This document shows positions 1 to 64,000 of a stretch of 64,000 nucleotides of DNA, piece after piece; positions within the stretch are counted from its first letter, which is position 1; each line of letters begins with the position of its first letter. This DNA comes from an uncultured Prevotella sp. GTDB lineage: Bacteria > Bacteroidota > Bacteroidia > Bacteroidales > Bacteroidaceae. The notes under the pieces are model-generated. The model was not told where the DNA came from. It was given only the letters and a program-made list of their open reading frames with translations, and did no database searches. The stretch covers positions 62,001 to 126,000 of the forward strand of contig CAMBOI010000003.1 in assembly GCA_945869265.1 (NCBI GenBank). Direction: 5' to 3'. The position numbers and the translations under genes were made by a program.

Positions 1-463
1 TTTCGCGGGAATCAACAAACCAGTCGCCGGTGACTATCAGTCCGGCATGCACTCTCGGGGATACCGACTTGGCTATTTCTACAATGTCGGATGGCGACTT
101 ATAGCGTGCCGGCATGCCTTGCACCTGGCCATATACTGTCTTGCCGATGGCTTCGCCGCAATATACGTCGTGATATGCCAATTCGGTGCTCACCACCACA
201 TCCATTACCTCAATATCTGTGCAACCGCCTCCGGCACAACCCGTTGATACCACGAGGTCGGGATTATAGCGGCGTATCAACTCGCTCACACCTACTGCGG
301 CATTCACCTTGCCGATGCCGCATTGATGCAACACCAACTCGTTGTTGCCAAGACTTCCCATTACGAAAGTCCTGCCTCCGTCCTCTTCGGTCTTCAAACC
401 GTCAAGCAACTCACTTATGCGACGGAATTCCTTGTCCATCGCGATTATTATACCAATCTTCAT
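1..463 (-). CDS. mtnN: 5'-methylthioadenosine/S-adenosylhomocysteine nucleosidase, 3' end cut by window
   Basis: Only the first 154 codons are inside the window; the C-terminus lies before base 1. The protein starts MKIGIIIAMDKEF at 463 and shows the purine-nucleoside phosphorylase/MTAN fold markers STGCAGGG, VMDVVVST, YHDVYCG and, near the cut, GLIVTGDWFVDS. The family hydrolyses MTA and SAH to adenine plus a thioribose sugar in the cytoplasm, which clears inhibitory products of SAM-dependent reactions. The start is supported by a TACCTTTG promoter box 24 bp upstream and by conservation of the first strand. It is transcribed divergently from the YfhO-type gene. A related nucleosidase with another substrate cannot be fully excluded from the partial sequence. 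Confidence 0.88.
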   Translation of the reverse strand, partial: MKIGIIIAMDKEFRRISELLDGLKTEEDGGRTFVMGSLGNNELVLHQCGIGKVNAAVGVSELIRRYNPDLVVSTGCAGGGCTDIEVMDVVVSTELAYHDVYCGEAIGKTVYGQVQGMPARYKSPSDIVEIAKSVSPRVHAGLIVTGDWFVDSRE

Positions 464-486
464 GCGTCTTTTGTTTTATTTTTGTG

Positions 487-494
487 CAAAGGTA
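487..494 (-). promoter_or_regulatory. -7 promoter box of mtnN
   Basis: TACCTTTG read on the minus strand matches the Bacteroidota -7 consensus TAnnTTTG and lies 24 bp before the mtnN ATG. Confidence 0.65.
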
Positions 495-537
495 CTAAAA
501 AATCCTTATTTGTCACCACTTATTCGCATTTTTTTTG

Positions 538-545
538 TAACTTTG
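538..545 (+). promoter_or_regulatory. -7 promoter box of the YfhO-type gene
   Basis: TAACTTTG fits TAnnTTTG and lies 30 bp before the ATG at 576. This supports the 576 start rather than the in-frame ATG at 342, which would fall upstream of the promoter and inside mtnN. Confidence 0.65.
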
Positions 546-575
546 TGCCCGAAAATAAAAAACATAAAAAAGAAA

Positions 576-3047
576 ATGAGTACATTCAAGAAATGCTTGC
601 CTGATTTGTTGGCAGTGATGTTGTTCGTAGTATTGTCGTTTGCTTATTTCTTCCCAGCCGACACCGAGGGCCGAATACTCTATCGCCACGACTCGGCGGC
701 AGGAGTGGGATTCGGAAGGGATGCAGCCGAATACAATAAGCAGACCGGGGAGATATGCCGATGGACTAACTCCGCATTCTGCGGTATGCCTACCTATCAG
801 AGCGCACCGTCGTATAAGAGTATGAACACATTGCACGCAGTGGCGGATGCATATCATCTGTGGCTGCCCGACTATGTGTGGTACCTCTTCGCTTATATGC
901 TCGGATTCTATATTCTGCTTAGGGCTTTCGACTTCCGACAGTCATTGGCGGCGTTGGGCTCGGTTATTTGGGCATTCAGCACGTATTTCCTCATTATCAT
1001 TGCTGCAGGTCATTATTGGAAGGTGATGGCATTGGCTTATCTGCCGCCGATGATTGCAGGTATAATTCTTGCATACAGGGGAAAATACCTGTGGGGACTG
1101 GCTATGACTGCCATCTTCACTGCCCTCGAGGTGCAGGCAAATCATGTGCAGATGACTTATTACTATCTCTTTATCATCATTGCCATGGTGATAGCATTTC
1201 TTGTTGATTCCATACGCAAACATCAAATGCCCCATTTCCTCAAGGCGGCAGGAGTGTGTGCTGCTGGAGCATTGATTGGTGTGATGATAAACATATCCAA
1301 TCTCTACCATACATGGGAATACAGTAAGGAGTCGATGCGTGGCAAGAGCGAATTGGTAAAGGCTAATGCCGCCAATCAGACAAGCAGTGGGCTCGACCGC
1401 GACTATATCACTCAGTGGAGCTATGGCATCGACGAAACGCTCACCCTCCTCATCCCTAATGCCAAGGGTGGAGCCTCGGTGCCACTATCGCGCAGTGAGG
1501 TGGCTATGGAGAAAGCCGACAACAACTATGTGTATATATATCAGCAGCTTGGGCAGTATTGGGGCGACCAGCCGATGACAAGCGGACCGGTGTATGTGGG
1601 TGCATTCGTATTGTTCCTCTTCCTCCTCGGACTCTTTATAGTCAAGGGACCTATGAAGTGGGCTCTTCTTGCTGCCACCATATTGTCGGTGCTGCTGTCC
1701 TGGGGACGCAACTTCATGCCGTTCACCGACTTCTTCCTCGACTATGTGCCGATGTATGCCAAGTTCCGCACTGTGGCTTCCATCCTCGTCATTGCCGAAT
1801 TCACAATCCCTCTGCTCGCAATGTTGGCATTGAAGAAGATTATCGACGATCCCGAATATATCAAGAGCAATAAGAAATATCTGTTTATCTGTTTCGCTCT
1901 TACTGCCGGTGTGTGCCTCTTGTTTGACGTCTTCCCGGGTATGTTCGATTATATTTCTGCCCAGGAGCGTCAGGCTTTCGCTGGGGCAAGTGCCGACCAG
2001 TTGGCTCCGCTCTTTGCTAATCTCACCGAGATGCGCGAGGCTGTGTTCACTGCCGACTGCCGACGCTCGATGTTTGTCATCTGTGCAGGATGTGTGTTGA
2101 TGTTCCTTTTCCTGCGCGGCAAACTGCAGGCAAGATATTTCGTGGGGCTTGTGCTTGTGCTCTGTCTATTCGACCTGTGGATTGTCAACAAGCGCTATCT
2201 CAACGATGAGATGTTTGTCGAGGCGAGTGTCAAGGATCAACCTGTAGGTAAGGATGGCAGTATCAACTTCATCCTCAACGACAAGTCATTGGGCTATCGT
2301 GTTCTTAATCTGTCAAAGAGCACATTCAATGAGAATGAGACATCTTACTATGTCAACAGCATTGGTGGATACCATGCCGCCAAACTGCGTCGCTATCAGG
2401 AATTGGTGGATGCATATATACATAAGGAGATGAACGGGGTGTTCTCTTCTGTAAGTAAGGCTCAGGGAGATATGACCAAGGTGAATGGCGACAGTATATT
2501 CCCCGTGCTCAATATGCTCAATGCCAAGTATTTCATTCTTCCGCTCGAAGGCGGACAGACTGTGCCCATTACCAATCCCTACGTCTATGGCAGTGCGTGG
2601 CTTGTAGATAAGGTGACGTATGTGGATAATGCCAACAAGGAACTGGATGGCTTGTCGAGTATGCAGTTGCGCCATGAGGCAGTGGCTGACAAGAAGTTCA
2701 GTGATGTGCTTGGCGGCAGTGTTAAGCAAGAGGGCGAGAGTGTGGTCACGCTTAAGGTATATGGTCCCAATCATGCCGAATACGATGTACGCTCGTCAAA
2801 GGGTGGAGTAGTGGTGTTCTCCGAGATATATTATCCCGGATGGACTGCCACTGTTGACGGCGAACCGGTAGAGGTGGGACGTGTCAACTATGTGTTGCGA
2901 GCCATCAAGGTGAAGCCAGGCAACCACAAGGTTGTACTCAACTTCGACCCTCAAACGGTGAAGACAACAGAAATAATTGCATATATCGCTTATGCCTTGC
3001 TCCTTATCGTCACCGCCCTACTTGCATTTAAAAGAATGAGGAATTAG
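576..3047 (+). CDS. YfhO-family polytopic membrane protein
   Basis: An 823-residue protein with about a dozen hydrophobic segments: the first at roughly residues 8-26, clusters through residue 550, and one at the extreme C-terminus. A soluble region of roughly residues 560-790 ends in the motif YYPGWTATVDGEPVEV. That last motif and the overall plan are characteristic of the YfhO family, which is related to GT-C type glycosyltransferases and in Gram-positives has been linked to glycosylation of teichoic acids. In Bacteroidales the substrate is unknown. The reading frame extends upstream to 342, but the promoter at 538 and the MSTFKK...LLAVMLF start favour 576. The stop codon lies inside a terminator hairpin. 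Family assignment is firm; the enzymatic role is inference. Confidence 0.8.
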   Translation: MSTFKKCLPDLLAVMLFVVLSFAYFFPADTEGRILYRHDSAAGVGFGRDAAEYNKQTGEICRWTNSAFCGMPTYQSAPSYKSMNTLHAVADAYHLWLPDYVWYLFAYMLGFYILLRAFDFRQSLAALGSVIWAFSTYFLIIIAAGHYWKVMALAYLPPMIAGIILAYRGKYLWGLAMTAIFTALEVQANHVQMTYYYLFIIIAMVIAFLVDSIRKHQMPHFLKAAGVCAAGALIGVMINISNLYHTWEYSKESMRGKSELVKANAANQTSSGLDRDYITQWSYGIDETLTLLIPNAKGGASVPLSRSEVAMEKADNNYVYIYQQLGQYWGDQPMTSGPVYVGAFVLFLFLLGLFIVKGPMKWALLAATILSVLLSWGRNFMPFTDFFLDYVPMYAKFRTVASILVIAEFTIPLLAMLALKKIIDDPEYIKSNKKYLFICFALTAGVCLLFDVFPGMFDYISAQERQAFAGASADQLAPLFANLTEMREAVFTADCRRSMFVICAGCVLMFLFLRGKLQARYFVGLVLVLCLFDLWIVNKRYLNDEMFVEASVKDQPVGKDGSINFILNDKSLGYRVLNLSKSTFNENETSYYVNSIGGYHAAKLRRYQELVDAYIHKEMNGVFSSVSKAQGDMTKVNGDSIFPVLNMLNAKYFILPLEGGQTVPITNPYVYGSAWLVDKVTYVDNANKELDGLSSMQLRHEAVADKKFSDVLGGSVKQEGESVVTLKVYGPNHAEYDVRSSKGGVVVFSEIYYPGWTATVDGEPVEVGRVNYVLRAIKVKPGNHKVVLNFDPQTVKTTEIIAYIAYALLLIVTALLAFKRMRN

Positions 3048-3067
3048 GTTCCCCTAATTCCTCATTC
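3034..3067. terminator. Bidirectional terminator overlapping the yfhO stop codon
   Basis: A perfect 15-bp inverted repeat (GAATGAGGAATTAGG at 3034-3048 and its complement at 3053-3067) around a 4-nt loop. The left arm contains the TAG stop of the membrane protein. It sits between convergent genes, so it probably ends both transcripts. The arms are built from the same TTAGGAAT-type octamer found as tandem repeats elsewhere in the window. Confidence 0.65.
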
Positions 3068-3121
3068 TTCAATTTTCAATTTTCAATCTTCAATCTTCAA
3101 TCTTCAATTTTCAATCTTCAA
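3066..3121. repeat. Heptamer tandem repeat, 8 copies of T(C/T)TTCAA
   Basis: Eight uninterrupted 7-bp units alternating TCTTCAA and TTTTCAA fill the space between the terminator hairpin and the 3' end of fucP; the last unit overlaps the fucP stop codon (3118-3120). Confidence 0.85.
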
Positions 3122-4449
3122 TCGTTATAGTTGTGCGTAATATTGTGCCGTATGTAAGACCTATGTCCATAGGCGGCTATGACGATGAAGCATACGAAGG
3201 TAAAAACGAACGACACGTTGGTGGGAGGAAGACCAAGATATGAGATCTTCATGTCGATGATGGCAGCCTGAAGCGGTGGGAATACCGAACCGCCAAGGAT
3301 TGCCATAATCAGACCGGCACCGCCCACCTTCACGTTCTCACCCACGCCACGAAGTGCAATACCGTATATCGTGGGGAACATGAGCGACATGGCGGCACTG
3401 ATTGCCACAAGGCAGTAGAGACCGTTGCGGTCGGTGAATAGTATCACGCCTGCAGTAGCGCAAGCCGCTATCACGGCAAGTATCATTAGAAGTCGGCCGG
3501 GTTGTATGTATTTAAGGATCCATGTGCAGATAAATCGGCTCACGGTGAAGAATGCAAGGGCAAGGATATTGTATTTCTGCGACAATATCTCGGCTGCCTT
3601 CTCTTCCATTCCCTCATTCATGAAGATGTGTGTGCCATATTGGATGATGAAAGTCCAGCACATCACCTGGGCACCTATATAAAAGAACTGTGCTATCACG
3701 CCCTCGCGATAGTTGGAAATACCATATAACTCGCGTATTGATGTCGATAGCTTCTTCACCGAGTGGGTGTCGCCATGCTTAGGCATGGTAGTCACTCTTA
3801 TCAGTACGAGAAGCAACACTATGGCTGCACCGATGAAAATATAGGGTTGGATGAGGACGTCGAGGTCGTGGTCACGCAATATATTAAATTGTGTGTCAGA
3901 GAGATTCATTCGTGAGGCGGAATCCATAGGACTCATCCTTGCCTGGACGTATTCCATAGCAACATACATTCCTGTCAATGCTCCTATGGGGTTGAATGCC
4001 TGGGCAAGGTTCAGACGGCGCGTGGCAGTATCCTCACTTCCCATACAATATATATAAGGATTGCAACTCGTCTCAAGGAACGACAGACCACATGTCATAA
4101 TGAAGTAGGCAAGAAGGAAGGGAAAATACATTCCTGTCATCTTGGCAGGGAAAAACAGTAACGCACCTATAGCATAAAGACCGAGACCAATCAATACGCC
4201 GGCCTTGAACGAATATTTCTGTATGAAGATGGCGGCAGGGAATGCCATCACGAAATATCCGAGATAAAAGGCCACCTGGACAAAGGCTCCCTCGGTGACA
4301 CTCATTCTGAAAATCTTAGAGAAGGCCTTCACCATCGGACTTGTCACATCATTGGCAAATCCCCATAGGGCAAAGCATGCCGTTATCATCACAAAGGGTA
4401 TAAGGAAACTTACCCCGTTTTTGGTCAATACTCCATCTGTTTTTTCCAT
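3118..4449 (-). CDS. fucP: L-fucose:H+ symporter-type MFS permease
   Basis: A 443-residue major facilitator protein with twelve hydrophobic segments. FucP-family landmarks are visible: the N-terminal FVMITACFALWGFANDVTSP segment, the LSFLETSCNPYI helix and MFPTIYGIALRGVGENVKV in the second half. FucP imports L-fucose with a proton across the inner membrane. The start at 4449 (MEKTDGVLTKNG) is chosen because the frame further upstream contains the promoter box. The gene is divergent from fkp, which supports fucose over other hexoses; FucP-like carriers for glucose or galactose exist, so the substrate is inferred from context. Confidence 0.85.
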   Translation of the reverse strand: MEKTDGVLTKNGVSFLIPFVMITACFALWGFANDVTSPMVKAFSKIFRMSVTEGAFVQVAFYLGYFVMAFPAAIFIQKYSFKAGVLIGLGLYAIGALLFFPAKMTGMYFPFLLAYFIMTCGLSFLETSCNPYIYCMGSEDTATRRLNLAQAFNPIGALTGMYVAMEYVQARMSPMDSASRMNLSDTQFNILRDHDLDVLIQPYIFIGAAIVLLLVLIRVTTMPKHGDTHSVKKLSTSIRELYGISNYREGVIAQFFYIGAQVMCWTFIIQYGTHIFMNEGMEEKAAEILSQKYNILALAFFTVSRFICTWILKYIQPGRLLMILAVIAACATAGVILFTDRNGLYCLVAISAAMSLMFPTIYGIALRGVGENVKVGGAGLIMAILGGSVFPPLQAAIIDMKISYLGLPPTNVSFVFTFVCFIVIAAYGHRSYIRHNITHNYND

Positions 4450-4479
4450 GTCTTTAGGCTTTTTTGTTTCATTCGGGCA

Positions 4480-4487
4480 CAAAAGTA
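4480..4487 (-). promoter_or_regulatory. -7 promoter box of fucP
   Basis: TACTTTTG on the minus strand, 30 bp before the fucP ATG, in the short divergent region shared with fkp. Confidence 0.6.
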
Positions 4488-4530
4488 CAACTTTTTTCGG
4501 AAAAAGTGCAAGTTTTTTAAAATAATTCAA

Positions 4531-4538
4531 TAACTTTG
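4531..4538 (+). promoter_or_regulatory. -7 promoter box of fkp
   Basis: TAACTTTG on the plus strand, 30 bp before the fkp ATG at 4569. It excludes the in-frame non-ATG start codon at 4536, which lies inside the box. Confidence 0.65.
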
Positions 4539-4568
4539 CCGAAAAAAGTTGCTTATAAGAACAAAACA

Positions 4569-7310
4569 ATGAAGAAACTACTGTCTTTGCCCCCTAATCT
4601 CGTGGGCTCATTTCACCAGATAACAGGTCTCGACCGCAGTGAGTATTTCTGTACCAACGACCCCGTTGGACATAAGCTCGGCAGCGGTGGAGGCACCACC
4701 TATCTCCTCGAGCAATGCTATAAATCAGAAACAGAGCCACCGTTCCCTGCAGTTTCGCTGCAGGGCTCCATCCCCTCCACCCCCTCCTTCTCCTCCTGGC
4801 TCGCCTCGGAGAAGCGCCTCCTCCTCCACGCCGGAGGTCAGAGCCGCCGCCTTCCCTCCTATGCCCCCTCGGGCAAGATACTCACTCCCATCCCCGTGTT
4901 CCGATGGGAGAGGGGACAGCGTCTCTCACAGTCGTTGCTCTCCCTGCAGTTGCCGCTATACGAGCGACTGATGTCTCTCGCCCCTGATAATATCCACACG
5001 ATGATTGTGAGCGGCGATGTGTATATCCGCGCCGCCGAACAGTTGCCGCCTGTGCCAGATGCCGACGTGGTGTGCTATGGCTTGTGGCTCGACTCCTCGA
5101 TAGCCAAGGACCACGGGGTATTCGTCTCCGACCGTCGCACTCCCTCTGTTCTCAAACAGATGCTGCAAAAGCCATCTGTCGAGAAACTGCAAGAATTGCT
5201 TGGCTCGCATTTCTATCTCACTGACATCGGTGTATGGTTACTTTCCGACAGGGCTGTTAAGGCTCTTATGAAACATTCCAAGAAGGATGGCGAGATTATC
5301 GAGTATGACCTCTATTCGGAATTCGGTTGCGCTCTTGGTACCGACCCCATCATTGACGACAACGAACTGCGCTCTCTGTCTGTGGCTATTTTGCCATTGC
5401 CAGGAGGTGAGTTCTATCATTACGGTACAAGCAGGGAGATGATTTCATCCACTGTTGCCATACAGAACATTGTCAACGACCAAAGGGAGATAATGCACAA
5501 CGGGCGCAAACCCCAGCCTTCCATCTTCGTGCAGAATGCCGTGATGAAGATACCAGTCACTGCCGACAACCGCAATATATGGATAGAGAACTCATACATC
5601 GGCCCTCGTTGGCATCTGTCTCATGATAATATCATCACCGGTGTGCCCCAGAATGATTGGGATATCACCCTCGCTCCTGGCGAATGTATAGATGTTGTCC
5701 CCATAGGCGATAGCGAATATGCTATCCGCCGCTATAATATCGACGATCGCTTCGCGGGTCCTGCACAGCAGGCGCCCATATTCCCCGTATATCCGGATTT
5801 CCCATCTACCCCGGCTCCCCCATCTCCCCCGGCTCCGGCCACCGTTCCCCGCAGTTTTGCTGCGGGGCCCCGCTTCCTCTCCGCCGAGGCCCTCTCCACC
5901 GAAGCCAACCTCGTGCGCCTCTTTGCACAGCGCCGCTCCTTCCAGCGCGCCAACTGGCGCGCCCTTGCCGCCAACTGGCGACATAGCGTCTTCTATCAGC
6001 TCGACCTCGAGGATGCTGCCCGCCATTTCAGCGAGATGGATATCCCCATGCCTGCACCATTACCCGACGATGCCCCCCTGCTCACGCGCATCCAGGATGC
6101 CATGTTCCGTGGCAATAGCGAGGCGGCATTCTCCCTCTTGCAACATGGGCTAACGGAGACTGTCCTCGCCGAGAAGCAGATGCCACGCATGTCGGTATCT
6201 ACAGACCAGATAGTATGGGCGCGCAGTCCGGTGCGCATTGACATTGCCGGCGGATGGACTGACACCCCGCCGTTCTGCCTTATGGAAGGCGGCAATGTCA
6301 TCAATCTCGCCATCGAACTCAACGGGCAGCCGCCCCTGCAGACCTACGTTCGTCCGTGCAGCGAACCGCATATTGTGCTTCGCAGTATCGACCTTGGTGC
6401 CGTCGAGGTGGTGGATACCTTTGAACAACTTGCTGATTATAATAAGGTGGGCAGTCCGTTCTCTATTCCCAAGGCGGCTCTTGCTCTCGCAGGATTCCTC
6501 CCGGGCTTCTCTGCCGACGCTTATCCTACGCTGCGTGCCCAACTCGAAGCCTTCGGTTGTGGTATTGAACTCACCCTGCTCTCTGCTATTCCCGCAGGCA
6601 GTGGATTGGGTACGAGCAGTATTCTTGCCGCTACTGTACTCGGTGCCGTTAGTGATTTCTGCTCATTGGCATGGGACAAGAGCGAGATAGGCAAGCGCAC
6701 GCTCGTCCTCGAACAGATGCTCACCACCGGTGGCGGTTGGCAAGACCAGTTTGGTGGTGTGCTTGGCGGTGTCAAACTGCTACAGACGCAGAAGGGATTC
6801 AATCAGCAACCGCTTGTCAGGTGGATGCCTGACGACGTGTTCACACAACCCGAATATGCCTCTTGTCATCTGCTCTACTATACAGGTATCACGCGCACTG
6901 CCAAGACTATCCTTTCAGAGATTGTCCGGCGTATGTTCCTCAACAGCAACGGACAACTCCGTCTGCTGCGCGAGATGAAGGCGCATACCCTCGATATGTA
7001 TGATGCCATTCAGCGACAGGACTTCTGTCGAATGGGACAGCTCGTTCGCACCACATGGCAACAGAACCAGCTGCTCGACAGCGGCACCAATCCCGATGGC
7101 GTACGCAGTATCACTGATATGGTGGACGACCTCTGTCTTGGCTATAAGCTTCCCGGTGCTGGCGGTGGCGGCTATCTATATATGGTGGCTAAAGACCCCG
7201 AGGCGGCTGTGCGTATCAAGCAAATTCTCTCTGCCAATATCACTACTCCCAATGCGCGCTTTGTAGAGATGACACTCAGTCGCAAGGGACTTCAAATATC
7301 AAGAAGCTAA
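4569..7310 (+). CDS. fkp: Bifunctional L-fucokinase / GDP-L-fucose pyrophosphorylase
   Basis: A 913-residue protein close in size to Bacteroides Fkp (949). The N-terminal half is the pyrophosphorylase: GGGTTYLLEQCYKS near residue 40 and the nucleotidyltransferase signature HAGGQSRRLPSYAPSGK near 87-104. The C-terminal half is a GHMP kinase: RIDIAGGWTDTPP near 554, PAGSGLGTSS near 674 and LPGAGGGGY near 860. It phosphorylates L-fucose and converts Fuc-1-P with GTP to GDP-fucose, the donor for fucosylated surface glycans. The divergent fucP would supply the sugar. Two short palindromic elements are inserted in frame, at residues 57-67 (inside the pyrophosphorylase, just before the HAGG loop) and 424-434 (the Pro-rich linker between the domains). 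Confidence 0.95.
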   Translation: MKKLLSLPPNLVGSFHQITGLDRSEYFCTNDPVGHKLGSGGGTTYLLEQCYKSETEPPFPAVSLQGSIPSTPSFSSWLASEKRLLLHAGGQSRRLPSYAPSGKILTPIPVFRWERGQRLSQSLLSLQLPLYERLMSLAPDNIHTMIVSGDVYIRAAEQLPPVPDADVVCYGLWLDSSIAKDHGVFVSDRRTPSVLKQMLQKPSVEKLQELLGSHFYLTDIGVWLLSDRAVKALMKHSKKDGEIIEYDLYSEFGCALGTDPIIDDNELRSLSVAILPLPGGEFYHYGTSREMISSTVAIQNIVNDQREIMHNGRKPQPSIFVQNAVMKIPVTADNRNIWIENSYIGPRWHLSHDNIITGVPQNDWDITLAPGECIDVVPIGDSEYAIRRYNIDDRFAGPAQQAPIFPVYPDFPSTPAPPSPPAPATVPRSFAAGPRFLSAEALSTEANLVRLFAQRRSFQRANWRALAANWRHSVFYQLDLEDAARHFSEMDIPMPAPLPDDAPLLTRIQDAMFRGNSEAAFSLLQHGLTETVLAEKQMPRMSVSTDQIVWARSPVRIDIAGGWTDTPPFCLMEGGNVINLAIELNGQPPLQTYVRPCSEPHIVLRSIDLGAVEVVDTFEQLADYNKVGSPFSIPKAALALAGFLPGFSADAYPTLRAQLEAFGCGIELTLLSAIPAGSGLGTSSILAATVLGAVSDFCSLAWDKSEIGKRTLVLEQMLTTGGGWQDQFGGVLGGVKLLQTQKGFNQQPLVRWMPDDVFTQPEYASCHLLYYTGITRTAKTILSEIVRRMFLNSNGQLRLLREMKAHTLDMYDAIQRQDFCRMGQLVRTTWQQNQLLDSGTNPDGVRSITDMVDDLCLGYKLPGAGGGGYLYMVAKDPEAAVRIKQILSANITTPNARFVEMTLSRKGLQISRS
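4737..4769 (+). repeat. Intragenic palindromic element, copy A (in fkp)
   Basis: CCACCGTT (4738-4744, sharing the C at 4745 with the stem), then stem CCCTGCAG (4745-4752), loop TTTCG (4753-4757) and stem CTGCAGGG (4758-4765). It is translated in frame as PPFPAVSLQGS and followed by a C-rich, Pro/Ser-coding stretch. Family shared with 5839-5867, 17344-17372 and 20496-20524. Confidence 0.75.
5839..5867 (+). repeat. Intragenic palindromic element, copy B (in fkp linker)
   Basis: CCACCGTT followed by stem CCCCGCAG (5847-5854), loop TTTTG and stem CTGCGGGG (5860-5867), translated as ATVPRSFAAGP. A Pro-rich minisatellite with the unit CCCCGGCTCCCCCATCT lies directly 5' (about 5800-5838). Confidence 0.75.
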
Positions 7311-7336
7311 GATTTCAAATATCAAGAAGCTAAGAT
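7291..7336. repeat. 23-bp perfect tandem duplication across the fkp-GSCFA junction
   Basis: Two identical 23-bp copies (7291-7313, 7314-7336), each beginning TTCAAATATC and ending GCTAAGAT. Copy 1 carries the last codons and TAA of fkp; the end of copy 2 supplies the AT of the next ATG. It looks like a recent slippage duplication. Confidence 0.9.
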
Positions 7337-8159
7337 GGAATTCAGAACCGTTGTAGATATTGCCGCTCCCGACTTCTGTATTGAGCCGGAGCACAGGATA
7401 CTCACCGTTGGCTCGTGCTTTGCCGACCATCTCGGACGCAAGTTTCGCGACGAGGCTTTCGTTGTCGATGTCAACCCTTACGGTGTGATGTACAATCCTG
7501 TGAGCATATTACATACCGTGGAGAGATACGGCGAGGCGGTGGATGTGGCTATCATCACGCTTGGCACCAATCATGTCTATCGCGAGAAAGCCACGGGTGA
7601 GATTGTGGATAACTGCCAAAAGCGCCCGCAGACTCTTTTTCAGGAGGAGCAACTGACTATCGGTCAGTGTCGCGACAGTTTGCTCAAGGCTATAGATGTC
7701 TTGCGCAGTAGCAATCCCCTCACCAAGATAATCCTTACCGTGTCTCCCATACGCTATGCCAAGTATGGCTATCATGCCAGTCAACTCTCCAAGGCGACAT
7801 TGCTTCTTGCCGTGGATAGTCTCTTGAGGGATAGCGACCTCGGCAAGGCTGGGGGAGTGTATTATTTTCCTGCCTACGAGATCATAAACGACGAACTGCG
7901 CGACTATCGCTTTTATGCTCCCGACATGCTCCATCCCTCCCAGCAGGCGGTGGATTATATATGGGAGAGGTTTGTTGCCATTGTCTTTAGTGATTCCACA
8001 CGTGAATATCTTCGCGAGTGGAAGCCAATAAAGGAAGCACTTGCCCATCGGCCGTTCAATCCCGACTCCGATGCCTACCGCTCCTTTCTTGCCCGAACAA
8101 TAGAGCAAAAACAGCGTCTTTCGGATAAATACCCTCACCTCAAGTCAATAAATCAGTGA
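7335..8159 (+). CDS. GSCFA-domain protein
   Basis: A 274-residue protein with the diagnostic motif VGSCFADHLGRKF near residue 30, VNPYGVMYNP, TLGTNHVY and the C-terminal APDMLHPSQQAVDYIWERF. GSCFA proteins belong to the SGNH/GDSL hydrolase superfamily: the GSCFA serine, the GTN block and the DxxHPS motif correspond to catalytic blocks I, III and V. The substrate is unknown; family members often act on acylated glycans. It starts 24 bp after fkp and is probably co-transcribed with it, so a role in modifying fucosylated glycans is a reasonable guess only. Confidence 0.85.
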   Translation: MEFRTVVDIAAPDFCIEPEHRILTVGSCFADHLGRKFRDEAFVVDVNPYGVMYNPVSILHTVERYGEAVDVAIITLGTNHVYREKATGEIVDNCQKRPQTLFQEEQLTIGQCRDSLLKAIDVLRSSNPLTKIILTVSPIRYAKYGYHASQLSKATLLLAVDSLLRDSDLGKAGGVYYFPAYEIINDELRDYRFYAPDMLHPSQQAVDYIWERFVAIVFSDSTREYLREWKPIKEALAHRPFNPDSDAYRSFLARTIEQKQRLSDKYPHLKSINQ

Positions 8160-8209
8160 TTATCGGTGTTAAATAATCCTAAAAGCATTGTTATTTAGAT
8201 TATTTATAC

Positions 8210-8217
8210 TATATTTG
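8210..8217 (+). promoter_or_regulatory. -7 promoter box of the beta-barrel gene
   Basis: TATATTTG, with a TTG at 8188-8190 placed 19 bp upstream as the -33 element; 30 bp before the ATG at 8248. Confidence 0.65.
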
Positions 8218-8247
8218 CACGTGATTAATTCAAGACAAGATTTTAAA

Positions 8248-8934
8248 ATGAAGAAAAAAGGATTATTAACTTGGTTGATTTCAATAATCGCCTTAACCAT
8301 GGCTATGCCTGTGATGGCGCAGAATTATCATAACGGACGCCCCGAAAGGCCTTCATATAATGGAGGTTATAACAACCATACTCTCGATGGCAATGAGATA
8401 TACTACGGTCTGCGTCTCGGACTTGGATTCGCCACGGTGAATAACTCCGAGCTTGACAAGTATGACGGTCCCAGCAGTCGCACTGGCTTAAACATTGGTG
8501 CCGTTGCCGGTTTCCAGCTCTCTCCCTCGGCTCCTGTATATCTTGAGTCGGGATTGTTCTATACAGAGAAGGGCGGACGCAACAATAAGAAGCAGGATAT
8601 CGACTTCAATCTCAACTATCTCGAACTGCCCATCCTTGTGAAGTATTGTGTTGACCTTGATGGCGAGTTCTCCCTCCAGCCCTTCGTCGGCGGTTATCTC
8701 GCTTATGGAGTGGGAGGAAAGATCAAGCGTCACACCGACCGCACCATCGAGTCGGCATTCTCTCGCGACCTCTTCAAGCGTTTTGATGGCGGTCTTCGCT
8801 TCGGTTGTGGCATTGAATACCAGATGCTCTATGCCGACCTTTCCTACGAGCTTGGTCTTGCCAACATCGGCCGTGATGCTTTCGAGAAAACCCACAACTC
8901 CTGTTTCTATATGAACATTGGTGTAAATTTCTAA
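8248..8934 (+). CDS. Small outer-membrane beta-barrel protein (PorT-like)
   Basis: A 228-residue protein with a clear signal peptide (MKKKGLLTWLISIIALTMAMPVMAQ). A long alternating polar/aromatic pattern follows (YYGLRLGLGFATV, LYTEKGGRNNKK-like turns, LPILVKYCV), ending in NIGVNF, the usual C-terminal beta-signal. This is the plan of the 'outer membrane protein beta-barrel domain' family seen in PorT-like proteins. Start 8248 is chosen because the preceding in-frame codons would overlap the promoter. Eight to ten strands are expected. No specific cargo or function can be read from the sequence. Confidence 0.75.
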   Translation: MKKKGLLTWLISIIALTMAMPVMAQNYHNGRPERPSYNGGYNNHTLDGNEIYYGLRLGLGFATVNNSELDKYDGPSSRTGLNIGAVAGFQLSPSAPVYLESGLFYTEKGGRNNKKQDIDFNLNYLELPILVKYCVDLDGEFSLQPFVGGYLAYGVGGKIKRHTDRTIESAFSRDLFKRFDGGLRFGCGIEYQMLYADLSYELGLANIGRDAFEKTHNSCFYMNIGVNF

Positions 8935-9054
8935 TATATATAATAAGGTATAGAAATAATGAGAAAATAGGGCACTATAGGTGATAAATTGAACAAAATG
9001 AATAATTTTTTGAAAAAAGTTGGAAAAAAATTAGTTTGTTTCAAAAATTATTAT

Positions 9055-9062
9055 TACCTTTG
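9055..9062 (+). promoter_or_regulatory. -7 promoter box of the lipoprotein gene
   Basis: TACCTTTG, followed by a roughly 100-nt AT-rich 5' leader before the ATG at 9169. The long A-rich leader and strongly biased codon choice suggest high expression. Confidence 0.6.
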
Positions 9063-9168
9063 CCCCGAATTTCATTAATGATAGATAGTATATACGAAAA
9101 AAATAACAATTGAGAACATAAAGTAAACAATTTAATATTAATAAGTCTAATTTTAATTTTTAAAAGAG

Positions 9169-11220
9169 ATGAAAAGAAAATTAACTAGTATTTTGCTTAT
9201 GTCTGCCCTTCTCGTGGGTGGCGCAAGCACATTCGTTTCTTGTAAGGACTTCGATGGCGACTCAGTAGCTGAGAACAACGCCAAGTTAGCAGGTCTCGAC
9301 GCACTGCTTCAAGAGAAGATACAGGAACTTAACGCCCTTAAGACTAAGGTAGATGGCCAGGGTGAGAAGATTGACGATCTCCTTAGCCGTGTTGCTACCG
9401 CTGAGGACAAGCTCAATTCAATCATTTGGATTGTTGACTATGAGTCTGAACTTAGGGCTTGGGCACTCGCTCAGAAGGATGATCAGCTCCTCGACTATCT
9501 CTATGGTCTGAAGTCTGTATGTCCTGACTATGAGGATCTCGTAACAAAGCAGTATCTTGCACAGTATTGCTCTGCTGACACCGAGGAGTTCGTTGACGCT
9601 ATCGAGGATTGCATCAACAAGAAGATTGCTGAGTACTGCAAGCTCGAGGGTCTTCAGTCTATCGAGGACTTCATGAACCTCGTTAACCAGATTCCTACAT
9701 TTGTTCAGACTGCAAAACAGAAGCTCGCTGAGCTCGAGGGCCAGGACAAGCTTCTCAATGCAAGAATTGACAAGCTCGTAACAAGCGTTAACGTGGATAT
9801 GGTTTCTAATCCTATCTATGGAACATTCAACACTCCGTTCGGTATTAAGAGCTATGTTCTCACTGGTTTCGTAGGTGGTCAGATTGAGAAAGCTGATTTC
9901 AACGGTGTAAAGGTTGGCGGTCTCGCTGCTTCTCTTGATGCTGGAAATGTTTATCTTACAGTTAACCCTGCTGAGGTTGACGCTGAGGGATGGAGCTTGG
10001 ATCTCGTTGGTCGTGATGGCAAGCCCGCTCCTGGTTTCGGTAACCTCGTACTCGTAGCTGACAATACTCCTGTTACAACTATTAGCACTCGTGCTTCTAA
10101 CGGTCTCGGTGGCTATGTTGCTGCTGCAAAGTTGGATGATGCTGCCGCTGCTAAGGTTGTCATTGACAAGGAAGGCCTGAAGGATGTTGCTAAGAACGTT
10201 CTTGGCAAGCTTCGTGGTCAAGAGGCTCTTGATATCACCAACGCTGTTTACACTATCTACAACCAGTTTAACAATATCATTCCGCAGTACTATGCAATCA
10301 AGTGCCAGGTTAAGGATGATAAGTCTAATGGTGAAACCAAGACTAAGACTTATGTTTCTGACTACGACATCGCTGCTGTAACTGTTAAGCCTCTCGCTTA
10401 TACAACTAACATTGGTGTAGTTGGTGAGAAGGTTAACATTCCTTCTATCCCAGCTTTCGAGGATCTGCTCGGTATTGAGATTAAGAACATTGAGTTCGAT
10501 GACATCAAAGTAAATAAGATTACAGGTATGCAGTTTGCTGCAAAAGTTCCTAGTGCTAATATGTATGCAGGTGTTATGCCTACTTCTAATGGTATTTATG
10601 ATGATAACACAGCTAAGAAATTATATGTCTATGTAGATGGTGAAATATTGACTTTTGAATATTCAAAGCGTGATAATACTACTACTACAGATACTTACCT
10701 CTATACAATGGAAGGTGATGTAGATGATGTTATCCGCGACATCAACAGTCAGCTTTCAAAGGTTGAATCTAATGTTAACACAACCCTCAACAGCGTTAAG
10801 GGTGCTCTTGACAAGGCTGGCAAGTACTACAACAAGGTTGCTCCTAAGCTGAACAAGGTTATCTCTAAGGTTAACTACGTCCTCGACAATGCTAACCAGC
10901 TCCTCCAGCCTATAATGCTCGGTGTCGCTGATGGTGACGCATTCCGTCTGAGCGAGGTAGAAGCTGCTCCTACAGTAGTTAAGGCTAACGGTGAAAATGC
11001 AATTGTCCTTGCTCCTACTTCTTACACACTCGAGCTCCTCGCTCCTGCTTATAAGAAGAGCATCAAGGTTAATGGTACAGAGCTCAACAATGCAACTCTT
11101 GACGGTGCTACCAAGACTGTAGTTGCTACTCTCAAGGCTGGTAAGAACACTATCGAGTACTCTACAATGGACTTCTACGGAAATGTAGTTACTAAGAAGT
11201 ACTACGTTGAAGTACGATAA
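9169..11220 (+). CDS. Coiled-coil surface lipoprotein of unknown function
   Basis: A 683-residue protein. The lipoprotein signal ends in the lipobox STFVSC-KD, so it should be lipidated at Cys26. Residues about 38-85 form a heptad-rich coiled coil (ALLQEKIQELNALKTKVDGQ...LLSRVATAEDKL), and a second helical segment occurs near 525-575 (INSQLSKVESNVNTTLNSVK). Between them lie beta-rich, Ala/Val-rich segments, and the C-terminus (IEYSTMDFYGNVVTKKYYVEV) resembles an Ig-like domain. Codon choice is strongly biased to GCT, AAG and CTC, unlike the flanking genes, which in this lineage indicates a very abundant protein. It is followed after 39 bp by the OmpA-family porin, so the two may form a surface assembly. 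No named family recognised. Confidence 0.75.
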   Translation: MKRKLTSILLMSALLVGGASTFVSCKDFDGDSVAENNAKLAGLDALLQEKIQELNALKTKVDGQGEKIDDLLSRVATAEDKLNSIIWIVDYESELRAWALAQKDDQLLDYLYGLKSVCPDYEDLVTKQYLAQYCSADTEEFVDAIEDCINKKIAEYCKLEGLQSIEDFMNLVNQIPTFVQTAKQKLAELEGQDKLLNARIDKLVTSVNVDMVSNPIYGTFNTPFGIKSYVLTGFVGGQIEKADFNGVKVGGLAASLDAGNVYLTVNPAEVDAEGWSLDLVGRDGKPAPGFGNLVLVADNTPVTTISTRASNGLGGYVAAAKLDDAAAAKVVIDKEGLKDVAKNVLGKLRGQEALDITNAVYTIYNQFNNIIPQYYAIKCQVKDDKSNGETKTKTYVSDYDIAAVTVKPLAYTTNIGVVGEKVNIPSIPAFEDLLGIEIKNIEFDDIKVNKITGMQFAAKVPSANMYAGVMPTSNGIYDDNTAKKLYVYVDGEILTFEYSKRDNTTTTDTYLYTMEGDVDDVIRDINSQLSKVESNVNTTLNSVKGALDKAGKYYNKVAPKLNKVISKVNYVLDNANQLLQPIMLGVADGDAFRLSEVEAAPTVVKANGENAIVLAPTSYTLELLAPAYKKSIKVNGTELNNATLDGATKTVVATLKAGKNTIEYSTMDFYGNVVTKKYYVEVR

Positions 11221-11259
11221 TTGACACATAAAAAGAATTTTTAATACTGAATACATATT

Positions 11260-12393
11260 ATGAAAATTAAGAATATTCTTCTGTCAGGTGTAATGGCAAT
11301 GGGTTGTCTCGTTGCCAATGCACAGGACGCACCTAAGACCGAATACGTATTCAATCCTCATTGGTACGTACAGGGTCAGATTGGTGCCCAGTACACCTTG
11401 GGTGAGGTGAAGTTTGGAGATCTTATTTCTCCGAACATCCAGCTCGGTGTTGGTCGTCAGTTCTCTCCGATTTGGGGTGCCCGCTTCTCTGTTAATTCTT
11501 GGCAGAGTAAGGGTGGTATCAACGAGTACAGTTGGGCTGATGGTGCAAAGGTAGGTAAAGAGAAGTACAACTGGAAGTATATCGCTCCTATGGTTGACGG
11601 AACTCTTAACCTCTCTAACGCTCTCTGTGGTTATAATCCTACTCGTACCGTAAGTGTTGGTCTCTTAGCTGGTATCGGTCTGAACGTAGGTTTCAGCAAC
11701 GACGATGCTGTTGCTCTCGCAGCAACTGCAGATAAACACAATCATGGTTCTGAGAACCTTAAATACGCTTGGGACGGAACTAAGGTCCGCTTCGTAGGCC
11801 GCGTAGGTGCTAACGTTGACTTCCGCATTGACGATGCTTGGTCAATCGGTATTGAGGCTAATGCCAACGTACTTAGCGATAACTACAACTCAAAGAAAGC
11901 TGGCAACGGTGACTGGTACTTCAACGCTCTCGTTGGTGTACGCTATAACATCGGCAAGACCTACTCTACACGCACTATCACTCCTCCCGCTCCAGTGGAG
12001 AAGATCGTAGAGCGCATCGTAGAGAAGATTGTTGAGGTTCCCGCTAAGACTGAAGAGCGCGTTAAGGGTGGTAAGCTCCGTCGCGAGGTATTCTTCACCA
12101 TCGGTAAGAACAAGATCAGCCAGGATGGCTTCAACAAGATTCAGGAAGTTGTTGACTTCATGAAGAAGTATCCTGAGGCAACAGTTACTGTAACAGGTTA
12201 TGCTGACCGTGGTACAGGTTCTGCTAAGTTCAACGACCGTATCGCCGCTCGTCGTGCTGACGTTGTTGAGACAGAGCTCGTTAAACGTGGTATCGCTCGC
12301 GACCGCATCGTGAAGTCTTCTAAGGGTTCACGCGTACAGCCGTTCAACGACAACGACATGAACCGCGTTACTATCTGTATCGCAGAGGATTAA
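11260..12393 (+). CDS. OmpA-family major outer-membrane protein
   Basis: A 377-residue protein with a signal peptide (MKIKNILLSGVMAMGCLVANAQ). An N-terminal beta-barrel of roughly residues 30-235 ends in NALVGVRYNIGKTY, followed by a Pro/Val hinge (PVEKIVERIVEKIVEVPAKT). The C-terminal OmpA peptidoglycan-binding domain covers about residues 270-377: VFFTIGKNKI, VTVTGYADRGTGSAKFNDRIAARRADVV and NRVTICI. The GYAD...N...R.A.RR pattern is the peptidoglycan-contacting motif. The protein links the outer membrane to the wall, as the major OmpA-like proteins of Porphyromonas and Bacteroides do. Codon bias matches the upstream lipoprotein, and the 39-bp gap suggests one transcript. Confidence 0.93.
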   Translation: MKIKNILLSGVMAMGCLVANAQDAPKTEYVFNPHWYVQGQIGAQYTLGEVKFGDLISPNIQLGVGRQFSPIWGARFSVNSWQSKGGINEYSWADGAKVGKEKYNWKYIAPMVDGTLNLSNALCGYNPTRTVSVGLLAGIGLNVGFSNDDAVALAATADKHNHGSENLKYAWDGTKVRFVGRVGANVDFRIDDAWSIGIEANANVLSDNYNSKKAGNGDWYFNALVGVRYNIGKTYSTRTITPPAPVEKIVERIVEKIVEVPAKTEERVKGGKLRREVFFTIGKNKISQDGFNKIQEVVDFMKKYPEATVTVTGYADRGTGSAKFNDRIAARRADVVETELVKRGIARDRIVKSSKGSRVQPFNDNDMNRVTICIAED

Positions 12394-12426
12394 TCTAATC
12401 ACGAAGCAATATTTTAAATCATAATA

Positions 12427-12475
12427 AGTCGGTCTTCTTCCTTTGTAATATTACTTAGGTTGAGACCGACTTTTT
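12427..12475 (+). terminator. Intrinsic terminator after the OmpA gene
   Basis: AGTCGGTCT (12427-12435) pairs with AGACCGACT (12463-12471) around a 27-nt loop and is followed by a T tract. Confidence 0.7.
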
Positions 12476-12496
12476 CTTTGTAACATTATTAGAACC

Positions 12497-13675
12497 ATGA
12501 AGAAATATCTATTAGCAAGTGCTGCCTCGCTTCTCATGTCAACAGCTGCTTTTGCCCAGTTGGGTGAAAATGGCTATTATCGTGTGCAGAATAATGCTAC
12601 AAGTAGATACGTTGGTATCATACATGATAGAAGTGAGACCGAGGTGGTAACAACCCAAGCTGACTTGAATGCCTTGCGTGCATACAAGAATTGGGATTGG
12701 GTGGAGTCAGATCCGGCTACGATTATTTTTATCGAAAAGAAGAGTTCAGGAACAACAAACGGTAAAACTTATTATAATTGCAATCTCCACGGACAGGGTA
12801 CTAACACTTATTCAATTATCAACTACGATATAAAGATAATGGATATTGGTGGTAAGTACAGATGTTATGTTGTTTATAACGGAACACAATATCTGACGGA
12901 ATTGACAGAATCAAGTAGTGCAGTAGTAAACAAACTTAATATTAATAACAGTAGTACATGGGATTGGAATATCCTTCCTGTAAGTTCATCAGGTAGCAAC
13001 TACTTCGGAGTTAAACCTACAGTTACTGCTGACGGTAAATATTATGCGACAATGTATGCACACTGGGGATTCACTCCTGTATCTGCTTCTACCAAGGCAT
13101 ATTATGTGGAGAAGGTGGAGAATGGTTATGCTGTTATCCGACAGATATCAGGTGCTGTTCCTGCTGCAACTCCAGTAATCTTTGAGTGTGCAGGAGCTAC
13201 TGCTGCAGATAATAAGCTTGACATAGCTATTAATAGCGCAACATTGCCAAGTGCCAACAATCTTAGTGGTGTGTATTTCTGCATTGACAATGGACAGAGT
13301 TTTCATAGGGACTATGTGGCATACGACCCTGCAACAATGCGCGTTCTTGGTGTCTGCAGTGATGGAAGACCCGGTTTTATTAAGAAGGCTGCAAGTGACT
13401 TTAAAGTGCCTGATGATTTTTGGACCTTTATGGCAGAGGGTGCTATACCGGCAAATACTGCTTATCTTAAAGTGCCATCTGACACTCCTGATGAACTGCC
13501 CCTCATCACTGCCGAGGAATATGCCGCTGGCATTAACGGCGTGACTATCGACGGAAATGTTGCTTCCAACATAACTACATTAAGTGGAACTACCGTTCGC
13601 AAGAATGCTACATCAACTGCTGGTCTTCGTCCTGGTGTATATATCTGGAATAAAAAGAAGATTGTAGTGAAATAA
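12497..13675 (+). CDS. Secreted protein of unknown function with sorting-type C-terminal tail
   Basis: A 392-residue protein with a signal peptide (MKKYLLASAASLLMSTAAFA) and mature start QLGENGYYRVQNNATSRYVGI. The opening GYYRVQN...RYVG is typical of ricin-B/beta-trefoil-like 'residue' modules in secreted Prevotella proteins, but I cannot assign a family. The C-terminus (GLRPGVYIWNKKKIVVK) resembles tails in which a G-V-Y-I strand is followed by a basic K-K-I-V-V-K end, as in type IX secretion cargo. It follows the OmpA terminator and has its own terminator at 13680, so it is a separate unit. Function unknown. Confidence 0.7.
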   Translation: MKKYLLASAASLLMSTAAFAQLGENGYYRVQNNATSRYVGIIHDRSETEVVTTQADLNALRAYKNWDWVESDPATIIFIEKKSSGTTNGKTYYNCNLHGQGTNTYSIINYDIKIMDIGGKYRCYVVYNGTQYLTELTESSSAVVNKLNINNSSTWDWNILPVSSSGSNYFGVKPTVTADGKYYATMYAHWGFTPVSASTKAYYVEKVENGYAVIRQISGAVPAATPVIFECAGATAADNKLDIAINSATLPSANNLSGVYFCIDNGQSFHRDYVAYDPATMRVLGVCSDGRPGFIKKAASDFKVPDDFWTFMAEGAIPANTAYLKVPSDTPDELPLITAEEYAAGINGVTIDGNVASNITTLSGTTVRKNATSTAGLRPGVYIWNKKKIVVK

Positions 13676-13679
13676 CGAT

Positions 13680-13712
13680 AAAGGCTATCTTCATTGAACG
13701 AAGATAGCCTTT
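13680..13712. terminator. Bidirectional terminator between convergent genes
   Basis: A perfect 13-bp stem, AAAGGCTATCTTC (13680-13692) and its complement (13700-13712), with a 7-nt loop. It lies between the secreted-protein gene and the leftward CotH gene. Confidence 0.85.
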
Positions 13713-13720
13713 ATTATGTC

Positions 13721-16108
13721 TTAACGACTGAGAATCTTTCGTGACGACTTCCCTTGGCGTGAGATAATTACCTCAGGGTGTTGTGACGTATTAATGCGAA
13801 CACCCTTGAGATTGTAATAATCGGCTGGCGTATCATCTGAGAGAACCTGATTGATACCAGTGTCTGTATCCACAATAGCCTCAATGGCAAGGCTCTTGCA
13901 TGAGGGCATAAGGAATGAGTAGGAGGAATCTTCGACAGTCTCGGTAGATTCCTTCGAATTATTGTCTGTGGTGGTAACCTTCCATCCCTTGACGATATAT
14001 CCCTCACGCAGCGATTTGCCAGAGATAGTGATGCGGCGATCCTTGAAGAATTTGCCGTCAAAGAGTGCCTCGCTCAACGTTATTCCATTGATGTCTATCT
14101 CCATCTCGCTGCGTTCTGTCTCTGTGGCAGCCTTGTTGACGCTGAGTGGTATCGGAGTGCCCAATTTATAATATTCAGCCAAGTATTTATAGAAATATCC
14201 GGCACGGATAGCAATCCAATTGCGGGCTTTACGAAGTTCTTCATCATATTTGGGCCACCATTCGTTGATTAGCTTGCGATGATGGGGATATTCATACTTT
14301 ATAGCATCGTAGATAGGGTCGAGGATAGCACGGGTGCCGCGCTCATTGAGCCAGTCGCCCATATACACTGCTGCACGGTCGATAAACTCGCGCTGGAAGT
14401 CGGCATCTTCCATCAATCGTCGGAAAAGACGAGTGTGCTCGTATTGGTTGCCCCAATTGGTTCCTGGATCATAGTTGGGGTCGTATATCCACTTGATGGT
14501 ATTATAGTTTGCGTTTACATCATAAAGTCCCAATCCAAAGTCGGTGTCCTTCATAATCCAGCGCCAGCGTCCTCCCTCAGCGATAGGACGCCACATCACG
14601 ATATTGTTTCCGGGGAAGTCGCGGTTGTTGTAGAAGAGGTTGACAAGCATGATATTAAGAAATTCCATGGTGTCCATCCATTTCTCATATTCGGCGAGAG
14701 TATGTCCATGCTCTGCATAGAAGTCCTTAAAGGCATTATAGTTATCCCATGTACCTTCCTTCAGTTCCCACCAGTTTTCAAACATGTCGATGTCCTCCAG
14801 ACCGTCGTAATTGGTATATATATTATCCTCATTGCTGCGCTCACGGATATTCAGCATGCCCATGTATTCGCCGTTGAAATATACGATGGCGGGGCGGTAA
14901 GCCTGATAGTCGATGTCGCAATGGCGTGCGGTATTGAGTTGGATGACAGCATCTCGCATAAAAAGATAGTCGAAGTCATTGCCGGCATTGCGGAGTGCCA
15001 ACGACTTGAAATCGGTTATGCCGGGACGGTCTTCTGGGAAGAATTCATAGTTGAGACGTTTCTCGCCAAATCGCTTGTTGGCATATACGGCAAGTGATTT
15101 GCGTGCCGAACTGCGTGTGGCTCCACCCATGATACGTGCTTCGCACAGTTGGTTTATCTGACTCTCCTTTTCTGGTTCGAAGAAAAACTCTATGTTCATG
15201 GGGCGACGCCAGTCAAACTCATAGTTTTTCTTGCCCGATTGGTAGTTGCCATCCACATAAATACCGATTTTAGAGTCGTAGAGATAATTCTTGTCTGTGG
15301 AAATGGAGATGACGGGTAGGGTGATGTCACGGGGGAAGAAGATGTAAGACTGAGCAGTGGCTCGTGGCGAAAGCATACCGTCGAGGAAGAGTTTTGCCTT
15401 GACGATAGTGGTTTTGGATATTGAGATGGGGCTATTGTAGAGATAGCTGGTGCGTGTGGGTTCCGACCCGTCGGTGGTGTATCTTATCTCAGCTCCTTCT
15501 GAGCCCTCGGGTAGTGATAGTTCGAGGGTAAATGGTTGTCCGTCTTTCATAACCTTACCCTTTACGCAGAACACGGGAGAACCGAGGATATCCTTGCAGG
15601 TCTTACCGCAGTTGGCTGCAGCAGGAGTGGCCTCTGACATATATCCCCAAGAGTCGCTGCCGTCGTTGGTGCGTCCGTAAGCAATATTCGGAGCGGGTTG
15701 TTTCTTCAGTCCTTCCACCTTGTCGATAAGTGTGCCGTTGTTGTAGAGATATACAGCGCAGCCCTTGCCCGATTCCAGTCGGAAGGGTGTGTGAAGGCCT
15801 GTCTCCTCCTTGTCGCAATAGACAATGACGTAGGAACCCGGTTGGATGGTTTTGTCGGGCAGTGCCCAGGCTTTTTTCGGGTCATCCTCGTCGGAGATGG
15901 AATAGGCATTGAGATTTACGGCTGTTGCACCGCTGTTGTAGAGCTCTACCCATGAGTCGGGGAATTCATTGATGTCATCCATGATGCAGTCGATGTTTGA
16001 TTGCATAAGCTCGTTGATGATGAGCTGGGCATGAGCAGTTGATACTGGGCTTGCAATAGATGTTGCAAGCACGAGGGATGTTAGGAGTTTTCTCTTTTTT
16101 GTTGTCAT
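13721..16108 (-). CDS. CotH-kinase / lamin-tail domain secreted protein
   Basis: A 795-residue protein with a signal peptide (ends STAHAQ). An N-terminal lamin-tail domain (about 27-150) shows INELMQSN, DSWVELYNSGATAVNL and GSYVIVY. A chitobiase/Fn3-like beta-sandwich (about 170-260) contains IRYTTDGSEPT. The CotH kinase-like domain (about 270-640) contains FFPEDRPGITDFKSLALRNAG, YFNGEYMGMLNIRER and WIMKDTDFGLGL. CotH proteins are atypical kinases; spore-coat CotH phosphorylates coat proteins, while roles in non-sporing Bacteroidota are unclear. The C-terminal tail DYYNLKGVRINTSQHPEVII has the YNLxGxR sorting-like pattern. It lies 110 bp downstream of dacB across a G-rich repeat. Confidence 0.85.
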   Translation of the reverse strand: MTTKKRKLLTSLVLATSIASPVSTAHAQLIINELMQSNIDCIMDDINEFPDSWVELYNSGATAVNLNAYSISDEDDPKKAWALPDKTIQPGSYVIVYCDKEETGLHTPFRLESGKGCAVYLYNNGTLIDKVEGLKKQPAPNIAYGRTNDGSDSWGYMSEATPAAANCGKTCKDILGSPVFCVKGKVMKDGQPFTLELSLPEGSEGAEIRYTTDGSEPTRTSYLYNSPISISKTTIVKAKLFLDGMLSPRATAQSYIFFPRDITLPVISISTDKNYLYDSKIGIYVDGNYQSGKKNYEFDWRRPMNIEFFFEPEKESQINQLCEARIMGGATRSSARKSLAVYANKRFGEKRLNYEFFPEDRPGITDFKSLALRNAGNDFDYLFMRDAVIQLNTARHCDIDYQAYRPAIVYFNGEYMGMLNIRERSNEDNIYTNYDGLEDIDMFENWWELKEGTWDNYNAFKDFYAEHGHTLAEYEKWMDTMEFLNIMLVNLFYNNRDFPGNNIVMWRPIAEGGRWRWIMKDTDFGLGLYDVNANYNTIKWIYDPNYDPGTNWGNQYEHTRLFRRLMEDADFQREFIDRAAVYMGDWLNERGTRAILDPIYDAIKYEYPHHRKLINEWWPKYDEELRKARNWIAIRAGYFYKYLAEYYKLGTPIPLSVNKAATETERSEMEIDINGITLSEALFDGKFFKDRRITISGKSLREGYIVKGWKVTTTDNNSKESTETVEDSSYSFLMPSCKSLAIEAIVDTDTGINQVLSDDTPADYYNLKGVRINTSQHPEVIISRQGKSSRKILSR

Positions 16109-16121
16109 GATTTAGGTGATT

Positions 16122-16218
16122 TAATATTTTGGGTTATTGGGGTTATTGGGGTTGATGTAGGGGGTGTAGGGGGTGTAGGGGATTTAGGGGGGGGTAGGTG
16201 TTGTAGGGGGATGTAGGT
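16122..16218. repeat. G-rich tandem repeats (9-mer GGGGTTATT and 9-mer TAGGGGGTG units)
   Basis: Three units of the form GGGGTTATT/GGGGTTGAT, then repeated GTAGGGGG units and a run of eight G. At least four G-tracts of four or more lie within 80 bp, enough for a G-quadruplex on the plus strand. It occupies almost the whole gap between dacB and the CotH gene. Confidence 0.8.
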
Positions 16219-17484
16219 TTAGGGACGACAGAGCTCTTTGCAGATTTGATCTTGTAGGGCGCGGGCGGGACTATCTTTTAGAGAGCCATTGTTGATGATG
16301 GCAAAGCAGAGGGTATGGTTGTTGGGAGTGGAACAGTAGCCGGCAAGAGATTGAACACCTGATAGGGTGCCGGTCTTTGCCCTCACGTTGTCGGCAGTGA
16401 AGGCATTGCGCATTCTGCGCTTGAGAGTGCCGTCGGAACCGGCGATGGGCAGTGAGGGATAGAGATGCAGATATACATTGCTGTTGCGATAGGCATACTT
16501 GAGCATTTCCACCTCTAATTCGGCAGTTGCATAATTATATAATGATAGTCCACTGCCGTCGGCAAAGACATAGTCTGATGGGTTAAGACCAAGTTTGCGC
16601 ACAAGGCGCTTGATGAGGTTGCGTGCATTCTGGGCAGTGCAAGGTCGATTGCCCGAGGAAGCCGCAAGCTGATAGAAAAGCGACTCGGCATATAGATTGT
16701 CGCTGTCCTTCATCATTCGCATGAGAATCTGGTCGATGGAATGAGTGCGGTCAATGAGTTCGTAGGCATCCGAGGGAGTGTCCCCCTCAATGACATTACC
16801 CTGGATGACTATTCCGGCGTCAACCAGTTCGCTGATAAATCTTTCCATAAAATTGTCATTGCGCGAGATAAGCAGAGGAGAGAGCACAGGATTGTCGTCA
16901 TCCCAACACCATCCCCATCCCAGTCGGTCGTTATTCTTCATCATCTTGTCGGCAACAAGGCAACCCCTTATAGTGTCAACACCGAGTGAGCGAATACCTT
17001 CGACAAAGGCTTTCAAGTCATCGGAATTGAAGCGCGGGTCGAAGCCCCCCACGCAATAGACATCGCCAGTGAGCACATTGTCGGTGATGCTGCCTGTATA
17101 GCGCAGGGAAGTGCGGAATTGATAGGAGCCGCCGAGGCGGTCGATGGCAGTGATGGCAGTGATGAGCTTCATGGTGGAGGCAGGACGGAGTGTCTTGCGC
17201 TCGTTATAGCGGAAGATGGTGCTGTCGGCAGTGAGGTCATATACCATCACACCGATATTTGATGTGGAGAGGAGGGGAGAGGAGAAGATGATATTCTCGA
17301 GTCTTGCCTTCACATTGTAGGGCCAGGGGAGGGAATCAGAGGGCAGGCTGACAAAATCAGCCTGGACGGTGGCTTGGGATACGGAATCAGCCTGGACGGT
17401 GGCATCCATACCATCGTCGAGCGACTGCGCTTGCAGAGTAAAATTGGCAATAAATGCCAGAAAAATAGTGATAATTGTCTTCAT
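16219..17484 (-). CDS. dacB: D-alanyl-D-alanine carboxypeptidase/endopeptidase, PBP4 (S13) family
   Basis: A 421-residue protein with a signal peptide (MKTIITIFLAFIANFTLQAQ). The three penicillin-binding motifs are present: S103-T-M-K106 in RPASTMKLITAI, S-D-N in KDSDNLYAESLF, and K-T-G in VRAKTGTLSGVQ. It should trim peptidoglycan stem peptides or cross-links in the periplasm. The ATG at 17484 is preferred over an in-frame TTG three codons upstream, which lies inside the promoter box. Residues 28-43 contain a 10-residue tandem repeat (ATVQADSVSQ / ATVQADFVSL) made by two copies of a palindromic element, located in the flexible linker after the signal peptide where an insertion would be tolerated. 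Confidence 0.92.
   Translation of the reverse strand: MKTIITIFLAFIANFTLQAQSLDDGMDATVQADSVSQATVQADFVSLPSDSLPWPYNVKARLENIIFSSPLLSTSNIGVMVYDLTADSTIFRYNERKTLRPASTMKLITAITAIDRLGGSYQFRTSLRYTGSITDNVLTGDVYCVGGFDPRFNSDDLKAFVEGIRSLGVDTIRGCLVADKMMKNNDRLGWGWCWDDDNPVLSPLLISRNDNFMERFISELVDAGIVIQGNVIEGDTPSDAYELIDRTHSIDQILMRMMKDSDNLYAESLFYQLAASSGNRPCTAQNARNLIKRLVRKLGLNPSDYVFADGSGLSLYNYATAELEVEMLKYAYRNSNVYLHLYPSLPIAGSDGTLKRRMRNAFTADNVRAKTGTLSGVQSLAGYCSTPNNHTLCFAIINNGSLKDSPARALQDQICKELCRP
17344..17372 (-). repeat. Intragenic palindromic element, copy D (in dacB)
   Basis: Read on the minus strand: CCACCGTC (17372-17365), stem CAGGCTGA, loop TTTTG (17356-17352), stem TCAGCCTG (17351-17344). Translated as ATVQADFVSL. 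Same flank, loop and layout as copies A-C with a different but fully paired stem. Confidence 0.7.
17374..17402 (-). repeat. Degenerate palindromic element, copy E (in dacB)
   Basis: A second CCACCGTC plus CAGGCTGA and loop-like TTCCG lies exactly 30 bp from copy D. The distal stem arm reads TATCCCAA and no longer pairs. This gives the 10-residue repeat ATVQADSVSQ. Confidence 0.6.
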
Positions 17485-17490
17485 CGGGTG

Positions 17491-17498
17491 CAAAATTA
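17491..17498 (-). promoter_or_regulatory. -7 promoter box of dacB, almost at the start codon
   Basis: TAATTTTG on the minus strand ends only 6 bp before the dacB ATG (17484), so the transcript would have little or no 5' leader. Confidence 0.5.
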
Positions 17499-17562
17499 CT
17501 CAAAAATCGAGGAAAATACAAAAAATTACGCAACTCTTTTCCTTTATATCAATAAAAATACT

Positions 17563-17570
17563 TAAATTTG
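17563..17570 (+). promoter_or_regulatory. -7 promoter box of nadB
   Basis: TAAATTTG on the plus strand, 22 bp before the nadB ATG at 17593. Confidence 0.6.
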
Positions 17571-17592
17571 CAGCGAAATAAAGAAAGAACAC

Positions 17593-19179
17593 ATGGTTTA
17601 TAAGTATGACTTTCTGATTATCGGCGCAGGAGTCGCCGGTATGAGTTACGCCCTTAAGGTAGCAAGAGCGCACAAAGGTAAGGTGTGCATGATATGCAAG
17701 ACTTCCCTCGACGAAGCCAACACGTCATTCGCACAAGGTGGAGTGGCTTCGGTGACAAACCTGGAGCTCGACAATTTCGACAAGCACATCGAGGACACGA
17801 TGATAGCCGGCGACTATATCAGCGACCCCAAAGCAGTGGAGTTGGTGGTGAAGAATGCGCCAAGGCAAATACGTGAACTGGTGGAGTGGGGTGTGAACTT
17901 CGACAGGAAGGAGAACGGTGAGTTCGACCTCCATCGCGAAGGCGGTCACTCGGAGTTTCGTATCCTGCATCACAAGGATGATACAGGAGCCGAGATACAA
18001 CGCGGATTGATGGAGGCAGTGCGCAACTGTCCCGACATCACCATCAAGGAGAACCATTTCGCCGTGGAGATTATCACCCAGCACCATTTGGGAGCGAGGG
18101 TGACACGCCGCACTCCCTACATCAACTGCTATGGAGCATACGTGCTGAATCCTGAGACAGAGAAGGTGGATACCTATCTGAGTAAGGTGACGGTGATGTG
18201 TACAGGCGGTTGCGGTGCAGTATATCAGACAACCACCAACCCCGTGATAGCCACAGGTGACGGTGAGGCAATGGTGTATAGGGCAAAGGGAACAGTGGCA
18301 GACATGGAGTTTGTGCAGTTCCATCCCACTGCATTGTATCACCCAGGCGAGACACATCCCGCCTTTCTCATCACCGAGGCCATGCGTGGATATGGCGGTA
18401 TATTGAAACTGCCCAACGGCGAGACCTTTATGGAGAAATACGACGAGCGCCTGTCGCTTGCACCCCGCGACATTGTGGCAAGGGCAATCGACAAGGAGAT
18501 GAAGATACACGGACTCGACCACGTGTGCCTCGATGTCACTCATAAAGACCCCGAGGAGACTCGCAAGCACTTCCCCAACATATACCAGAAATGCAAGTCG
18601 ATGGGTATAGACATCACTACCGATTATATCCCCGTAAAGCCAGCAGCCCACTATATGTGTGGCGGAATAAAGGTGGATCTCAATGGATTGTCGAGCATAG
18701 ACAGGCTCTATGCCTTGGGAGAATGTTCGTGCACGGGTTTGCATGGCGGCAACCGATTGGCAAGCAACTCGCTCATCGAGGCAGTGGTATATGCCGACGC
18801 GGCAGCCAAGCACTCATTGGATCATGTGGATTTGTATGACTTCAACGAGAAGGTGCCCGAGTGGAACGACGAGGGTACAATGACCAACGAGGAGAAAGTG
18901 CTCATCACACAGAGTGTGAAGGAGGTGGGTGAGATAATGTCGAACTACGTGGGAATAGTGCGTAGCGACCTGAGACTGAAGCGCGCCTGGGACCGACTCG
19001 ATATGCTGTATGAGGAGACTGAAAACCTGTTTAAGAGAGTGAAGGCAAGCAGGGATATCTGCGAGCTCAGAAACATGATAAACGTGGGTTATCTGATTAC
19101 TCGTTGGGCTATCGAGAGAAAAGAGTGTAGAGGACTGCATTATACTATTGATTATCCTGTGCATGCTTATGATAAATGA
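17593..19179 (+). CDS. nadB: L-aspartate oxidase
   Basis: A 528-residue flavoprotein of the succinate dehydrogenase/fumarate reductase flavoprotein family. It has the N-terminal FAD-binding IIGAGVAGMSYAL, the NTSFAQGGVASV segment, the FHREGGHS-equivalent LHREGGHSEFRILH, a second FAD block YALGECSCTGLHGGNRLASNSL, and the active-site region EFVQFHPTALY. It oxidises L-aspartate to iminoaspartate, the first step of de novo NAD synthesis; nadA and nadC are not in the window. Length is normal for NadB, and the absence of a quinone-reductase partner or haem subunit genes nearby argues against SdhA/FrdA. Confidence 0.93.
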   Translation: MVYKYDFLIIGAGVAGMSYALKVARAHKGKVCMICKTSLDEANTSFAQGGVASVTNLELDNFDKHIEDTMIAGDYISDPKAVELVVKNAPRQIRELVEWGVNFDRKENGEFDLHREGGHSEFRILHHKDDTGAEIQRGLMEAVRNCPDITIKENHFAVEIITQHHLGARVTRRTPYINCYGAYVLNPETEKVDTYLSKVTVMCTGGCGAVYQTTTNPVIATGDGEAMVYRAKGTVADMEFVQFHPTALYHPGETHPAFLITEAMRGYGGILKLPNGETFMEKYDERLSLAPRDIVARAIDKEMKIHGLDHVCLDVTHKDPEETRKHFPNIYQKCKSMGIDITTDYIPVKPAAHYMCGGIKVDLNGLSSIDRLYALGECSCTGLHGGNRLASNSLIEAVVYADAAAKHSLDHVDLYDFNEKVPEWNDEGTMTNEEKVLITQSVKEVGEIMSNYVGIVRSDLRLKRAWDRLDMLYEETENLFKRVKASRDICELRNMINVGYLITRWAIERKECRGLHYTIDYPVHAYDK

Positions 19180-19182
19180 TAA

Positions 19183-19226
19183 ATGAGGAATGAGGAATTA
19201 GGAATTAGGGATTAGGGATTAGGAAT
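19183..19226. repeat. Octamer repeat array of the (A)GGAATTA/GGGATTA type
   Basis: Tandem 7-8 bp units (GAGGAAT, GAGGAATTA, GGAATTA, GGGATTA, GGGATTA, GGAAT) fill the 45 bp between the nadB stop and the murF-alr ATG. Confidence 0.8.
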
Positions 19227-21774
19227 GAGATATTCTATTGAGAAGATAACTACGCTCATTGGGGCGCGAAGGATTGGTGAGGCAGAGGCTAATGTTAGCT
19301 GGCTGCTGACGGATAGCAGGTCACTATGCTTTCCAGAGGAAACCTTGTTTTTTGCATTGCGCTCAGGGCGTAATGATGGACATAACTATATACCAGAACT
19401 CTATCGACGCGGAGTGAGAAACTTCGTAGTGGAGAGAGGACGGTTTAGACTTGCGGCTGACACTCAATTCGAAAGGGCTAATTTCCTTGAGGTGGTGAGC
19501 CCTTTGGAAGCACTACAGAGATTGGCGGAGAGACATAGGGATGAATTCGATGTGCCTATCGTGGGTATTACCGGAAGTAACGGTAAGACGATGGTGAAGG
19601 AATGGCTCTATCAGTTGCTGTCGCCGCAGAAGGTGGTGACACGCTCCCCAAAAAGCTATAACTCGCAGATAGGCGTGCCGCTGTCGGTATGGTTGCTTGG
19701 TGAACAGACCGAGGTGGGGCTCTTTGAGGCTGGAATTAGTCAGCCTGGAGAGATGCAGGCACTGAGAGACATCATCCAACCAACGATAGGCGTGCTGACA
19801 TCACTTGGTGGGGCACATCAGGAAAACTTCCGCTCGATGGACGAGAAATGCCAGGAGAAACTGTCGCTTTTCCATGATGCCAAGGTGGTGGCATATAACT
19901 CCGACGACAACGTGGTGAGCCGCTGCATGCGCAAGTCGGGCTACCGTGGTGAGAAACTGTCATGGAGCAAGGAAGACCCGCAGGCCGCCATGTTCATCAA
20001 GAAGATAGAGAGGCGCGAAAGTATTTCCACCTTATATTATATATATAAAGGCAAGGAGGGCACATATCATCTGCCCTTTATCGACGATGCCTCGGTGGAG
20101 TGCTCAATAGCCGCGGCAGTGGTGGCACTATACTTAGGAGTGACACCCGAGGAACTGGACGTGAGGATGTCGCAGTTGGAGCCAGTGGCGATGAGATTGG
20201 AGGTGAAGGAAGGACAGCATGGATGTACGATTATCAACGACTCATATAACTCGGATATCAACTCGCTCGACATTGCTCTCGACTTCATGAGCCGACGACC
20301 AGAGCAGCAAGGAAAGAGCCGCACGCTGATACTCAGTGATATATACCAGAGCGGAATGATGCCGCAGGAGCTATATCATAGGGTGATGGAACTGGCTGTG
20401 AAACGTGGGGTGGATAAGTTTATCGGTATTGGAAAGGAGATAAAGAGGACACTCGAGGCTGGAGGGCTGGCTGATGGAGGCCAGGCAGATGGAGGCCAGG
20501 CAGCGAAACTGCCTGGAACGGTGGCTGGTAATGACGGGATGAGGGCTTTTCTGTTTGAGGATGTGGAGGAGTTTCTGAGGTCGGAGGTTTATAGGGGACT
20601 GAAGAATGAGGTTGTTCTGATAAAGGGAGCAAGGGATTTCGGTTTCGACCATATCAGCGAGATGCTTGAGCAGAAGGTGCACGAGACGATCTTGGAGGTT
20701 AACCTGAATGCCGTCGTTGAGAATCTCAATCATTTCCGCTCGTATATGAAACCCGAAACCAAGATGATATGTATGGTGAAGGCAGATGCCTACGGAGCCG
20801 GTGCCATCGAGGTGTCGAAGACACTACAGGACCATCGTGTGGATTATCTTGCCGTGGCGGTGGCTGACGAGGGAGTGACACTGCGCAAGAACGGTATCAC
20901 GAGCAACATCATGATAATGAATCCCGAAATGACGGCATTCAAGACGATGTTCGATTATGACCTCGAACCAGAGGTATATAGTTTCCGACTTATGGATGCA
21001 CTCATCAAGGCAGCCGAGAAGGAGGGAATAACCAATTATCCCGTACACATAAAGCTTGACACCGGTATGCACCGCCTGGGATTCGACCCAGTGAAAGACA
21101 TCGACGAGCTAATCATGCGACTAAAGCACCAGAACGCCATCATTCCGCGCTCGGTGTTCTCGCATTTCGTGGGCAGCGACAGTGATGACTTCGATACATT
21201 CTCCGCACATCAGTTTGAGCTATTTGATGTGGCAAGCAAGAAACTGCAGTCGTCATTCGACCATAAGATATTGCGCCATATCGATAACTCGGCAGGTATA
21301 GAGCACTTCCCCGAAAGGCAACTCGACGCATGCCGTCTCGGACTTGGTCTATACGGAGTGGATAGTCGTGACAACCATATCATCAACACCGTGAGCACAC
21401 TGAAGACCACAATCCTGCAATTGCGCCATGTGCCGAAAGAGGAAACAGTGGGCTACAGCCGTAAGGGTGTGCTGACAAGAGACAGTGTGATAGCCGCCAT
21501 ACCGATAGGTTATGCCGACGGGCTCAACCGCCATCTTGGTAGAGGTAAGGGCTATTGCCTGGTCAACGGTCAGAAAGCCCCGTACGTGGGCAATATCTGT
21601 ATGGACGTGGCATTGATAGACGTCACCGACATCCCTTGTAAAGAGGGAGATACAGTGGAAATTTTCGGTGAACACCTTCCAGTGACAGTGCTCTCGGATA
21701 TTCTCGACACCATCCCCTACGAAGTACTCACTGGAGTGAGCAACAGGGTTAAGAAGGTGTATTATCAAGACTAA
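19225..21774 (+). CDS. murF-alr: Bifunctional MurF ligase / alanine racemase
   Basis: An 849-residue fusion. Residues about 1-480 are UDP-MurNAc-tripeptide:D-Ala-D-Ala ligase: ATP loop GITGSNGKTMVKEW near 113, NDSYNSDINSL near 337 and KGARDFGFDHI near 469. Residues about 490-849 are a PLP-dependent alanine racemase: MVKADAYGAGA with the PLP lysine near 518, HIKLDTGMHRLGF, IPIGYADGLNR with the catalytic Tyr, and YVGNICMD. Together they make D-Ala and attach D-Ala-D-Ala to the wall precursor. The fusion is normal in Bacteroidales. Unusual are residues about 411-433, where a Gly/Ala/Asp-rich repeat and palindromic element copy C are inserted in a loop of the MurF C-terminal domain, directly before FLFEDVEEFL. 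Confidence 0.95.
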   Translation: MRYSIEKITTLIGARRIGEAEANVSWLLTDSRSLCFPEETLFFALRSGRNDGHNYIPELYRRGVRNFVVERGRFRLAADTQFERANFLEVVSPLEALQRLAERHRDEFDVPIVGITGSNGKTMVKEWLYQLLSPQKVVTRSPKSYNSQIGVPLSVWLLGEQTEVGLFEAGISQPGEMQALRDIIQPTIGVLTSLGGAHQENFRSMDEKCQEKLSLFHDAKVVAYNSDDNVVSRCMRKSGYRGEKLSWSKEDPQAAMFIKKIERRESISTLYYIYKGKEGTYHLPFIDDASVECSIAAAVVALYLGVTPEELDVRMSQLEPVAMRLEVKEGQHGCTIINDSYNSDINSLDIALDFMSRRPEQQGKSRTLILSDIYQSGMMPQELYHRVMELAVKRGVDKFIGIGKEIKRTLEAGGLADGGQADGGQAAKLPGTVAGNDGMRAFLFEDVEEFLRSEVYRGLKNEVVLIKGARDFGFDHISEMLEQKVHETILEVNLNAVVENLNHFRSYMKPETKMICMVKADAYGAGAIEVSKTLQDHRVDYLAVAVADEGVTLRKNGITSNIMIMNPEMTAFKTMFDYDLEPEVYSFRLMDALIKAAEKEGITNYPVHIKLDTGMHRLGFDPVKDIDELIMRLKHQNAIIPRSVFSHFVGSDSDDFDTFSAHQFELFDVASKKLQSSFDHKILRHIDNSAGIEHFPERQLDACRLGLGLYGVDSRDNHIINTVSTLKTTILQLRHVPKEETVGYSRKGVLTRDSVIAAIPIGYADGLNRHLGRGKGYCLVNGQKAPYVGNICMDVALIDVTDIPCKEGDTVEIFGEHLPVTVLSDILDTIPYEVLTGVSNRVKKVYYQD
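20472..20503. repeat. Minisatellite next to palindromic copy C
   Basis: Two 15-bp units of the form GATGGAGGCCAGGCA (20473-20487 and 20488-20502) encode ADGGQ repeats in MurF-Alr and run directly into the palindrome. Confidence 0.75.
20496..20524 (-). repeat. Intragenic palindromic element, copy C (in murF-alr)
   Basis: Read on the minus strand: CCACCGTT (20524-20517), stem CCAGGCAG, loop TTTCG (20508-20504), stem CTGCCTGG (20503-20496). The host gene reads it in the opposite orientation as QAAKLPGTVA, in frame. Confidence 0.75.
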
Positions 21775-21814
21775 GTTATGATAAAATAACAATTAAAAGA
21801 ATAAAAAACAAACG

Positions 21815-21848
21815 TTTACGGCAATTTTCTTAGGAAAGTTGCCGTAAA
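21815..21848. promoter_or_regulatory. Inverted repeat overlapping the -33 region of the MFS gene
   Basis: TTTACGGCAA (21815-21824) and TTGCCGTAAA (21839-21848), with inner TTTTC/GAAAG pairing. No T tract follows on the plus strand, so it is not an obvious terminator for murF-alr. Its right arm lies where the -33 element of the 21864 promoter should be, so it could be an operator. Confidence 0.45.
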
Positions 21849-21863
21849 TTCAAAAAAAAGCAT

Positions 21864-21871
21864 TATCTTTG
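21864..21871 (+). promoter_or_regulatory. -7 promoter box of the hexuronate-type carrier
   Basis: TATCTTTG, with TTG at 21839-21841 about 22 bp upstream inside the inverted repeat. Confidence 0.6.
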
Positions 21872-21919
21872 CAACGAATTTGTAAATAAGTAATATTAAA
21901 ACAACCTATTATATTAAAA

Positions 21920-23389
21920 ATGAACGCTATTAAAACAAAGACAATGACCAACTTCAGATGGGTCATGTGTGCGCTGTTGTTCGTGGCAACAACAGTCAAT
22001 TATTTGGACCGTCAGGTGCTTTCATTGACATGGAAGGACTTTATCGCTCCCGAGTTTCATTGGACCGACGACAACTATGGTACCATCACCGCCGTGTTCT
22101 CAATCGTCTATGCCGCCTGTATGCTTTTTGCAGGAAAGTTTGTGGATTTCATGGGCACCAAGAAAGGTTATCTGTGGGCCATCGGCGTATGGTCGGCAGG
22201 TGCAGTAGCCCATGCCCTTTGCGGATGGTTGACAGTGCAGCTTGAGGGTTATGCCTCGGCAGCTGATATGGCAGCAGTGCAGACAGGAAGTGCCGCAGCT
22301 CTTCTGATAGCCACCACGAGTGTATGGCTTTTCGTGGCAGCGCGTTGTGTGCTTGCCCTTGGTGAGGCAGGTAACTTCCCCGCAGCCATCAAGGTGACCG
22401 CCGAGTATTTCCCCAAGAAAGACCGTGCCTTCGCCACATCTATCTTCAATGCCGGAGCATCGGTAGGTGCTCTTGCCGCCCCTGCAACTATTCCATTGCT
22501 TGCCCAGTACTTTAAGGATCTTGGTATCGGCGGTGGTTGGGAGATGGCTTTTGTAATCATTGGTGGACTTGGATTCATCTGGATGGGATTTTGGGTGTTC
22601 CTCTATGAGAAGCCCGAGAAGTCGAAGTATGTGAATGGAGCAGAGTTGGTATATATACATCAGGACGACGAATCGCCAGCGGTAGAGACCAAGAACGAGG
22701 AGAAGGAACCGCAGATTTCCTTCCTGCGTTGCTTCACCTTCCGTCAGACATGGTCGTTTATCACAGGTAAGTTCTTCACCGATGGTGTATGGTGGTTCTA
22801 TCTGTTCTGGGCACCAGCATATTTCTCCGACCAGTATGGCTATAAGTCAAGTTCGTCAGAGGCTATTATGCTTATCTTCACATTGTATGCCATCGTCACC
22901 GTGCTCTCAATATATGGCGGTTATCTGCCCAAGCTCTTTGTCGAGAAGAAGGGAATGAATCCATATAACGGTCGAATGTTGTCGATGCTCATCTTCGCAT
23001 TCTTCCCGCTGCTTGCCCTCTTTGCGCAGCCATTGGGAGCCTACTCGGCATGGTGGCCCGCCATCATCATCGGTTTGGCAGGAGCAGGACACCAGGCATG
23101 GTCTGCCAACCTGTTCTCAACCATTGGCGACATGTTCCCCAAGTCAACCATCGCTACCATCACCGGTATTGGCGGTATGGCAGGCGGTATCGGTTCGTTC
23201 CTCATCAACAAGGGAGCCGGTGCGCTCTTCACCTACAGTGAGGCTCAGGGTGCAGCTTTCTCGTTCCTCGGTTTTGATGGAAAGGAAGCTGGATATATGA
23301 TTATCTTCTGTATCTGTGCTGTGGCATACCTCGTAGGATGGGTGATTATGAAGGCACTTGTACCGAAGTATAAGCCGGTTGTAGCGTAA
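21920..23389 (+). CDS. MFS transporter, anion:cation symporter type (hexuronate ExuT-like)
   Basis: A 489-residue protein with twelve predicted transmembrane segments. It shows the ACS-family opening FRWVMCALLFVATTVNYLDRQ, the loop-2 motif KFVDFMGTKKGY, the motif CVLALGEAGNFPAAIKVTAE and a C-terminal half with AGAGHQAWSANLFSTIGDMFP. These are typical of hexuronate/sugar-acid carriers such as ExuT. In a pectin-degrading strain galacturonate is the likely cargo, but this is inferred from family and context. Either Met1 or Met9 (MTNFRW) could be the start. An inverted repeat at the promoter suggests repressor control. The downstream gene has its own terminator and promoter. Confidence 0.8.
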   Translation: MNAIKTKTMTNFRWVMCALLFVATTVNYLDRQVLSLTWKDFIAPEFHWTDDNYGTITAVFSIVYAACMLFAGKFVDFMGTKKGYLWAIGVWSAGAVAHALCGWLTVQLEGYASAADMAAVQTGSAAALLIATTSVWLFVAARCVLALGEAGNFPAAIKVTAEYFPKKDRAFATSIFNAGASVGALAAPATIPLLAQYFKDLGIGGGWEMAFVIIGGLGFIWMGFWVFLYEKPEKSKYVNGAELVYIHQDDESPAVETKNEEKEPQISFLRCFTFRQTWSFITGKFFTDGVWWFYLFWAPAYFSDQYGYKSSSSEAIMLIFTLYAIVTVLSIYGGYLPKLFVEKKGMNPYNGRMLSMLIFAFFPLLALFAQPLGAYSAWWPAIIIGLAGAGHQAWSANLFSTIGDMFPKSTIATITGIGGMAGGIGSFLINKGAGALFTYSEAQGAAFSFLGFDGKEAGYMIIFCICAVAYLVGWVIMKALVPKYKPVVA

Positions 23390-23410
23390 AGAAAACCTAC
23401 AAAAATAAAG

Positions 23411-23468
23411 AAATCCGTGAAAGCAGTGATATTAGCTAAGATAGTATCACTGACTTTCGCGGATTTTT
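23411..23468 (+). terminator. Long two-part terminator hairpin after the MFS gene
   Basis: AAATCCGTGAAAG (23411-23423) pairs with CTTTCGCGGATTT (23454-23466) with one G-U pair, continued by AGTGATA/TATCACT, and runs into a T tract. The 3' arm lies where the -33 element of the next promoter must fall. Confidence 0.8.
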
Positions 23469-23470
23469 CG

Positions 23471-23478
23471 TACCTTTG
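23471..23478 (+). promoter_or_regulatory. -7 promoter box of the alpha-galactosidase gene
   Basis: TACCTTTG begins 3 bp after the T tract of the preceding terminator and lies 35 bp before the ATG at 23514. Confidence 0.6.
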
Positions 23479-23513
23479 CCACCGAAAATTTAAACCTAAA
23501 TCAAAAATATGAA

Positions 23514-25718
23514 ATGAAAAGAAAGATTACGCTATTCATTAGTTCTTGCCTCATGGCTATAGGAGCTATGGCAGAGAACGTGTGCATCTCGACATCGACA
23601 TCGTCACTCGTTGTGGATGCAACAAAGGGAAAGGAACTGAAATTCGTGTATTACGGAGCAAAGCTCACTGCAGCCGACTTGAAGACGATGGGCGAGTTTG
23701 ACATCAACGGAGGTGGATATACCAACTTCGCTGCTTATCCGACATACGGATTCAACTGCGACAAGGAGTATGCCCTGTCGGTGGTGCATGCCAATGGCGA
23801 CATGGCCCTGCAATTACAATTAGAGTCGAGCGAGACACGTGCCGACGGAACAACCGTGTTCAAGATGAAGGACAAGGTGCAGCCGCTGTATGTCAACGTA
23901 TTCTATCGCGTGCGTCCCGCATCAGAGATTATCGAGACATGGACTGAGATAACCAATCAGGAGAAGAAGGCAGTCAGACTGACACGCTTTGACTCAGGCT
24001 GTCTGTTGATACGCCGTGGCAACGTATGGGTGTCACATCTCTATGGCTCATGGGCTAATGAGGGAATGTTGTGCGAGGAGCCGCTCAATGCCGGAATGTT
24101 GGTGATAGAGAATAAAGACGGTGTGCGCAACTCGCATACATCCCATGGAGAGATAATGATTTCTCTCGACGGAAAGCCACGCGAGAATAGCGGTGACGTG
24201 ATAGGTGCAGCCATCTGCTATACTGGAAACTATAAGTTGCGCCTCAATACCCATGACGACGAGTTCCATCAGCTCTTCGCAGGTATCAACGAGGAAGCAT
24301 CGGAATACCAGCTTGCCAAGGGCGAAACGTTCACAACTCCAGTGCTTGCCCTTACCTTCAGCCGTGAGGGACTGAGTGGTGCATCGCGCAATTTCCATAA
24401 GTGGGGGCGCAAGTATATGCTTGCACATGGTGACAAGGTTAGAGACATCCTTCTGAATAGCTGGGAAGGTGTTTATTTCGACATAAACGAAGAAGGCATG
24501 GATCAGATGATGTCCGACATATCATCCATGGGCGGCGAACTATTTGTGATGGACGACGGATGGTTTGGCGACAAGTATCCGCGCAAGACCGACAACTCGT
24601 CGCTCGGCGACTGGGTTGTGGATAAGAACAAATTACCCAATGGTGTGCCAGGACTTGTGGCAAATGCCAAGAAGCACGGAGTGAAATTCGGTATATGGAT
24701 AGAGCCCGAGATGACCAACAGCGTGAGTGAACTATACGAGAAGCACCCCGACTGGGTTGTGAAAGCCCCTGGACGCGACCTGCAGATGGGACGTGGCGGC
24801 ACGCAGTTGGTGCTCGATATGGGCAATCCCAAGGTGCAGGACTTCGTGGTGTCGGTGGTTGATAATCTCATGAAGGAAAATCCCGACCTTTATTATATCA
24901 AGTGGGATGCCAATATGAACATAAGTAATCATGGTTCGCAATACTTGACAATGGACAAGCAGAGCCACTTGCTGATAGAGTATCATAGAGGCTTTGAGAA
25001 AGTATGCAAGCGTATCCGCGAGAAATATCCCGACCTCGTAATCCAGGATTGTGCTTCGGGTGGCGGTAGGGCCAACTGGGGCTATATGCCATACTTTGAT
25101 GAATTCTGGGTGAGCGACAACACCGATGCGCTGCAGAGAGTGTATATGCAGTGGGGCACCAGCTATTTCTTCCCCGCCCAGGTGATGGCATCACATATCA
25201 GTGCCGCACCTAATCATCAGACACAGAGAGTGATACCTTTGAAATATCGCATCGACGTGGCAATGAGCGGTCGCCTCGGTATGGAGATACAGCCCAAGAA
25301 CATGACCGACGAGGAGAAGGCATTGTGCAAGAATGCCATAGCCGAATACAAGACGATACGCCCGATAGTGCAGATGGGCAATATCTATCGTCTCGTGTCA
25401 CCCTACGACAAGCAGGGAGTGGCATCGCTGATGTATGTTGACGATGCCAAGCAGAAGGCAGTGTTCTATTGGTGGAAGACCGAGACATTCGTCAACCAGC
25501 ACCTGCCGCGAGTGAAGATGGCAGGCCTGGATGCCAACAAGACCTACCGCATACATGAGCTCAACCGCATCGACAATAAGCCGCTTGCCTTCGAGGGCAA
25601 GACATTCAGTGGTGCCTATCTGATGGCAAATGGCTTGGAGATACCTTACACCCATAATGTCGATCATCATAAGAAGACGGCATGGGCAAGTAGGGTCTTG
25701 GTGATAGAGGAAGACTAA
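23514..25718 (+). CDS. GH36-family alpha-galactosidase, secreted
   Basis: A 734-residue protein with a signal peptide (MKRKITLFISSCLMAIGAMA). The N-terminal beta-supersandwich (to about 310) is followed by the TIM barrel with clan GH-D motifs: LFVMDDGWFGDKYPR, KFGIWIEPEMTN, nucleophile region YYIKWDANMN and acid/base region WVSDNTDALQRVYMQ. It releases terminal alpha-1,6-galactose from raffinose-family oligosaccharides or galactomannan side chains, probably in the periplasm. The catalytic Asp residues are the D of KWDAN and the first D of SDNTD. Its last 4 bp overlap tail-to-tail with the MerR regulator gene. Confidence 0.93.
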   Translation: MKRKITLFISSCLMAIGAMAENVCISTSTSSLVVDATKGKELKFVYYGAKLTAADLKTMGEFDINGGGYTNFAAYPTYGFNCDKEYALSVVHANGDMALQLQLESSETRADGTTVFKMKDKVQPLYVNVFYRVRPASEIIETWTEITNQEKKAVRLTRFDSGCLLIRRGNVWVSHLYGSWANEGMLCEEPLNAGMLVIENKDGVRNSHTSHGEIMISLDGKPRENSGDVIGAAICYTGNYKLRLNTHDDEFHQLFAGINEEASEYQLAKGETFTTPVLALTFSREGLSGASRNFHKWGRKYMLAHGDKVRDILLNSWEGVYFDINEEGMDQMMSDISSMGGELFVMDDGWFGDKYPRKTDNSSLGDWVVDKNKLPNGVPGLVANAKKHGVKFGIWIEPEMTNSVSELYEKHPDWVVKAPGRDLQMGRGGTQLVLDMGNPKVQDFVVSVVDNLMKENPDLYYIKWDANMNISNHGSQYLTMDKQSHLLIEYHRGFEKVCKRIREKYPDLVIQDCASGGGRANWGYMPYFDEFWVSDNTDALQRVYMQWGTSYFFPAQVMASHISAAPNHQTQRVIPLKYRIDVAMSGRLGMEIQPKNMTDEEKALCKNAIAEYKTIRPIVQMGNIYRLVSPYDKQGVASLMYVDDAKQKAVFYWWKTETFVNQHLPRVKMAGLDANKTYRIHELNRIDNKPLAFEGKTFSGAYLMANGLEIPYTHNVDHHKKTAWASRVLVIEED

Positions 25719-26065
25719 TATACCGCGTCGAGTTGCTTCTTCATTAGTTGCAACTCGTCGCGTATTTCTATAAGCTTGCTTAGCACCTCGGCAGTCTTGT
25801 CTGCTCCGGTGCGATTGCTGTGCAGTATTTTTCTTGCGGCAGCAATCTTGAAACCACGCACCTTGACAAGGTTGTATATCAGTTGCACCTGCTCAATATC
25901 CTTGTCGGTATATTGCCTGATGTTACCCGTTCCGCGGGTCTTCGGTTTGAGATGTGGAAACTCCTGTTCCCAATATCTCAATGTACTCTCATTAACGCCA
26001 AATTTTTCGGCAACTTCAGTTATAGAGTAGTATAACTTGAGGTTTTTGTCTGTTTTTAATGCCAT
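25715..26065 (-). CDS. MerR-family transcriptional regulator
   Basis: A 116-residue protein with the N-terminal MerR winged-helix domain: YSITEVAEKFGVNESTLRYWEQEFP, then KTRGTGNIRQYTDKDIEQV. A C-terminal coiled coil (IEIRDELQLMKKQLDA) is suited to dimerisation. No Cys-rich or ligand-binding C-terminal domain is present, so the signal it senses is not visible. Proteins of this short type next to housekeeping genes are common in Bacteroidota. It is divergent from alaS, with a promoter box of its own, and overlaps the alpha-galactosidase 3' end by 4 bp. Confidence 0.88.
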   Translation of the reverse strand: MALKTDKNLKLYYSITEVAEKFGVNESTLRYWEQEFPHLKPKTRGTGNIRQYTDKDIEQVQLIYNLVKVRGFKIAAARKILHSNRTGADKTAEVLSKLIEIRDELQLMKKQLDAVY

Positions 26066-26102
26066 ATTTCACTTTTTTTTTCAATCATTTCCAAAAACAT
26101 TT

Positions 26103-26110
26103 GCAAATAT
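26103..26110 (-). promoter_or_regulatory. -7 promoter box of the MerR gene
   Basis: TATATTTG on the minus strand, 37 bp before the ATG, back to back with the alaS promoter. Confidence 0.6.
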
Positions 26111-26123
26111 ACACAAAATAAAC

Positions 26124-26131
26124 TATCTTTG
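26124..26131 (+). promoter_or_regulatory. -7 promoter box of alaS
   Basis: TATCTTTG on the plus strand, 42 bp before the alaS ATG. It lies only 13 bp from the divergent MerR promoter, so one bound regulator could affect both. Confidence 0.65.
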
Positions 26132-26173
26132 CAACAATTTTCGAAGAAAAGTAGAAATAAAACATAAAAAAAC

Positions 26174-28789
26174 ATGATGACAGCTAATGAAATCCGCGAT
26201 TCGTTCAAGAATTATTTCGAATCGAAAGGACATGCAATCGTACCGTCGGCTCCTATGGTAATCAAGGACGACCCTACGTTGATGTTCACTAATGCTGGTA
26301 TGAACCAGTGGAAAGACATTATCCTCGGTACACGCGATCCGGAACCCCGCCGCCGTGCCGACTCTCAGAAGTGCCTACGCGTTAGCGGCAAGCACAACGA
26401 CCTCGAAGAGGTAGGGCATGACACATACCATCACACAATGTTCGAGATGCTCGGCAACTGGAGCTTTGGTGACTACTTCAAGGAAGGAGCCATCGACATG
26501 GCATGGGAATATCTTGTGGATGTGTTGAAGCTCGACCCCAAAGACCTCTATGTTACAGTGTTCGAGGGTTCGGAGGAAGAAAACCTCGTGCGCGATGATG
26601 AGGCAGCAGGCTATTGGGCAAAGCATGTGCCTGCCGACCATATCATCAACGGCAACAAGCACGACAATTTCTGGGAGATGGGCGACACAGGTCCTTGCGG
26701 TCCGTGCTCCGAGATTCACCTCGACTCCCGCACTCCAGAAGAGAAGGCCAAGGTGCCTGGACGCGAGCTCGTCAACAAGGACGACCCCCAGGTGATAGAG
26801 ATATGGAATATCGTGTTCATGCAGTTCAACCGCAAGGCTGATGGTTCGCTCGAACCTCTGTCGATGAACGTTATCGATACCGGTATGGGATTTGAGCGTC
26901 TTGTTCGTGCTTTGCAGGGCAAACATTCCAACTATGACACTGATATCTTCCAGCCAATCATCAAGGAGATATCACGCCTGTCGGGTAAGGAATACGGCAA
27001 GACCGAGGAGGTGGATGTAGCTATGCGCGTTATCGCCGACCACCTGCGTGCCGTATCGTTCTCAATTGCCGACGGACAGTTGCCAAGCAATGCCAAGGCA
27101 GGATATGTCATCCGCCGAATCCTTCGTCGTGCCGTGCGCTATGCATATACATTCCTCAATCAGAAAGAGGCATTCATGTATAAGCTCCTGCCTGTATTCA
27201 TCGGAGAGATGGGCGGTGCCTATCCCGAACTCGTGGCTCAGAGAGAACTCATCGGTAGGGTGATGAAGGAAGAGGAAGACTCATTCCTCCGCACCCTCGA
27301 CAAGGGTATCAACCTGCTCAATGGAGCTATGGACGAACTGAAAGCACATGGACAGACCGTGCTCGACGGAGCACAAGCTTTCCGTATGTTCGATACTTAT
27401 GGATTCCCTCTCGACCTCACCGAACTTATCTGCCGTGAGAATGGATATACCGTTGACGAGGACGGATTTAATGTAGAGATGGAGAAGCAGAAGGCTCGCG
27501 CCCGCAATGCAGCTGCCGTTGAGAACGGTGACTGGGAGGTGTTGAGAGAAGGCGAACAGCAATTCCAGGGATATGACTATACTGAATATGAGTGTCATAT
27601 CCTTAGATATAGAAAGGTGACACAGAAAAAGCAGAGCTTCTATGAACTTGTACTCGACAATACACCATTCTACGGTGAGATGGGAGGACAGGTGGGAGAC
27701 TGCGGTGTCCTTGTAAGCGAGAACGAGACTGTCGAGATTATCGACACCAAGCGCGAGAACAACCAGAGCATACATATCGTTAAGCAGTTGCCAAAAGACC
27801 CGACAGCCGACTTTATGGCATGTGTCGATGTTGACAAGCGCAATGCCTGTGCCGCCAACCATACAGCCACTCACTTGCTCGACTATGCCCTCAAGCAGGT
27901 GCTTGGCGACCATGTAGAGCAGAAGGGTTCGTATGTAAGTCCCGACACTCTGCGCTTCGACTTCTCGCATTTCCAGAAGGTGACCGACGAGGAACTGCGT
28001 CAGGTGGAGCGTATGGTCAACTCGATGATACGTGAGGACTTGCCTCTCGACGAGCATCGCGACACCCCGATAGAGGAAGCCAAGAAACTTGGAGCCATCG
28101 CCCTCTTTGGTGAGAAGTATGGCGACAAGGTGCGCGTAGTGCGCTTCGGTCCTTCATGTGAGTTCTGTGGTGGTATTCATGCAGCCTCAACAGGTCGTAT
28201 CGGTATGTTCAAGATTATCTCCGAGAGCAGTGTAGCTGCCGGTATTCGCCGTATCGAGGCAAAGACAGGTATCGAGTGTGAGGAGATGATGTATGCTCTT
28301 GAAGACAGTATAAAGGCAATCCGCTCTCTCTTCAACAATGCCAAGGATTTGCGTGGTGTTATTGAGAAGTATATCGAGGAACACGACTCTATGAAGAAGA
28401 GCATCGAGTCATTCCAGGCACAGGCTGTGGAGCGTGCCAAGGACGCATTGGTAGAGAAGGCACGCCTGGTGAACGGCGTAACAGTAGCTTCTGCCGTTCT
28501 TCCTATGTCTGCCCAATCGGCCAAGGATCTTGCCTTCAAGGTGCGCGAAGCTATCGGCGAGAATCTCCTCTGTGTCATTGGTAGTGTCGATCAGGGCAAA
28601 CCGATGCTTACAGTGATGATGAGTGAGGATGTGGTGAAAGACCATAATCTTAATGCCGGTCAGCTTGTACGCGAGGCAGCCAAACTGATACAGGGAGGCG
28701 GTGGCGGTCAGCCCCACTTTGCTACAGCCGGCGGTAAGAACCCCGACGGACTCAGTGCCGCTGTTGATGCTATCATAGCAAAGCTGTAA
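26174..28789 (+). CDS. alaS: Alanyl-tRNA synthetase
   Basis: An 871-residue class II synthetase of normal length. Present are the catalytic core ([59 protein letters not shown] motif 2 region) and motif 3 ([15 protein letters not shown]). The editing domain has [11 protein letters not shown] near residue 561 and [13 protein letters not shown] near 661, which supply its zinc ligands. The C-Ala domain ends [10 protein letters not shown]. It charges tRNA-Ala and edits Ser/Gly mischarging. Two in-frame ATGs (26174, 26177) are adjacent and either may be used. Confidence 0.97.
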
Positions 28790-28825
28790 TATCGGCAATA
28801 CCGCTTATTATATAGCACAAAAAAA

Positions 28826-28901
28826 GAAGATACCTGCGATGCCCATCGCAGGTATCTTCATTTGCATTTTCAGGTATCTGCGATGACCATTGCAGATACC
28901 T
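28826..28901. terminator. Two tandem hairpins from one sequence theme; bidirectional terminator
   Basis: Hairpin 1 is a perfect 16-bp inverted repeat (28826-28841 / 28844-28859) built on GATACCTGCGATG. Hairpin 2 (28872-28885 / 28888-28901) uses the related AGGTATCTGCGATG. The minus strand continues from hairpin 1 into a T-rich tract, so it terminates the leftward pectate lyase; alaS is on the other side. Confidence 0.75.
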
Positions 28902-28915
28902 ACGTTTGGGAGTTA

Positions 28916-30982
28916 TTATATAACCTTTTTGCCCTTTCTGATTATGACGCCCTTGTTGTTCTTTCCTACAAGCTGACCTCTGAGATTGAATGATTTGGCA
29001 TTCTGGTCTATGTCGATGGATATAGGAACGATACCTGTTGGGGCAGCGACATTGAGAGTAATTCTCATGCCAACCTGCTTGACAAATTTCATACTAATGC
29101 TGCCCGATACTGAATTTTCAAATTCTATGTTATACGAAACAGCCTTTCCACCTATCCTTGATGGAAATACATAGTCAGTTGCACCGAATGTCTTTCCATT
29201 CAGTTCAGCCAGATAACCGTCTGCATTATCATCATTGGCAAAGCCTTGGAAGTCGATGCTGCTGATGCTGATACCCTCGGGCAGATGGATTGTGTAAGTG
29301 ACGTTGTTGGAGTACTTGATACTTTTGATTCCACAACTGCTACTAGTAGCATAATCCTTTGCCGTTGACATCGTCATACTGCAACCATTGCTGAATGTCC
29401 AGTCGCCATTTGCCGTTTCTGGAACAATTTCCAATGATGTTATAGCAGTTTTCTCACTCTCGTTGATTGCATTCTCCAGAGGAGTGCCGCCAGTATTCTG
29501 CGCTTCTGTGATGTCAGCTACGAGCGAGTTGAGATAGTTCTCGAGATTTGAATATCCGTCAGCACCGATGGTCTTGCCGTCGTTAGGGTCTGTTGCGTCG
29601 AGAGCATTTGCCAGTTCCCATTCATCAGGCATACCGTCACCGTCGGTGTCCTTAGGTGCGTCTTTTGAGTTGAGGGTAGGCCATGCACTCCATGAGTCAT
29701 CAGCATCAGCTGGTTTGTTGTCATCCTGGGAGTTGACAAATCCCTTGCTCAATCCTTCGCCTGTATATGTAGCGGTGCCGTTTCTTGTATCACTTACCAT
29801 TAGGGCGTCAAAACTATCCCTGTTGAGACATGCGCCTGCAAAGTCGAGCACCCTCTCGTAAGCATCTTCTGCAGAGTGGGTTGTTGTGAGCAGGAAACCT
29901 ATCGGTTCTGTCAGTTTTATACTGTCCTTGGTCTCGGCAGTAAAAGTGCCGTCGCAAGAATTGGCATCCACTTGATTAATAATTCCATAAGTCCAGTTGT
30001 CGTTATTAACATCTGAATATTTGGAATTATAATTACCAGCTACATAGTATTTGCCCCATAGATGTAGGGCAGGAGCATAATCAGGATATGTCTCTACGTA
30101 AGAGTTTGTGCGAATACCGATACTGGCAATACGATACCCCTTCTTGTCGGTAGGAGTTCCTGGTCCTGGTTTGTAGTAGTTGTTGACGATATTTACGTTC
30201 ATGCCCTCGCCACCATAACATCCATTGCCTCCGAAGTTATAGATGACATTATTGCGCATGTCCATACGTTCGTCGAGTTGAGTAGTTGGACGTGGACCAA
30301 GACGTGGAGTGCGGCTGCCGTGATGAGCAATCAGGTTGTGATGGAACGAAGCACCGCTACCGCCCCAGTTGCCGCCATATCCATGAGCACCTTTGGAATG
30401 TCCCGAATTTACTAGGCTTTGTGCCACAAGGCACCATTGTACTGTGGTGTTCTTATTTCCGAGAACAGATAGACATTCGTCAATAGACCAACTCACAGAA
30501 CAATGGTCAATCATCCAGTCCTGTTGGTCGAATCCTCCGAAGGCATCCCATCCGTCAGCTCCATTAATCAAGACGTTATTGTTTCCGAGTCGGAATCTCA
30601 TGTATCTAACAATCACATTGTTGGCCTTTATAGCCACAGGATAGTCTGCCACGCATATACCGTCGCCAGGTGCAGTCTGTCCGGCAATAGTGACATTTCC
30701 GATAGAGATGTTTAGTGCAGACTGTAGGTGTATTGTACCCGACACATCGAATACGATTGTCTTTGCTCCAGCTTTTCCAAGCGCCCATCTGAGTGTGCCC
30801 TCTGAGCCATCATCAGCGAGAGATGTCACGTGATATACGTTACCACCTCGCCCTCCTGTCACATATCGTCCAAAGCCTTCGGCACCAGGGAAGGCAGGAG
30901 TTCTGTCCTGTGCGGCTGTGATGCTTGCGAGGCATAGTAGTATGGCAGCAAGCATTGTCCTGATTTGTTTTAATGTAGTCAT
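28916..30982 (-). CDS. Pectate lyase, polysaccharide lyase family 1 type
   Basis: A 688-residue protein with a signal peptide (ends ASITAAQ). A parallel beta-helix domain (about 27-330) shows PAFPGAEGFGRYVTGGRGG, SVSWSIDECLSV, GSRTPRLGPR and NNVIYNFGGNGCYGGEG. A calcium-binding thrombospondin-type repeat (DTDGDGMPDEWE, about 450-462) follows, then a C-terminal beta-sandwich. The tail SFNLRGQLVGKNNKGVIIRKGKKVI has the Prevotella sorting-type pattern. It cleaves polygalacturonan by beta-elimination, outside the cell or at its surface. It is downstream of the SusCD-DUF4957 genes in the same orientation, but a hairpin at 31024 separates them. Confidence 0.9.
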   Translation of the reverse strand: MTTLKQIRTMLAAILLCLASITAAQDRTPAFPGAEGFGRYVTGGRGGNVYHVTSLADDGSEGTLRWALGKAGAKTIVFDVSGTIHLQSALNISIGNVTIAGQTAPGDGICVADYPVAIKANNVIVRYMRFRLGNNNVLINGADGWDAFGGFDQQDWMIDHCSVSWSIDECLSVLGNKNTTVQWCLVAQSLVNSGHSKGAHGYGGNWGGSGASFHHNLIAHHGSRTPRLGPRPTTQLDERMDMRNNVIYNFGGNGCYGGEGMNVNIVNNYYKPGPGTPTDKKGYRIASIGIRTNSYVETYPDYAPALHLWGKYYVAGNYNSKYSDVNNDNWTYGIINQVDANSCDGTFTAETKDSIKLTEPIGFLLTTTHSAEDAYERVLDFAGACLNRDSFDALMVSDTRNGTATYTGEGLSKGFVNSQDDNKPADADDSWSAWPTLNSKDAPKDTDGDGMPDEWELANALDATDPNDGKTIGADGYSNLENYLNSLVADITEAQNTGGTPLENAINESEKTAITSLEIVPETANGDWTFSNGCSMTMSTAKDYATSSSCGIKSIKYSNNVTYTIHLPEGISISSIDFQGFANDDNADGYLAELNGKTFGATDYVFPSRIGGKAVSYNIEFENSVSGSISMKFVKQVGMRITLNVAAPTGIVPISIDIDQNAKSFNLRGQLVGKNNKGVIIRKGKKVI

Positions 30983-31013
30983 AATAATTACTGGTTGTTT
31001 CTTGTATTTTAGT

Positions 31014-31057
31014 ATAAAAACAATGTGGGTTAACCCCTATGAGGAAGTTAACCCACA
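31014..31057 (-). terminator. Hairpin between the DUF4957 gene and pectate lyase
   Basis: Perfect 11-bp stem TGTGGGTTAAC (31024-31034) / GTTAACCCACA (31047-31057). On the minus strand the exit side has a T run (complement of A's at 31016-31020). It would end, or only partly attenuate, the susCD transcript before the lyase gene. Confidence 0.65.
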
Positions 31058-31075
31058 ACGATGACTGTAGCCGGA

Positions 31076-32731
31076 TTAATACCAACGCTGATCGCCTGGC
31101 TTGGAAATCTTGAAGTCAACAGTGTTGACGATGGTGAAGTCGCTCGTCAGAGGACTCTTGAACGTGCCTGCCATGTCGGTAGAGATGGTAGTGCCGTCGA
31201 ACATCGACACTGGGGACCCGTCTTCGTTAGCCGCCCACTCGAAGTCCTTGGTAAAGAACAGGTCGATGACTTGTGGGGCAGTGTTGCCGCGCCATGCCAT
31301 CAGTGGTGCTAATGCCTTGGTTGTGGCACCAGAGACGCCAAAGAGGCAGTTGCTTATCTTTATTGTCTTGGCGGCTTTTTTGTTAAAGTCGATGAAGTAC
31401 TTGCCCTTCTGAATGCAGTAAGCAAATGTACAGTTCTCGATGGTCACCGAAACGGGGTCAGGACCCTTTGTGGCAGCCAATCCAACCGCAAGGTTTGACA
31501 GTGTGGAGTTGGTAATCTTGACGTTGCGAATCTCTGCCGCTGCGTTATCTGCATTGGTCAGACCATAGCCGCCGATGGAGTCGAGGATGCAGTTGTCGAT
31601 GATGAAGTTCTCGATGACGGCGGCTTCCTTCACACGGCATAATCCGCGCTTGTACTTTATTGAGCAGTCGTGGATGTTGACCTCTCCAAGATAGGAGTTC
31701 TTGCCTCCGAGGTTGAACAGGTAGGTTCCGCCAAAGTTAGAGCTGGTCTTTAGTTTCGACGGGTCGTCGGTGAACTCAATCTTCTGAAGTTCAATACCTC
31801 CGACAGAAGCTCCGGCTGCAACATCGAAGTTACCGGTGACAGCAAACTTGGTGTTGCCGGCAAGGGTGAGACCCGTGGTGAAGAGGAGCTTGCCCGTGGT
31901 GGAAGGAAGTGCCACGGTAGGCAGACGATAGGTCTGACCGCCCTCAAACACGATTGTTATGTTCTGGTCAGGATATAGGGCTATGATAGAATCGACCGAC
32001 TCGGTTGAGAGGAACTTGTAGGCTGTGTCGTCATCCATGCCTCTGAGGTCAACGACGTTGCCGGTATAGCTTTCTGGAGCCGCGGTTTTGAATAGTCGCT
32101 TGCCTTTGTACTGTCCGCCGAGGTATGCTTCTACGCGGTATTCCGTCGTTGGCTCAAGATTCTTGAAGATGTGCTCGCCGGCAGCAAGATCTTCTTCTGT
32201 CGGTTCGTATTCCGACACGATTTCCTCGGTGTCAGCCAGTTTAACGACGAGCTTGTCATATTTCACCGCGTCCTCTCCGCTGGTAGTGTTCCAAACTATG
32301 CGGACTTGGGTGTCGATGACGTTGGTGGCTGCCACGGTCTTCAACTGGGTAGGATAGTCGAGGGTCGTTGCCACTTCGGTGTAAACCTTTGATTCTGCGC
32401 CCGTTACAGTGTTCTTTGCCGTGATGTGGACGTTGTAGTCCTGGTCGTAGGCAAGATTGTTGATGGTGACGAAGGTGGTGTCGGTCTCTACGGTGGTAGA
32501 GTCGGTGCCGTTGGTGTTTACGACCTTAACCACGTACTGGTTGGCATTGGTGTAGTTGTCCCACTTCATGGTGAGATATGGCACGTTGTCGTCGTCAAGT
32601 CCTGAGATGATGTCGCTGAAGATGGGGCGGAAGAGCCTTGACATCGTTGACCCATCGTCGTCGCTGCAGCTTGCGAATGTCAGTCCGAGTGCTGCTATGG
32701 CAGACAACAGATATATTGATTTCTTTTTCAT
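31076..32731 (-). CDS. PUL surface lipoprotein with Fn3 and DUF4957/DUF5123-type beta-helix
   Basis: A 551-residue lipoprotein (lipobox TFASC-SDDD). Residues about 45-215 hold two fibronectin type III-like repeats (YLTMKWDNYTNANQYVVKV; TQVRIVWNT...EYRVEAYLGG). Residues about 225-551 are a right-handed beta-helix-like region rich in N-C-x-F/I rungs (INDCSI-like NIHDCSIKYKRGL, IDNCILDSIGGYGL, IENCTFAYCI, ISNCLFGVSG). This layout matches DUF4957/DUF5123 proteins repeatedly found in pectin PULs, thought to bind pectic glycans at the surface. No lyase catalytic signature was recognised. It starts 27 bp after susD. Confidence 0.8.
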   Translation of the reverse strand: MKKKSIYLLSAIAALGLTFASCSDDDGSTMSRLFRPIFSDIISGLDDDNVPYLTMKWDNYTNANQYVVKVVNTNGTDSTTVETDTTFVTINNLAYDQDYNVHITAKNTVTGAESKVYTEVATTLDYPTQLKTVAATNVIDTQVRIVWNTTSGEDAVKYDKLVVKLADTEEIVSEYEPTEEDLAAGEHIFKNLEPTTEYRVEAYLGGQYKGKRLFKTAAPESYTGNVVDLRGMDDDTAYKFLSTESVDSIIALYPDQNITIVFEGGQTYRLPTVALPSTTGKLLFTTGLTLAGNTKFAVTGNFDVAAGASVGGIELQKIEFTDDPSKLKTSSNFGGTYLFNLGGKNSYLGEVNIHDCSIKYKRGLCRVKEAAVIENFIIDNCILDSIGGYGLTNADNAAAEIRNVKITNSTLSNLAVGLAATKGPDPVSVTIENCTFAYCIQKGKYFIDFNKKAAKTIKISNCLFGVSGATTKALAPLMAWRGNTAPQVIDLFFTKDFEWAANEDGSPVSMFDGTTISTDMAGTFKSPLTSDFTIVNTVDFKISKPGDQRWY

Positions 32732-32758
32732 ATTCGTGATGATGTTCTTGTCATTATG

Positions 32759-34948
32759 TTATTTGTATGCTTTCTCGATTGTTGTATATACGACAGGAAC
32801 GTCGTCGCCAACGTAGGTCTCGGCGAATCCGTAGCCGTCGTTGTTCAACACTTCGCTTGAAGAGAGTGTAGTGGCACCAATGGGGAGCAGGTAGGGCACT
32901 GGGCCGTTGCCGTAGCCAGTGGCACCGGTGTAACCACGATACATGCGTTGCACGGCGTCAGCCTCCTGATACTGGCGTACGCGGGTAATGCCACTCTCGT
33001 CACCTTCATTTACGGTGAAGGTGTATTCCTTTGGCTCGGCGTCGCCACCGGTAAGCGCGTAGGTTGAGGTGCCTTCTGTCTTGTTGGTGGTCTTTACGCA
33101 TGATGTGTAGCTGATACCATTATATTTATATGTGGTGATGGTTTTCAACAGTGCTTTACCCCAACTTGCATAGGCCTTCCATCCGTTCTCGTCAGCTTCA
33201 TCGACACTGACGCGATATTTCGGATTATGGACTGTGATGTCATCCTTGGAGTTGGTAGAACCGGCGTTGTTAATATCGTAATAGACCACGTCAGCCCAAC
33301 CGGTATAGTCGAGAGCCTCGGGGTATTTTGCGAGGATGGCGGGGTCGCTCATGAGTTCTTCGTCGGTGGAGATGCCCCAGGCACGCAAAGCCTTTAGTGT
33401 GGAGTTGAGCTTCTCGCCATAAATGTTCCAGCGGATGAGGTCGAACTTGCGAAGGCATTCGCCGCCGAACTCCCAAGCACGCTCGTCAACGATGGCGTTG
33501 AAGAACTTGTCCTTGCTGCCGGCGACACTGTCAACGTAGGCTGTCACGTCGTGAGCATAGTCGGGACTCTTGGCGAAGGCACGGGCGCGCACTTCTGTCA
33601 GCTGGGCCTTGGCAAGTGCAGTAGGACCGTTAAGCTCGTTTTCTGCTTCGGCAAGCATAAGTAGCACGTCGGAGTAGCGCATGAGTGGCCAGTTGATGCC
33701 CGTACCCTTAGAGGAAGCGGCACCCAGTTCCTTTGTGGCGAGGCAACGGTCCCATTTGCCTACAGTGAGGGCAAGGGATGTCTTGGCGAAGCCGATGGTG
33801 TCGTTGTCGTGGAACCACCATGCGCAAGTCACGTCGCGGCGTGAGTCGTTGACGTTGAACGACTGGTAGTAGGTCGGGGTTAAACCTACTTGGTTGGTCG
33901 TGTTACCGTTGGTCTTCTTGCTGTTGGTATTGGTGACACCGATACACCAGCCCACGTCGCCACCGAATGACTCGGTGAATGCGACCTCGTAAAGCACCTC
34001 GTCGTTGTTCTTCACAAGATATTGGTTCTCGTCGAGGAATATCTGGCCGAAGTCGGCACGAAGGGCACGGGGCTTCAGTGAGATGAGCTTCTGGCAGTAG
34101 TTCTTTGCCAACTGATAGTAGTCGGTATATGTGCGAGCTGTAACTTCATTGCCGTTAAGGTCTTTATAGGTCACGGCAAGGGTCTCGTCGCCGGTCACGT
34201 CGAGATAGTCGTCGGCACGCTTCATCTGGTTGTCAACCGTCTTGCCGTAGCCGGCACGGAAGAGGGCTACCTTGGCGATGAGTCCGAGGGCATAGTCGCG
34301 GTTCATGCGCTCGATGCCGCCGGTGTTGACGTCAGAGAACTTCATGTCTCCTTCCACGTCAACGAGTTCCTGAAGAATCTGACTGTAGATGCGGAACTTG
34401 TCCTCGCGAGGACGGTCGAGCTCCATGCCTGCCTTTGCTGCCTCGGCAAAGTAAGGCACGTCCCCCCAGTAATTACACAACATCAGATACCGGGTAGCCT
34501 TAAGGCACACAGCCTCACCCTTGATCTGCTTCATCTCAGAGTCGTCGCTGATGGAGCTTTCGCTTACTCCTTCAATGACTTGGTTGGCACGGTCAACGGC
34601 CTGCATACAGTTGTTGTAAGCTTTGTAGATGTCTGCGAAGCCTTCGTCGGCAGCTGCCTGCAAGCCCCAGATGTCGGAGCGGTGGGCACCGTTAGGACGT
34701 CCTGCGTTGGGGTTGTACTGTTCAACATCGGTGTTCTGCATCCATACGCAAGACATGCGGCTGGTGAACGGGTCTTCACAGAAGAGCACATAGACACCGT
34801 TCAGTGCATTGGAGGCATCATCGGTATTGCTATAGACGAACGTTGGGTCCTGCTGCGACGGAGAGGTCGTCTCAAGGAAGTCGTTGCAGGAAGTAAGTCC
34901 CAGCATTCCCATTGCTGCTATTGAAATGTATTTGTTTATTGATTTCAT
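32759..34948 (-). CDS. susD: SusD/RagB-family glycan-binding lipoprotein
   Basis: A 729-residue lipoprotein (lipobox LGLTSC-ND) with the SusD hallmarks: CNDFLETTSPSQ at the mature N-terminus, TPR-like helices (ATRYLMLCNYWGDVPYF, AKVALFRAGYGK), LMRYSDVLLMLAEAENELNG and the C-terminal ERAWEFGGECLRKFDLIRW. It caps the SusC barrel and delivers oligosaccharides. It is larger than average SusD because of an insertion around residues 590-690. It follows susC by 26 bp. The ligand is inferred as a pectin fragment from the neighbouring PL1, CE8 and GH43 genes. The gene symbol denotes the family. Confidence 0.95.
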   Translation of the reverse strand: MKSINKYISIAAMGMLGLTSCNDFLETTSPSQQDPTFVYSNTDDASNALNGVYVLFCEDPFTSRMSCVWMQNTDVEQYNPNAGRPNGAHRSDIWGLQAAADEGFADIYKAYNNCMQAVDRANQVIEGVSESSISDDSEMKQIKGEAVCLKATRYLMLCNYWGDVPYFAEAAKAGMELDRPREDKFRIYSQILQELVDVEGDMKFSDVNTGGIERMNRDYALGLIAKVALFRAGYGKTVDNQMKRADDYLDVTGDETLAVTYKDLNGNEVTARTYTDYYQLAKNYCQKLISLKPRALRADFGQIFLDENQYLVKNNDEVLYEVAFTESFGGDVGWCIGVTNTNSKKTNGNTTNQVGLTPTYYQSFNVNDSRRDVTCAWWFHDNDTIGFAKTSLALTVGKWDRCLATKELGAASSKGTGINWPLMRYSDVLLMLAEAENELNGPTALAKAQLTEVRARAFAKSPDYAHDVTAYVDSVAGSKDKFFNAIVDERAWEFGGECLRKFDLIRWNIYGEKLNSTLKALRAWGISTDEELMSDPAILAKYPEALDYTGWADVVYYDINNAGSTNSKDDITVHNPKYRVSVDEADENGWKAYASWGKALLKTITTYKYNGISYTSCVKTTNKTEGTSTYALTGGDAEPKEYTFTVNEGDESGITRVRQYQEADAVQRMYRGYTGATGYGNGPVPYLLPIGATTLSSSEVLNNDGYGFAETYVGDDVPVVYTTIEKAYK

Positions 34949-34974
34949 ATTCTTTGCTTGTTAATGTCGTTATG

Positions 34975-37900
34975 TTACAATGTCACGTTGAGACCGAAAG
35001 TGAAGGCACGGCTCTTGGGGTAAGAAGAGTAGTCGATGCCAGGAGTAAGACCTGAATAAGAGCTGTTGCGCGAATAAGAGCTTACCTCAGGGTCGTAGCC
35101 GGAATAGCCTGTGATGCAGAACAGGTTGGAAGCGGTCACGTAGAAGCGGCAACGCTGGATGCCTACCTGCTTGGTGAGCTTTATAGGAAGTGTGTAGCCG
35201 AGGGTGACGCTCTGCAGACGAAGGTAGGATGCGTCCTCAAGAGCCCAGTCGGTAGGAATGATTGTAGCGTTGCCCAATGAGTAAGGCGACCAGTATTCCT
35301 TGGCGTTAGCTCCCTCGTTGGCGGCTGCCAGTTCTTCAAGTGAAGTCAAGAGAAGGCCTGTCTCTTGGTTGAGGTAAGAGTAGCTGTTGCTCTGAGACAT
35401 GATCTTCAGCATGTTAGGATATGTACCGCTACGATACTGCTGAGTGGTGGCAATCTTGTTGGCATTGTAAATGTCGTTGCCTACGGAATAGGTGAAGTTG
35501 GCTGTGAAGTCGAAGTCCTTATAGGTCGCATTGAAACCGAAACCACCGGTGCAGGTCGGGTTGGTGTCGCCGATGACAGTGCGGTCGTCGAGGTCAACAA
35601 CACCGTCATTGTTAAGGTCCTTGAGTTTCAGTGTACCAGGACGTACGCCTATGGCACCGCCGAGGAGCGAGGTCGTTGCAACACCGTCTTTCAACTTGTA
35701 GGTCTTACTTGCAGGGTCGTATGACTCAAAGTCGTTGGTGGTGTAATATGGATGACCGTTTGAATAGTCAACTTCCCATCCGTAAACAAGACCGATAGGG
35801 TCGCCGACACGCACGATGTAGTCGTCGGTGTTCTTGTTGTCGGTGCCTGCCCATCCTGACTGGAATGGCATTGACTCCAGTCCGCCGCTGAGGCTCTTAA
35901 CCTTCGACTTGTTGAAGTTGATGTTGGCGTAGGCTGAGAGCGAGAAGTCGCGCTTGTTCACAAGATTGAAGTTGAGGCTGACGTCGATACCTTTATTCTC
36001 GGTTTCGGCAGAGTTTTCATACATGGTGGTGTAACCCGGAGCCGTGATGCTGTGTTCGATGAGAAGGTCCTTGGCTGTGTTCCAGTAAAGTTCAACGCTA
36101 CCGGTGATGCGCTCGTCGAGGAAACCGAAGTCAACGCCGACGTTGCGGGTGATGGTGGTCTCCCAAGTAAGGTTTGGGTTGGCAAGCACGCTGGTGGTAG
36201 AGAGGTGATTGTTGGCTGATTCGCCCACACCGTAACGCTTTGAACCGCTGTTGGCACTGTAAATCATAAGGTACTGGCTATTGCTGATGCGGTTGTTACC
36301 GGCTTCACCATAGGAGAGACGTAGCTTAAGGTTTGAGAGTACTTTCTTCGTGCCTGCCATGAATGGCTCCTCGATGATGCGCCATGCGGCAGACGCTGCC
36401 GGGAAGAAGCCCCACTTGTTGCCCATTGCAAACTTTGAAGAACCGTCTTCACGGGCGGTGAACGTGAGCAGGTAACGCTCCTTGTAATTATAGTTGAGAC
36501 GTCCGAAGAAAGAGGCAAGGTTAACGTCGGCATCGATGGTTGACTTCATGTCGGTAACACCGCTGCCTTGTCCGAAGTTAGCAAACACCTGGTCGGCTGT
36601 CCAAAGCATCGGGTACTTGGTGCCATACATATAGGTGTTGTTTGACTTGTCGGTGGTTACTTCTTGACCTACCATTACACTGAGATTATGGTTGCCGAAC
36701 TTCTTGTTGTAGTTGATGGTGAACGCCTCACGCATACTGCGGGTGTTTTGCTTTGTCCAGTCGGCAAGTGGCTGGCCTCCAACGTATGAAGCGTTGGTAG
36801 TGGTTGAGCCCCACCACTGCTTTGTCTCGTTGAAACCGTAGCCGTAGCCGGCTTCGAGACGTGCGCTGAGTTCCTTGGTCATCTTGTATTCGAGGCTTGC
36901 GTTGAACTGGAAACGGCGGTTCTGCTTCTTCTTCCAATAACGTTCTGCCTGCTCGGCAAGTGTCATGTTGGCGTTGAGGTATTCCTGATATTCCTCGTCG
37001 GTCATAGAGCTGAAGTCGGGAGTGACGAATTCGGAAAGACCCTTGGTGGCCTGCGAGGTCACTGCCTGTGTGGTACGAATCTTATAGGTTCCACCTTGCG
37101 TTCCCTGACCGTTAGTGGTCTGGTCGCTGACGCGGACGTTCATGCCAAACTTCAGTTTCTTGTTGATTTCGTGGTTCAGCTTAAACTGAACGGAGAAGCG
37201 CCCGTAGTCGTTGTTTGGCATAAGACCACCATTGTAGTCGTAGGTGCCGCTGAGTGAGAAGTTGGTCTTCTCGGTACCGCCGTTGAGGCTGACGTTGTGC
37301 TGCTGTGTGAGCACGCTTGCGCCGAACATGTCATCCTGCCAGTCGATGCCTTTCACCTCTTTATATAATTCAAGGTCGTCATACACACCGAAGTATTTCT
37401 CGAACGATGCGATGTTGGCAGAACCGCGCAGGGCAGCATACTCGTAGTTGCTCATCACGTACTCGTAGGTGTCCATCACCTCCATACGCTTGGCAATGCT
37501 CTTGGTCTGCAGGAAACCATTGTAGTTGATTCGGGTCTTGCCTGCCTTGGCGCTCTTGGTCGTGATGAGAACAACGCCGTTTGCACCGCGTGAACCGTAG
37601 ATGGCTGTTGAGGAAGCGTCTTTCAATACTGTGATGTCCTCGATGTCGTTGGCGGAAACATCGTTCATGTTGTCAGCGGGGAAACCGTCGATGACATAAA
37701 GAGGCGAGTTGTCGCCGGTGATGGAACCTCCACCATGGACGCGGATGAGCACCTCGGCATCAGGCGAACCGTCAGTTGTCATTACATTCACACCTGACAG
37801 CTTTCCCGTAAGGGCTTCAGCCACACTTGACGTAGGCACTTTGTTAAGGTCGCCTCCCTTGACGGTAGATACCGCTCCTGTGAGGTCTTTCTTCTTGACA

Positions 37901-38235
37901 GTACCATAACCAATCACCACGAGGTCGTTGAGGCTTGTCGCCTCGTCCTCAAGCGTGATGTCAAGCTTTGTTTTGTTTCCCACTGCAATGGTTTGTGTCT
38001 TCATACCGATGTAAGACACTACGATCGGGTTCTTGCCCGAAACCTTAATGGTTGAATTACCGTCGAAGTCTGTTACTCCGCCATTACGCGTACCTTTTTC
38101 CAAAATGGATGCGCCTATGACAGGCTCACCATTGGAATCCTTCACATTAATGTGAATGGTCTTCTGAGCAAAGGCAAAGAAACAAACAAGCGACATAAGC
38201 AAAGCCATTGAGGCTCTTTTCATTTGCTGCTTCAT
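34975..38235 (-). CDS. susC: SusC/RagA-family TonB-dependent transporter
   Basis: A 1086-residue outer-membrane receptor. It has a signal peptide (MALLMSLVCFFAFAQ), an N-terminal carboxypeptidase-regulatory-like domain (about 25-105), TonB-box/plug start LNDLVVIGYGTVKKKDLTGAV, plug motifs GKLSGVNVMTTDG and YVIDGFPADNMNDV, and a long beta-barrel ending SRAFTFGLNVTL. It pumps oligosaccharides across the outer membrane using TonB energy. Met1 and Met5 are both possible starts. It is the first gene of the leftward PUL; a promoter box lies 62 bp upstream. No anti-sigma or hybrid two-component regulator is in the window. Confidence 0.96.
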   Translation of the reverse strand: MKQQMKRASMALLMSLVCFFAFAQKTIHINVKDSNGEPVIGASILEKGTRNGGVTDFDGNSTIKVSGKNPIVVSYIGMKTQTIAVGNKTKLDITLEDEATSLNDLVVIGYGTVKKKDLTGAVSTVKGGDLNKVPTSSVAEALTGKLSGVNVMTTDGSPDAEVLIRVHGGGSITGDNSPLYVIDGFPADNMNDVSANDIEDITVLKDASSTAIYGSRGANGVVLITTKSAKAGKTRINYNGFLQTKSIAKRMEVMDTYEYVMSNYEYAALRGSANIASFEKYFGVYDDLELYKEVKGIDWQDDMFGASVLTQQHNVSLNGGTEKTNFSLSGTYDYNGGLMPNNDYGRFSVQFKLNHEINKKLKFGMNVRVSDQTTNGQGTQGGTYKIRTTQAVTSQATKGLSEFVTPDFSSMTDEEYQEYLNANMTLAEQAERYWKKKQNRRFQFNASLEYKMTKELSARLEAGYGYGFNETKQWWGSTTTNASYVGGQPLADWTKQNTRSMREAFTINYNKKFGNHNLSVMVGQEVTTDKSNNTYMYGTKYPMLWTADQVFANFGQGSGVTDMKSTIDADVNLASFFGRLNYNYKERYLLTFTAREDGSSKFAMGNKWGFFPAASAAWRIIEEPFMAGTKKVLSNLKLRLSYGEAGNNRISNSQYLMIYSANSGSKRYGVGESANNHLSTTSVLANPNLTWETTITRNVGVDFGFLDERITGSVELYWNTAKDLLIEHSITAPGYTTMYENSAETENKGIDVSLNFNLVNKRDFSLSAYANINFNKSKVKSLSGGLESMPFQSGWAGTDNKNTDDYIVRVGDPIGLVYGWEVDYSNGHPYYTTNDFESYDPASKTYKLKDGVATTSLLGGAIGVRPGTLKLKDLNNDGVVDLDDRTVIGDTNPTCTGGFGFNATYKDFDFTANFTYSVGNDIYNANKIATTQQYRSGTYPNMLKIMSQSNSYSYLNQETGLLLTSLEELAAANEGANAKEYWSPYSLGNATIIPTDWALEDASYLRLQSVTLGYTLPIKLTKQVGIQRCRFYVTASNLFCITGYSGYDPEVSSYSRNSSYSGLTPGIDYSSYPKSRAFTFGLNVTL

Positions 38236-38297
38236 AATTTGCTTTCTTTTAGTTAGTGTATATTATTTTTTTGATTCTGTTTTGTATAATTTGGGTG

Positions 38298-38305
38298 CAA
38301 ATTTA
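38298..38305 (-). promoter_or_regulatory. -7 promoter box of susC
   Basis: TAAATTTG on the minus strand, 62 bp before the susC start. Confidence 0.5.
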
Positions 38306-38734
38306 TATAAAATAAATGGGAATCCATTATAATCCCTCAAAAAAATGCATATAATTAACAAAATTTATATATTACATACCTTGCTGTGTATATTACACGG
38401 ATGATTATTTATCTCAAGCATATATATATTAGAATAAGATTACACCTTATTATATTATATATAGATACATAAATTTTATATATAAATAATCTGAGCAAAG
38501 CTGAATAATTCAACTATTCATTGACAATATATCAATTATCCAATTGCTATTCCACTATAAAATATGTAAAAATAAAAGACATAGTAATAATGTAAGGTTT
38601 TTATCTTATTAGAGAGTTGCTTTCAATGAGATAATGCTCTTTTATACAGACATATAGGATATACAAATTAAACATATTGATACATTGGATATTATATATC
38701 ATAAGCATAAATAGAAAAAAACTTAAATTTATTC
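38306..38734. other. Very AT-rich non-coding stretch
   Basis: About 430 bp rich in TATATA and ATTATA runs with several short AT palindromes (around 38420-38475). I see no ORF, RNA signature or further promoter here beyond the susC promoter at its left edge. Normal coding composition resumes abruptly at 38735. Confidence 0.6.
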
Positions 38735-38959
38735 GGCAGTTCTGAGAGTGTTACCGTTAAGGCTGCTTACGATGACAGCTACAAGGTTGTCAGTTGCGCA
38801 TACCTAGGTTACAACAATGTAATCGTTAATGGTGAATCATTCAGTTTAGGTGATGGTGTTCAGGCTGTAGAGTCTGTTGACGCTCCTACCTACAACATCG
38901 GTGGTCGCGCAGCTAAGAGCGGTCTGCTCATCCAGAAGGGAAAGAAGTACATTAAGTAA
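38735..38959 (+). pseudogene. C-terminal remnant of a secreted protein with sorting-type tail
   Basis: A 74-codon open frame without a start codon begins abruptly after the AT-rich stretch and ends with TAA at 38957. It reads GSSESVTVKAAYDDSYKVV ... and finishes PTYNIGGRAAKSGLLIQKGKKYIK, the same YNxxGR...GLLIxxGKK type of tail as the pectate lyase and CotH proteins. The upstream frame runs into a stop within 30 bp. The body and signal peptide are missing, so this is a deletion remnant. Codon choice is clean and coding-like, suggesting recent loss. Confidence 0.75.
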
Positions 38960-39004
38960 TAACTCTTTTATATTTGAAATGTCTGCGTAAGAAGATTATA
39001 AATT

Positions 39005-39041
39005 ATGATGCGGCATCCGTAAGGGTGCCGCATCATCTTTT
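39005..39041. terminator. Terminator between two gene remnants
   Basis: ATGATGCGGCA (39005-39015) / TGCCGCATCAT (39026-39036) followed by CTTTTT. It still serves the rightward remnant and lies just beyond the leftward GH43 remnant. Confidence 0.75.
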
Positions 39042-39094
39042 TATTTCGTAAATTTTATCCAATCAACGTCCAAGAAGGCTGCGTCGTTGCTTAC
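39041..39094 (-). pseudogene. C-terminal remnant of a second GH43 gene
   Basis: On the minus strand these 54 bp encode VSNDAAFLDVDWIKFTK and a stop, identical in protein sequence to the end of the intact GH43 gene (40636). Five codons differ, all synonymously. Homology stops upstream of the Val codon, where the ATPase cassette begins. Confidence 0.8.
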
Positions 39095-39112
39095 GTTATT
39101 ACCTCTTATCAT

Positions 39113-39204
39113 GCCAGATTCGTTAGTAAAAACTTGCCAGATTCGTTAGTAAAAGCTTACCAAGTTCGTTGGTAAAAATAAGCCAAGTTCGTTTGTTTGA
39201 TGGT
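39113..39204. repeat. Four 23-bp iterons before the DUF4143 ATPase
   Basis: Units at 39113, 39136, 39159 and 39182 with exact 23-bp spacing and core GCCA(A/G)(A/T)TTCGTTnGTAAAA. The first two are nearly identical; the fourth diverges at its end. They finish 17 bp before the TTG (39222-39224) of the ATPase promoter. Confidence 0.85.
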
Positions 39205-39244
39205 TAAATATTGTAAAACTCTTGTGTATGTTATTGTAAAACAG

Positions 39245-39252
39245 TATCTTTG
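39245..39252 (+). promoter_or_regulatory. -7 promoter box of the DUF4143 ATPase gene
   Basis: TATCTTTG with TTG at 39222-39224 (20-bp spacing); 18 bp before the ATG at 39271. Confidence 0.65.
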
Positions 39253-39270
39253 CAGCAAATTTTTAGCTAT

Positions 39271-40539
39271 ATGAAAAAATACATAAACAGAATACAGGAT
39301 GATGTATTGCAGAATTTGTTATCATCGTCTGGTGCGGTATTAATCGAAGGTCCAAAGTGGTGTGGAAAAACATGGCTTGGACGGCATTCGGCAAAGTCAG
39401 AAATTGACTTGCAAGATCCAGACAAAGGTGCAGGGTACAGAAAAATGGCAGAGGTAATGCCATCTCATCTGTTAAAAGGAAACAAGCCACTTTTGATAGA
39501 TGAATGGCAGGATGCTCCGTCTATTTGGGATGCTGTAAGATATTCCATAGATAAGGAAGGGTTACGTGGACAATATATTCTAACGGGTTCTGCTACACCC
39601 AGTGATTTTGGTGTTGATGGACCTCGTCATACTGGAACAGGCAGAATTTCAAGAATGAGACTGCGCACAATGAGTTTATTTGAATCAGGAGAGTCAAATG
39701 GTACAGTTTCACTTGCTGAATTGTTTAAAGGTAATACAGATATTGTTGCTGACAGTAATCTTGATATTCCCCAAATAGCAAGAGCTATTTGTAGAGGGGG
39801 ATGGCCAGAGACAATAGCTGAAGGAGATAATAGTAATAATGTGTCAATGAATTATGTTGATGCTGTTATAAACCATGATATTCAAAGTACCGATAGTATA
39901 GACAGAAATCCGTTAAGGGTTAGGCTTCTCCTGCGTTCTTATGCAAGAAATATATCCACATTTGCATCTTTACAAACAGTGCTTGATGATATTAGGGCAC
40001 ATGATACGACTTTTGGTGAAAGTTCATTGTATTCTTATGCTAACGCATTAAGACGTATGTTTATTATTGAGGATACTCCTGCATGGAGACCGTCATTGAG
40101 ATCTAAAACAGCAATCAGGACATCAGACAAGAGGCAATTTGTTGATCCTTCAATTGCGACAGCAGTAATGAATGTGGATGCTGATGGAATTCTTAATGAT
40201 TTCGAGCTATTCGGTTTCCTCTTCGAATCACTTGTTACTCGTGACTTGCGTATATATAGTCAGCCAATAAGGGGAGAAATTCTTCATTATCATGACAAGA
40301 CAGGATTAGAGGCTGATTTGATTATAAGACTTCAAGATGGGAAATGGGCGGCTGTTGAAGTGAAACTCGGAAGTAGAGAAATAGATGATGGTGCTAAACA
40401 TTTGTTACAAATTGCAGAAAGGGTTGACACGACGAGAATAGGCTCTCCATCTTTCTTAATGGTGGTGACTGGTGGGCAATTTGCCTATAGAAGAGAAGAT
40501 GGAGTCCTGGTTATTCCATTAGGATGTTTACGCCCATAA
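39271..40539 (+). CDS. AAA_14/DUF4143 ATP-binding protein
   Basis: A 422-residue protein. The N-terminal AAA domain has Walker A LIEGPKWCGKTWLGR and Walker B KPLLIDEWQDAPSIWD, followed by the sensor-like YILTGSATPSD. The C-terminal DUF4143 region contains a PD-(D/E)xK-like motif: GLEADLIIRLQDGKWAAVEVKLG. Family members are abundant, mobile-looking ATPases of unknown role in anaerobes; nucleic-acid-related or defence functions are speculative. ATG 39271 is preferred to the upstream TTG, which overlaps the promoter. AT-richer than neighbouring PUL genes and flanked by duplicated GH43 3' ends, it appears to have been inserted into the pectin locus. It is preceded by iterons and followed by a terminator. 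Confidence 0.85.
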   Translation: MKKYINRIQDDVLQNLLSSSGAVLIEGPKWCGKTWLGRHSAKSEIDLQDPDKGAGYRKMAEVMPSHLLKGNKPLLIDEWQDAPSIWDAVRYSIDKEGLRGQYILTGSATPSDFGVDGPRHTGTGRISRMRLRTMSLFESGESNGTVSLAELFKGNTDIVADSNLDIPQIARAICRGGWPETIAEGDNSNNVSMNYVDAVINHDIQSTDSIDRNPLRVRLLLRSYARNISTFASLQTVLDDIRAHDTTFGESSLYSYANALRRMFIIEDTPAWRPSLRSKTAIRTSDKRQFVDPSIATAVMNVDADGILNDFELFGFLFESLVTRDLRIYSQPIRGEILHYHDKTGLEADLIIRLQDGKWAAVEVKLGSREIDDGAKHLLQIAERVDTTRIGSPSFLMVVTGGQFAYRREDGVLVIPLGCLRP

Positions 40540-40599
40540 TAAAACTAAAAATATTAACCAGGTTACCATGGACGGCTCAGAGTTCCGTTTTTGATTGAA

Positions 40600-40631
40600 A
40601 AGCGGTGAGGAATCAATAATCCTCACCGCTT
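40600..40631. terminator. Bidirectional terminator between ATPase and GH43
   Basis: Perfect 12-bp stem AAGCGGTGAGGA (40600-40611) / TCCTCACCGCTT (40620-40631), loop of 8. Confidence 0.8.
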
Positions 40632-40635
40632 ATTG

Positions 40636-42378
40636 TTATTTCGTAAACTTAATCCAATCAACATCCAAGAAGGCTGCATCGTTGCTAACAGACGAGCGGC
40701 AGTTGAAATAGCCAACCTTCGCTCCTATCCATTTGCCTTCCTTAACAGCAAATGGCTGTCCGAGCTTCACGTATTTCTTACCGTCGAAACTATAGTAGAA
40801 CTGTGCCGACGAGGTGATGCCGTTGCCTATGCCTGCACTCTTCACTACGGTACGCACATAGATGTCCTGAGTGGAATGGCGAGGCTGGGGAATGTCATCC
40901 ACGGCATATTTCTGGGTATAGGGCTTCTCCATCTCTATGAGAGTAAGGGGCATTTCATGAAGCACATCTTCCTTGCCCCCCTTCATAGCATTCTTGCAGT
41001 TGACGTAACGAAGGAAACAACCGTCCTTTGTGGTGACAAACTTAATGGCGGCATAGTCCTGACCCTTGATGATGAATCCGGCTTCTTCACCCTTGTTTTT
41101 GTTGCCAGGATTAGGTATGAACTTCAGTTTGGATGTCACGGTGAAGTTCTCGGCGGGGAACTTCTGCATCAGGGTGTTCTGCATGTCAGCGAGGTTGTTG
41201 TAATCCTCTGGCTGCTGAATGCCATAGAGACGGAGCTTGGATTTCTTTGCGTCGCAGAAATACCAATAGTGACTGAATGGACCTTCAAACTGCCACTGCA
41301 ATCCCAAGGCAGTGTCGTTGAAATCGTCATCCTCTTGCGGTTGCACGTTCTCAGATGCCTTCAGGTTAGGCTTCTTCCATTGCTCTACAGCGTCGCCACA
41401 TCCGTCGCCATCCTTGTCATCGCCAATCACGAGCCAGTCGTTCACCCAACGGGCTGGTTGCAGATGAACCACACGACCATAGGCATGCTTGTCCTGGAAA
41501 TGCAGGAACCAGTCTTCGCCTGTTGGGGTATCAACCCACGCCCCCTGATGAGGACCGTTGACCTTCGACTTGCCCTGAGCTAATCCCACATATTCGTCGT
41601 ATGGGCCGAAGGGATTGCGTGAACGCAGAATCACCTGCCAACCGTATTTCACACCGCCAGCTGGCGACATGATATAATAGTAGCCGTTGCGCTTGTAGAA
41701 CTTTGTTCCTTCGATAGTGGGTTGGTCCTCATGACCGTCATAAACAATGCGCGAGGGACCAGTGACAGTCGTTCCGTCGGCAGACATTGGAGCTACAAAG
41801 AGCACCGACTTCACTCCAGCTCTTGAACCCGCACATCCATGCGAGAGATAAGCCTTGCCGTCCTCGTCCCATAGAGGGCAGCAGTCTATCATTCCCTTTC
41901 CCGGTTTCACGCATACAGGTGTAGTCCATGTGCCTGCGGGATCCTGTGTCTTGGTCATAAACAAGCCCTGGTCGGGATCGCCCCAATAGATATAGAACCA
42001 TCCGTCGTGATGGCGTATAGCCGGAGCCCATACGTAGTTGCCATGCTGAATACGCTTGCGCCAGTCGAGATTGGTGCCTCGGAATTCCGGTAATACGGGA
42101 TAGTCGTCTTGGAGTGCAGCACCAATGAATTTCCAGTTGACGAGGTCGGTGCTATGCAGAATCTGCAATCCTGGGAAGCAGGCGAAGCTCGACGATGTCA
42201 TATAGTAATCATTGCCCACACGACACACGTCAGGGTCGGAATAGTCGGCATTGATTACCGGATTACGATACTTTCCTCCGGGGAGGTTAGGATTCCATGT
42301 CGCAGACTGTTGAGCCAATGACACAAGCGGCGAACATGTGAGTGCAGCCGCAAATAATAGGTTAATAGTATTGTTCAT
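40636..42378 (-). CDS. GH43-family glycoside hydrolase, secreted
   Basis: A 580-residue protein with a signal peptide (ends SLAQQ). The five-bladed propeller (about 35-330) shows the catalytic residues: base in ADYSDPDV near residue 48, modulator Asp in KGMIDCCPLWDEDG and general acid Glu in QPTIEGTKFYKRNG. A C-terminal beta-sandwich of roughly 365-580 (LGLQWQFEGPFSHYW ... FLDVDWIKFT) matches the family's accessory domain. It acts on arabinose- or xylose-containing side chains, here probably pectic arabinan or xylogalacturonan. Start 42378 is chosen for the signal peptide. It begins 19 bp after the CE8 stop, so the two are co-transcribed. Confidence 0.9.
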   Translation of the reverse strand: MNNTINLLFAAALTCSPLVSLAQQSATWNPNLPGGKYRNPVINADYSDPDVCRVGNDYYMTSSSFACFPGLQILHSTDLVNWKFIGAALQDDYPVLPEFRGTNLDWRKRIQHGNYVWAPAIRHHDGWFYIYWGDPDQGLFMTKTQDPAGTWTTPVCVKPGKGMIDCCPLWDEDGKAYLSHGCAGSRAGVKSVLFVAPMSADGTTVTGPSRIVYDGHEDQPTIEGTKFYKRNGYYYIMSPAGGVKYGWQVILRSRNPFGPYDEYVGLAQGKSKVNGPHQGAWVDTPTGEDWFLHFQDKHAYGRVVHLQPARWVNDWLVIGDDKDGDGCGDAVEQWKKPNLKASENVQPQEDDDFNDTALGLQWQFEGPFSHYWYFCDAKKSKLRLYGIQQPEDYNNLADMQNTLMQKFPAENFTVTSKLKFIPNPGNKNKGEEAGFIIKGQDYAAIKFVTTKDGCFLRYVNCKNAMKGGKEDVLHEMPLTLIEMEKPYTQKYAVDDIPQPRHSTQDIYVRTVVKSAGIGNGITSSAQFYYSFDGKKYVKLGQPFAVKEGKWIGAKVGYFNCRSSVSNDAAFLDVDWIKFTK

Positions 42379-42397
42379 ATTTTTTTGTAGTTTGTTA

Positions 42398-43348
42398 CTA
42401 AAAATCCCCCAAGACACTCTCTATCGTGATTTTCTGCGCCTCCTTATTGGTCAGTTGTTTTGACCAAGGCACTCTTGCCTTGGTGTCGGCACCAGTCCCG
42501 CTATTGTTGTACTCCAGATAGCGAGCTGTTTGTTCGCGTTCCTTCTGCCAATGGTGCCATCCCTCGGGACGGATGTGCGCGCCAAACTCGCAGTTCATAA
42601 ATAGCGTATAACCATAGTCGCGCCATGGACGACCGAGATACACCTTGTCGATACCAGGGTCAGCGGTCAGTCGGCAGCGATTGAAGACATATCCGTAAGC
42701 CTGGTCCTTGGGTGTAGAGGCTGCTGTGATATATGAGTTGACCTTGCTATGAATCTCGCACTCCTCAAACCATGCTGTTCCCGGACCGAAGATAAAGTCG
42801 GTAGTACCTTCAATATAGCAGTTGCGGAACAGTTGTCGCGTACCTCCCACACCGGTATATACAGTGTCCTGATGACCGAGGAATCGACATCCTATGAATG
42901 TCAGTCGGTCGCCTTCGGTGTGCAGTGCCACCGCTTGTCCTAATCGTGCAGAGTTATTTTCAATTGTGATGTTCTTAAGAGTGATGTCCGAGCCTTCAAT
43001 CTTCAGAGTGTATGTGCGGAATGTGCCCATACCCTTAGGTCTTTCCGTCGTGCGGATATTGGCATGGTCGTCGTAGGTGATGATGGTGTTCTCGGCATCC
43101 TCCCCACACAGTTCGATGTTGGTGAGCCACGACGGAATAATCAGTTTCTCCTTATATATACCTTTTTTAATATATATTACCTTGTGGTAGTCCATAAAGG
43201 CACGGCACACCTCAATGGCATCGTCGATATTTCGGAATTCCGCCGTACCGTCGCGAGCCACGAACAAAGTGTCGGGATTGTCGTATTTGTTGGCAGCCGA
43301 CACACTTGCGGCTATCATTGCCGCCATAATAAGTAGTTTGTTTCTCAT
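42398..43348 (-). CDS. Pectin methylesterase, carbohydrate esterase family 8
   Basis: A 316-residue protein with a signal peptide (MRNKLLIMAAMIAASVSA). The parallel beta-helix pectinesterase carries all family motifs: ARLGQAVAL, GHQDTVY (catalytic Asp), GTTDFIFGPGTAWFE (second catalytic Asp) and YLGRPWRDYG (Arg/Trp substrate contacts). It removes methyl groups from homogalacturonan so pectate lyase can cut it. It starts only 27 bp after the rel stop, across a short TTCAATAT repeat, and is followed by GH43; no promoter is obvious in that gap. Confidence 0.95.
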   Translation of the reverse strand: MRNKLLIMAAMIAASVSAANKYDNPDTLFVARDGTAEFRNIDDAIEVCRAFMDYHKVIYIKKGIYKEKLIIPSWLTNIELCGEDAENTIITYDDHANIRTTERPKGMGTFRTYTLKIEGSDITLKNITIENNSARLGQAVALHTEGDRLTFIGCRFLGHQDTVYTGVGGTRQLFRNCYIEGTTDFIFGPGTAWFEECEIHSKVNSYITAASTPKDQAYGYVFNRCRLTADPGIDKVYLGRPWRDYGYTLFMNCEFGAHIRPEGWHHWQKEREQTARYLEYNNSGTGADTKARVPWSKQLTNKEAQKITIESVLGDF

Positions 43349-43350
43349 GT

Positions 43351-43374
43351 CTTCAATATTTCAATATTTCAATT
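43351..43374. repeat. Octamer repeat TTCAATAT between rel and CE8
   Basis: Two full TTCAATAT units and a partial third make up the 27-bp gap. Confidence 0.65.
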
Positions 43375-43375
43375 T

Positions 43376-45655
43376 TCATATCACCTGATTAACCTCCTGC
43401 AGTCCCTCTATTTTCTTCAGGTTGTTGACAATCTTTCCGATATCCTCGCGGTCGTGTACACGTAGTTCAAACTTTCCGCTGAATATATCTTCGTCGCAGT
43501 TGATAAATACGCGATGGATATTCACGTTCATCTCGCGCGAAATAACCTGAGTCACCTCGTTGAGCAGACCGATGCGGTCGATACCAGTCATCTCAATAGT
43601 GGCGTCGAAGAAGAGAGTGCGCCCCATTGACCACTTGGCGTCGAGGATGCGGTTGCCGAAACTGGTCTTCAGCTTGGCTGCCACCGGACAGTTGCGCTTG
43701 TGTATCTCGATCTGCTTCTTGCTGTCGATGTATCCCAAGATGTCGTCGCCGGGGATAGGGTGACAACAATCCATAAACTTATACTGGTTGATGTTGTCGT
43801 CGGTTATGTAGATTGGTTTCTTGCGGTTGAACTTGTCGGGCACAGTGAACAGCTCTTTCTGTGCAGCCTCTGCCTCAGCGGCGATATTCTTTTTCTTGTT
43901 GCCGAGGAAAGGCACATACTTTCTCCATCCCTTAGCGGCTGTTTCCTTCTTATTGCCTCCATGTATCTCGTCGATGTCCTTTTCGGATAGCAATATCGAC
44001 TTGTCGCCCACCGCCTGGAAGAAATCCTCACGCTTGTGCTTGTCGTGGAACGAGGCAACCTGGTCGGCTATCTCTACAGTGTAGTCAATGCCATGAGCCT
44101 TGAGGAATGACTTGAATGCCTCCTCGCCGTCGCGTTGCTTGTCTCTGCCGTTGCGTCTCAGTATGGCCTGAATCTTGGCCTTTGCCTTGGCAGTGCTGAC
44201 AAAGTTTATCCATGATGCCTGCACATGTTGCGACTTGGATGTGAGTATCTCCACCTGGTCGCCACTCTGCAGTTTGTGGCTCAGCGGCACCAATTTGTGG
44301 TTCACCTTTGCTCCGATACAGTGGCTTCCGAGGAAGGTGTGGATGGAGAAGGCAAAGTCGAGAGCCGTACAACCGGCGGGCATGGTCTTAATCTCGCCCT
44401 TCGGTGTGAAGACGAATATCTCCGATGCGAAGAGGTTGAGCTTGATGGCGTCGAGGAAGTCCATTGCGTCGGGTTGCGGGTCGTCGAGTATTTCCTTGAT
44501 AGTGTGTAGCCACTCGTTGAGTTCGCCCTCGTCCTCCGTAAACTCGATGTCTCCACCCTCCTTGTATTTCCAGTGAGCGGCAAATCCCTGTTCGGCAATC
44601 TCGTCCATACGGTCGGAGCGTATCTGCACCTCTATCCATCGTCCCTGCTTCGACATGAGTGTGACGTGCAGAGCCTGATAGCCGTTGGCCTTGGGATGGT
44701 TGAGCCAGTCGCGCAGTCGGTCGGGGTGTGACTTGTATATCTGACTTATTGCCACGTATATATTGAAGCACTCGTTGATTTCGTCCTCGCGCTGTTTGGG
44801 TGTGAAGATGATTCTCACGGCGAGGATGTCGTATATCTCCTCAAACGAGACATGCTTGTTCTGCATCTTGTTCCAGATGGAGTAGGGGCTCTTTATTCTC
44901 TCCTTGATGGTGTATTTGATACCCATCTTGGTGAGAGCCGCCTCTATGGGTTGTGTAAACTGGTCGAAGAGTTCGTGGCGCGAATCCTGTGTGGATTTTA
45001 GTTTGTTTTCGATAGATGCATATTCGTCGGGATGCTCATATTTGAAGCTGAGATCCTCGAGCTCGGTCTTTATCTTGTTGAGTCCAAGTCGGTTGGCAAG
45101 CGGGGCATAGATATATAGTGTCTCGCCTGCAATCTTGTATTTCTTGTTGGCGGGTTGGCTTGCCAATGTGCGCATGTTATGCAGGCGGTCGCATATCTTA
45201 ATAAGGATTACGCGTATGTCGTCACTCATGGTGAGCAGCAGTTTCTTGAAGTTTTCCGCCTGTGCCGACGCCTGTTCACCAAATATTCCTCCGCTTATTT
45301 TTGTGAGTCCATCCACTATCTGCGCCACCTTGGCACCGAAGATGTTCTCTATGTCCTCCACGGTATAGTCAGTGTCTTCCACCACGTCGTGCAGCAATGC
45401 CGCACATATACTCGTCGAACCGAGTCCCACCTCCTCGCAAGCTATCTGCGCCACGGCGATGGGGTGCATTATATACGGTTCGCCCGACAGACGCCTTACA
45501 CCCTTGTGCGCCTGCTTGGCAAAGTTGAACGCCTTGGTGATGAGATCCACCTTTTGGCGATGTCTCGACTTGCTGTATGTGTCCAACAGGTGCTGATATG
45601 CATCATTTATCATCAGCTCGTCCTGCTCTTCAAGTTTTTTCTGCTTCTCGTCCAT
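43376..45655 (-). CDS. rel: Bifunctional (p)ppGpp synthetase/hydrolase (RelA/SpoT family)
   Basis: A 759-residue long RSH protein. The HD hydrolase domain (about 45-200) has YIMHPIAVA, HDVVEDTDYT and KICDRLHNMRTL, with its metal ligands intact. The synthetase domain (about 240-370) has RIKSPYSIWNKMQNK, YDILAVRIIF and GYQALHVTL. TGS (about 405-465; IFVFTPKGEIKTMPAGCTALDFA) and a C-terminal ACT domain (FELRVHDREDIGKIVNNL) follow. With both domains intact it should make and degrade (p)ppGpp at the ribosome in response to starvation. It ends a leftward block parA-parB-DUF5683-mltD-rel. Confidence 0.96.
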   Translation of the reverse strand: MDEKQKKLEEQDELMINDAYQHLLDTYSKSRHRQKVDLITKAFNFAKQAHKGVRRLSGEPYIMHPIAVAQIACEEVGLGSTSICAALLHDVVEDTDYTVEDIENIFGAKVAQIVDGLTKISGGIFGEQASAQAENFKKLLLTMSDDIRVILIKICDRLHNMRTLASQPANKKYKIAGETLYIYAPLANRLGLNKIKTELEDLSFKYEHPDEYASIENKLKSTQDSRHELFDQFTQPIEAALTKMGIKYTIKERIKSPYSIWNKMQNKHVSFEEIYDILAVRIIFTPKQREDEINECFNIYVAISQIYKSHPDRLRDWLNHPKANGYQALHVTLMSKQGRWIEVQIRSDRMDEIAEQGFAAHWKYKEGGDIEFTEDEGELNEWLHTIKEILDDPQPDAMDFLDAIKLNLFASEIFVFTPKGEIKTMPAGCTALDFAFSIHTFLGSHCIGAKVNHKLVPLSHKLQSGDQVEILTSKSQHVQASWINFVSTAKAKAKIQAILRRNGRDKQRDGEEAFKSFLKAHGIDYTVEIADQVASFHDKHKREDFFQAVGDKSILLSEKDIDEIHGGNKKETAAKGWRKYVPFLGNKKKNIAAEAEAAQKELFTVPDKFNRKKPIYITDDNINQYKFMDCCHPIPGDDILGYIDSKKQIEIHKRNCPVAAKLKTSFGNRILDAKWSMGRTLFFDATIEMTGIDRIGLLNEVTQVISREMNVNIHRVFINCDEDIFSGKFELRVHDREDIGKIVNNLKKIEGLQEVNQVI

Positions 45656-45785
45656 AATTCCTAATCCCTAATTGACTTCGTCGATTGCTGGCTTCACCTC
45701 AGCATAGCTCGAGCGAGCTCGGCTCTGCATTCGGTTTGCGCAGCAATTCCTAATCCCTAATTCCTAATCCCTAATTCCTAATTAA
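45656..45785. repeat. Octamer arrays and palindromic spacer between mltD and rel
   Basis: AATTCCTA/ATCCCTA arrays at 45656-45672 and 45743-45783 flank a GC-richer core. The core (about 45674-45748) has ends ATTGCTG and CAGCAAT and an inner CTCGAGCGAGCTCG-type palindrome. TAATTGACTTCGTCGA (45669-45684) recurs at 47164. Confidence 0.7.
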
Positions 45786-45789
45786 GCCC

Positions 45790-47109
45790 TCACCTCACTC
45801 TCAGTTTCTTTCCAGCTCTGATGTTCGATCCCTTGATACCGTTCAGCCTCCTGAGCTTGGCCACGGTAGTGCCGTTGCGCTTGGCAATCTCGGATAGAGT
45901 CTGTCCGCTCTTCACGGTCACGCTTCTGCCTCTGCTTCTGCTTGCTTTCTTACGACTGCGCTTAGTGCTGCTTTTGCGGGTATATGTAGGCACATCGTCG
46001 TTCACCTCCACGGTAGCTCGCTTCGAGAACAACACCTCGGCATTGTAGGCATAGATGGAGTCCTCGAGGTCGATGAACTTACCCACTTCGGTGTGAGGCA
46101 GACGCACTGCCGACATCTTTGTGGCTCCAGGCACTATGTCGCGACGATATGCTGGATTGAGCGTGCGCAACTGCTCGATGTCGATATTACATACGGCGGC
46201 TATCTGTTCGAGATGTACGTTGCGGCTCACCATCACCGTGTCGGTCTTTGCCGGCAGTCGAGTGGTCATCGGACAGATGTTGTGCTCGCAGTAATATGTC
46301 ATGATATAGTTGGCGGCGATGAATGCCGGCACATATCCGCGTGTCTCCTTGGGCAAATAGGGGTATATCTGCCAATAGTCCTTGCTGCCCTTCGAGCGGT
46401 GGATGGCCTTGTTGATTTGGTCGGGACCGCAGTTGTAGGCTGCAATCACCAGATTCCAGTCGCCGAACACCTTATACAGGTCGCTCAGATAATTGGCTGC
46501 GGCATACGAAGCCTTGATGGGGTCGCGTCGCTCATCCACGAGGGTGTTCACCTCCAGTCCGTAGCGCTTGCCTGTGGCGAGCATAAACTGCCACAATCCC
46601 GTTGCTCCTACTCTCGACACCGCCGTGGGGTTGAGGGCCGACTCAATCACGGGCAGGTATTTCAGTTCGAGAGGCAATCCGTATGTTTCGAGAGCCTCCT
46701 CGAATATCGGCATGTAGAAGTTCGACGCTCCAAGCATATAACTAACGGAGTGGCGCAGACGTCCGCTATAGCGGTCGATGAATTTCTGTACCACCTCATT
46801 GTATGGCATTTCGATGATGCTCGGTATGCGCTTGAGCCTGTCGATATACACTTCCTTCTCGAATACGGGGTTGATGTCCTTCATTCGGCAGTCGTTGTCC
46901 TCGCCGAGATAGTTCTTCGACATGTAGAGGTTGAGCAGACTGTCGAGTTCGAAGGTCATAGCCTCGGGAAATTCGATTATTTCTTCCTTACCATTGTCGT
47001 CGGTGACGGTGATTTCGTCCTCGTCGCCTTCGTAGTCTTCTTCTATTTGTGCCTGTATGGCAACATTGCTTGCCAATAACATGGCTGCTGATATTAATAT
47101 TTTCTTCAT
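45790..47109 (-). CDS. mltD: Membrane-bound lytic murein transglycosylase D type, with LysM
   Basis: A 439-residue protein with a signal peptide (MKKILISAAMLLASNVAIQA). After an acidic stretch (EDYEGDEDE) comes the SLT domain (about 120-270): YLPVIESALNPTAVSRVGATGLWQFM with catalytic Glu, AAYNCGPDQINKAI and GYVPAFIAANYIM. A first LysM-like segment lies at about 290-340. A basic Ser/Arg/Lys linker follows, then a C-terminal LysM (SVTVKSGQTLSEIAKRNGTT). It cleaves peptidoglycan glycan strands to 1,6-anhydro products. Start at 47109 is preferred over the Met four codons earlier because it begins the signal peptide. Confidence 0.92.
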   Translation of the reverse strand: MKKILISAAMLLASNVAIQAQIEEDYEGDEDEITVTDDNGKEEIIEFPEAMTFELDSLLNLYMSKNYLGEDNDCRMKDINPVFEKEVYIDRLKRIPSIIEMPYNEVVQKFIDRYSGRLRHSVSYMLGASNFYMPIFEEALETYGLPLELKYLPVIESALNPTAVSRVGATGLWQFMLATGKRYGLEVNTLVDERRDPIKASYAAANYLSDLYKVFGDWNLVIAAYNCGPDQINKAIHRSKGSKDYWQIYPYLPKETRGYVPAFIAANYIMTYYCEHNICPMTTRLPAKTDTVMVSRNVHLEQIAAVCNIDIEQLRTLNPAYRRDIVPGATKMSAVRLPHTEVGKFIDLEDSIYAYNAEVLFSKRATVEVNDDVPTYTRKSSTKRSRKKASRSRGRSVTVKSGQTLSEIAKRNGTTVAKLRRLNGIKGSNIRAGKKLRVR

Positions 47110-47163
47110 CTCTCTAAGCAATATCCTTTCTTAATACTTTAATATTTCAATATTTTAATTTTT

Positions 47164-47179
47164 TAATTGACTTCGTCGA
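47164..47179. repeat. 16-bp motif shared with 45669-45684
   Basis: TAATTGACTTCGTCGA occurs identically in the mltD-rel and DUF5683-mltD gaps, each time after an AT-rich short repeat. Confidence 0.8.
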
Positions 47180-47198
47180 ACTTCGTTTCTTTAATTTC

Positions 47199-47222
47199 TG
47201 ATGTCCAGCGCGCTGGACATCA
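47199..47222. terminator. Perfect 24-bp palindrome overlapping the DUF5683 stop
   Basis: Arm TGATGTCCAGCG is followed immediately by its complement. The palindrome includes the TGA stop (47222-47220) of the DUF5683 gene. It lacks a T tract in the leftward direction, so it may be an mRNA-processing or protein-binding site rather than a strong terminator. Confidence 0.6.
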
Positions 47223-47960
47223 GAACCTCAGTCCCAAGTTCACACCCACTGCCGAGTTGTCAAGCGAGCCGCTGCTGAATGTGTTTCCACCTGGGATGAC
47301 GGTAGGCGCCACCTTTAGACTAAGGTCTTTGGAGATGTCAAACTCCGAGAGTTCGGCATCCACGTATGCGTCGATCACCGACAGTGCATATACACCGATG
47401 AGGCAGAACATGCTCATGTCGCGCCATCGGCGATACTTGTCCTTGCGGCTCTTAAACAGTTTTTTGTATCTCTCCTCGTTGGCGCTGGTGATCTGTGCCC
47501 CCAAGTGCAGAAATTTGTTGTAGCTCTGTGTTGCGGGGTCGGTGTCCATGATGTCGAGATAAGCCTGCGAGTAGTCTCGATACATCATGTTGTTCCATGT
47601 GAGGGCATATATACATCCCATCATTCCACCGTAGAAGATAGGCAGTTTCCAGTATTTACGGTTGTAAATCTGTCCGCCTCCAGGTATCACTAGTGCAAGC
47701 CACAGAGCCCGTTTGGGGTCGGGAGTCCATGTGGCCCAGTCGCGCTTTTCCATCTTCCTTGCGTCAGCCGCAGCTACGGCGTCGGCCTTCGGCAGCACCG
47801 ATGCCACACTGTCGGGCAGTGTTGACTTAGCACTATCTTTCTGGACAGATGTCATCACACTGTCTTTGGTGACAGATGCCTTGGCACCGTCTATCTGAGC
47901 CGCTGTAGTGGTAAATCCCATCAGCAACATGACGCAAGTGAATATCAATCTAAAGAACAT
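47220..47960 (-). CDS. DUF5683 membrane protein
   Basis: A 246-residue protein with a signal peptide (ends TTTAAQ). A Ser/Asp/Val-rich repetitive linker (SVTKDSVMTSVQKDSAKS, about 29-60) leads to the DUF5683 domain: WTPDPKRALWLALVIPGGGQIYNRKYWKLPIFYGG, then membrane segments (MMGCIYALTWNNMMY; MFCLIGVYALSVIDAYVDA) and the C-terminal VGVNLGLRF. Function unknown. Its fixed position between parB and mltD in Bacteroidales suggests an envelope role connected to growth or division; that is inference. Confidence 0.85.
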   Translation of the reverse strand: MFFRLIFTCVMLLMGFTTTAAQIDGAKASVTKDSVMTSVQKDSAKSTLPDSVASVLPKADAVAAADARKMEKRDWATWTPDPKRALWLALVIPGGGQIYNRKYWKLPIFYGGMMGCIYALTWNNMMYRDYSQAYLDIMDTDPATQSYNKFLHLGAQITSANEERYKKLFKSRKDKYRRWRDMSMFCLIGVYALSVIDAYVDAELSEFDISKDLSLKVAPTVIPGGNTFSSGSLDNSAVGVNLGLRF

Positions 47961-47966
47961 TTGTCT

Positions 47967-48001
47967 TAACTCCTTAACTCCTTAACTCCTTAACTCCTCA
48001 A
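47967..48001. repeat. Octamer repeat TTAACTCC, four copies
   Basis: Four TTAACTCC-type units fill the gap between the DUF5683 start and the parB stop. Confidence 0.8.
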
Positions 48002-48918
48002 GAAAGCTTGTCCAATGCGCTCATGATGCGCTCCAGTTCTTCCTCATTGGCAAATGAGATGCTAATCTTGCCCTTGCCCTTAGGCGAGCAAGTCATCTGC
48101 ACTTTAGCCTGGAAGAAGGAAGCGAGTCGGTCCTTAAGTATATTAAATTCTTCAGGCAGTTGGTTGCCCGATTGTATTTTCTTTTTCGCGGTGAGCACGT
48201 CATTGCCGTTTTTGAGCAAGTGCACCATTTCCTCCACCTTGCGCACCGAATAGCCGTTCTTCTGAATCTCCTTGAACAGTTTTATCTGTACGCTCGGACT
48301 GTCTATTGCCAGAAGGGCACGCGCATGTCCCATGTCAATCTCCTTGTTCTTAAGAGCCATCTGCACCTGTGCCGGTAGTTTCAGCAGTCGCAGATAGTTG
48401 GTCACGGCGGTGCGGCTCTTGCCCACGCGCTCCGATATCTTTTCCTGGGTCATACCAGTGGTCTCAGCCAAGTGCTCGTAAGCCAATGCAATCTCGATGG
48501 CGTTGAGGTCCTCACGCTGGATATTCTCCACGAGAGCCATCTCCATGACGGTCTCGTCCTTCACGGTGCGAATATACGCCGGAATGCTCTGCAGACCAGC
48601 TATCTGCGAAGCCCTCCATCTGCGCTCACCGGCAATAATCTGGTATTTGCCATCCTCCATCTGTCGGAGGGTCACTGGCTGTATGATACCAATCTCCCGT
48701 ATGCTGCTCGCCAGTTCCTCCAATGCCTGCTCGTCGAATTCCCTTCGCGGCTGGTTGGGGTTGGGCGTAATCTGGTCTATAGCAATCTCGTTGAGATTCG
48801 ACGATCCCTGAGTTCTCACCTCGCCGGTGTCAATCAAGGCGTCGAGTCCTCGTCCGTTGCCAATGTCGTCAAGTCCTCTTCCGAGGACACTGCGGTCGTA
48901 TTTCTTATGTACTGCCAT
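47998..48918 (-). CDS. parB: Chromosome-partitioning protein ParB
   Basis: A 306-residue protein with the ParB/Spo0J CTPase fold: IDQITPNPNQPRREFDEQALEELA (box I), then the nucleotide-binding box II AGERRWRASQIAGL. The central HTH covers MTQEKISERVGKSRTAVTNYLRLLKLP and GHARALLAI; a C-terminal dimerisation domain follows. It binds parS and spreads to segregate origins with ParA. It starts 37 bp after parA across a TAATCCCTAATTCC repeat. I saw no consensus parS site in the window. Confidence 0.95.
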   Translation of the reverse strand: MAVHKKYDRSVLGRGLDDIGNGRGLDALIDTGEVRTQGSSNLNEIAIDQITPNPNQPRREFDEQALEELASSIREIGIIQPVTLRQMEDGKYQIIAGERRWRASQIAGLQSIPAYIRTVKDETVMEMALVENIQREDLNAIEIALAYEHLAETTGMTQEKISERVGKSRTAVTNYLRLLKLPAQVQMALKNKEIDMGHARALLAIDSPSVQIKLFKEIQKNGYSVRKVEEMVHLLKNGNDVLTAKKKIQSGNQLPEEFNILKDRLASFFQAKVQMTCSPKGKGKISISFANEEELERIMSALDKLS

Positions 48919-48920
48919 AA

Positions 48921-48962
48921 ATAATTCCTAATTCCTAATCCCTAATTCCTAATCCCTAATTC
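48921..48962. repeat. Octamer repeat AATTCCTA/ATCCCTA between parA and parB
   Basis: Five units; the last overlaps the parA stop codon (48956-48958). Same family as 19183-19226 and 45656-45785. Confidence 0.8.
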
Positions 48963-49717
48963 TTATTAATGATTTCCTTCGCCAATGCCAAGTGGTTCTT
49001 GCTTCCGGTGGAGTCGGCATCGTAGAGGATAACTGGCAGACCGTGGCTCGGGCTCTCGCTCAGCTTCACGTTGCGCTGAATAACCGTCTTGAACACCAAT
49101 TCCTGGAAGTGCCTCTTCACCTCGTCGTATATCTGGTTGGCCAGTCGGAGGCGCGAGTCGTACATGGTGAGCAGGAATCCCTCAATCTCCAACTTCGGAT
49201 TGAGCTTGCTCTTGATAATCTTGATTGTATTAAGCAGTTTGCTGATACCCTCAAGCGCGAAATACTCGCACTGCACTGGGATGATCACCGAGTCGGCTGC
49301 GGTGAGCGAGTTCACCGTGATGAGGCCGAGCGACGGACTGCAGTCGATGAGAATATAGTCATATTCATTTTTGAGCGGGTCGAGCAGGGTCTTTATTACC
49401 TTTTCGCGGTTGTTGATGTTGAGCATCTCAATCTCGGCACCTACGAGGTCGATGTGGCTGGGGATGATGTCAAGGCCGTCGATGTCGGTGGTGTAGATAG
49501 CGTCCCGCACGTCGGCATGGTCGATGATGCACTCATACAGCGAGCAATCCACCTCCTTGATATCGACTCCCAGTCCGCTCGACGCGTTGGCCTGCGGGTC
49601 GGCATCCACTACCAGCACCGATTTCTCCAATGTGGCGAGTGATGCTGCCAAATTGATGGTCGTAGTAGTCTTGCCCACGCCACCTTTTTGGTTTGCTAAA
49701 GCGATTATTTTTCCCAT
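48956..49717 (-). CDS. parA: Chromosome-partitioning ATPase ParA/Soj
   Basis: A 253-residue protein with the deviant Walker A KGGVGKTTTTINLAA, Walker A' VLVVDADPQANASSGLG, Walker B YILIDCSPSLGLITVN and the typical PVQCEYFALEGISKL segment. It forms ATP-dependent dimers on nucleoid DNA and is stimulated by ParB. First gene of the leftward parA-parB-DUF5683-mltD-rel block, with its own promoter box. Length and motifs are those of chromosomal Soj. Confidence 0.96.
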   Translation of the reverse strand: MGKIIALANQKGGVGKTTTTINLAASLATLEKSVLVVDADPQANASSGLGVDIKEVDCSLYECIIDHADVRDAIYTTDIDGLDIIPSHIDLVGAEIEMLNINNREKVIKTLLDPLKNEYDYILIDCSPSLGLITVNSLTAADSVIIPVQCEYFALEGISKLLNTIKIIKSKLNPKLEIEGFLLTMYDSRLRLANQIYDEVKRHFQELVFKTVIQRNVKLSESPSHGLPVILYDADSTGSKNHLALAKEIINKN

Positions 49718-49746
49718 TTTTGTTCCAAAGTTATTAAAATATGGTG

Positions 49747-49754
49747 CAAAGGTA
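49747..49754 (-). promoter_or_regulatory. -7 promoter box of parA
   Basis: TACCTTTG on the minus strand, 29 bp before the parA ATG. Confidence 0.65.
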
Positions 49755-49797
49755 CATAATTTATATGAAAAAACGGCGAGAATTGAAGGTTTTTTCG

Positions 49798-49805
49798 TAA
49801 TTTTG
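49798..49805 (+). promoter_or_regulatory. -7 promoter box of surE
   Basis: TAATTTTG on the plus strand, 20 bp before the surE ATG. Confidence 0.65.
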
Positions 49806-49825
49806 CACCCGAAAAAATACTTTTT

Positions 49826-50599
49826 ATGGAAAATAAGAAACCTTTAATACTAATTTCGAATGATGACGGCTATCATTCCAAGGGATTGCGAAGCCTCATC
49901 GAAATGCTTTCGGGCATGGCATATCTGCTTATATGTGCCCCCGAGTCAGCCCGTAGCGGATATTCATGTGCCTTCTCGGCAGCATCGCCACTTCGTCTCA
50001 AGCTCCGTCGCAAGGGCGAGGGCTACGAGATGTGGTCGTGCAGTGGCACTCCTGTTGACTGTGTGAAGATTGCCCTTAGCCAACTCTGTGGCGGGCGTAC
50101 CCCCGACATGGTCATCGGAGGCATCAACCATGGCGACAACGCATCGGTCAATACCCATTACTCCGGCACTATGGGAGTGACTATGGAAGGCTGTATGAAG
50201 TTCATCCCCTCCGTTGCCTTCTCGCTCTGCGACCATCGCGACGATGCCGACTTCACCCCAATGACCCAACTTGTAAAAGACATTACACGCAAGGTGCTTG
50301 AGCATGGACTTCCGCGATATGTATGTCTCAATGTCAATTTCCCCGTAGTGCCCGATGGAGTGAAGGGTGTCAAGCTATGCCGCATGGCCATTGGCGATTG
50401 GGAGAACGAGGTGGTGAAATGCCGTCATCCACATGACTATGACTACTATTGGATGGTGGGCGAATATGTCAACCAGGAGCCCGATGCCGAGGACACCGAC
50501 AACTGGGCTCTCACCCATGGCTATGCCTCCATCACTCCCACGAGGATGGATGTGACAGCATACGAAGTGTTTGAAAAATTAGGATACCTCACCGAATGA
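49826..50599 (+). CDS. surE: 5'/3'-nucleotidase SurE
   Basis: A 257-residue protein with the metal-binding LISNDDGYHSKGLRSL, the SGTPVDCVKIAL segment and GGINHGDNASVNTHYSGTMG. These are the three conserved blocks of the SurE fold. It dephosphorylates nucleoside monophosphates in the cytoplasm. Its stop overlaps the lpxB start in ATGA, so the two are translationally coupled. Confidence 0.95.
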   Translation: MENKKPLILISNDDGYHSKGLRSLIEMLSGMAYLLICAPESARSGYSCAFSAASPLRLKLRRKGEGYEMWSCSGTPVDCVKIALSQLCGGRTPDMVIGGINHGDNASVNTHYSGTMGVTMEGCMKFIPSVAFSLCDHRDDADFTPMTQLVKDITRKVLEHGLPRYVCLNVNFPVVPDGVKGVKLCRMAIGDWENEVVKCRHPHDYDYYWMVGEYVNQEPDAEDTDNWALTHGYASITPTRMDVTAYEVFEKLGYLTE

Positions 50600-51738
50600 A
50601 ATACTATCTCATCGTAGGGGAGGCAAGTGGCGATCTGCACGCCTCTCATCTCATGTCGTCTATCATCACTCGCGACCCCGAGGCGCAGTTTCGCTTCTTC
50701 GGTGGCGACATGATGAGCGAGGCGGCAGGCAATCGCGGAGTGCGACTCAAGCACTATCGCGAACTCGCCTATATGGGTTTCATCCCCGTGTTGCTACATC
50801 TCAACACCATTCTCAAGAACATGAAGCGTTGTCGAGAGGACATCGTGGCATGGAATCCCGATGTGGTGATACTTGTGGATTATCCCGGATTCAATCTCAA
50901 GGTGGCAAAGTATATCAACGAGCACACCTCCATACCCCTTTTCTATTATATATCCCCCAAGATATGGGCATGGAAGGAACATCGTATCAAGGCCATCAAG
51001 CGCGACATCTCAGAGATGTATTCCATCCTTCCCTTCGAGGTGCCATTCTACGAGCAGAAGCACAACTATCCCATTCATTATGTGGGCAATCCCACTGCCG
51101 ACGAGGTGCGCCAGTTTCGCGCTTCCTACGACGGCACTCTGGATATCCCAAATGACAACGGGCTGCCCGTGATAGCCCTCCTTGCAGGCAGTCGCTTGCA
51201 GGAGATAAAAGACAATCTTCCGTCGATGATAGAGGCCACTCGCCATCTGTCCGACCGCTATCAGATGGTGCTTGCGGGAGCTCCGGGCGTTGCCCCCGAC
51301 TATTACGACCGTTTCCTTCATGGCACCGGTGTGCGCATAGTATATGGCAAGACCTATCCATTGCTCTCTCATGCCGTGGCTGCATTGGTGACAAGCGGCA
51401 CAGCCACTCTCGAGACAGCCCTCTTCGGAGTGCCCCAGGTAGTGTGCTATCGCATGCCATTCCCCCAACTTGTGGCTCTTCTTCGTCGCCTGTTGCTCAA
51501 GGTGAAGTATATCTCCCTTGTCAATCTCATTGCCGATGCCGAGGTGGTGCGCGAACTTGTTGCCGACACCTTTACGGTGGATAACATTCGTCGCGAACTT
51601 GATGCCATTCTCCCTGGCTCTCCCGCCCGCGACGTCATGCTCCGTGGCTATGAGGAAGTCTCCCGTCGTCTTGGCACATCCGTCGCCCCCGATAATGCCG
51701 CCCAACTCATATTCAAGGCACTTAGAGGCAGAACTTAA
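50596..51738 (+). CDS. lpxB: Lipid-A-disaccharide synthase
   Basis: A 380-residue GT19 enzyme: YYLIVGEASGDLHASHLM at the N-terminus, FRFFGGDMMSEA, DYPGFNLKVAKY, FYYISPKIWAWKEHR, LLAGSRLQEIKDNLP and SGTATLETALFGVPQVV. It joins UDP-2,3-diacylglucosamine and lipid X to form the lipid A disaccharide at the inner membrane. Translationally coupled to surE by a 4-bp overlap. Length is normal. Confidence 0.96.
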   Translation: MKYYLIVGEASGDLHASHLMSSIITRDPEAQFRFFGGDMMSEAAGNRGVRLKHYRELAYMGFIPVLLHLNTILKNMKRCREDIVAWNPDVVILVDYPGFNLKVAKYINEHTSIPLFYYISPKIWAWKEHRIKAIKRDISEMYSILPFEVPFYEQKHNYPIHYVGNPTADEVRQFRASYDGTLDIPNDNGLPVIALLAGSRLQEIKDNLPSMIEATRHLSDRYQMVLAGAPGVAPDYYDRFLHGTGVRIVYGKTYPLLSHAVAALVTSGTATLETALFGVPQVVCYRMPFPQLVALLRRLLLKVKYISLVNLIADAEVVRELVADTFTVDNIRRELDAILPGSPARDVMLRGYEEVSRRLGTSVAPDNAAQLIFKALRGRT

Positions 51739-51768
51739 TGTCATAGAGACCTCAACAGCCCTTGATAA

Positions 51769-52215
51769 TCAGTCGATGTCAATCACCTGGAAATGCTTGT
51801 TGAATGTGATGTCGAGACCATTGGATAATTCCACCTCGTATTCATTCTTGTTGAACTCAATCTTCCTCACTGTCTGTCCAGAGTGGTTTTCCTGCAAGTA
51901 AGTGTAGATAGCCTGCGGAATCAGTTTCTCGGGCACTGCACCCTGCTTGCAGTCAATCTCCGTCACATTTCCCTTCTTGTCAAACTCGAGTTTAGTGCCG
52001 TTTTGCATCACCACGTCATAGTTCTTGTCGATAATCCCCGACTCGATAGAGGCAAACGCCACCTTCTGATTCTTGAAATGCTGTGAGAGCACCGTTTGGG
52101 CTTTAGCTGGAAGCTCCGTCACCTTGATAGGCTTGTTGTTGTCAGCATTTGCTGGCATAAAGTATGCCATTACGCAGCAAATGACAACCATGATAGTTTT
52201 AATTGTTCTTTCCAT
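51769..52215 (-). CDS. PepSY-like periplasmic protein
   Basis: A 148-residue protein with a signal peptide (ends MPANA). Two repeats of the PepSY-like pattern follow: VTELPAKAQTVLSQHFKNQKVAFASIE...YDVVMQNGTKLEFDKKGNVTEID, then VPEKLIPQAIYTYLQENHSGQTVRKIEFNKNEYEVELSNGLDITFNKHFQVIDID. This matches the Bacteroidota 'putative beta-lactamase-inhibitor-like, PepSY-like' family, small secreted proteins of unknown role. The preceding leader ATTTAATAACTTAAACAAA also occurs in the leader at 62297-62315. Confidence 0.85.
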   Translation of the reverse strand: MERTIKTIMVVICCVMAYFMPANADNNKPIKVTELPAKAQTVLSQHFKNQKVAFASIESGIIDKNYDVVMQNGTKLEFDKKGNVTEIDCKQGAVPEKLIPQAIYTYLQENHSGQTVRKIEFNKNEYEVELSNGLDITFNKHFQVIDID

Positions 52216-52403
52216 AATGTTTTTGTTTAAGTTATTAAATTATTTGATAAGGTTTCAATAAAAAATATCTCCTCCTTCATATTATTAGACTGTCATATCC
52301 CGGAAAAGTAAAATGCCTTTATGCATTTTTAACCATTCATGCGCGGATTCAAGGGCATTATTTGTGTTGATAAACCTGTCCCTGGGATTTTTCTGGGATT
52401 CTT

Positions 52404-53393
52404 TCAAACAGCCTTCAAGTCGAAAGCTCCTGCAAACGGTATGCTTTCGTGTTTGTCATGATGGTCAATCCACGCACGCTCTTCATGGCTCAACTTCGAC
52501 AAATCACGGGATGACAAGCCATTGAAACGTGAACAGACTTTCTCTATTACATTCTTTTCCGCTTCTGAAAACAGGGTGATATCTGCTTTGGTTGTTGATG
52601 TCAATATGCTACCAACAAAATCTCCCACGCTTCGCAGTTCCTGGTGTATCTCGTCAAACTCGCTATATACGACGTCCCATCGTTCAGGCACTGGACCGAA
52701 ATCGATCGCCTTGTAAGACAAACCAGAGATTGCCATGCCATTCTCACGATAGGCAAGAAAATCAATATAGAATAGAATCTTGTTCATCTTAGTACACCAG
52801 ACTTCATTAGTGTTTTCCAACACATAAATCATAAGGTTCTTCAATCTATCCAACGATAAAGGGGCGTAACCGTTACCAACTCCTCTGACGGAACGATAGA
52901 CTCGGTTAGTTTCATACTGTTCAATCTTGCGTCGCTCACCATCTGCAATCTCGCTTTTGATTCTGTCTGATAGCTTATGAAACTCTGTGTCTGACAACTC
53001 ATTGCGTGAACTCTCAAGAATGTCAAACATAACCTTTGGATTGCTTATTGAACGAATCATTCTGCCATTAGAAACACTTGGCACTTCACCTTGCTCATAA
53101 AGACGATACTGATTGATGCCTATTCCAAGGATAATTGACATCTTCTGTGCACTCAAGCCATAGCGCTTGCGGATGGCTACTATCTCGTCTGTATAGGGTA
53201 TGCCATATTTCTCACGGTATTGGTTGGTGACCTGAACAAAGCCGGCCATATCGCTTTTGTCGTCTGTGAATTGCTCTCCGCTGTCCTCACACAGCCAAGC
53301 TGTATGTATATAGCTATATTCCTCACCACGAAACTTCCATATACGAGTTTCGTGGATGCGCTTCATTTCTTTACCTGTAAACGGACTTTTCAT
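52404..53393 (-). CDS. MqsA-type HTH / Panacea (DUF4065) antitoxin
   Basis: A 329-residue protein. The N-terminal region (MKSPFTGKEMKRIHE, WLCEDSGEQF) is the MqsA-like segment without its zinc-binding Cys pairs. An XRE-type HTH follows (about 69-105; EIVAIRKRYGLSAQKMSIILGIGINQYRLYEQGE). The C-terminal half (about 175-329) is a SocA/Panacea domain: LKNLMIYVLENTNEVWCTKMNKILFYIDFLAYRENG, ISGLSYKAIDFGPVP, FSEAEKNVIEKVCSRF. Panacea domains neutralise many unrelated toxins directly; the HTH would repress the operon. It follows the toxin by 19 bp, the toxin-first order of mqsRA. Confidence 0.85.
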   Translation of the reverse strand: MKSPFTGKEMKRIHETRIWKFRGEEYSYIHTAWLCEDSGEQFTDDKSDMAGFVQVTNQYREKYGIPYTDEIVAIRKRYGLSAQKMSIILGIGINQYRLYEQGEVPSVSNGRMIRSISNPKVMFDILESSRNELSDTEFHKLSDRIKSEIADGERRKIEQYETNRVYRSVRGVGNGYAPLSLDRLKNLMIYVLENTNEVWCTKMNKILFYIDFLAYRENGMAISGLSYKAIDFGPVPERWDVVYSEFDEIHQELRSVGDFVGSILTSTTKADITLFSEAEKNVIEKVCSRFNGLSSRDLSKLSHEERAWIDHHDKHESIPFAGAFDLKAV

Positions 53394-53412
53394 ATTTTAT
53401 TCCTCCATTGTT

Positions 53413-53664
53413 TTAAAAGGATAAGACATCTTTACCGAACACCCACATTTCTCCCAATCGGTTTAATTCGTCAATAATCGGCCCTTGAACATAATCTTCG
53501 ACAGTCAAACTCTCAATAACAACTCTCCTATATATAGGAACTAATTCCAACTCCTCAAGTGTCCGTCTGTTCTTCCCTCGATCATCTCGGTAGATGATGC
53601 CAAAGACCTTCATTTTGGTATTGAACTGATCAAGAAAATGCTGTACTTCTTCTTTGCTTATCAT
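53413..53664 (-). CDS. MqsR-like toxin partner (possibly C-terminally short)
   Basis: An 83-residue protein starting MISKEEVQHFLDQF, with KVFGIIYRDDRGKNRRTLEELELVPIYRRVVIESLTVEDYVQGPI and ending MWVFGKDVLSF. The 'RD-R-KN...L-EL...ED-Y-GP...MWVFGK' pattern is that of small MqsR/RelE-fold toxins paired with MqsA-Panacea antitoxins. From memory of the family, homologues continue past WVFGK into another strand with a K-E-V-Y-I-K-I motif; here a stop follows DVLSF, so the toxin may be truncated and inactive. Promoter box 20 bp upstream. Toxin activity is inferred from family and position. Confidence 0.7.
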   Translation of the reverse strand: MISKEEVQHFLDQFNTKMKVFGIIYRDDRGKNRRTLEELELVPIYRRVVIESLTVEDYVQGPIIDELNRLGEMWVFGKDVLSF

Positions 53665-53684
53665 TATATTGTATTTTTTTGGTG

Positions 53685-53692
53685 CAAAAGTA
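53685..53692 (-). promoter_or_regulatory. -7 promoter box of the toxin-antitoxin operon
   Basis: TACTTTTG on the minus strand, 20 bp before the toxin ATG. Confidence 0.65.
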
Positions 53693-53724
53693 ATAAAAGT
53701 ATTTGAAAAATGCAAGAAAAGCAA

Positions 53725-54122
53725 CCTTAAAGTTGTTAATAATTGTTTTTTTATACTTAACTAAGTCTGGAAATGTGTAACAGGGACAGGTATCTTAGTT
53801 CACTCTTTCGGGCCGATGAACTGAAGTGAACCTGTCCCAGTGATTCCCTTGTGATTCACTGAGAGCCTTGGCTCTTAATCTGTGCCAATCTGTGTTAATC
53901 TGTGGTCTAAAAACCTTTGCGGATGCTTCTGGGAGCGTGGGCGTCTCGCCAGCGGCAACCATGATGCTGCCGAAGAATCTTCCAAAATTCCTGAACTGAC
54001 TCCAAGAATCTTGGAGAATCCTCCTAAATTTTAATAATATCTCCTAAATTTTAAAAGTATCCTCATAATACGAGGTTTATTGATGGCTTACATTACATTA
54101 TATCAATAATCTATATGAATAA
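53725..54122. other. Non-coding boundary region with inverted and direct repeats
   Basis: No credible gene. Contains an inverted repeat GGGACAGGT (53783-53791) / ACCTGTCCC (53830-53838) whose 3' arm continues as AGTGAAC against GTTCACT (53798-53804). It also holds repeated AATCTGTG units near 53878-53905, a CTCCAAGA/TCTTGGAG palindrome near 54000-54017 and two TCTCCTAAATTTTAA-like repeats (54020-54055). Composition shifts to AT-rich just after it, so it may mark the island edge. Confidence 0.5.
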
Positions 54123-56471
54123 TTAATATTGCTTGTATTTCATAAGTTCCTTTCCTGTAGGATAAAGAGGTGCTCCCTCAACAAATGATTCTTTGTCACT
54201 AATGCGATGAAAATTAATGAGAGCGTTGATATTGAATCTTCCAATATTAACCTCTTCGTCAAATCGAAAAATAAAATAGTCACCATTAGGTCCTCCATGA
54301 TTTGTAGGATACATAGCTTGACGCATTCTTTCTTCTGACATTTCCGCAAAGTCATGAATCTTGAAAACATGATAATCCTCAGGTTTGTCTTCTTCGTAAA
54401 TGATAGCGAACAAAGGTCTCATAGCCCTAATTCTACTTTTTGTCTGTGCTCCATGTCGTTTTTTATCAAGTCGCACATTGTATATAAGCGAACCTCGGTC
54501 GTTCTTACCAGTTATCCAGTCCCAATGTTCTTTATCATGATACATTCCTACGACAAAGTACCTGTCAAGATACCTTTCGACATGATACTCTGGTAGCCAT
54601 CTTGATGGTGTTGCAATGTAAGGGTGTTGTTTCTGGTATTTATCCACTTCTTTCTCAAGTTCCTCACGTGGATTATCTCCAAGATTCACCTTGCTAATAA
54701 TAAAGTGGTTTTCAAGTAATTTATATACGTCAGATTTTGTAGAGTCTAGTCCTTCCTTTTTCTCCAAAGCCAATGCGTAAAGATTTCTGTCACTGTATGG
54801 GCGATACAGTTTGCCTTGAAGTTCTTTGAAGTGTTCTCTTATGACTTGCTCTCCTGCAAAAGGATTGCCAAAACCTTTCATTGCATAGAAATCATATTTC
54901 TCTTGAAGTACCGTTCGAATTTTATCTCTAAATAGTTCTCTTGTTTTTTGTCTCCAAAGAGCTTTCTCACCGTTTTTGTTTCTTGCGTAGAGGTAGATAA
55001 CGTAAAGAAAGTTTACGTCATAGTGAGACAGTATGAGAGTGTCACGGTCAAATAGTCGATCTTCGAATTGGTATTGAATATGCGTATTTTTGCCTTTGTG
55101 GTTAAATATGTTTTCATTAGCCACATATCTATGGTCGGGATATACAAATGCAGAAATAAAAAAATTAGGGATTACGTTATAACCTTCCGTGAGGGAATCT
55201 TTGCTATCATCACGTAGTCGAATATTCTTATATCTCATTCTATCGTCTTCCCAATCTTTCTTTTCTTCATCATTCCAATCATCTGGAGCATTATTTAAGA
55301 ATAAATTGATGTTCCATTGTATTACATTTCGGGCATATGTATATTGTTTGTATATAGACTCGTATCCCAAACGATGTCCGCTTTTATAGTATTTAGAATC
55401 ACCGATATAATATATTTCATCTCTTTGGTCGTTGCTGATGGTGAGAGCTTCGTAGGTATATAGATGGTCGATTCGTTTTCCGTCTGCCTGTTCTTTCAAC
55501 CCCTTGGGAATATCTTTATCTCCAAGCAGTTCTTCAATCATAGCTTCAAATACATGTTCAAAACTTTTTGCTAATAGATATTCCTTTTGCTCAGTATTGA
55601 TAGCCAATTTGTGCGTAGCATCAAAGAAAGCATAGCACATGTCCCACATCTGCAGTGCTTTATCGGCAAAATACTTATATTTTATTTGTCTTAGCTTGGT
55701 TTTCCCAAAACCATTGATATAGGTTTGAAATCTTTTGCCTTTAATCAATTCATATTGATAGTTGATAGGGGCTTTAAATCCATATTGCTCATTCAGGTGA
55801 TTTAGAATACTGAAGAAAATGACAAATAATTCTTCGTCAAAGTTGATGGTTCTTTTCTTGTTAATAGGATTAAGGTAAACAGCATTTCCTTCTTGGATAA
55901 CGGCGTTTGATTTTGATATGGTTTTTGTCCAATTTATCTTGTTCTGGCCGCTATGAAGATTCTTCAATGTGAACATGAAATAGTTTTGGTTCTCGTTGTT
56001 GAATCTCATCATAGATAGAATTATATCGAGATAAGTATTGGCCTGGTGTCTCTTGCCGTGTCCTTCTTGTGGTAGTTGGCGATAATAAACAGCCTTGCTC
56101 TGAGGATTCAGATTCCTGTATACGCAAAGGGCACGATAAATCCAAACAGCAAATTCGTATATGAACTTACGATACTCTGCTGATAGATATTTTTCTTGTC
56201 CTTCTGGATTAATAATATCCTCTGGCCTAATATTGTGTTCGACACCATCTTTATCTTTGTATTTTACATCAGCAACAATATCTGAGCCTTTGCAGTCGGA
56301 CAAAAGAACTTTAGGTAGAATAAAGACACAGTCCTTAACTGTAGGATTGTAGAAATAACCAACATATCCCACACTGACTTTCTTTTCTACGTCCTGCAGT
56401 TCACTCAGTCCTTTTAGGTTATCACCTATGTCAGACAAGTTATATTGATGTTCTTCAAAGATTATTCTCAT
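54123..56471 (-). CDS. LlaJI/McrC-type restriction endonuclease subunit
   Basis: A 782-residue protein. The N-terminal part (VGYFYNPTVKDCVFILPKVLL...YRKFIYEFAVWIYRAL) resembles the LlaJI-type restriction family. Near residue 357 a PD-(D/E)xK-like core is visible: RIDHLYTYEALTI ... EIYYIGDSKYYKSG, with Asp and Lys in GDSKYYK. It should be the cleaving partner of the McrB-like motor encoded just upstream (17-bp overlap). Homologues in BsuMI (YdjA) and LlaJI (R2) act with paired m5C methyltransferases. The very C-terminal 200 residues show no motif I know. AT-rich, unlike the core genes, consistent with transfer. Confidence 0.8.
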   Translation of the reverse strand: MRIIFEEHQYNLSDIGDNLKGLSELQDVEKKVSVGYVGYFYNPTVKDCVFILPKVLLSDCKGSDIVADVKYKDKDGVEHNIRPEDIINPEGQEKYLSAEYRKFIYEFAVWIYRALCVYRNLNPQSKAVYYRQLPQEGHGKRHQANTYLDIILSMMRFNNENQNYFMFTLKNLHSGQNKINWTKTISKSNAVIQEGNAVYLNPINKKRTINFDEELFVIFFSILNHLNEQYGFKAPINYQYELIKGKRFQTYINGFGKTKLRQIKYKYFADKALQMWDMCYAFFDATHKLAINTEQKEYLLAKSFEHVFEAMIEELLGDKDIPKGLKEQADGKRIDHLYTYEALTISNDQRDEIYYIGDSKYYKSGHRLGYESIYKQYTYARNVIQWNINLFLNNAPDDWNDEEKKDWEDDRMRYKNIRLRDDSKDSLTEGYNVIPNFFISAFVYPDHRYVANENIFNHKGKNTHIQYQFEDRLFDRDTLILSHYDVNFLYVIYLYARNKNGEKALWRQKTRELFRDKIRTVLQEKYDFYAMKGFGNPFAGEQVIREHFKELQGKLYRPYSDRNLYALALEKKEGLDSTKSDVYKLLENHFIISKVNLGDNPREELEKEVDKYQKQHPYIATPSRWLPEYHVERYLDRYFVVGMYHDKEHWDWITGKNDRGSLIYNVRLDKKRHGAQTKSRIRAMRPLFAIIYEEDKPEDYHVFKIHDFAEMSEERMRQAMYPTNHGGPNGDYFIFRFDEEVNIGRFNINALINFHRISDKESFVEGAPLYPTGKELMKYKQY

Positions 56472-58401
56472 TTTTCTTTGACCATTTTATGACGTTGTCG
56501 ACAAATTGTATAGTTATCTCCTCGTTGACTTTCCCGTCCTCGTCAAAGAAATCAGGATAAGTAAGATCCTTGTCTATATCTTTCCCGTCTTTGTCTTTCA
56601 CTTTGACCAAGAATAGAGACGAGTCTTCGAATCCATAGTCTTTAAATACGTCATTCCAAAGGTAGAATATCACTTTGTTTACAAACTTCTCTACAGATAT
56701 TACCTTGTTTTCATCTGCCTTGCAAAAGAAATAGCCCAACTGCTTATCGGCGGATGATGTCATATTACTGATAATGGCATTTATCTTATCCAAGAATTCC
56801 CACCAGTCTTTTTCTGTTGTTTCATTAATTTTTATCTTCCAATTGAGAGGAATCTTATTACCATGTTCATCGGTTTTATATTTTCCATTGTCATCTTTTT
56901 CATATGCATTGGTAATCTTAATATATTTCCAATCCCAGCGACGCTTAAAGGCTGAGTCAATGGGGAAGAGACTTTGGTCGGATGTGTTCATTGTTGCCCA
57001 TATATATAAGTTGGGAGGTAGAAGCAATACGCGTCCTTCTCTTACATCATATGACAAGTCAGAATTATAGTTTTTTACAGCTCCATCTATAGACAAACTA
57101 TCAATTTTGAACACATCTTCATTTTTGAATGCTTCTTTAATTGATTTGCTGATATCACTATCTGCTACGATAGGGTAGGTGGAGAAACCATTATCAGCTC
57201 TATCAAGCAATTGGAAAATGTCACCAAAAATTTGTGCACAGTTTCCTCTATTGATTTCTTCAATGACAAGGAATTGCGGCTTAACTTCCCCGTCTTTTGC
57301 ATCTGCATATTTTTTCCAAGCAGAAAGGTAAGCATTAAGGAAAGCTTGTCTAACAAATTTATATGTAATCTGCTCTTTCTTAAGACCTACATCATTAATC
57401 TTAATTGGTTGTCCCGCTTCATCGCAAATTGGCAGCATACCAACTGTAGGTTTATATGCACCTACAAAAGTAGAGTAATCACTATCAGGATGGAATGTTG
57501 TTCTAATTACATCCCAATCTTTTGTGATTTTGTTGATGGTATGAGACTTGCCGGTACCAGGGGCACCGTAGTAGATTTGTTGAAGACTATAGGTAATAGA
57601 AGTATTCATCTTTTTTTGAGAATAATTATTAAATTCTATCACGCTGTAAGGGGTGTTAATTGTATCCATATAACTTATGTATTCTTGAGTTGAAAGATTA
57701 AAATCAGAAGGATTAGAAGGATACCAAAATTTTGAATAATTCAAGATCTGGTCAATATAGTCTTTATCAATGTAAAAATCTGAATTTAAGGACAATGTAA
57801 GAATGCCTTTAGACAGTTTAAAACATTTACTTGCATACGTAAGAACTGTGAATAATTCTTTTGATTGACGTCCATGTTGATTCCATTGTAATGTCGATGC
57901 AATTTTGTCGGATAAATTCTGATTATTATTTCTGTCGGATAAAATCCTTTCCGCTACTTTCCTATAGTCTGCTTCTGGATTTTTGAAAACGTACGGATTG
58001 CAAAAAAGGTAATATAGTATTTCATCAATGCTTATTTGTGCGACTTTTTCATTGTTTAATTGAGCCATCATAACAAGTACTGATACAACACTCCTAAACG
58101 GAGCAAATAAAGTACCTTCATTTAAAGAGTCATTTAAAGATGTTGAAGTCCTAACATTAGGGAATTGAAACTTCAATACAAAGTTCCTTATAGAGAATAG
58201 AGGATCACTAACAGACTTGGTGCATGTTTCTGTACCCAAATATAGGTTATAATAGAACTTGAGAGTTGTGGCATTGTTATTGTCAGATTTGTCTGAAATT
58301 TCTGATAAGGTTTTGCCATTCTGAATAAATTCAGAAACCCATTTTATTCTATTGGGAAGATCAGATATCCTCTGATCGGATGTGAACAGATATTTAGGCA
58401 T
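56455..58401 (-). CDS. McrB-like AAA+ restriction motor
   Basis: A 648-residue protein. Residues 1-270 are an unrecognised N-terminal region, probably the DNA-target domain. The AAA+ domain has Walker A YYGAPGTGKSHTI near 280, Walker B FLVIEEINRGNCAQIFGDIFQ near 377 and sensor/arginine region WATMNTSDQSLFPIDSAFKRRW. The EINRGN and MNTSDQS...RR motifs are specific to the McrB branch, which uses GTP in the studied members. It would translocate or remodel DNA and activate the LlaJI-type nuclease. Overlaps the preceding methyltransferase stop by 8 bp. Confidence 0.9.
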   Translation of the reverse strand: MPKYLFTSDQRISDLPNRIKWVSEFIQNGKTLSEISDKSDNNNATTLKFYYNLYLGTETCTKSVSDPLFSIRNFVLKFQFPNVRTSTSLNDSLNEGTLFAPFRSVVSVLVMMAQLNNEKVAQISIDEILYYLFCNPYVFKNPEADYRKVAERILSDRNNNQNLSDKIASTLQWNQHGRQSKELFTVLTYASKCFKLSKGILTLSLNSDFYIDKDYIDQILNYSKFWYPSNPSDFNLSTQEYISYMDTINTPYSVIEFNNYSQKKMNTSITYSLQQIYYGAPGTGKSHTINKITKDWDVIRTTFHPDSDYSTFVGAYKPTVGMLPICDEAGQPIKINDVGLKKEQITYKFVRQAFLNAYLSAWKKYADAKDGEVKPQFLVIEEINRGNCAQIFGDIFQLLDRADNGFSTYPIVADSDISKSIKEAFKNEDVFKIDSLSIDGAVKNYNSDLSYDVREGRVLLLPPNLYIWATMNTSDQSLFPIDSAFKRRWDWKYIKITNAYEKDDNGKYKTDEHGNKIPLNWKIKINETTEKDWWEFLDKINAIISNMTSSADKQLGYFFCKADENKVISVEKFVNKVIFYLWNDVFKDYGFEDSSLFLVKVKDKDGKDIDKDLTYPDFFDEDGKVNEEITIQFVDNVIKWSKKNENNL

Positions 58402-59656
58402 ATTTTTCAGGTTTATATTTTTTCAACAAATCAACTATTGATAAGGCAAGTGCTTTAGCTAACTGAGGTGGAACGGCATTGCCTATCATTTCAAATACGT
58501 GACCACGAGAACCTAAAAACTCAAAGTCTTTGTCAAAACTTTGCAAAATACCAGCTTCGCGAGGAGTAATGCTCCTGGCTTGTTTAGAATCATAGTGAAT
58601 GAATCTATTACCATCTTTATGAAGATGGGCAATGATTGTTGTGCTTGGCTCGTTAGGATTTAGCACATGATATCTATGAATTGGAGATTTAGAACCAATT
58701 TTTTTCTCATATAATTCTGCGATTTTTTTACTGTCATATTCACATCTTCCACTTTCAAGATCTTCCGCAAGAATCTTGAATGTATCCATGTCTCTTTTAT
58801 TATTATATCGTGGTTGATGCCAACTTATATCTGTAACTGGAGTTGAATGAGATACTTTTTTATTATGATGCTCATCATCCCAGAAGGCTTCTAAACTTGG
58901 TAAATTACCAATAGCTTCTCTTACTGTAATTTTTCTTTTTCCTTTATGTAAAGGAAGTATGTTGAAATAGAAATCGTCGAGCATTGATTGGATGTCTACA
59001 TTTTCAAATGATTCTTTTCTTATGCCAACCAAAATGATCCTTTTGCGATTTTGAGGAACATTGTAATCTGCAGCATTAACAATTGCACTCGAAAGATTAT
59101 TGATAATCTCATAGCCTTTCTTCCCAAATTCTTTGGGTATTATTTCAGACACCTTTTTCCCATGAGGTGCAGCACTAAGAATACCTGGTACATTTTCAAA
59201 AATGAACAAGTCAGGCTGATACCTGTCTACAATAGATAGGTAGTGTTCAAATAGAAAATTACGATAATCATCCTCCATACCATGCTCATCTCTTACTCTA
59301 CCAGCAATTGAATATGCTTGACATGGAGGACCTCCAATAATTATGTCAATTCCCGATGATTCGTTTACAAAATAATCAAGTCCCTTGCTGTTACCGTATT
59401 CTTTATCGTTCTTCCAGCCAAAGAAGAGCTCTTCTTCTCGTTGGATGTCAAAAAATAATACGCTTTCATCAGCATTAGTTTTACCCCACTTATTTTTTAG
59501 CCTATTTCGTAAAGTATCAACCTGAGGTTTTTTCCATTCAACAGCTGCGACGTCATTATAGCATCCAGTTTGCATGAAACCGTCTGTTAATCCACCGCAA
59601 CCTGCGAATAGGTCGAGCATTTTAATTTTTGTATGTATTATAGCCTTACCTGTCAT
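58394..59656 (-). CDS. C5-cytosine DNA methyltransferase 1
   Basis: A 420-residue m5C methyltransferase with motif I DLFAGCGGLTDGF, catalytic motif IV GGPPCQAYSIAGR near residue 107, motif VI FENVPG, motif VIII QNRKRIILVG, and motifs IX-X ITPREAGILQSF and GNAVPPQLAKAL. It methylates the host site against the linked nuclease. ATG 59656 overlaps the upstream methyltransferase by 11 bp; Met13 (59620), directly at the DLFAG motif, is an alternative start. The target-recognition region between VIII and IX differs from that of the second methyltransferase. Confidence 0.93.
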   Translation of the reverse strand: MTGKAIIHTKIKMLDLFAGCGGLTDGFMQTGCYNDVAAVEWKKPQVDTLRNRLKNKWGKTNADESVLFFDIQREEELFFGWKNDKEYGNSKGLDYFVNESSGIDIIIGGPPCQAYSIAGRVRDEHGMEDDYRNFLFEHYLSIVDRYQPDLFIFENVPGILSAAPHGKKVSEIIPKEFGKKGYEIINNLSSAIVNAADYNVPQNRKRIILVGIRKESFENVDIQSMLDDFYFNILPLHKGKRKITVREAIGNLPSLEAFWDDEHHNKKVSHSTPVTDISWHQPRYNNKRDMDTFKILAEDLESGRCEYDSKKIAELYEKKIGSKSPIHRYHVLNPNEPSTTIIAHLHKDGNRFIHYDSKQARSITPREAGILQSFDKDFEFLGSRGHVFEMIGNAVPPQLAKALALSIVDLLKKYKPEKYA

Positions 59657-60737
59657 TTTCTTTAAGCCATTTATATATTTCTAATGCTATAGCCTTACCA
59701 AGCATTGGTGGCACAGCATTTCCTACTTGTCGATACTGTTGAGTTTTATTGCCATAGAATAAAAAATTGTCATCAAATGATTGAAGTCTTGCACTTTCTC
59801 TAACAGTAGGAATCCTATTCCATTTATAGTGGAAATGAGAGCGATGCCCTGTGTTTATAGTTGGAGAAGGTTTCTTGCTATGGTAGCGAGTTAATGCTTC
59901 GTGATATTTATATATTCCGGCATATTCAGAAGGCAAAGACTTGTAGTTTTTGCCTTCTGGTACCATCGCAATAAACTTCTTTGTTTTTGGGTCATGAATA
60001 GTCCCTTCATGATTATGAATTTTTGTAGAACCATTTCGCATAAGTTCCTGATACTTTGACAGAGGGGGACAAGGATATTCTTGAATTTTTTCACCTACGA
60101 TATCAATTAACGCTGGTAAATCTCCAATAGCTTGTTCGCATGTTACATAATTTTCAGGTTTACAAATTGGTTTAGGATAATCATATTCTGATTTAGATGC
60201 TAATAATCCTACAAAGACGACACGCTTTCTTATCTGTGGCACACCGTAATCAGGCGCAAAAAGTATCTTAGGCTCTCCCATCTTATATCCAAGCTTGGTA
60301 AAGTCTTCAATAATTTTATCCTTAACTAATCCACCATGTAGTTGAATCATACCAGGTACGTTTTCAAGAACTACAGCATTAGGACGGAGTATGCTAGCTG
60401 TCTTAACCATAGCCTGATATAGTTTGTTTCTTGAATCATCAATCTGTCTAGGACCTGCAAGGGAAAAACCTTGGCAAGGAGGTCCACCAACAAGAACGTC
60501 TAAATGCAACCCTTTTGAATCAAAATAATTCTTGATTATATTTACGTTGTCTAGATTAAATAAATCTAGTTTCATGGCCGTAGCTCCATCATGATTGGCC
60601 TCAAACGTTTTTAATGCCATATCATCAATGTCTATTCCCAATTTGACAGAGAAACCTGCATCAATGAACCCTCTAGACAATCCTCCAGCACCGCAGAAAA
60701 GATCTAGAACTGTATATTCTTTTTCTCTATTTGTCAT
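59646..60737 (-). CDS. C5-cytosine DNA methyltransferase 2
   Basis: A 363-residue m5C methyltransferase: LDLFCGAGGLSRGF, GGPPCQGFSLAGPR near residue 86, LENVPGM, PQIRKRVVFVG, SARLQSFDDNFLF and RQVGNAVPPMLGKAIA. Start 60737 (MTNREKEY) is preferred to an in-frame ATG at 60782, which lies inside the upstream gene; the chosen ATG is 2 bp after that gene's stop. Two m5C enzymes are required in BsuMI and LlaJI, for different strands or target variants; that is presumably the case here. Confidence 0.93.
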   Translation of the reverse strand: MTNREKEYTVLDLFCGAGGLSRGFIDAGFSVKLGIDIDDMALKTFEANHDGATAMKLDLFNLDNVNIIKNYFDSKGLHLDVLVGGPPCQGFSLAGPRQIDDSRNKLYQAMVKTASILRPNAVVLENVPGMIQLHGGLVKDKIIEDFTKLGYKMGEPKILFAPDYGVPQIRKRVVFVGLLASKSEYDYPKPICKPENYVTCEQAIGDLPALIDIVGEKIQEYPCPPLSKYQELMRNGSTKIHNHEGTIHDPKTKKFIAMVPEGKNYKSLPSEYAGIYKYHEALTRYHSKKPSPTINTGHRSHFHYKWNRIPTVRESARLQSFDDNFLFYGNKTQQYRQVGNAVPPMLGKAIALEIYKWLKENDR

Positions 60738-60739
60738 AA

Positions 60740-61999
60740 TTATAAATTTGGAAGTGAACAAACCTCCATTATACGTTTCCAATTGAAATTATAAGAGTTA
60801 TCCATTAAATCAAGATATTTCCACAATGTACGTTCATGATCAAGGAACGGTTTTTTATTTCCATTGTCAACTTTTCTGCCAGGATTTCGTTTAATATATC
60901 CCATTTCTTCATATTTTTTTTCCATTTCTTCAAGAAAAGTAGTTAGACCAATGTCGAATGGTCTATTTCTAAACATTTTGTCAAAATCAACAATTAAATC
61001 AAAATGGCAACCTGTAATAAGAATTTCTTTGGTAAAGTAATCCTTAAATAATTTACTTTCAGGTCCATTAGTAAGACCAATCTGATGGAGTTTTAAACCT
61101 TTGGTCGTAATGTTATCATTAGAATCTATGACATTTATTTGTTTAAAAAAAGCAAGAAGATACCGTCTCACTCTACGGTAATTATTATCCCATTTCCCAT
61201 TTGTATTATCAGGTTTAGATGTAGCAATTGCTTTCTTTATCTCTTCACGAATTATATCGTTTGACGCACCTTCCTTTTTCAATGACTCAATAATTCCTTT
61301 GTTGTAACAAATATAATCTTCTCCCATCATTGTTCTAATAGGATTGTTTTTTAAATCAATTACAGGTCTTAATTCTAAATCATCCAGTATTGAAGGAGAA
61401 ATCATATGCTTTTTCCAACATGCTTCGTATGCATCACCGTCCAACATCCCTACTTGTTTCAAATAATAAAAATGAAGTATTAGGAAGAATAACGGAAGAG
61501 GCATGTCTTGATGCTTTGCCCAATATCGATTATTCTTACTCGAATTTATGCTAATAGGATTTTTCGTACAATTAACAACGTTTACTGCTAATGTAACATT
61601 AGAGGGGTTGTTATTCGTATAGATTATTAAGCCAACAGGAAGTTTGTCCTTAATTAATTTTGTGAATATGTCTTTCATATAAGACTCCATATCAAAATCC
61701 TCAATAGTTTTCGGAACTATTAAGTATGATATAGTTGCTCTTTCCAGATAAGCTATTGCTTGTCCAAGTCCAGTCAAAATACCTCTTTTCGTTTCTGTAG
61801 GAGGTTTAAATTCAAAAGAAACGAGGATTTTATTTCCTTCATCAACAAATGTTGCATCTGGAGAAGGAAAATCCGCAAAAGTGTTGGTTCGATAAAAATT
61901 TGTCCCAACATTTTTACAGCATTTCCAGTTTCCATTTATAAATTTGGACAGAATAGCGTCTGTCGCTTCTTTTGCCATTATATGATGATTCAGTTCCAT
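60740..61999 (-). CDS. PD-(D/E)xK-type protein heading the restriction operon
   Basis: A 419-residue protein, first gene of the operon. Near residues 43-65 it shows FPSPDATFVDEGNKILVSFEFKPP, a PD-x(n)-ExK nuclease core, followed by GQAIAYLERATISYLIVP with the usual helix Q. The rest (about 160-419) is helical with KGLKLHQIG and a winged-helix-like part; no family recognised. By position it could be the counterpart of YdiR of BsuMI, but I cannot show homology. It might nick DNA, recognise the target or act as regulator. Preceded by the structured leader. Confidence 0.7.
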   Translation of the reverse strand: MELNHHIMAKEATDAILSKFINGNWKCCKNVGTNFYRTNTFADFPSPDATFVDEGNKILVSFEFKPPTETKRGILTGLGQAIAYLERATISYLIVPKTIEDFDMESYMKDIFTKLIKDKLPVGLIIYTNNNPSNVTLAVNVVNCTKNPISINSSKNNRYWAKHQDMPLPLFFLILHFYYLKQVGMLDGDAYEACWKKHMISPSILDDLELRPVIDLKNNPIRTMMGEDYICYNKGIIESLKKEGASNDIIREEIKKAIATSKPDNTNGKWDNNYRRVRRYLLAFFKQINVIDSNDNITTKGLKLHQIGLTNGPESKLFKDYFTKEILITGCHFDLIVDFDKMFRNRPFDIGLTTFLEEMEKKYEEMGYIKRNPGRKVDNGNKKPFLDHERTLWKYLDLMDNSYNFNWKRIMEVCSLPNL

Positions 62000-62064
62000 A
62001 ATATGATATGTTTAATAATCCAAAAATCGATATTAGTTTAGCGCTAATAGTACTGAGGGTAAAT

Positions 62065-62097
62065 AAAAAGCCCTCTTTCTCGTTTTGGAAAGAGGGC
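62065..62097 (-). terminator. Intrinsic terminator inside the restriction-operon leader
   Basis: On the minus strand GCCCTCTTTC (62097-62088) pairs with GAAAGAGGGC (62079-62070) and is followed by TTTTTATTT. It lies between the 62365 promoter and the first gene (start 61999). Confidence 0.8.
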
Positions 62098-62221
62098 GTG
62101 AAGCATAACAATCGTTCTTTATCAAGGCTCCGCTAAAAGCCCACGTCAGACAACAATCGTCCTGTCCACGCCCTTTAAAGGAGCGCAGACATCCGTTGCC
62201 TAAACCGATCTGACGTATATT

Positions 62222-62266
62222 TTATTTAGCGGATATTGATAATTTCAGTCGAGTCAGGGATGTCAT
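62222..62266 (-). CDS. Possible 14-residue leader peptide
   Basis: ATG at 62266 opens MTSLTRLKLSISAK; its final codons lie within the outer arm of the long hairpin, so translation would disrupt that stem. A second mini-ORF, ATG-ACA-TAA (62291-62283), follows a leader identical over 19 nt to the one before the PepSY-like gene. Too short for coding statistics. Confidence 0.3.
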   Translation of the reverse strand: MTSLTRLKLSISAK

Positions 62267-62364
62267 AAACTCATATCTTTTTTTATGTCATATTTTTCTT
62301 TGTTTAAGTTATTAAATCCATATTTACCTAATTACGTATGTATATACATACAAAAAAGGTGATG

Positions 62365-62372
62365 CAAAGATA
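62365..62372 (-). promoter_or_regulatory. -7 promoter box of the restriction-operon leader
   Basis: TATCTTTG on the minus strand. No equally good TAnnTTTG box lies between the terminator and the first gene, so the operon probably depends on read-through from here. Confidence 0.6.
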
Positions 62373-62477
62373 CGATTATTATTTTATTTCGCAAAGAATT
62401 AATAGATGAAAGTGCTTATTTATGATAAGATTTTCTTTTTTTTATACGAATTTTCAACTGTTTTGATGCAATATATG

Positions 62478-63410
62478 TTAGATTTCATGTATTTCAACTT
62501 CAATGTTTAGTGTTTTGGATATAGTTTCTAATACTTTTTTAATATTCGTAATAAGAGATGGGACGTAAGCCCATTGGTTTACTCCAACTTGAACTCTTCC
62601 GTCTTTTGTGTTTTCTGATGTAATAATTGATATGCCATTAAAGCAGATTCGATTTAGTATTATGGAATCTGGGTCGAATTCCCATAATGCATCGATGTAT
62701 GTATCTTCCATGTTATCATTACAAATGATAGTACCATTAGGAAATTTTACCATTAATTTCTTCTGATATGGTTTGGATGTTGTCTTTTCTGATGAAGATT
62801 TTGAATTATAATAGTTCGTATACTGACGGTTTGCTGGATTGCTGGCATTCCCTGTCAATGCGTATTTTGAGTGCTTAACAGAACCTATTTCGTTGTTAGT
62901 AGCACGAGTTGCATTTGTTTTGGTGAGATTATGAGAAATACCCCTATTTCTGATAGCCGGTTTCTTTGTGTGAACAGGTGATGTCCTGTAGGAATTATTT
63001 GATGTAACATAATCTTCTTTTGTTAAATATTCAGATTTTAAATAGATTCGTGTTTTCCCAAACTTGCAATCAAATAAATCTTCGTCTCCAATCTTTCTGA
63101 TTACAAGTCCATGTCCATAAATACGATTGTAAACAAAGTCACCTGACTCAATAGTGCTTGGTTTATTTATTTTTTCCTGAGGTTTTTCTATTACTTTGCG
63201 CTTATTATTAGAATTTATAGGTTTACTTATTTCTTTTTCACTACTTTTTTTATCTATGTTTTCATATGGGATAGCGTCATTAAACCTTATCAAATATTCT
63301 TCTCCTTGAAACGAAATTCGATACAGTTTAGAACTGTAGAGAACATCGACTATGATTCCTATGCCATATTCCTTGACTTTTACTATAGTATCTATTGGTA
63401 GTGACTTCAT
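62478..63410 (-). CDS. Tudor-like double-domain protein with C-terminal repeated module
   Basis: A 310-residue protein of unrecognised family. Residues about 5-50 (TIVKVKEYGIGIIVDVLYSS...YRISFQGEEYLIRF) and 92-137 (GDFVYNRIYGHGLVIRKIGD...FDCKFGKTRIYLKSEYL) both have the G-x-G-x-V beta-barrel pattern of UvrD-C/CarD-like Tudor domains. A Ser/Asn/Lys-rich linker follows. Residues about 219-310 (LMVKFPNGTIICNDN ... SLITNIKKVLETISKTLNIEVEIHEI) align with a module present at least twice in the next gene. The 11-bp gap indicates co-transcription. A nucleic-acid or polymerase contact is a guess from the Tudor-like folds. Confidence 0.65.
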   Translation of the reverse strand: MKSLPIDTIVKVKEYGIGIIVDVLYSSKLYRISFQGEEYLIRFNDAIPYENIDKKSSEKEISKPINSNNKRKVIEKPQEKINKPSTIESGDFVYNRIYGHGLVIRKIGDEDLFDCKFGKTRIYLKSEYLTKEDYVTSNNSYRTSPVHTKKPAIRNRGISHNLTKTNATRATNNEIGSVKHSKYALTGNASNPANRQYTNYYNSKSSSEKTTSKPYQKKLMVKFPNGTIICNDNMEDTYIDALWEFDPDSIILNRICFNGISIITSENTKDGRVQVGVNQWAYVPSLITNIKKVLETISKTLNIEVEIHEI

Positions 63411-63421
63411 TTATAATCCAA

Positions 63422-64000
63422 TTAAATGTATTCAATTTTTATTCCTAAATGTAGAACTACGTTCATCACGTTCAGCATCTTGACTTTATCTTTAGTGCTG
63501 GCTGGTATCACCAGCCACTTGTCTTTGGCGATCTGGACCTGAGAGTTATATTGTTGTGATGACGTTATGAAATTCTTTTGATTATAGGTGAGGTTGAGTT
63601 TTTCAACTCTTTCAATGCCTATTTTGATAACGGTCTCGAAAAATGTCTCAGTCGTATTTGACTCACCTATTACAGTTCCATCAGGGAAGCTGACTTGAAG
63701 AAACGAAACACCTTTGCTGCCTCGTGAAACTTTCTCTCCCTTGAAATCGTCGCTTTTGTCGATAATTAGACCAAGGTTGAGCTTTTCGGATATTGATTTA
63801 AGACGCATGTATTTTGTGTGGGTGCTTCCTCCAATATTCACATACCAGCCATCGCCCAATGATTCCATATGTCTCTGATGTTTGGGGATAATCGTCTTGG
63901 TAATCATAGGGGCACCATCTGCCATTATGTCCACACTGGACAATCGGTCGATGCCAATTCTTCTAAGGGTTTGAACTAATGTCTCCTTAGAACTAGTAAA
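63422..64000 (-). CDS. Tandem-module protein, 5' end beyond window
   Basis: 192 residues are visible, and the frame stays open to base 64000, so the true start lies outside; the TTG at 63943 is not a real start. Module 1 (TSSKETLVQTLRRIGIDRL ... GGSTHTKYMRLKSISEKLNLGLIID) and module 2 (LQVSFPDGTVIGESNTTETF ... ASTKDKVKMLNVMNVVLHLGIKIEYI) share the frame FPDGTVI - E/T - F/L - IGIxR - ITxx - W/GWxV - STxxK - L - LGLxI. The same module ends the next gene. I know similar 'FPDGTVI...IGIEKV...STxxK' sequences from Bacteroidota but no named domain or function. Confidence 0.7.
   Translation of the reverse strand, partial: FTSSKETLVQTLRRIGIDRLSSVDIMADGAPMITKTIIPKHQRHMESLGDGWYVNIGGSTHTKYMRLKSISEKLNLGLIIDKSDDFKGEKVSRGSKGVSFLQVSFPDGTVIGESNTTETFFETVIKIGIERVEKLNLTYNQKNFITSSQQYNSQVQIAKDKWLVIPASTKDKVKMLNVMNVVLHLGIKIEYI

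Follow-up and report, generated by a model that had tools for sequence, protein, structure and literature searches.

Perfectly paired hairpins of variable sequence in Prevotella genes: most likely stranded copies of a REP-like family with a transposase gene adjoining in relatives

How can a short hairpin keep its shape within the coding sequences of unrelated genes while its sequence changes, and what could have placed it there? This question is raised by the 64,000-nucleotide stretch of Prevotella DNA analysed here (the window), which contains four full 30-nt DNA hairpins, each consisting of GCCACCGTY followed by a perfectly paired 8-bp stem around a TTTYG loop (Table 1). An earlier note on this DNA had claimed four palindromic sites with perfect 8-bp stems, and all four are present; the four stems it listed are real, but the last two had been swapped, the stem at 17373 being CAGGCTGA and the one at 20525 CCAGGCAG. 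Its placement of the sites in linkers of unrelated genes and in either orientation was also correct: all four units lie within long open frames, of which fkp and dacB carry theirs in sense orientation, with two different reading frames used, and murF-alr carries its unit antisense. The window hairpins are most likely stranded copies of a Prevotella family of REP-like elements that is probably moved by a RAYT, one half of which is predicted to be DprA-like; we have good confidence in this reading.

Table 1. Hairpins and host genes in the window, and further hairpin sites in the same genome (G000). Gene assignments are by Pfam.
Feature	Position	Strand	Description
REP-like hairpin (fkp-1)	4736..4765	+	stem CCCTGCAG, loop TTTCG; in fkp, sense, frame 2
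REP-like hairpin (fkp-2)	5838..5867	+	stem CCCCGCAG, loop TTTTG; fkp linker, sense, frame 0
REP-like hairpin	17344..17373	-	stem CAGGCTGA, loop TTTTG; near dacB N terminus, sense, frame 0
REP-like hairpin	20496..20525	-	stem CCAGGCAG, loop TTTCG; MurF-Alr linker, antisense
Partial copy (tag and left arm)	17382..17403	-	adjoins the dacB unit
Decayed sister-family member	16050..16078	-	GCCCTCGTG-type tag, 4-nt loop; near start of CotH-domain gene
Host gene fkp	4569..7310	+	fucose pyrophosphorylase / GHMP kinase
Host gene dacB	16219..17493	-	peptidase S13; ORF as listed
Host gene murF-alr	19225..21774	+	fusion
G000 site	C4		in UvrD/PcrA helicase gene
G000 site	C26		antisense, in frame with outer-membrane-barrel domain
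G000 site	C43		in adenylation/reductase gene
G000 site	C2:70556		antisense, near end of E1-E2 ATPase frame
G000 site	C2:15774		outside any long frame

Within the window, matches with at most two mismatches number five (the partial unit included) as compared with 1.24 +/- 1.01 in shuffled sequence, and none of 100 shuffles reached five; an Rfam scan of the window returned nothing at the gathering threshold. The window's genome, G000 (2.81 Mb, 71 contigs, 98.4% complete), holds eight exact matches to the pattern as a whole, as opposed to none for the pattern read backwards. The genome-wide covariance-model search that the earlier note had proposed, performed with a model (R1) built from these eight copies, yielded nine units at E<=6.2e-5, above the control level, and the next match had an E-value of 5.46. 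The idea that structure is kept while sequence varies was borne out: the eight copies are 100% paired and seven of the eight stem pairs have changed on both sides, whereas none of 500 shuffles reached full pairing and one of 500 reached 7/8 two-sided changes. When the C43 site was used for a DNA search, the hairpins alone were matched in four relatives, and not the host flank.

R1 matches were found in eight of 60 genomes, G000 counted, all of which belong to the genus, although in G018 what was matched is another palindrome. A broader model, R2, which detects one hairpin type only, matched 146 of 398 genus genomes at E<=0.01, where about four would be expected by chance; the copies used to build it came from six of these 398 genomes and included the transposase-adjacent loci L029, L035 and L057, and some matches are therefore members of its training set. 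Copies per genome range from 0 to 22, and the R2 copy numbers are lower bounds, since 18 candidates were scored per genome (G015 has 18 by R2 and 22 by R1). Among 393 genomes drawn from across the order, no strong match was obtained outside the genus; at E<=0.001, G000 was joined by four other genomes with one weak match each (E 2e-4 to 1e-3). The dispersed family described earlier is hence real, but the account of it was incomplete: the family is spread through the genus, is akin to REPs and, in relatives, adjoins a transposase gene with which it co-occurs.

The anatomy of the element was derived from a catalogue of 77 units, orthologues included, from eight genomes picked for carrying the element, with a scan that admitted 8-bp stems with 4-5-nt loops only. 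Seventy-two units possess a 5-nt loop (67 perfect stems; 29 distinct left arms), and the remaining five are of a sister type with a GCCCCCGTG or GCCCTCGTG tag, a 4-nt loop and a stem of its own in each; the decayed window unit at 16050-16078 (-) has an intact counterpart in G015 at L049:13075 (-). The conserved unpaired tag of the element is AGCCACCGTT, and in 75 of the 77 units an A stands before the tag. Among the 5-nt-loop copies, the tag ends in CGTT in 64/72 and in CGTC in 2/72, the first stem pair is C-G in 64/72 and A-T in 3/72, and the 3' tail is CC in 44/72 and CCA in 5/72; close pairs were seen twice among the 77 copies, one of them inverted. Covariation of the stems is nearly strictly Watson-Crick: 609 of 616 stem cells are Watson-Crick pairs, two are G.T and five are other combinations, and in a 28-copy alignment of 224 cells, two-sided change was seen in 64, one-sided change in none, and two cells are unpaired. 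This pattern argues for a palindrome at the level of DNA, as G.U steps should appear in the case of an RNA helix. Relative to the longest open frame of at least 200 codons, 36 units read in sense and 18 in antisense, and 23 lie outside such a frame. The tag strand is the C-rich strand at 73/77 sites within 100 nt and at 64/77 sites at 300-1400 nt, counts that orthologues make non-independent; the sign of the skew flips within the window, and the preference may be a gene-level effect.

Orthologous sites were aligned at the DNA level, as had also been suggested (genomes G015, G371 and G154 correspond to loci L068, L067 and L069). For fkp-1, G015 and L067 have the unit, L070 lacks it, and L069 carries other sequence in its place. 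The fkp-2 unit is likewise found in G015 and L067, in the latter with the stem CCCCGAAG/CTTCGGGG, whose arms have changed in step, and is missing from the two Prevotella outgroups L069 and L070, where the diverged linker aligns with a gap of 36 columns. Taken with the order-wide search and the excess of genome copies over controls, this means that the outcomes named in the earlier note as counting against its reading did not arise within the sequences covered. The murF-alr unit occurs in all five sequences compared (window, G015, L067, L069 and L070), in two copies in L069 and in decayed form in L067, and the dacB unit has an identical stem in G015 and G371. At one site, matched multi-base changes distinguish three genomes, the stems being CTCGGCGA in G000, CTCGCGAG in G015 and CTCGTGAG in G154. 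Stem changes occurred in seven of 37 orthologous pairs and were matched in both arms in every case. Across these 37 pairs, which form 18 groups after omission of G015_15, G015_19 and G104_69 (joined by repetitive flanks) and of G154_44 (second of a tandem pair), divergence amounts to 3.0% in the tag, 5.1% in the stem and 4.3% in the loop, as compared with 23.3% and 18.6% in the adjoining 30 nt upstream and downstream, respectively; since only sites recognisable in both species can be counted, constraint is overstated by these figures. A clean insertion with intact flanks was resolved neither at fkp site 2 nor at an extra G371 site, where G000 lacks the element and its linker, about 51 nt shorter, also differs in other respects.

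A candidate for the mover was found beside the element in related genomes. Where the best Y1_Tnp score of a genome is weak (E>=1e-5, a cut picked after the list had been seen), the element is present in 25 of 33 genomes, as opposed to 121 of 365 others (p 2e-6), and weak-scoring Y1_Tnp genes adjoin elements in G015, G154, G009 and G001. With the G154 protein as query, relatives were detected in 222 of the 398 genomes; element and transposase occur together in 127, the element alone in 19, the transposase alone in 95 and neither in 157 (p 4e-23). No match to this query was obtained at E<=1e-8 in G000 or G371, and the copies in the window's genome, in which the transposase was not detected, are thus most likely stranded. 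At all 18 best full-length loci (L328-L345), a model match lies downstream of the transposase gene, the nearest one being 2-82 nt from the stop codon in the 16 loci measured; locus typing omitted some weak or partial matches, and L342, L345 and L357 are not included in the distances. Eleven of the 18 loci have a second match in the other orientation, and at these loci the gene and the unit nearer to it occupy opposite strands. Among the mostly partial or more distant loci L346-L357, six of twelve are without a match (L346, L347, L352, L353, L354 and L357); L348 (G015) has its match upstream, L349 one in the gene and one after it, L350 one downstream, and L351, L355 and L356 have matches inside the transposase gene. 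Hairpins within the coding sequence of some related transposase genes were observed at L309, L317, L355 and L356. Transposases that are 88-100% identical to the query are accompanied by the window-type tag and the stem CTCGACAG, and those with 67-75% identity mostly by (C)CAAGYGG stems; a freer hairpin search beside transposases returned mostly 7-9 bp stems with 5-nt loops. A more distant member of the subfamily is associated with a GTTGCGAC palindrome, which phage genes also have, and eight loci of distant transposase relatives in other genera showed hairpins without a consistent pattern. As a separate observation, contig C2 of G001 (L029, L037, L339) carries, immediately after the transposase gene, a tandem array of 27-nt units in which the tag, left arm and loop are followed by a truncated right arm.

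The transposase is roughly 330 residues long and contains DHxH and YLDDNP motifs; it possesses the HUH and Y..NP motifs and the Y1 fold, and its family-model scores are under the curated cut-offs. Its C-terminal half is predicted to be a DprA-like domain for the handling of single-stranded DNA, joined to the HUH transposase; a sequence search of solved structures with the transposase profile returned nothing, and fold comparison alone produced a match. Another candidate for the mover, the sole Y1_Tnp gene found in G000 (G000:C6:34360-34704), was rejected: the inverted repeats that flank it differ, and a strong best Y1 score (E<1e-15) is not associated with presence of the element (29/68 vs 117/330, p 0.27). 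This gene (L009, L010) is a short Y1 gene with a YIKNQKTHH motif and long inverted repeats of its own with CCCTGAAAGGGC and CCCAGGG hairpins; it resembles subclass 1.2, which PMC6006769 lists without REPs.

REP hairpins carry a 5' tag and neighbour RAYT (TnpA-REP) genes, with which they form REPtrons (PMC6006769, PMC8266576), and one assayed enzyme of the RAYT type cleaves single-stranded REP (PMC8266576). The Prevotella family shares with REPtrons the short hairpin, the unpaired 5' tag, the dispersed distribution, the adjoining gene for an HUH single-tyrosine transposase (here in relatives) and, often, an inverted partner beside that gene. It differs in that its tag, GCCACCGTT, is neither GTAG nor GTGG, which places it outside the GTAG families, in that 54 of 77 copies lie within open frames of at least 200 codons, in the length of the enzyme and its DHxH and YLDDNP motifs (DNP appears nowhere in the main text of the cited REPtron paper) and in the predicted DprA-like half. 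Given the hairpin and the RAYT neighbour but not GTAG, we consider it a new variant of the REP/RAYT kind. IS200/IS605 elements share the HUH Y1 transposase fold that binds hairpins; in the window, each copy is a lone hairpin that has neither a gene nor paired insertion-sequence ends, and at transposase loci hairpins were seen mostly downstream. Cyanobacterial small dispersed repeats are similar by description, being very small and thought to be mobile.

The second group of relevance are the CGTC REPs, which include RPE-4, RPE-6 and dRS3. As described in PMC3733652, they have 8-9 bp stems, 4-5 nt loops, a CGTC (or TGTC, CCTC) tag, A-T as first and second pairs, a 3-nt tail that is mostly CCA, and predominantly head-to-head dimers; they occur in five phyla, Bacteroidetes among them, with Prevotella unnamed in the main text, and in this 2013 description they 'apparently lack a dedicated transposase'. 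In common with these REPs, RPE-4/RPE-6 and the Neisseria dRS3 included, the Prevotella family has the 8-bp stem, the 4-5-nt loop, a tag that ends at the stem (CGTT here) and copies within genes, UvrD-type repair genes among them (UvrD/PcrA helicase in G000). It differs by its CGTT tag, the rarity of A-T first pairs and CCA tails, few close pairs, almost no G-T pairs and the transposase neighbour in relatives, and it was kept out of the CGTC REP families because it departs from them in its tag, in its first stem pairs and in the scarcity of dimers. The likeness to Rickettsia palindromic elements, which had been put forward 'in concept only', is closer than that, since the family shows the published geometry (8-bp stem, 4-5-nt loop, CGT-type unpaired tag) of the CGTC REPs, among which RPE-4 and RPE-6 are counted. 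In the literature searched, most subscription papers being beyond reach, we found no described family with the same sequence, as the earlier note had supposed, and no earlier report of a RAYT with DprA or of a transposase for CGTC REPs.

Hairpins of this kind are also found in phages. All nine R2 matches of G104 lie within 14 kb in one orientation, in a Mu-like prophage (portal, F and gp36 families), and an interpretation of this stretch as an integron-like cassette array was rejected; in the catalogue, the same prophage (L172, G104:C105:63000-82000) contributes 11 units that all point the same way, although its genes lie on both strands. Mu-like Prevotella prophages (L172, L205, L216) were observed to carry 11 and 5 superfamily hairpins in a single orientation. 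The contig IMGVR_UViG_2903631197_000004 has a portal and hairpins as in the G104 prophage, and two IMG/VR contigs match two window-type patterns, which cover certain stems only. In the linker of the F-like protein, a palindrome is present by eye at one place in 10/10 aligned phages (L205 and nine relatives) with several sequences; this palindrome of the Mu F-like linker lies about 2.07 kb past the portal start (L205-L212, L216, L240). Phages may therefore transfer the element between hosts.

According to the preferred reading, a RAYT-like HUH transposase would likely recognise the tagged hairpin as single-stranded DNA and spread it, with AGCCACCGTT probably playing the role of GTAG in known REPs. 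The enzyme would respond to the tag, the loop and the overall shape, and not to the sequence of the stem, and copies would enter single-stranded DNA of one strand type, which would lead to their orientation on the C-rich strand. Insertions into genes would persist solely if the frame is kept, in flexible linkers or at ends, and the copies in the window's genome most likely stay perfect through constraint or through templated repair from arm to arm. Several observations count against this reading: the window genome and G371 are without a transposase match, the tag differs from both GTAG and GTGG, neither a clean insertion nor a solved-structure sequence match was obtained, six of the twelve further loci have no model match, the element went undetected in 95 of 222 genomes with transposase relatives (one hairpin type set against a broad protein family), and the element, with 3-5% as opposed to 19-23% divergence in its flanks, is more conserved than a neutral parasite should be.

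The last of these observations also supports the view that the hairpins never moved or have ceased to move and are retained because they serve as DNA sites, for instance for the binding or processing of single-stranded DNA, as domesticated REPs with or without a transposase. This view is conceivable but not the one we would expect to hold. It would fit the retention of nine copies in G000 and at least ten in G371 without a detected transposase, and the single orientation of the 11 catalogued prophage copies; however, copy number varies from 0 to 22 within the genus, decayed copies exist (the murF site in L067; window 16050-16078), and the conservation figure omits sites at which the element is gone or unrecognisable. 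Perfect pairing could also be a by-product of quasipalindrome repair, in which template switching during replication copies one arm from the other, so that both change at once without selection. Such repair, which we consider rather unlikely as the explanation of pairing, is compatible with either mobile or functional hairpins and agrees with the matched multi-base changes in G000, G015 and G154, with the near-absence of G.T intermediates (2/616 cells) and with the lack of one-sided change in 224 cells, REPs being reported to contain frequent G-T pairs (PMC3733652); it leaves the conserved tag and loop and the transposase neighbour unexplained, however, and replacement by another copy would give the same picture. 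A recurring peptide linker motif with the DNA pattern secondary to the protein, to which three sense-strand sites out of four in the window might point, is already contradicted by the different frames and the use of both strands (36 sense, 18 antisense, 23 frameless), and chance palindromes in C-rich linkers, although looser criteria give 0-2 matches in each of 20 block-shuffled windows, are equally contradicted by the eight exact genome matches against none in the control, the gap in model E-values from 6e-5 to 5.5 and the positions common to several species.

Returning to the hairpins as REP-like copies, a far-reaching and improbable extension would be that an HUH transposase with a DprA-like single-stranded DNA-loading domain writes CGT-tagged hairpins into single-stranded DNA, guided by shape and not by the sequence of the stem, rebuilds arm on arm in the process and is the missing mover of CGTC REPs, those of Rickettsia and Neisseria included. 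The presence of a RAYT-like gene beside a family of CGTC geometry makes the question of the mover testable with one purified protein, and the predicted DprA-like fusion suggests a tie between hairpin mobility and the handling of single-stranded DNA. The variable stems represent a natural experiment on the upkeep of DNA palindromes, and, as MurF-Alr, DacB and the UvrD/PcrA helicase illustrate, small in-frame insertions of this kind can reshape enzyme linkers.
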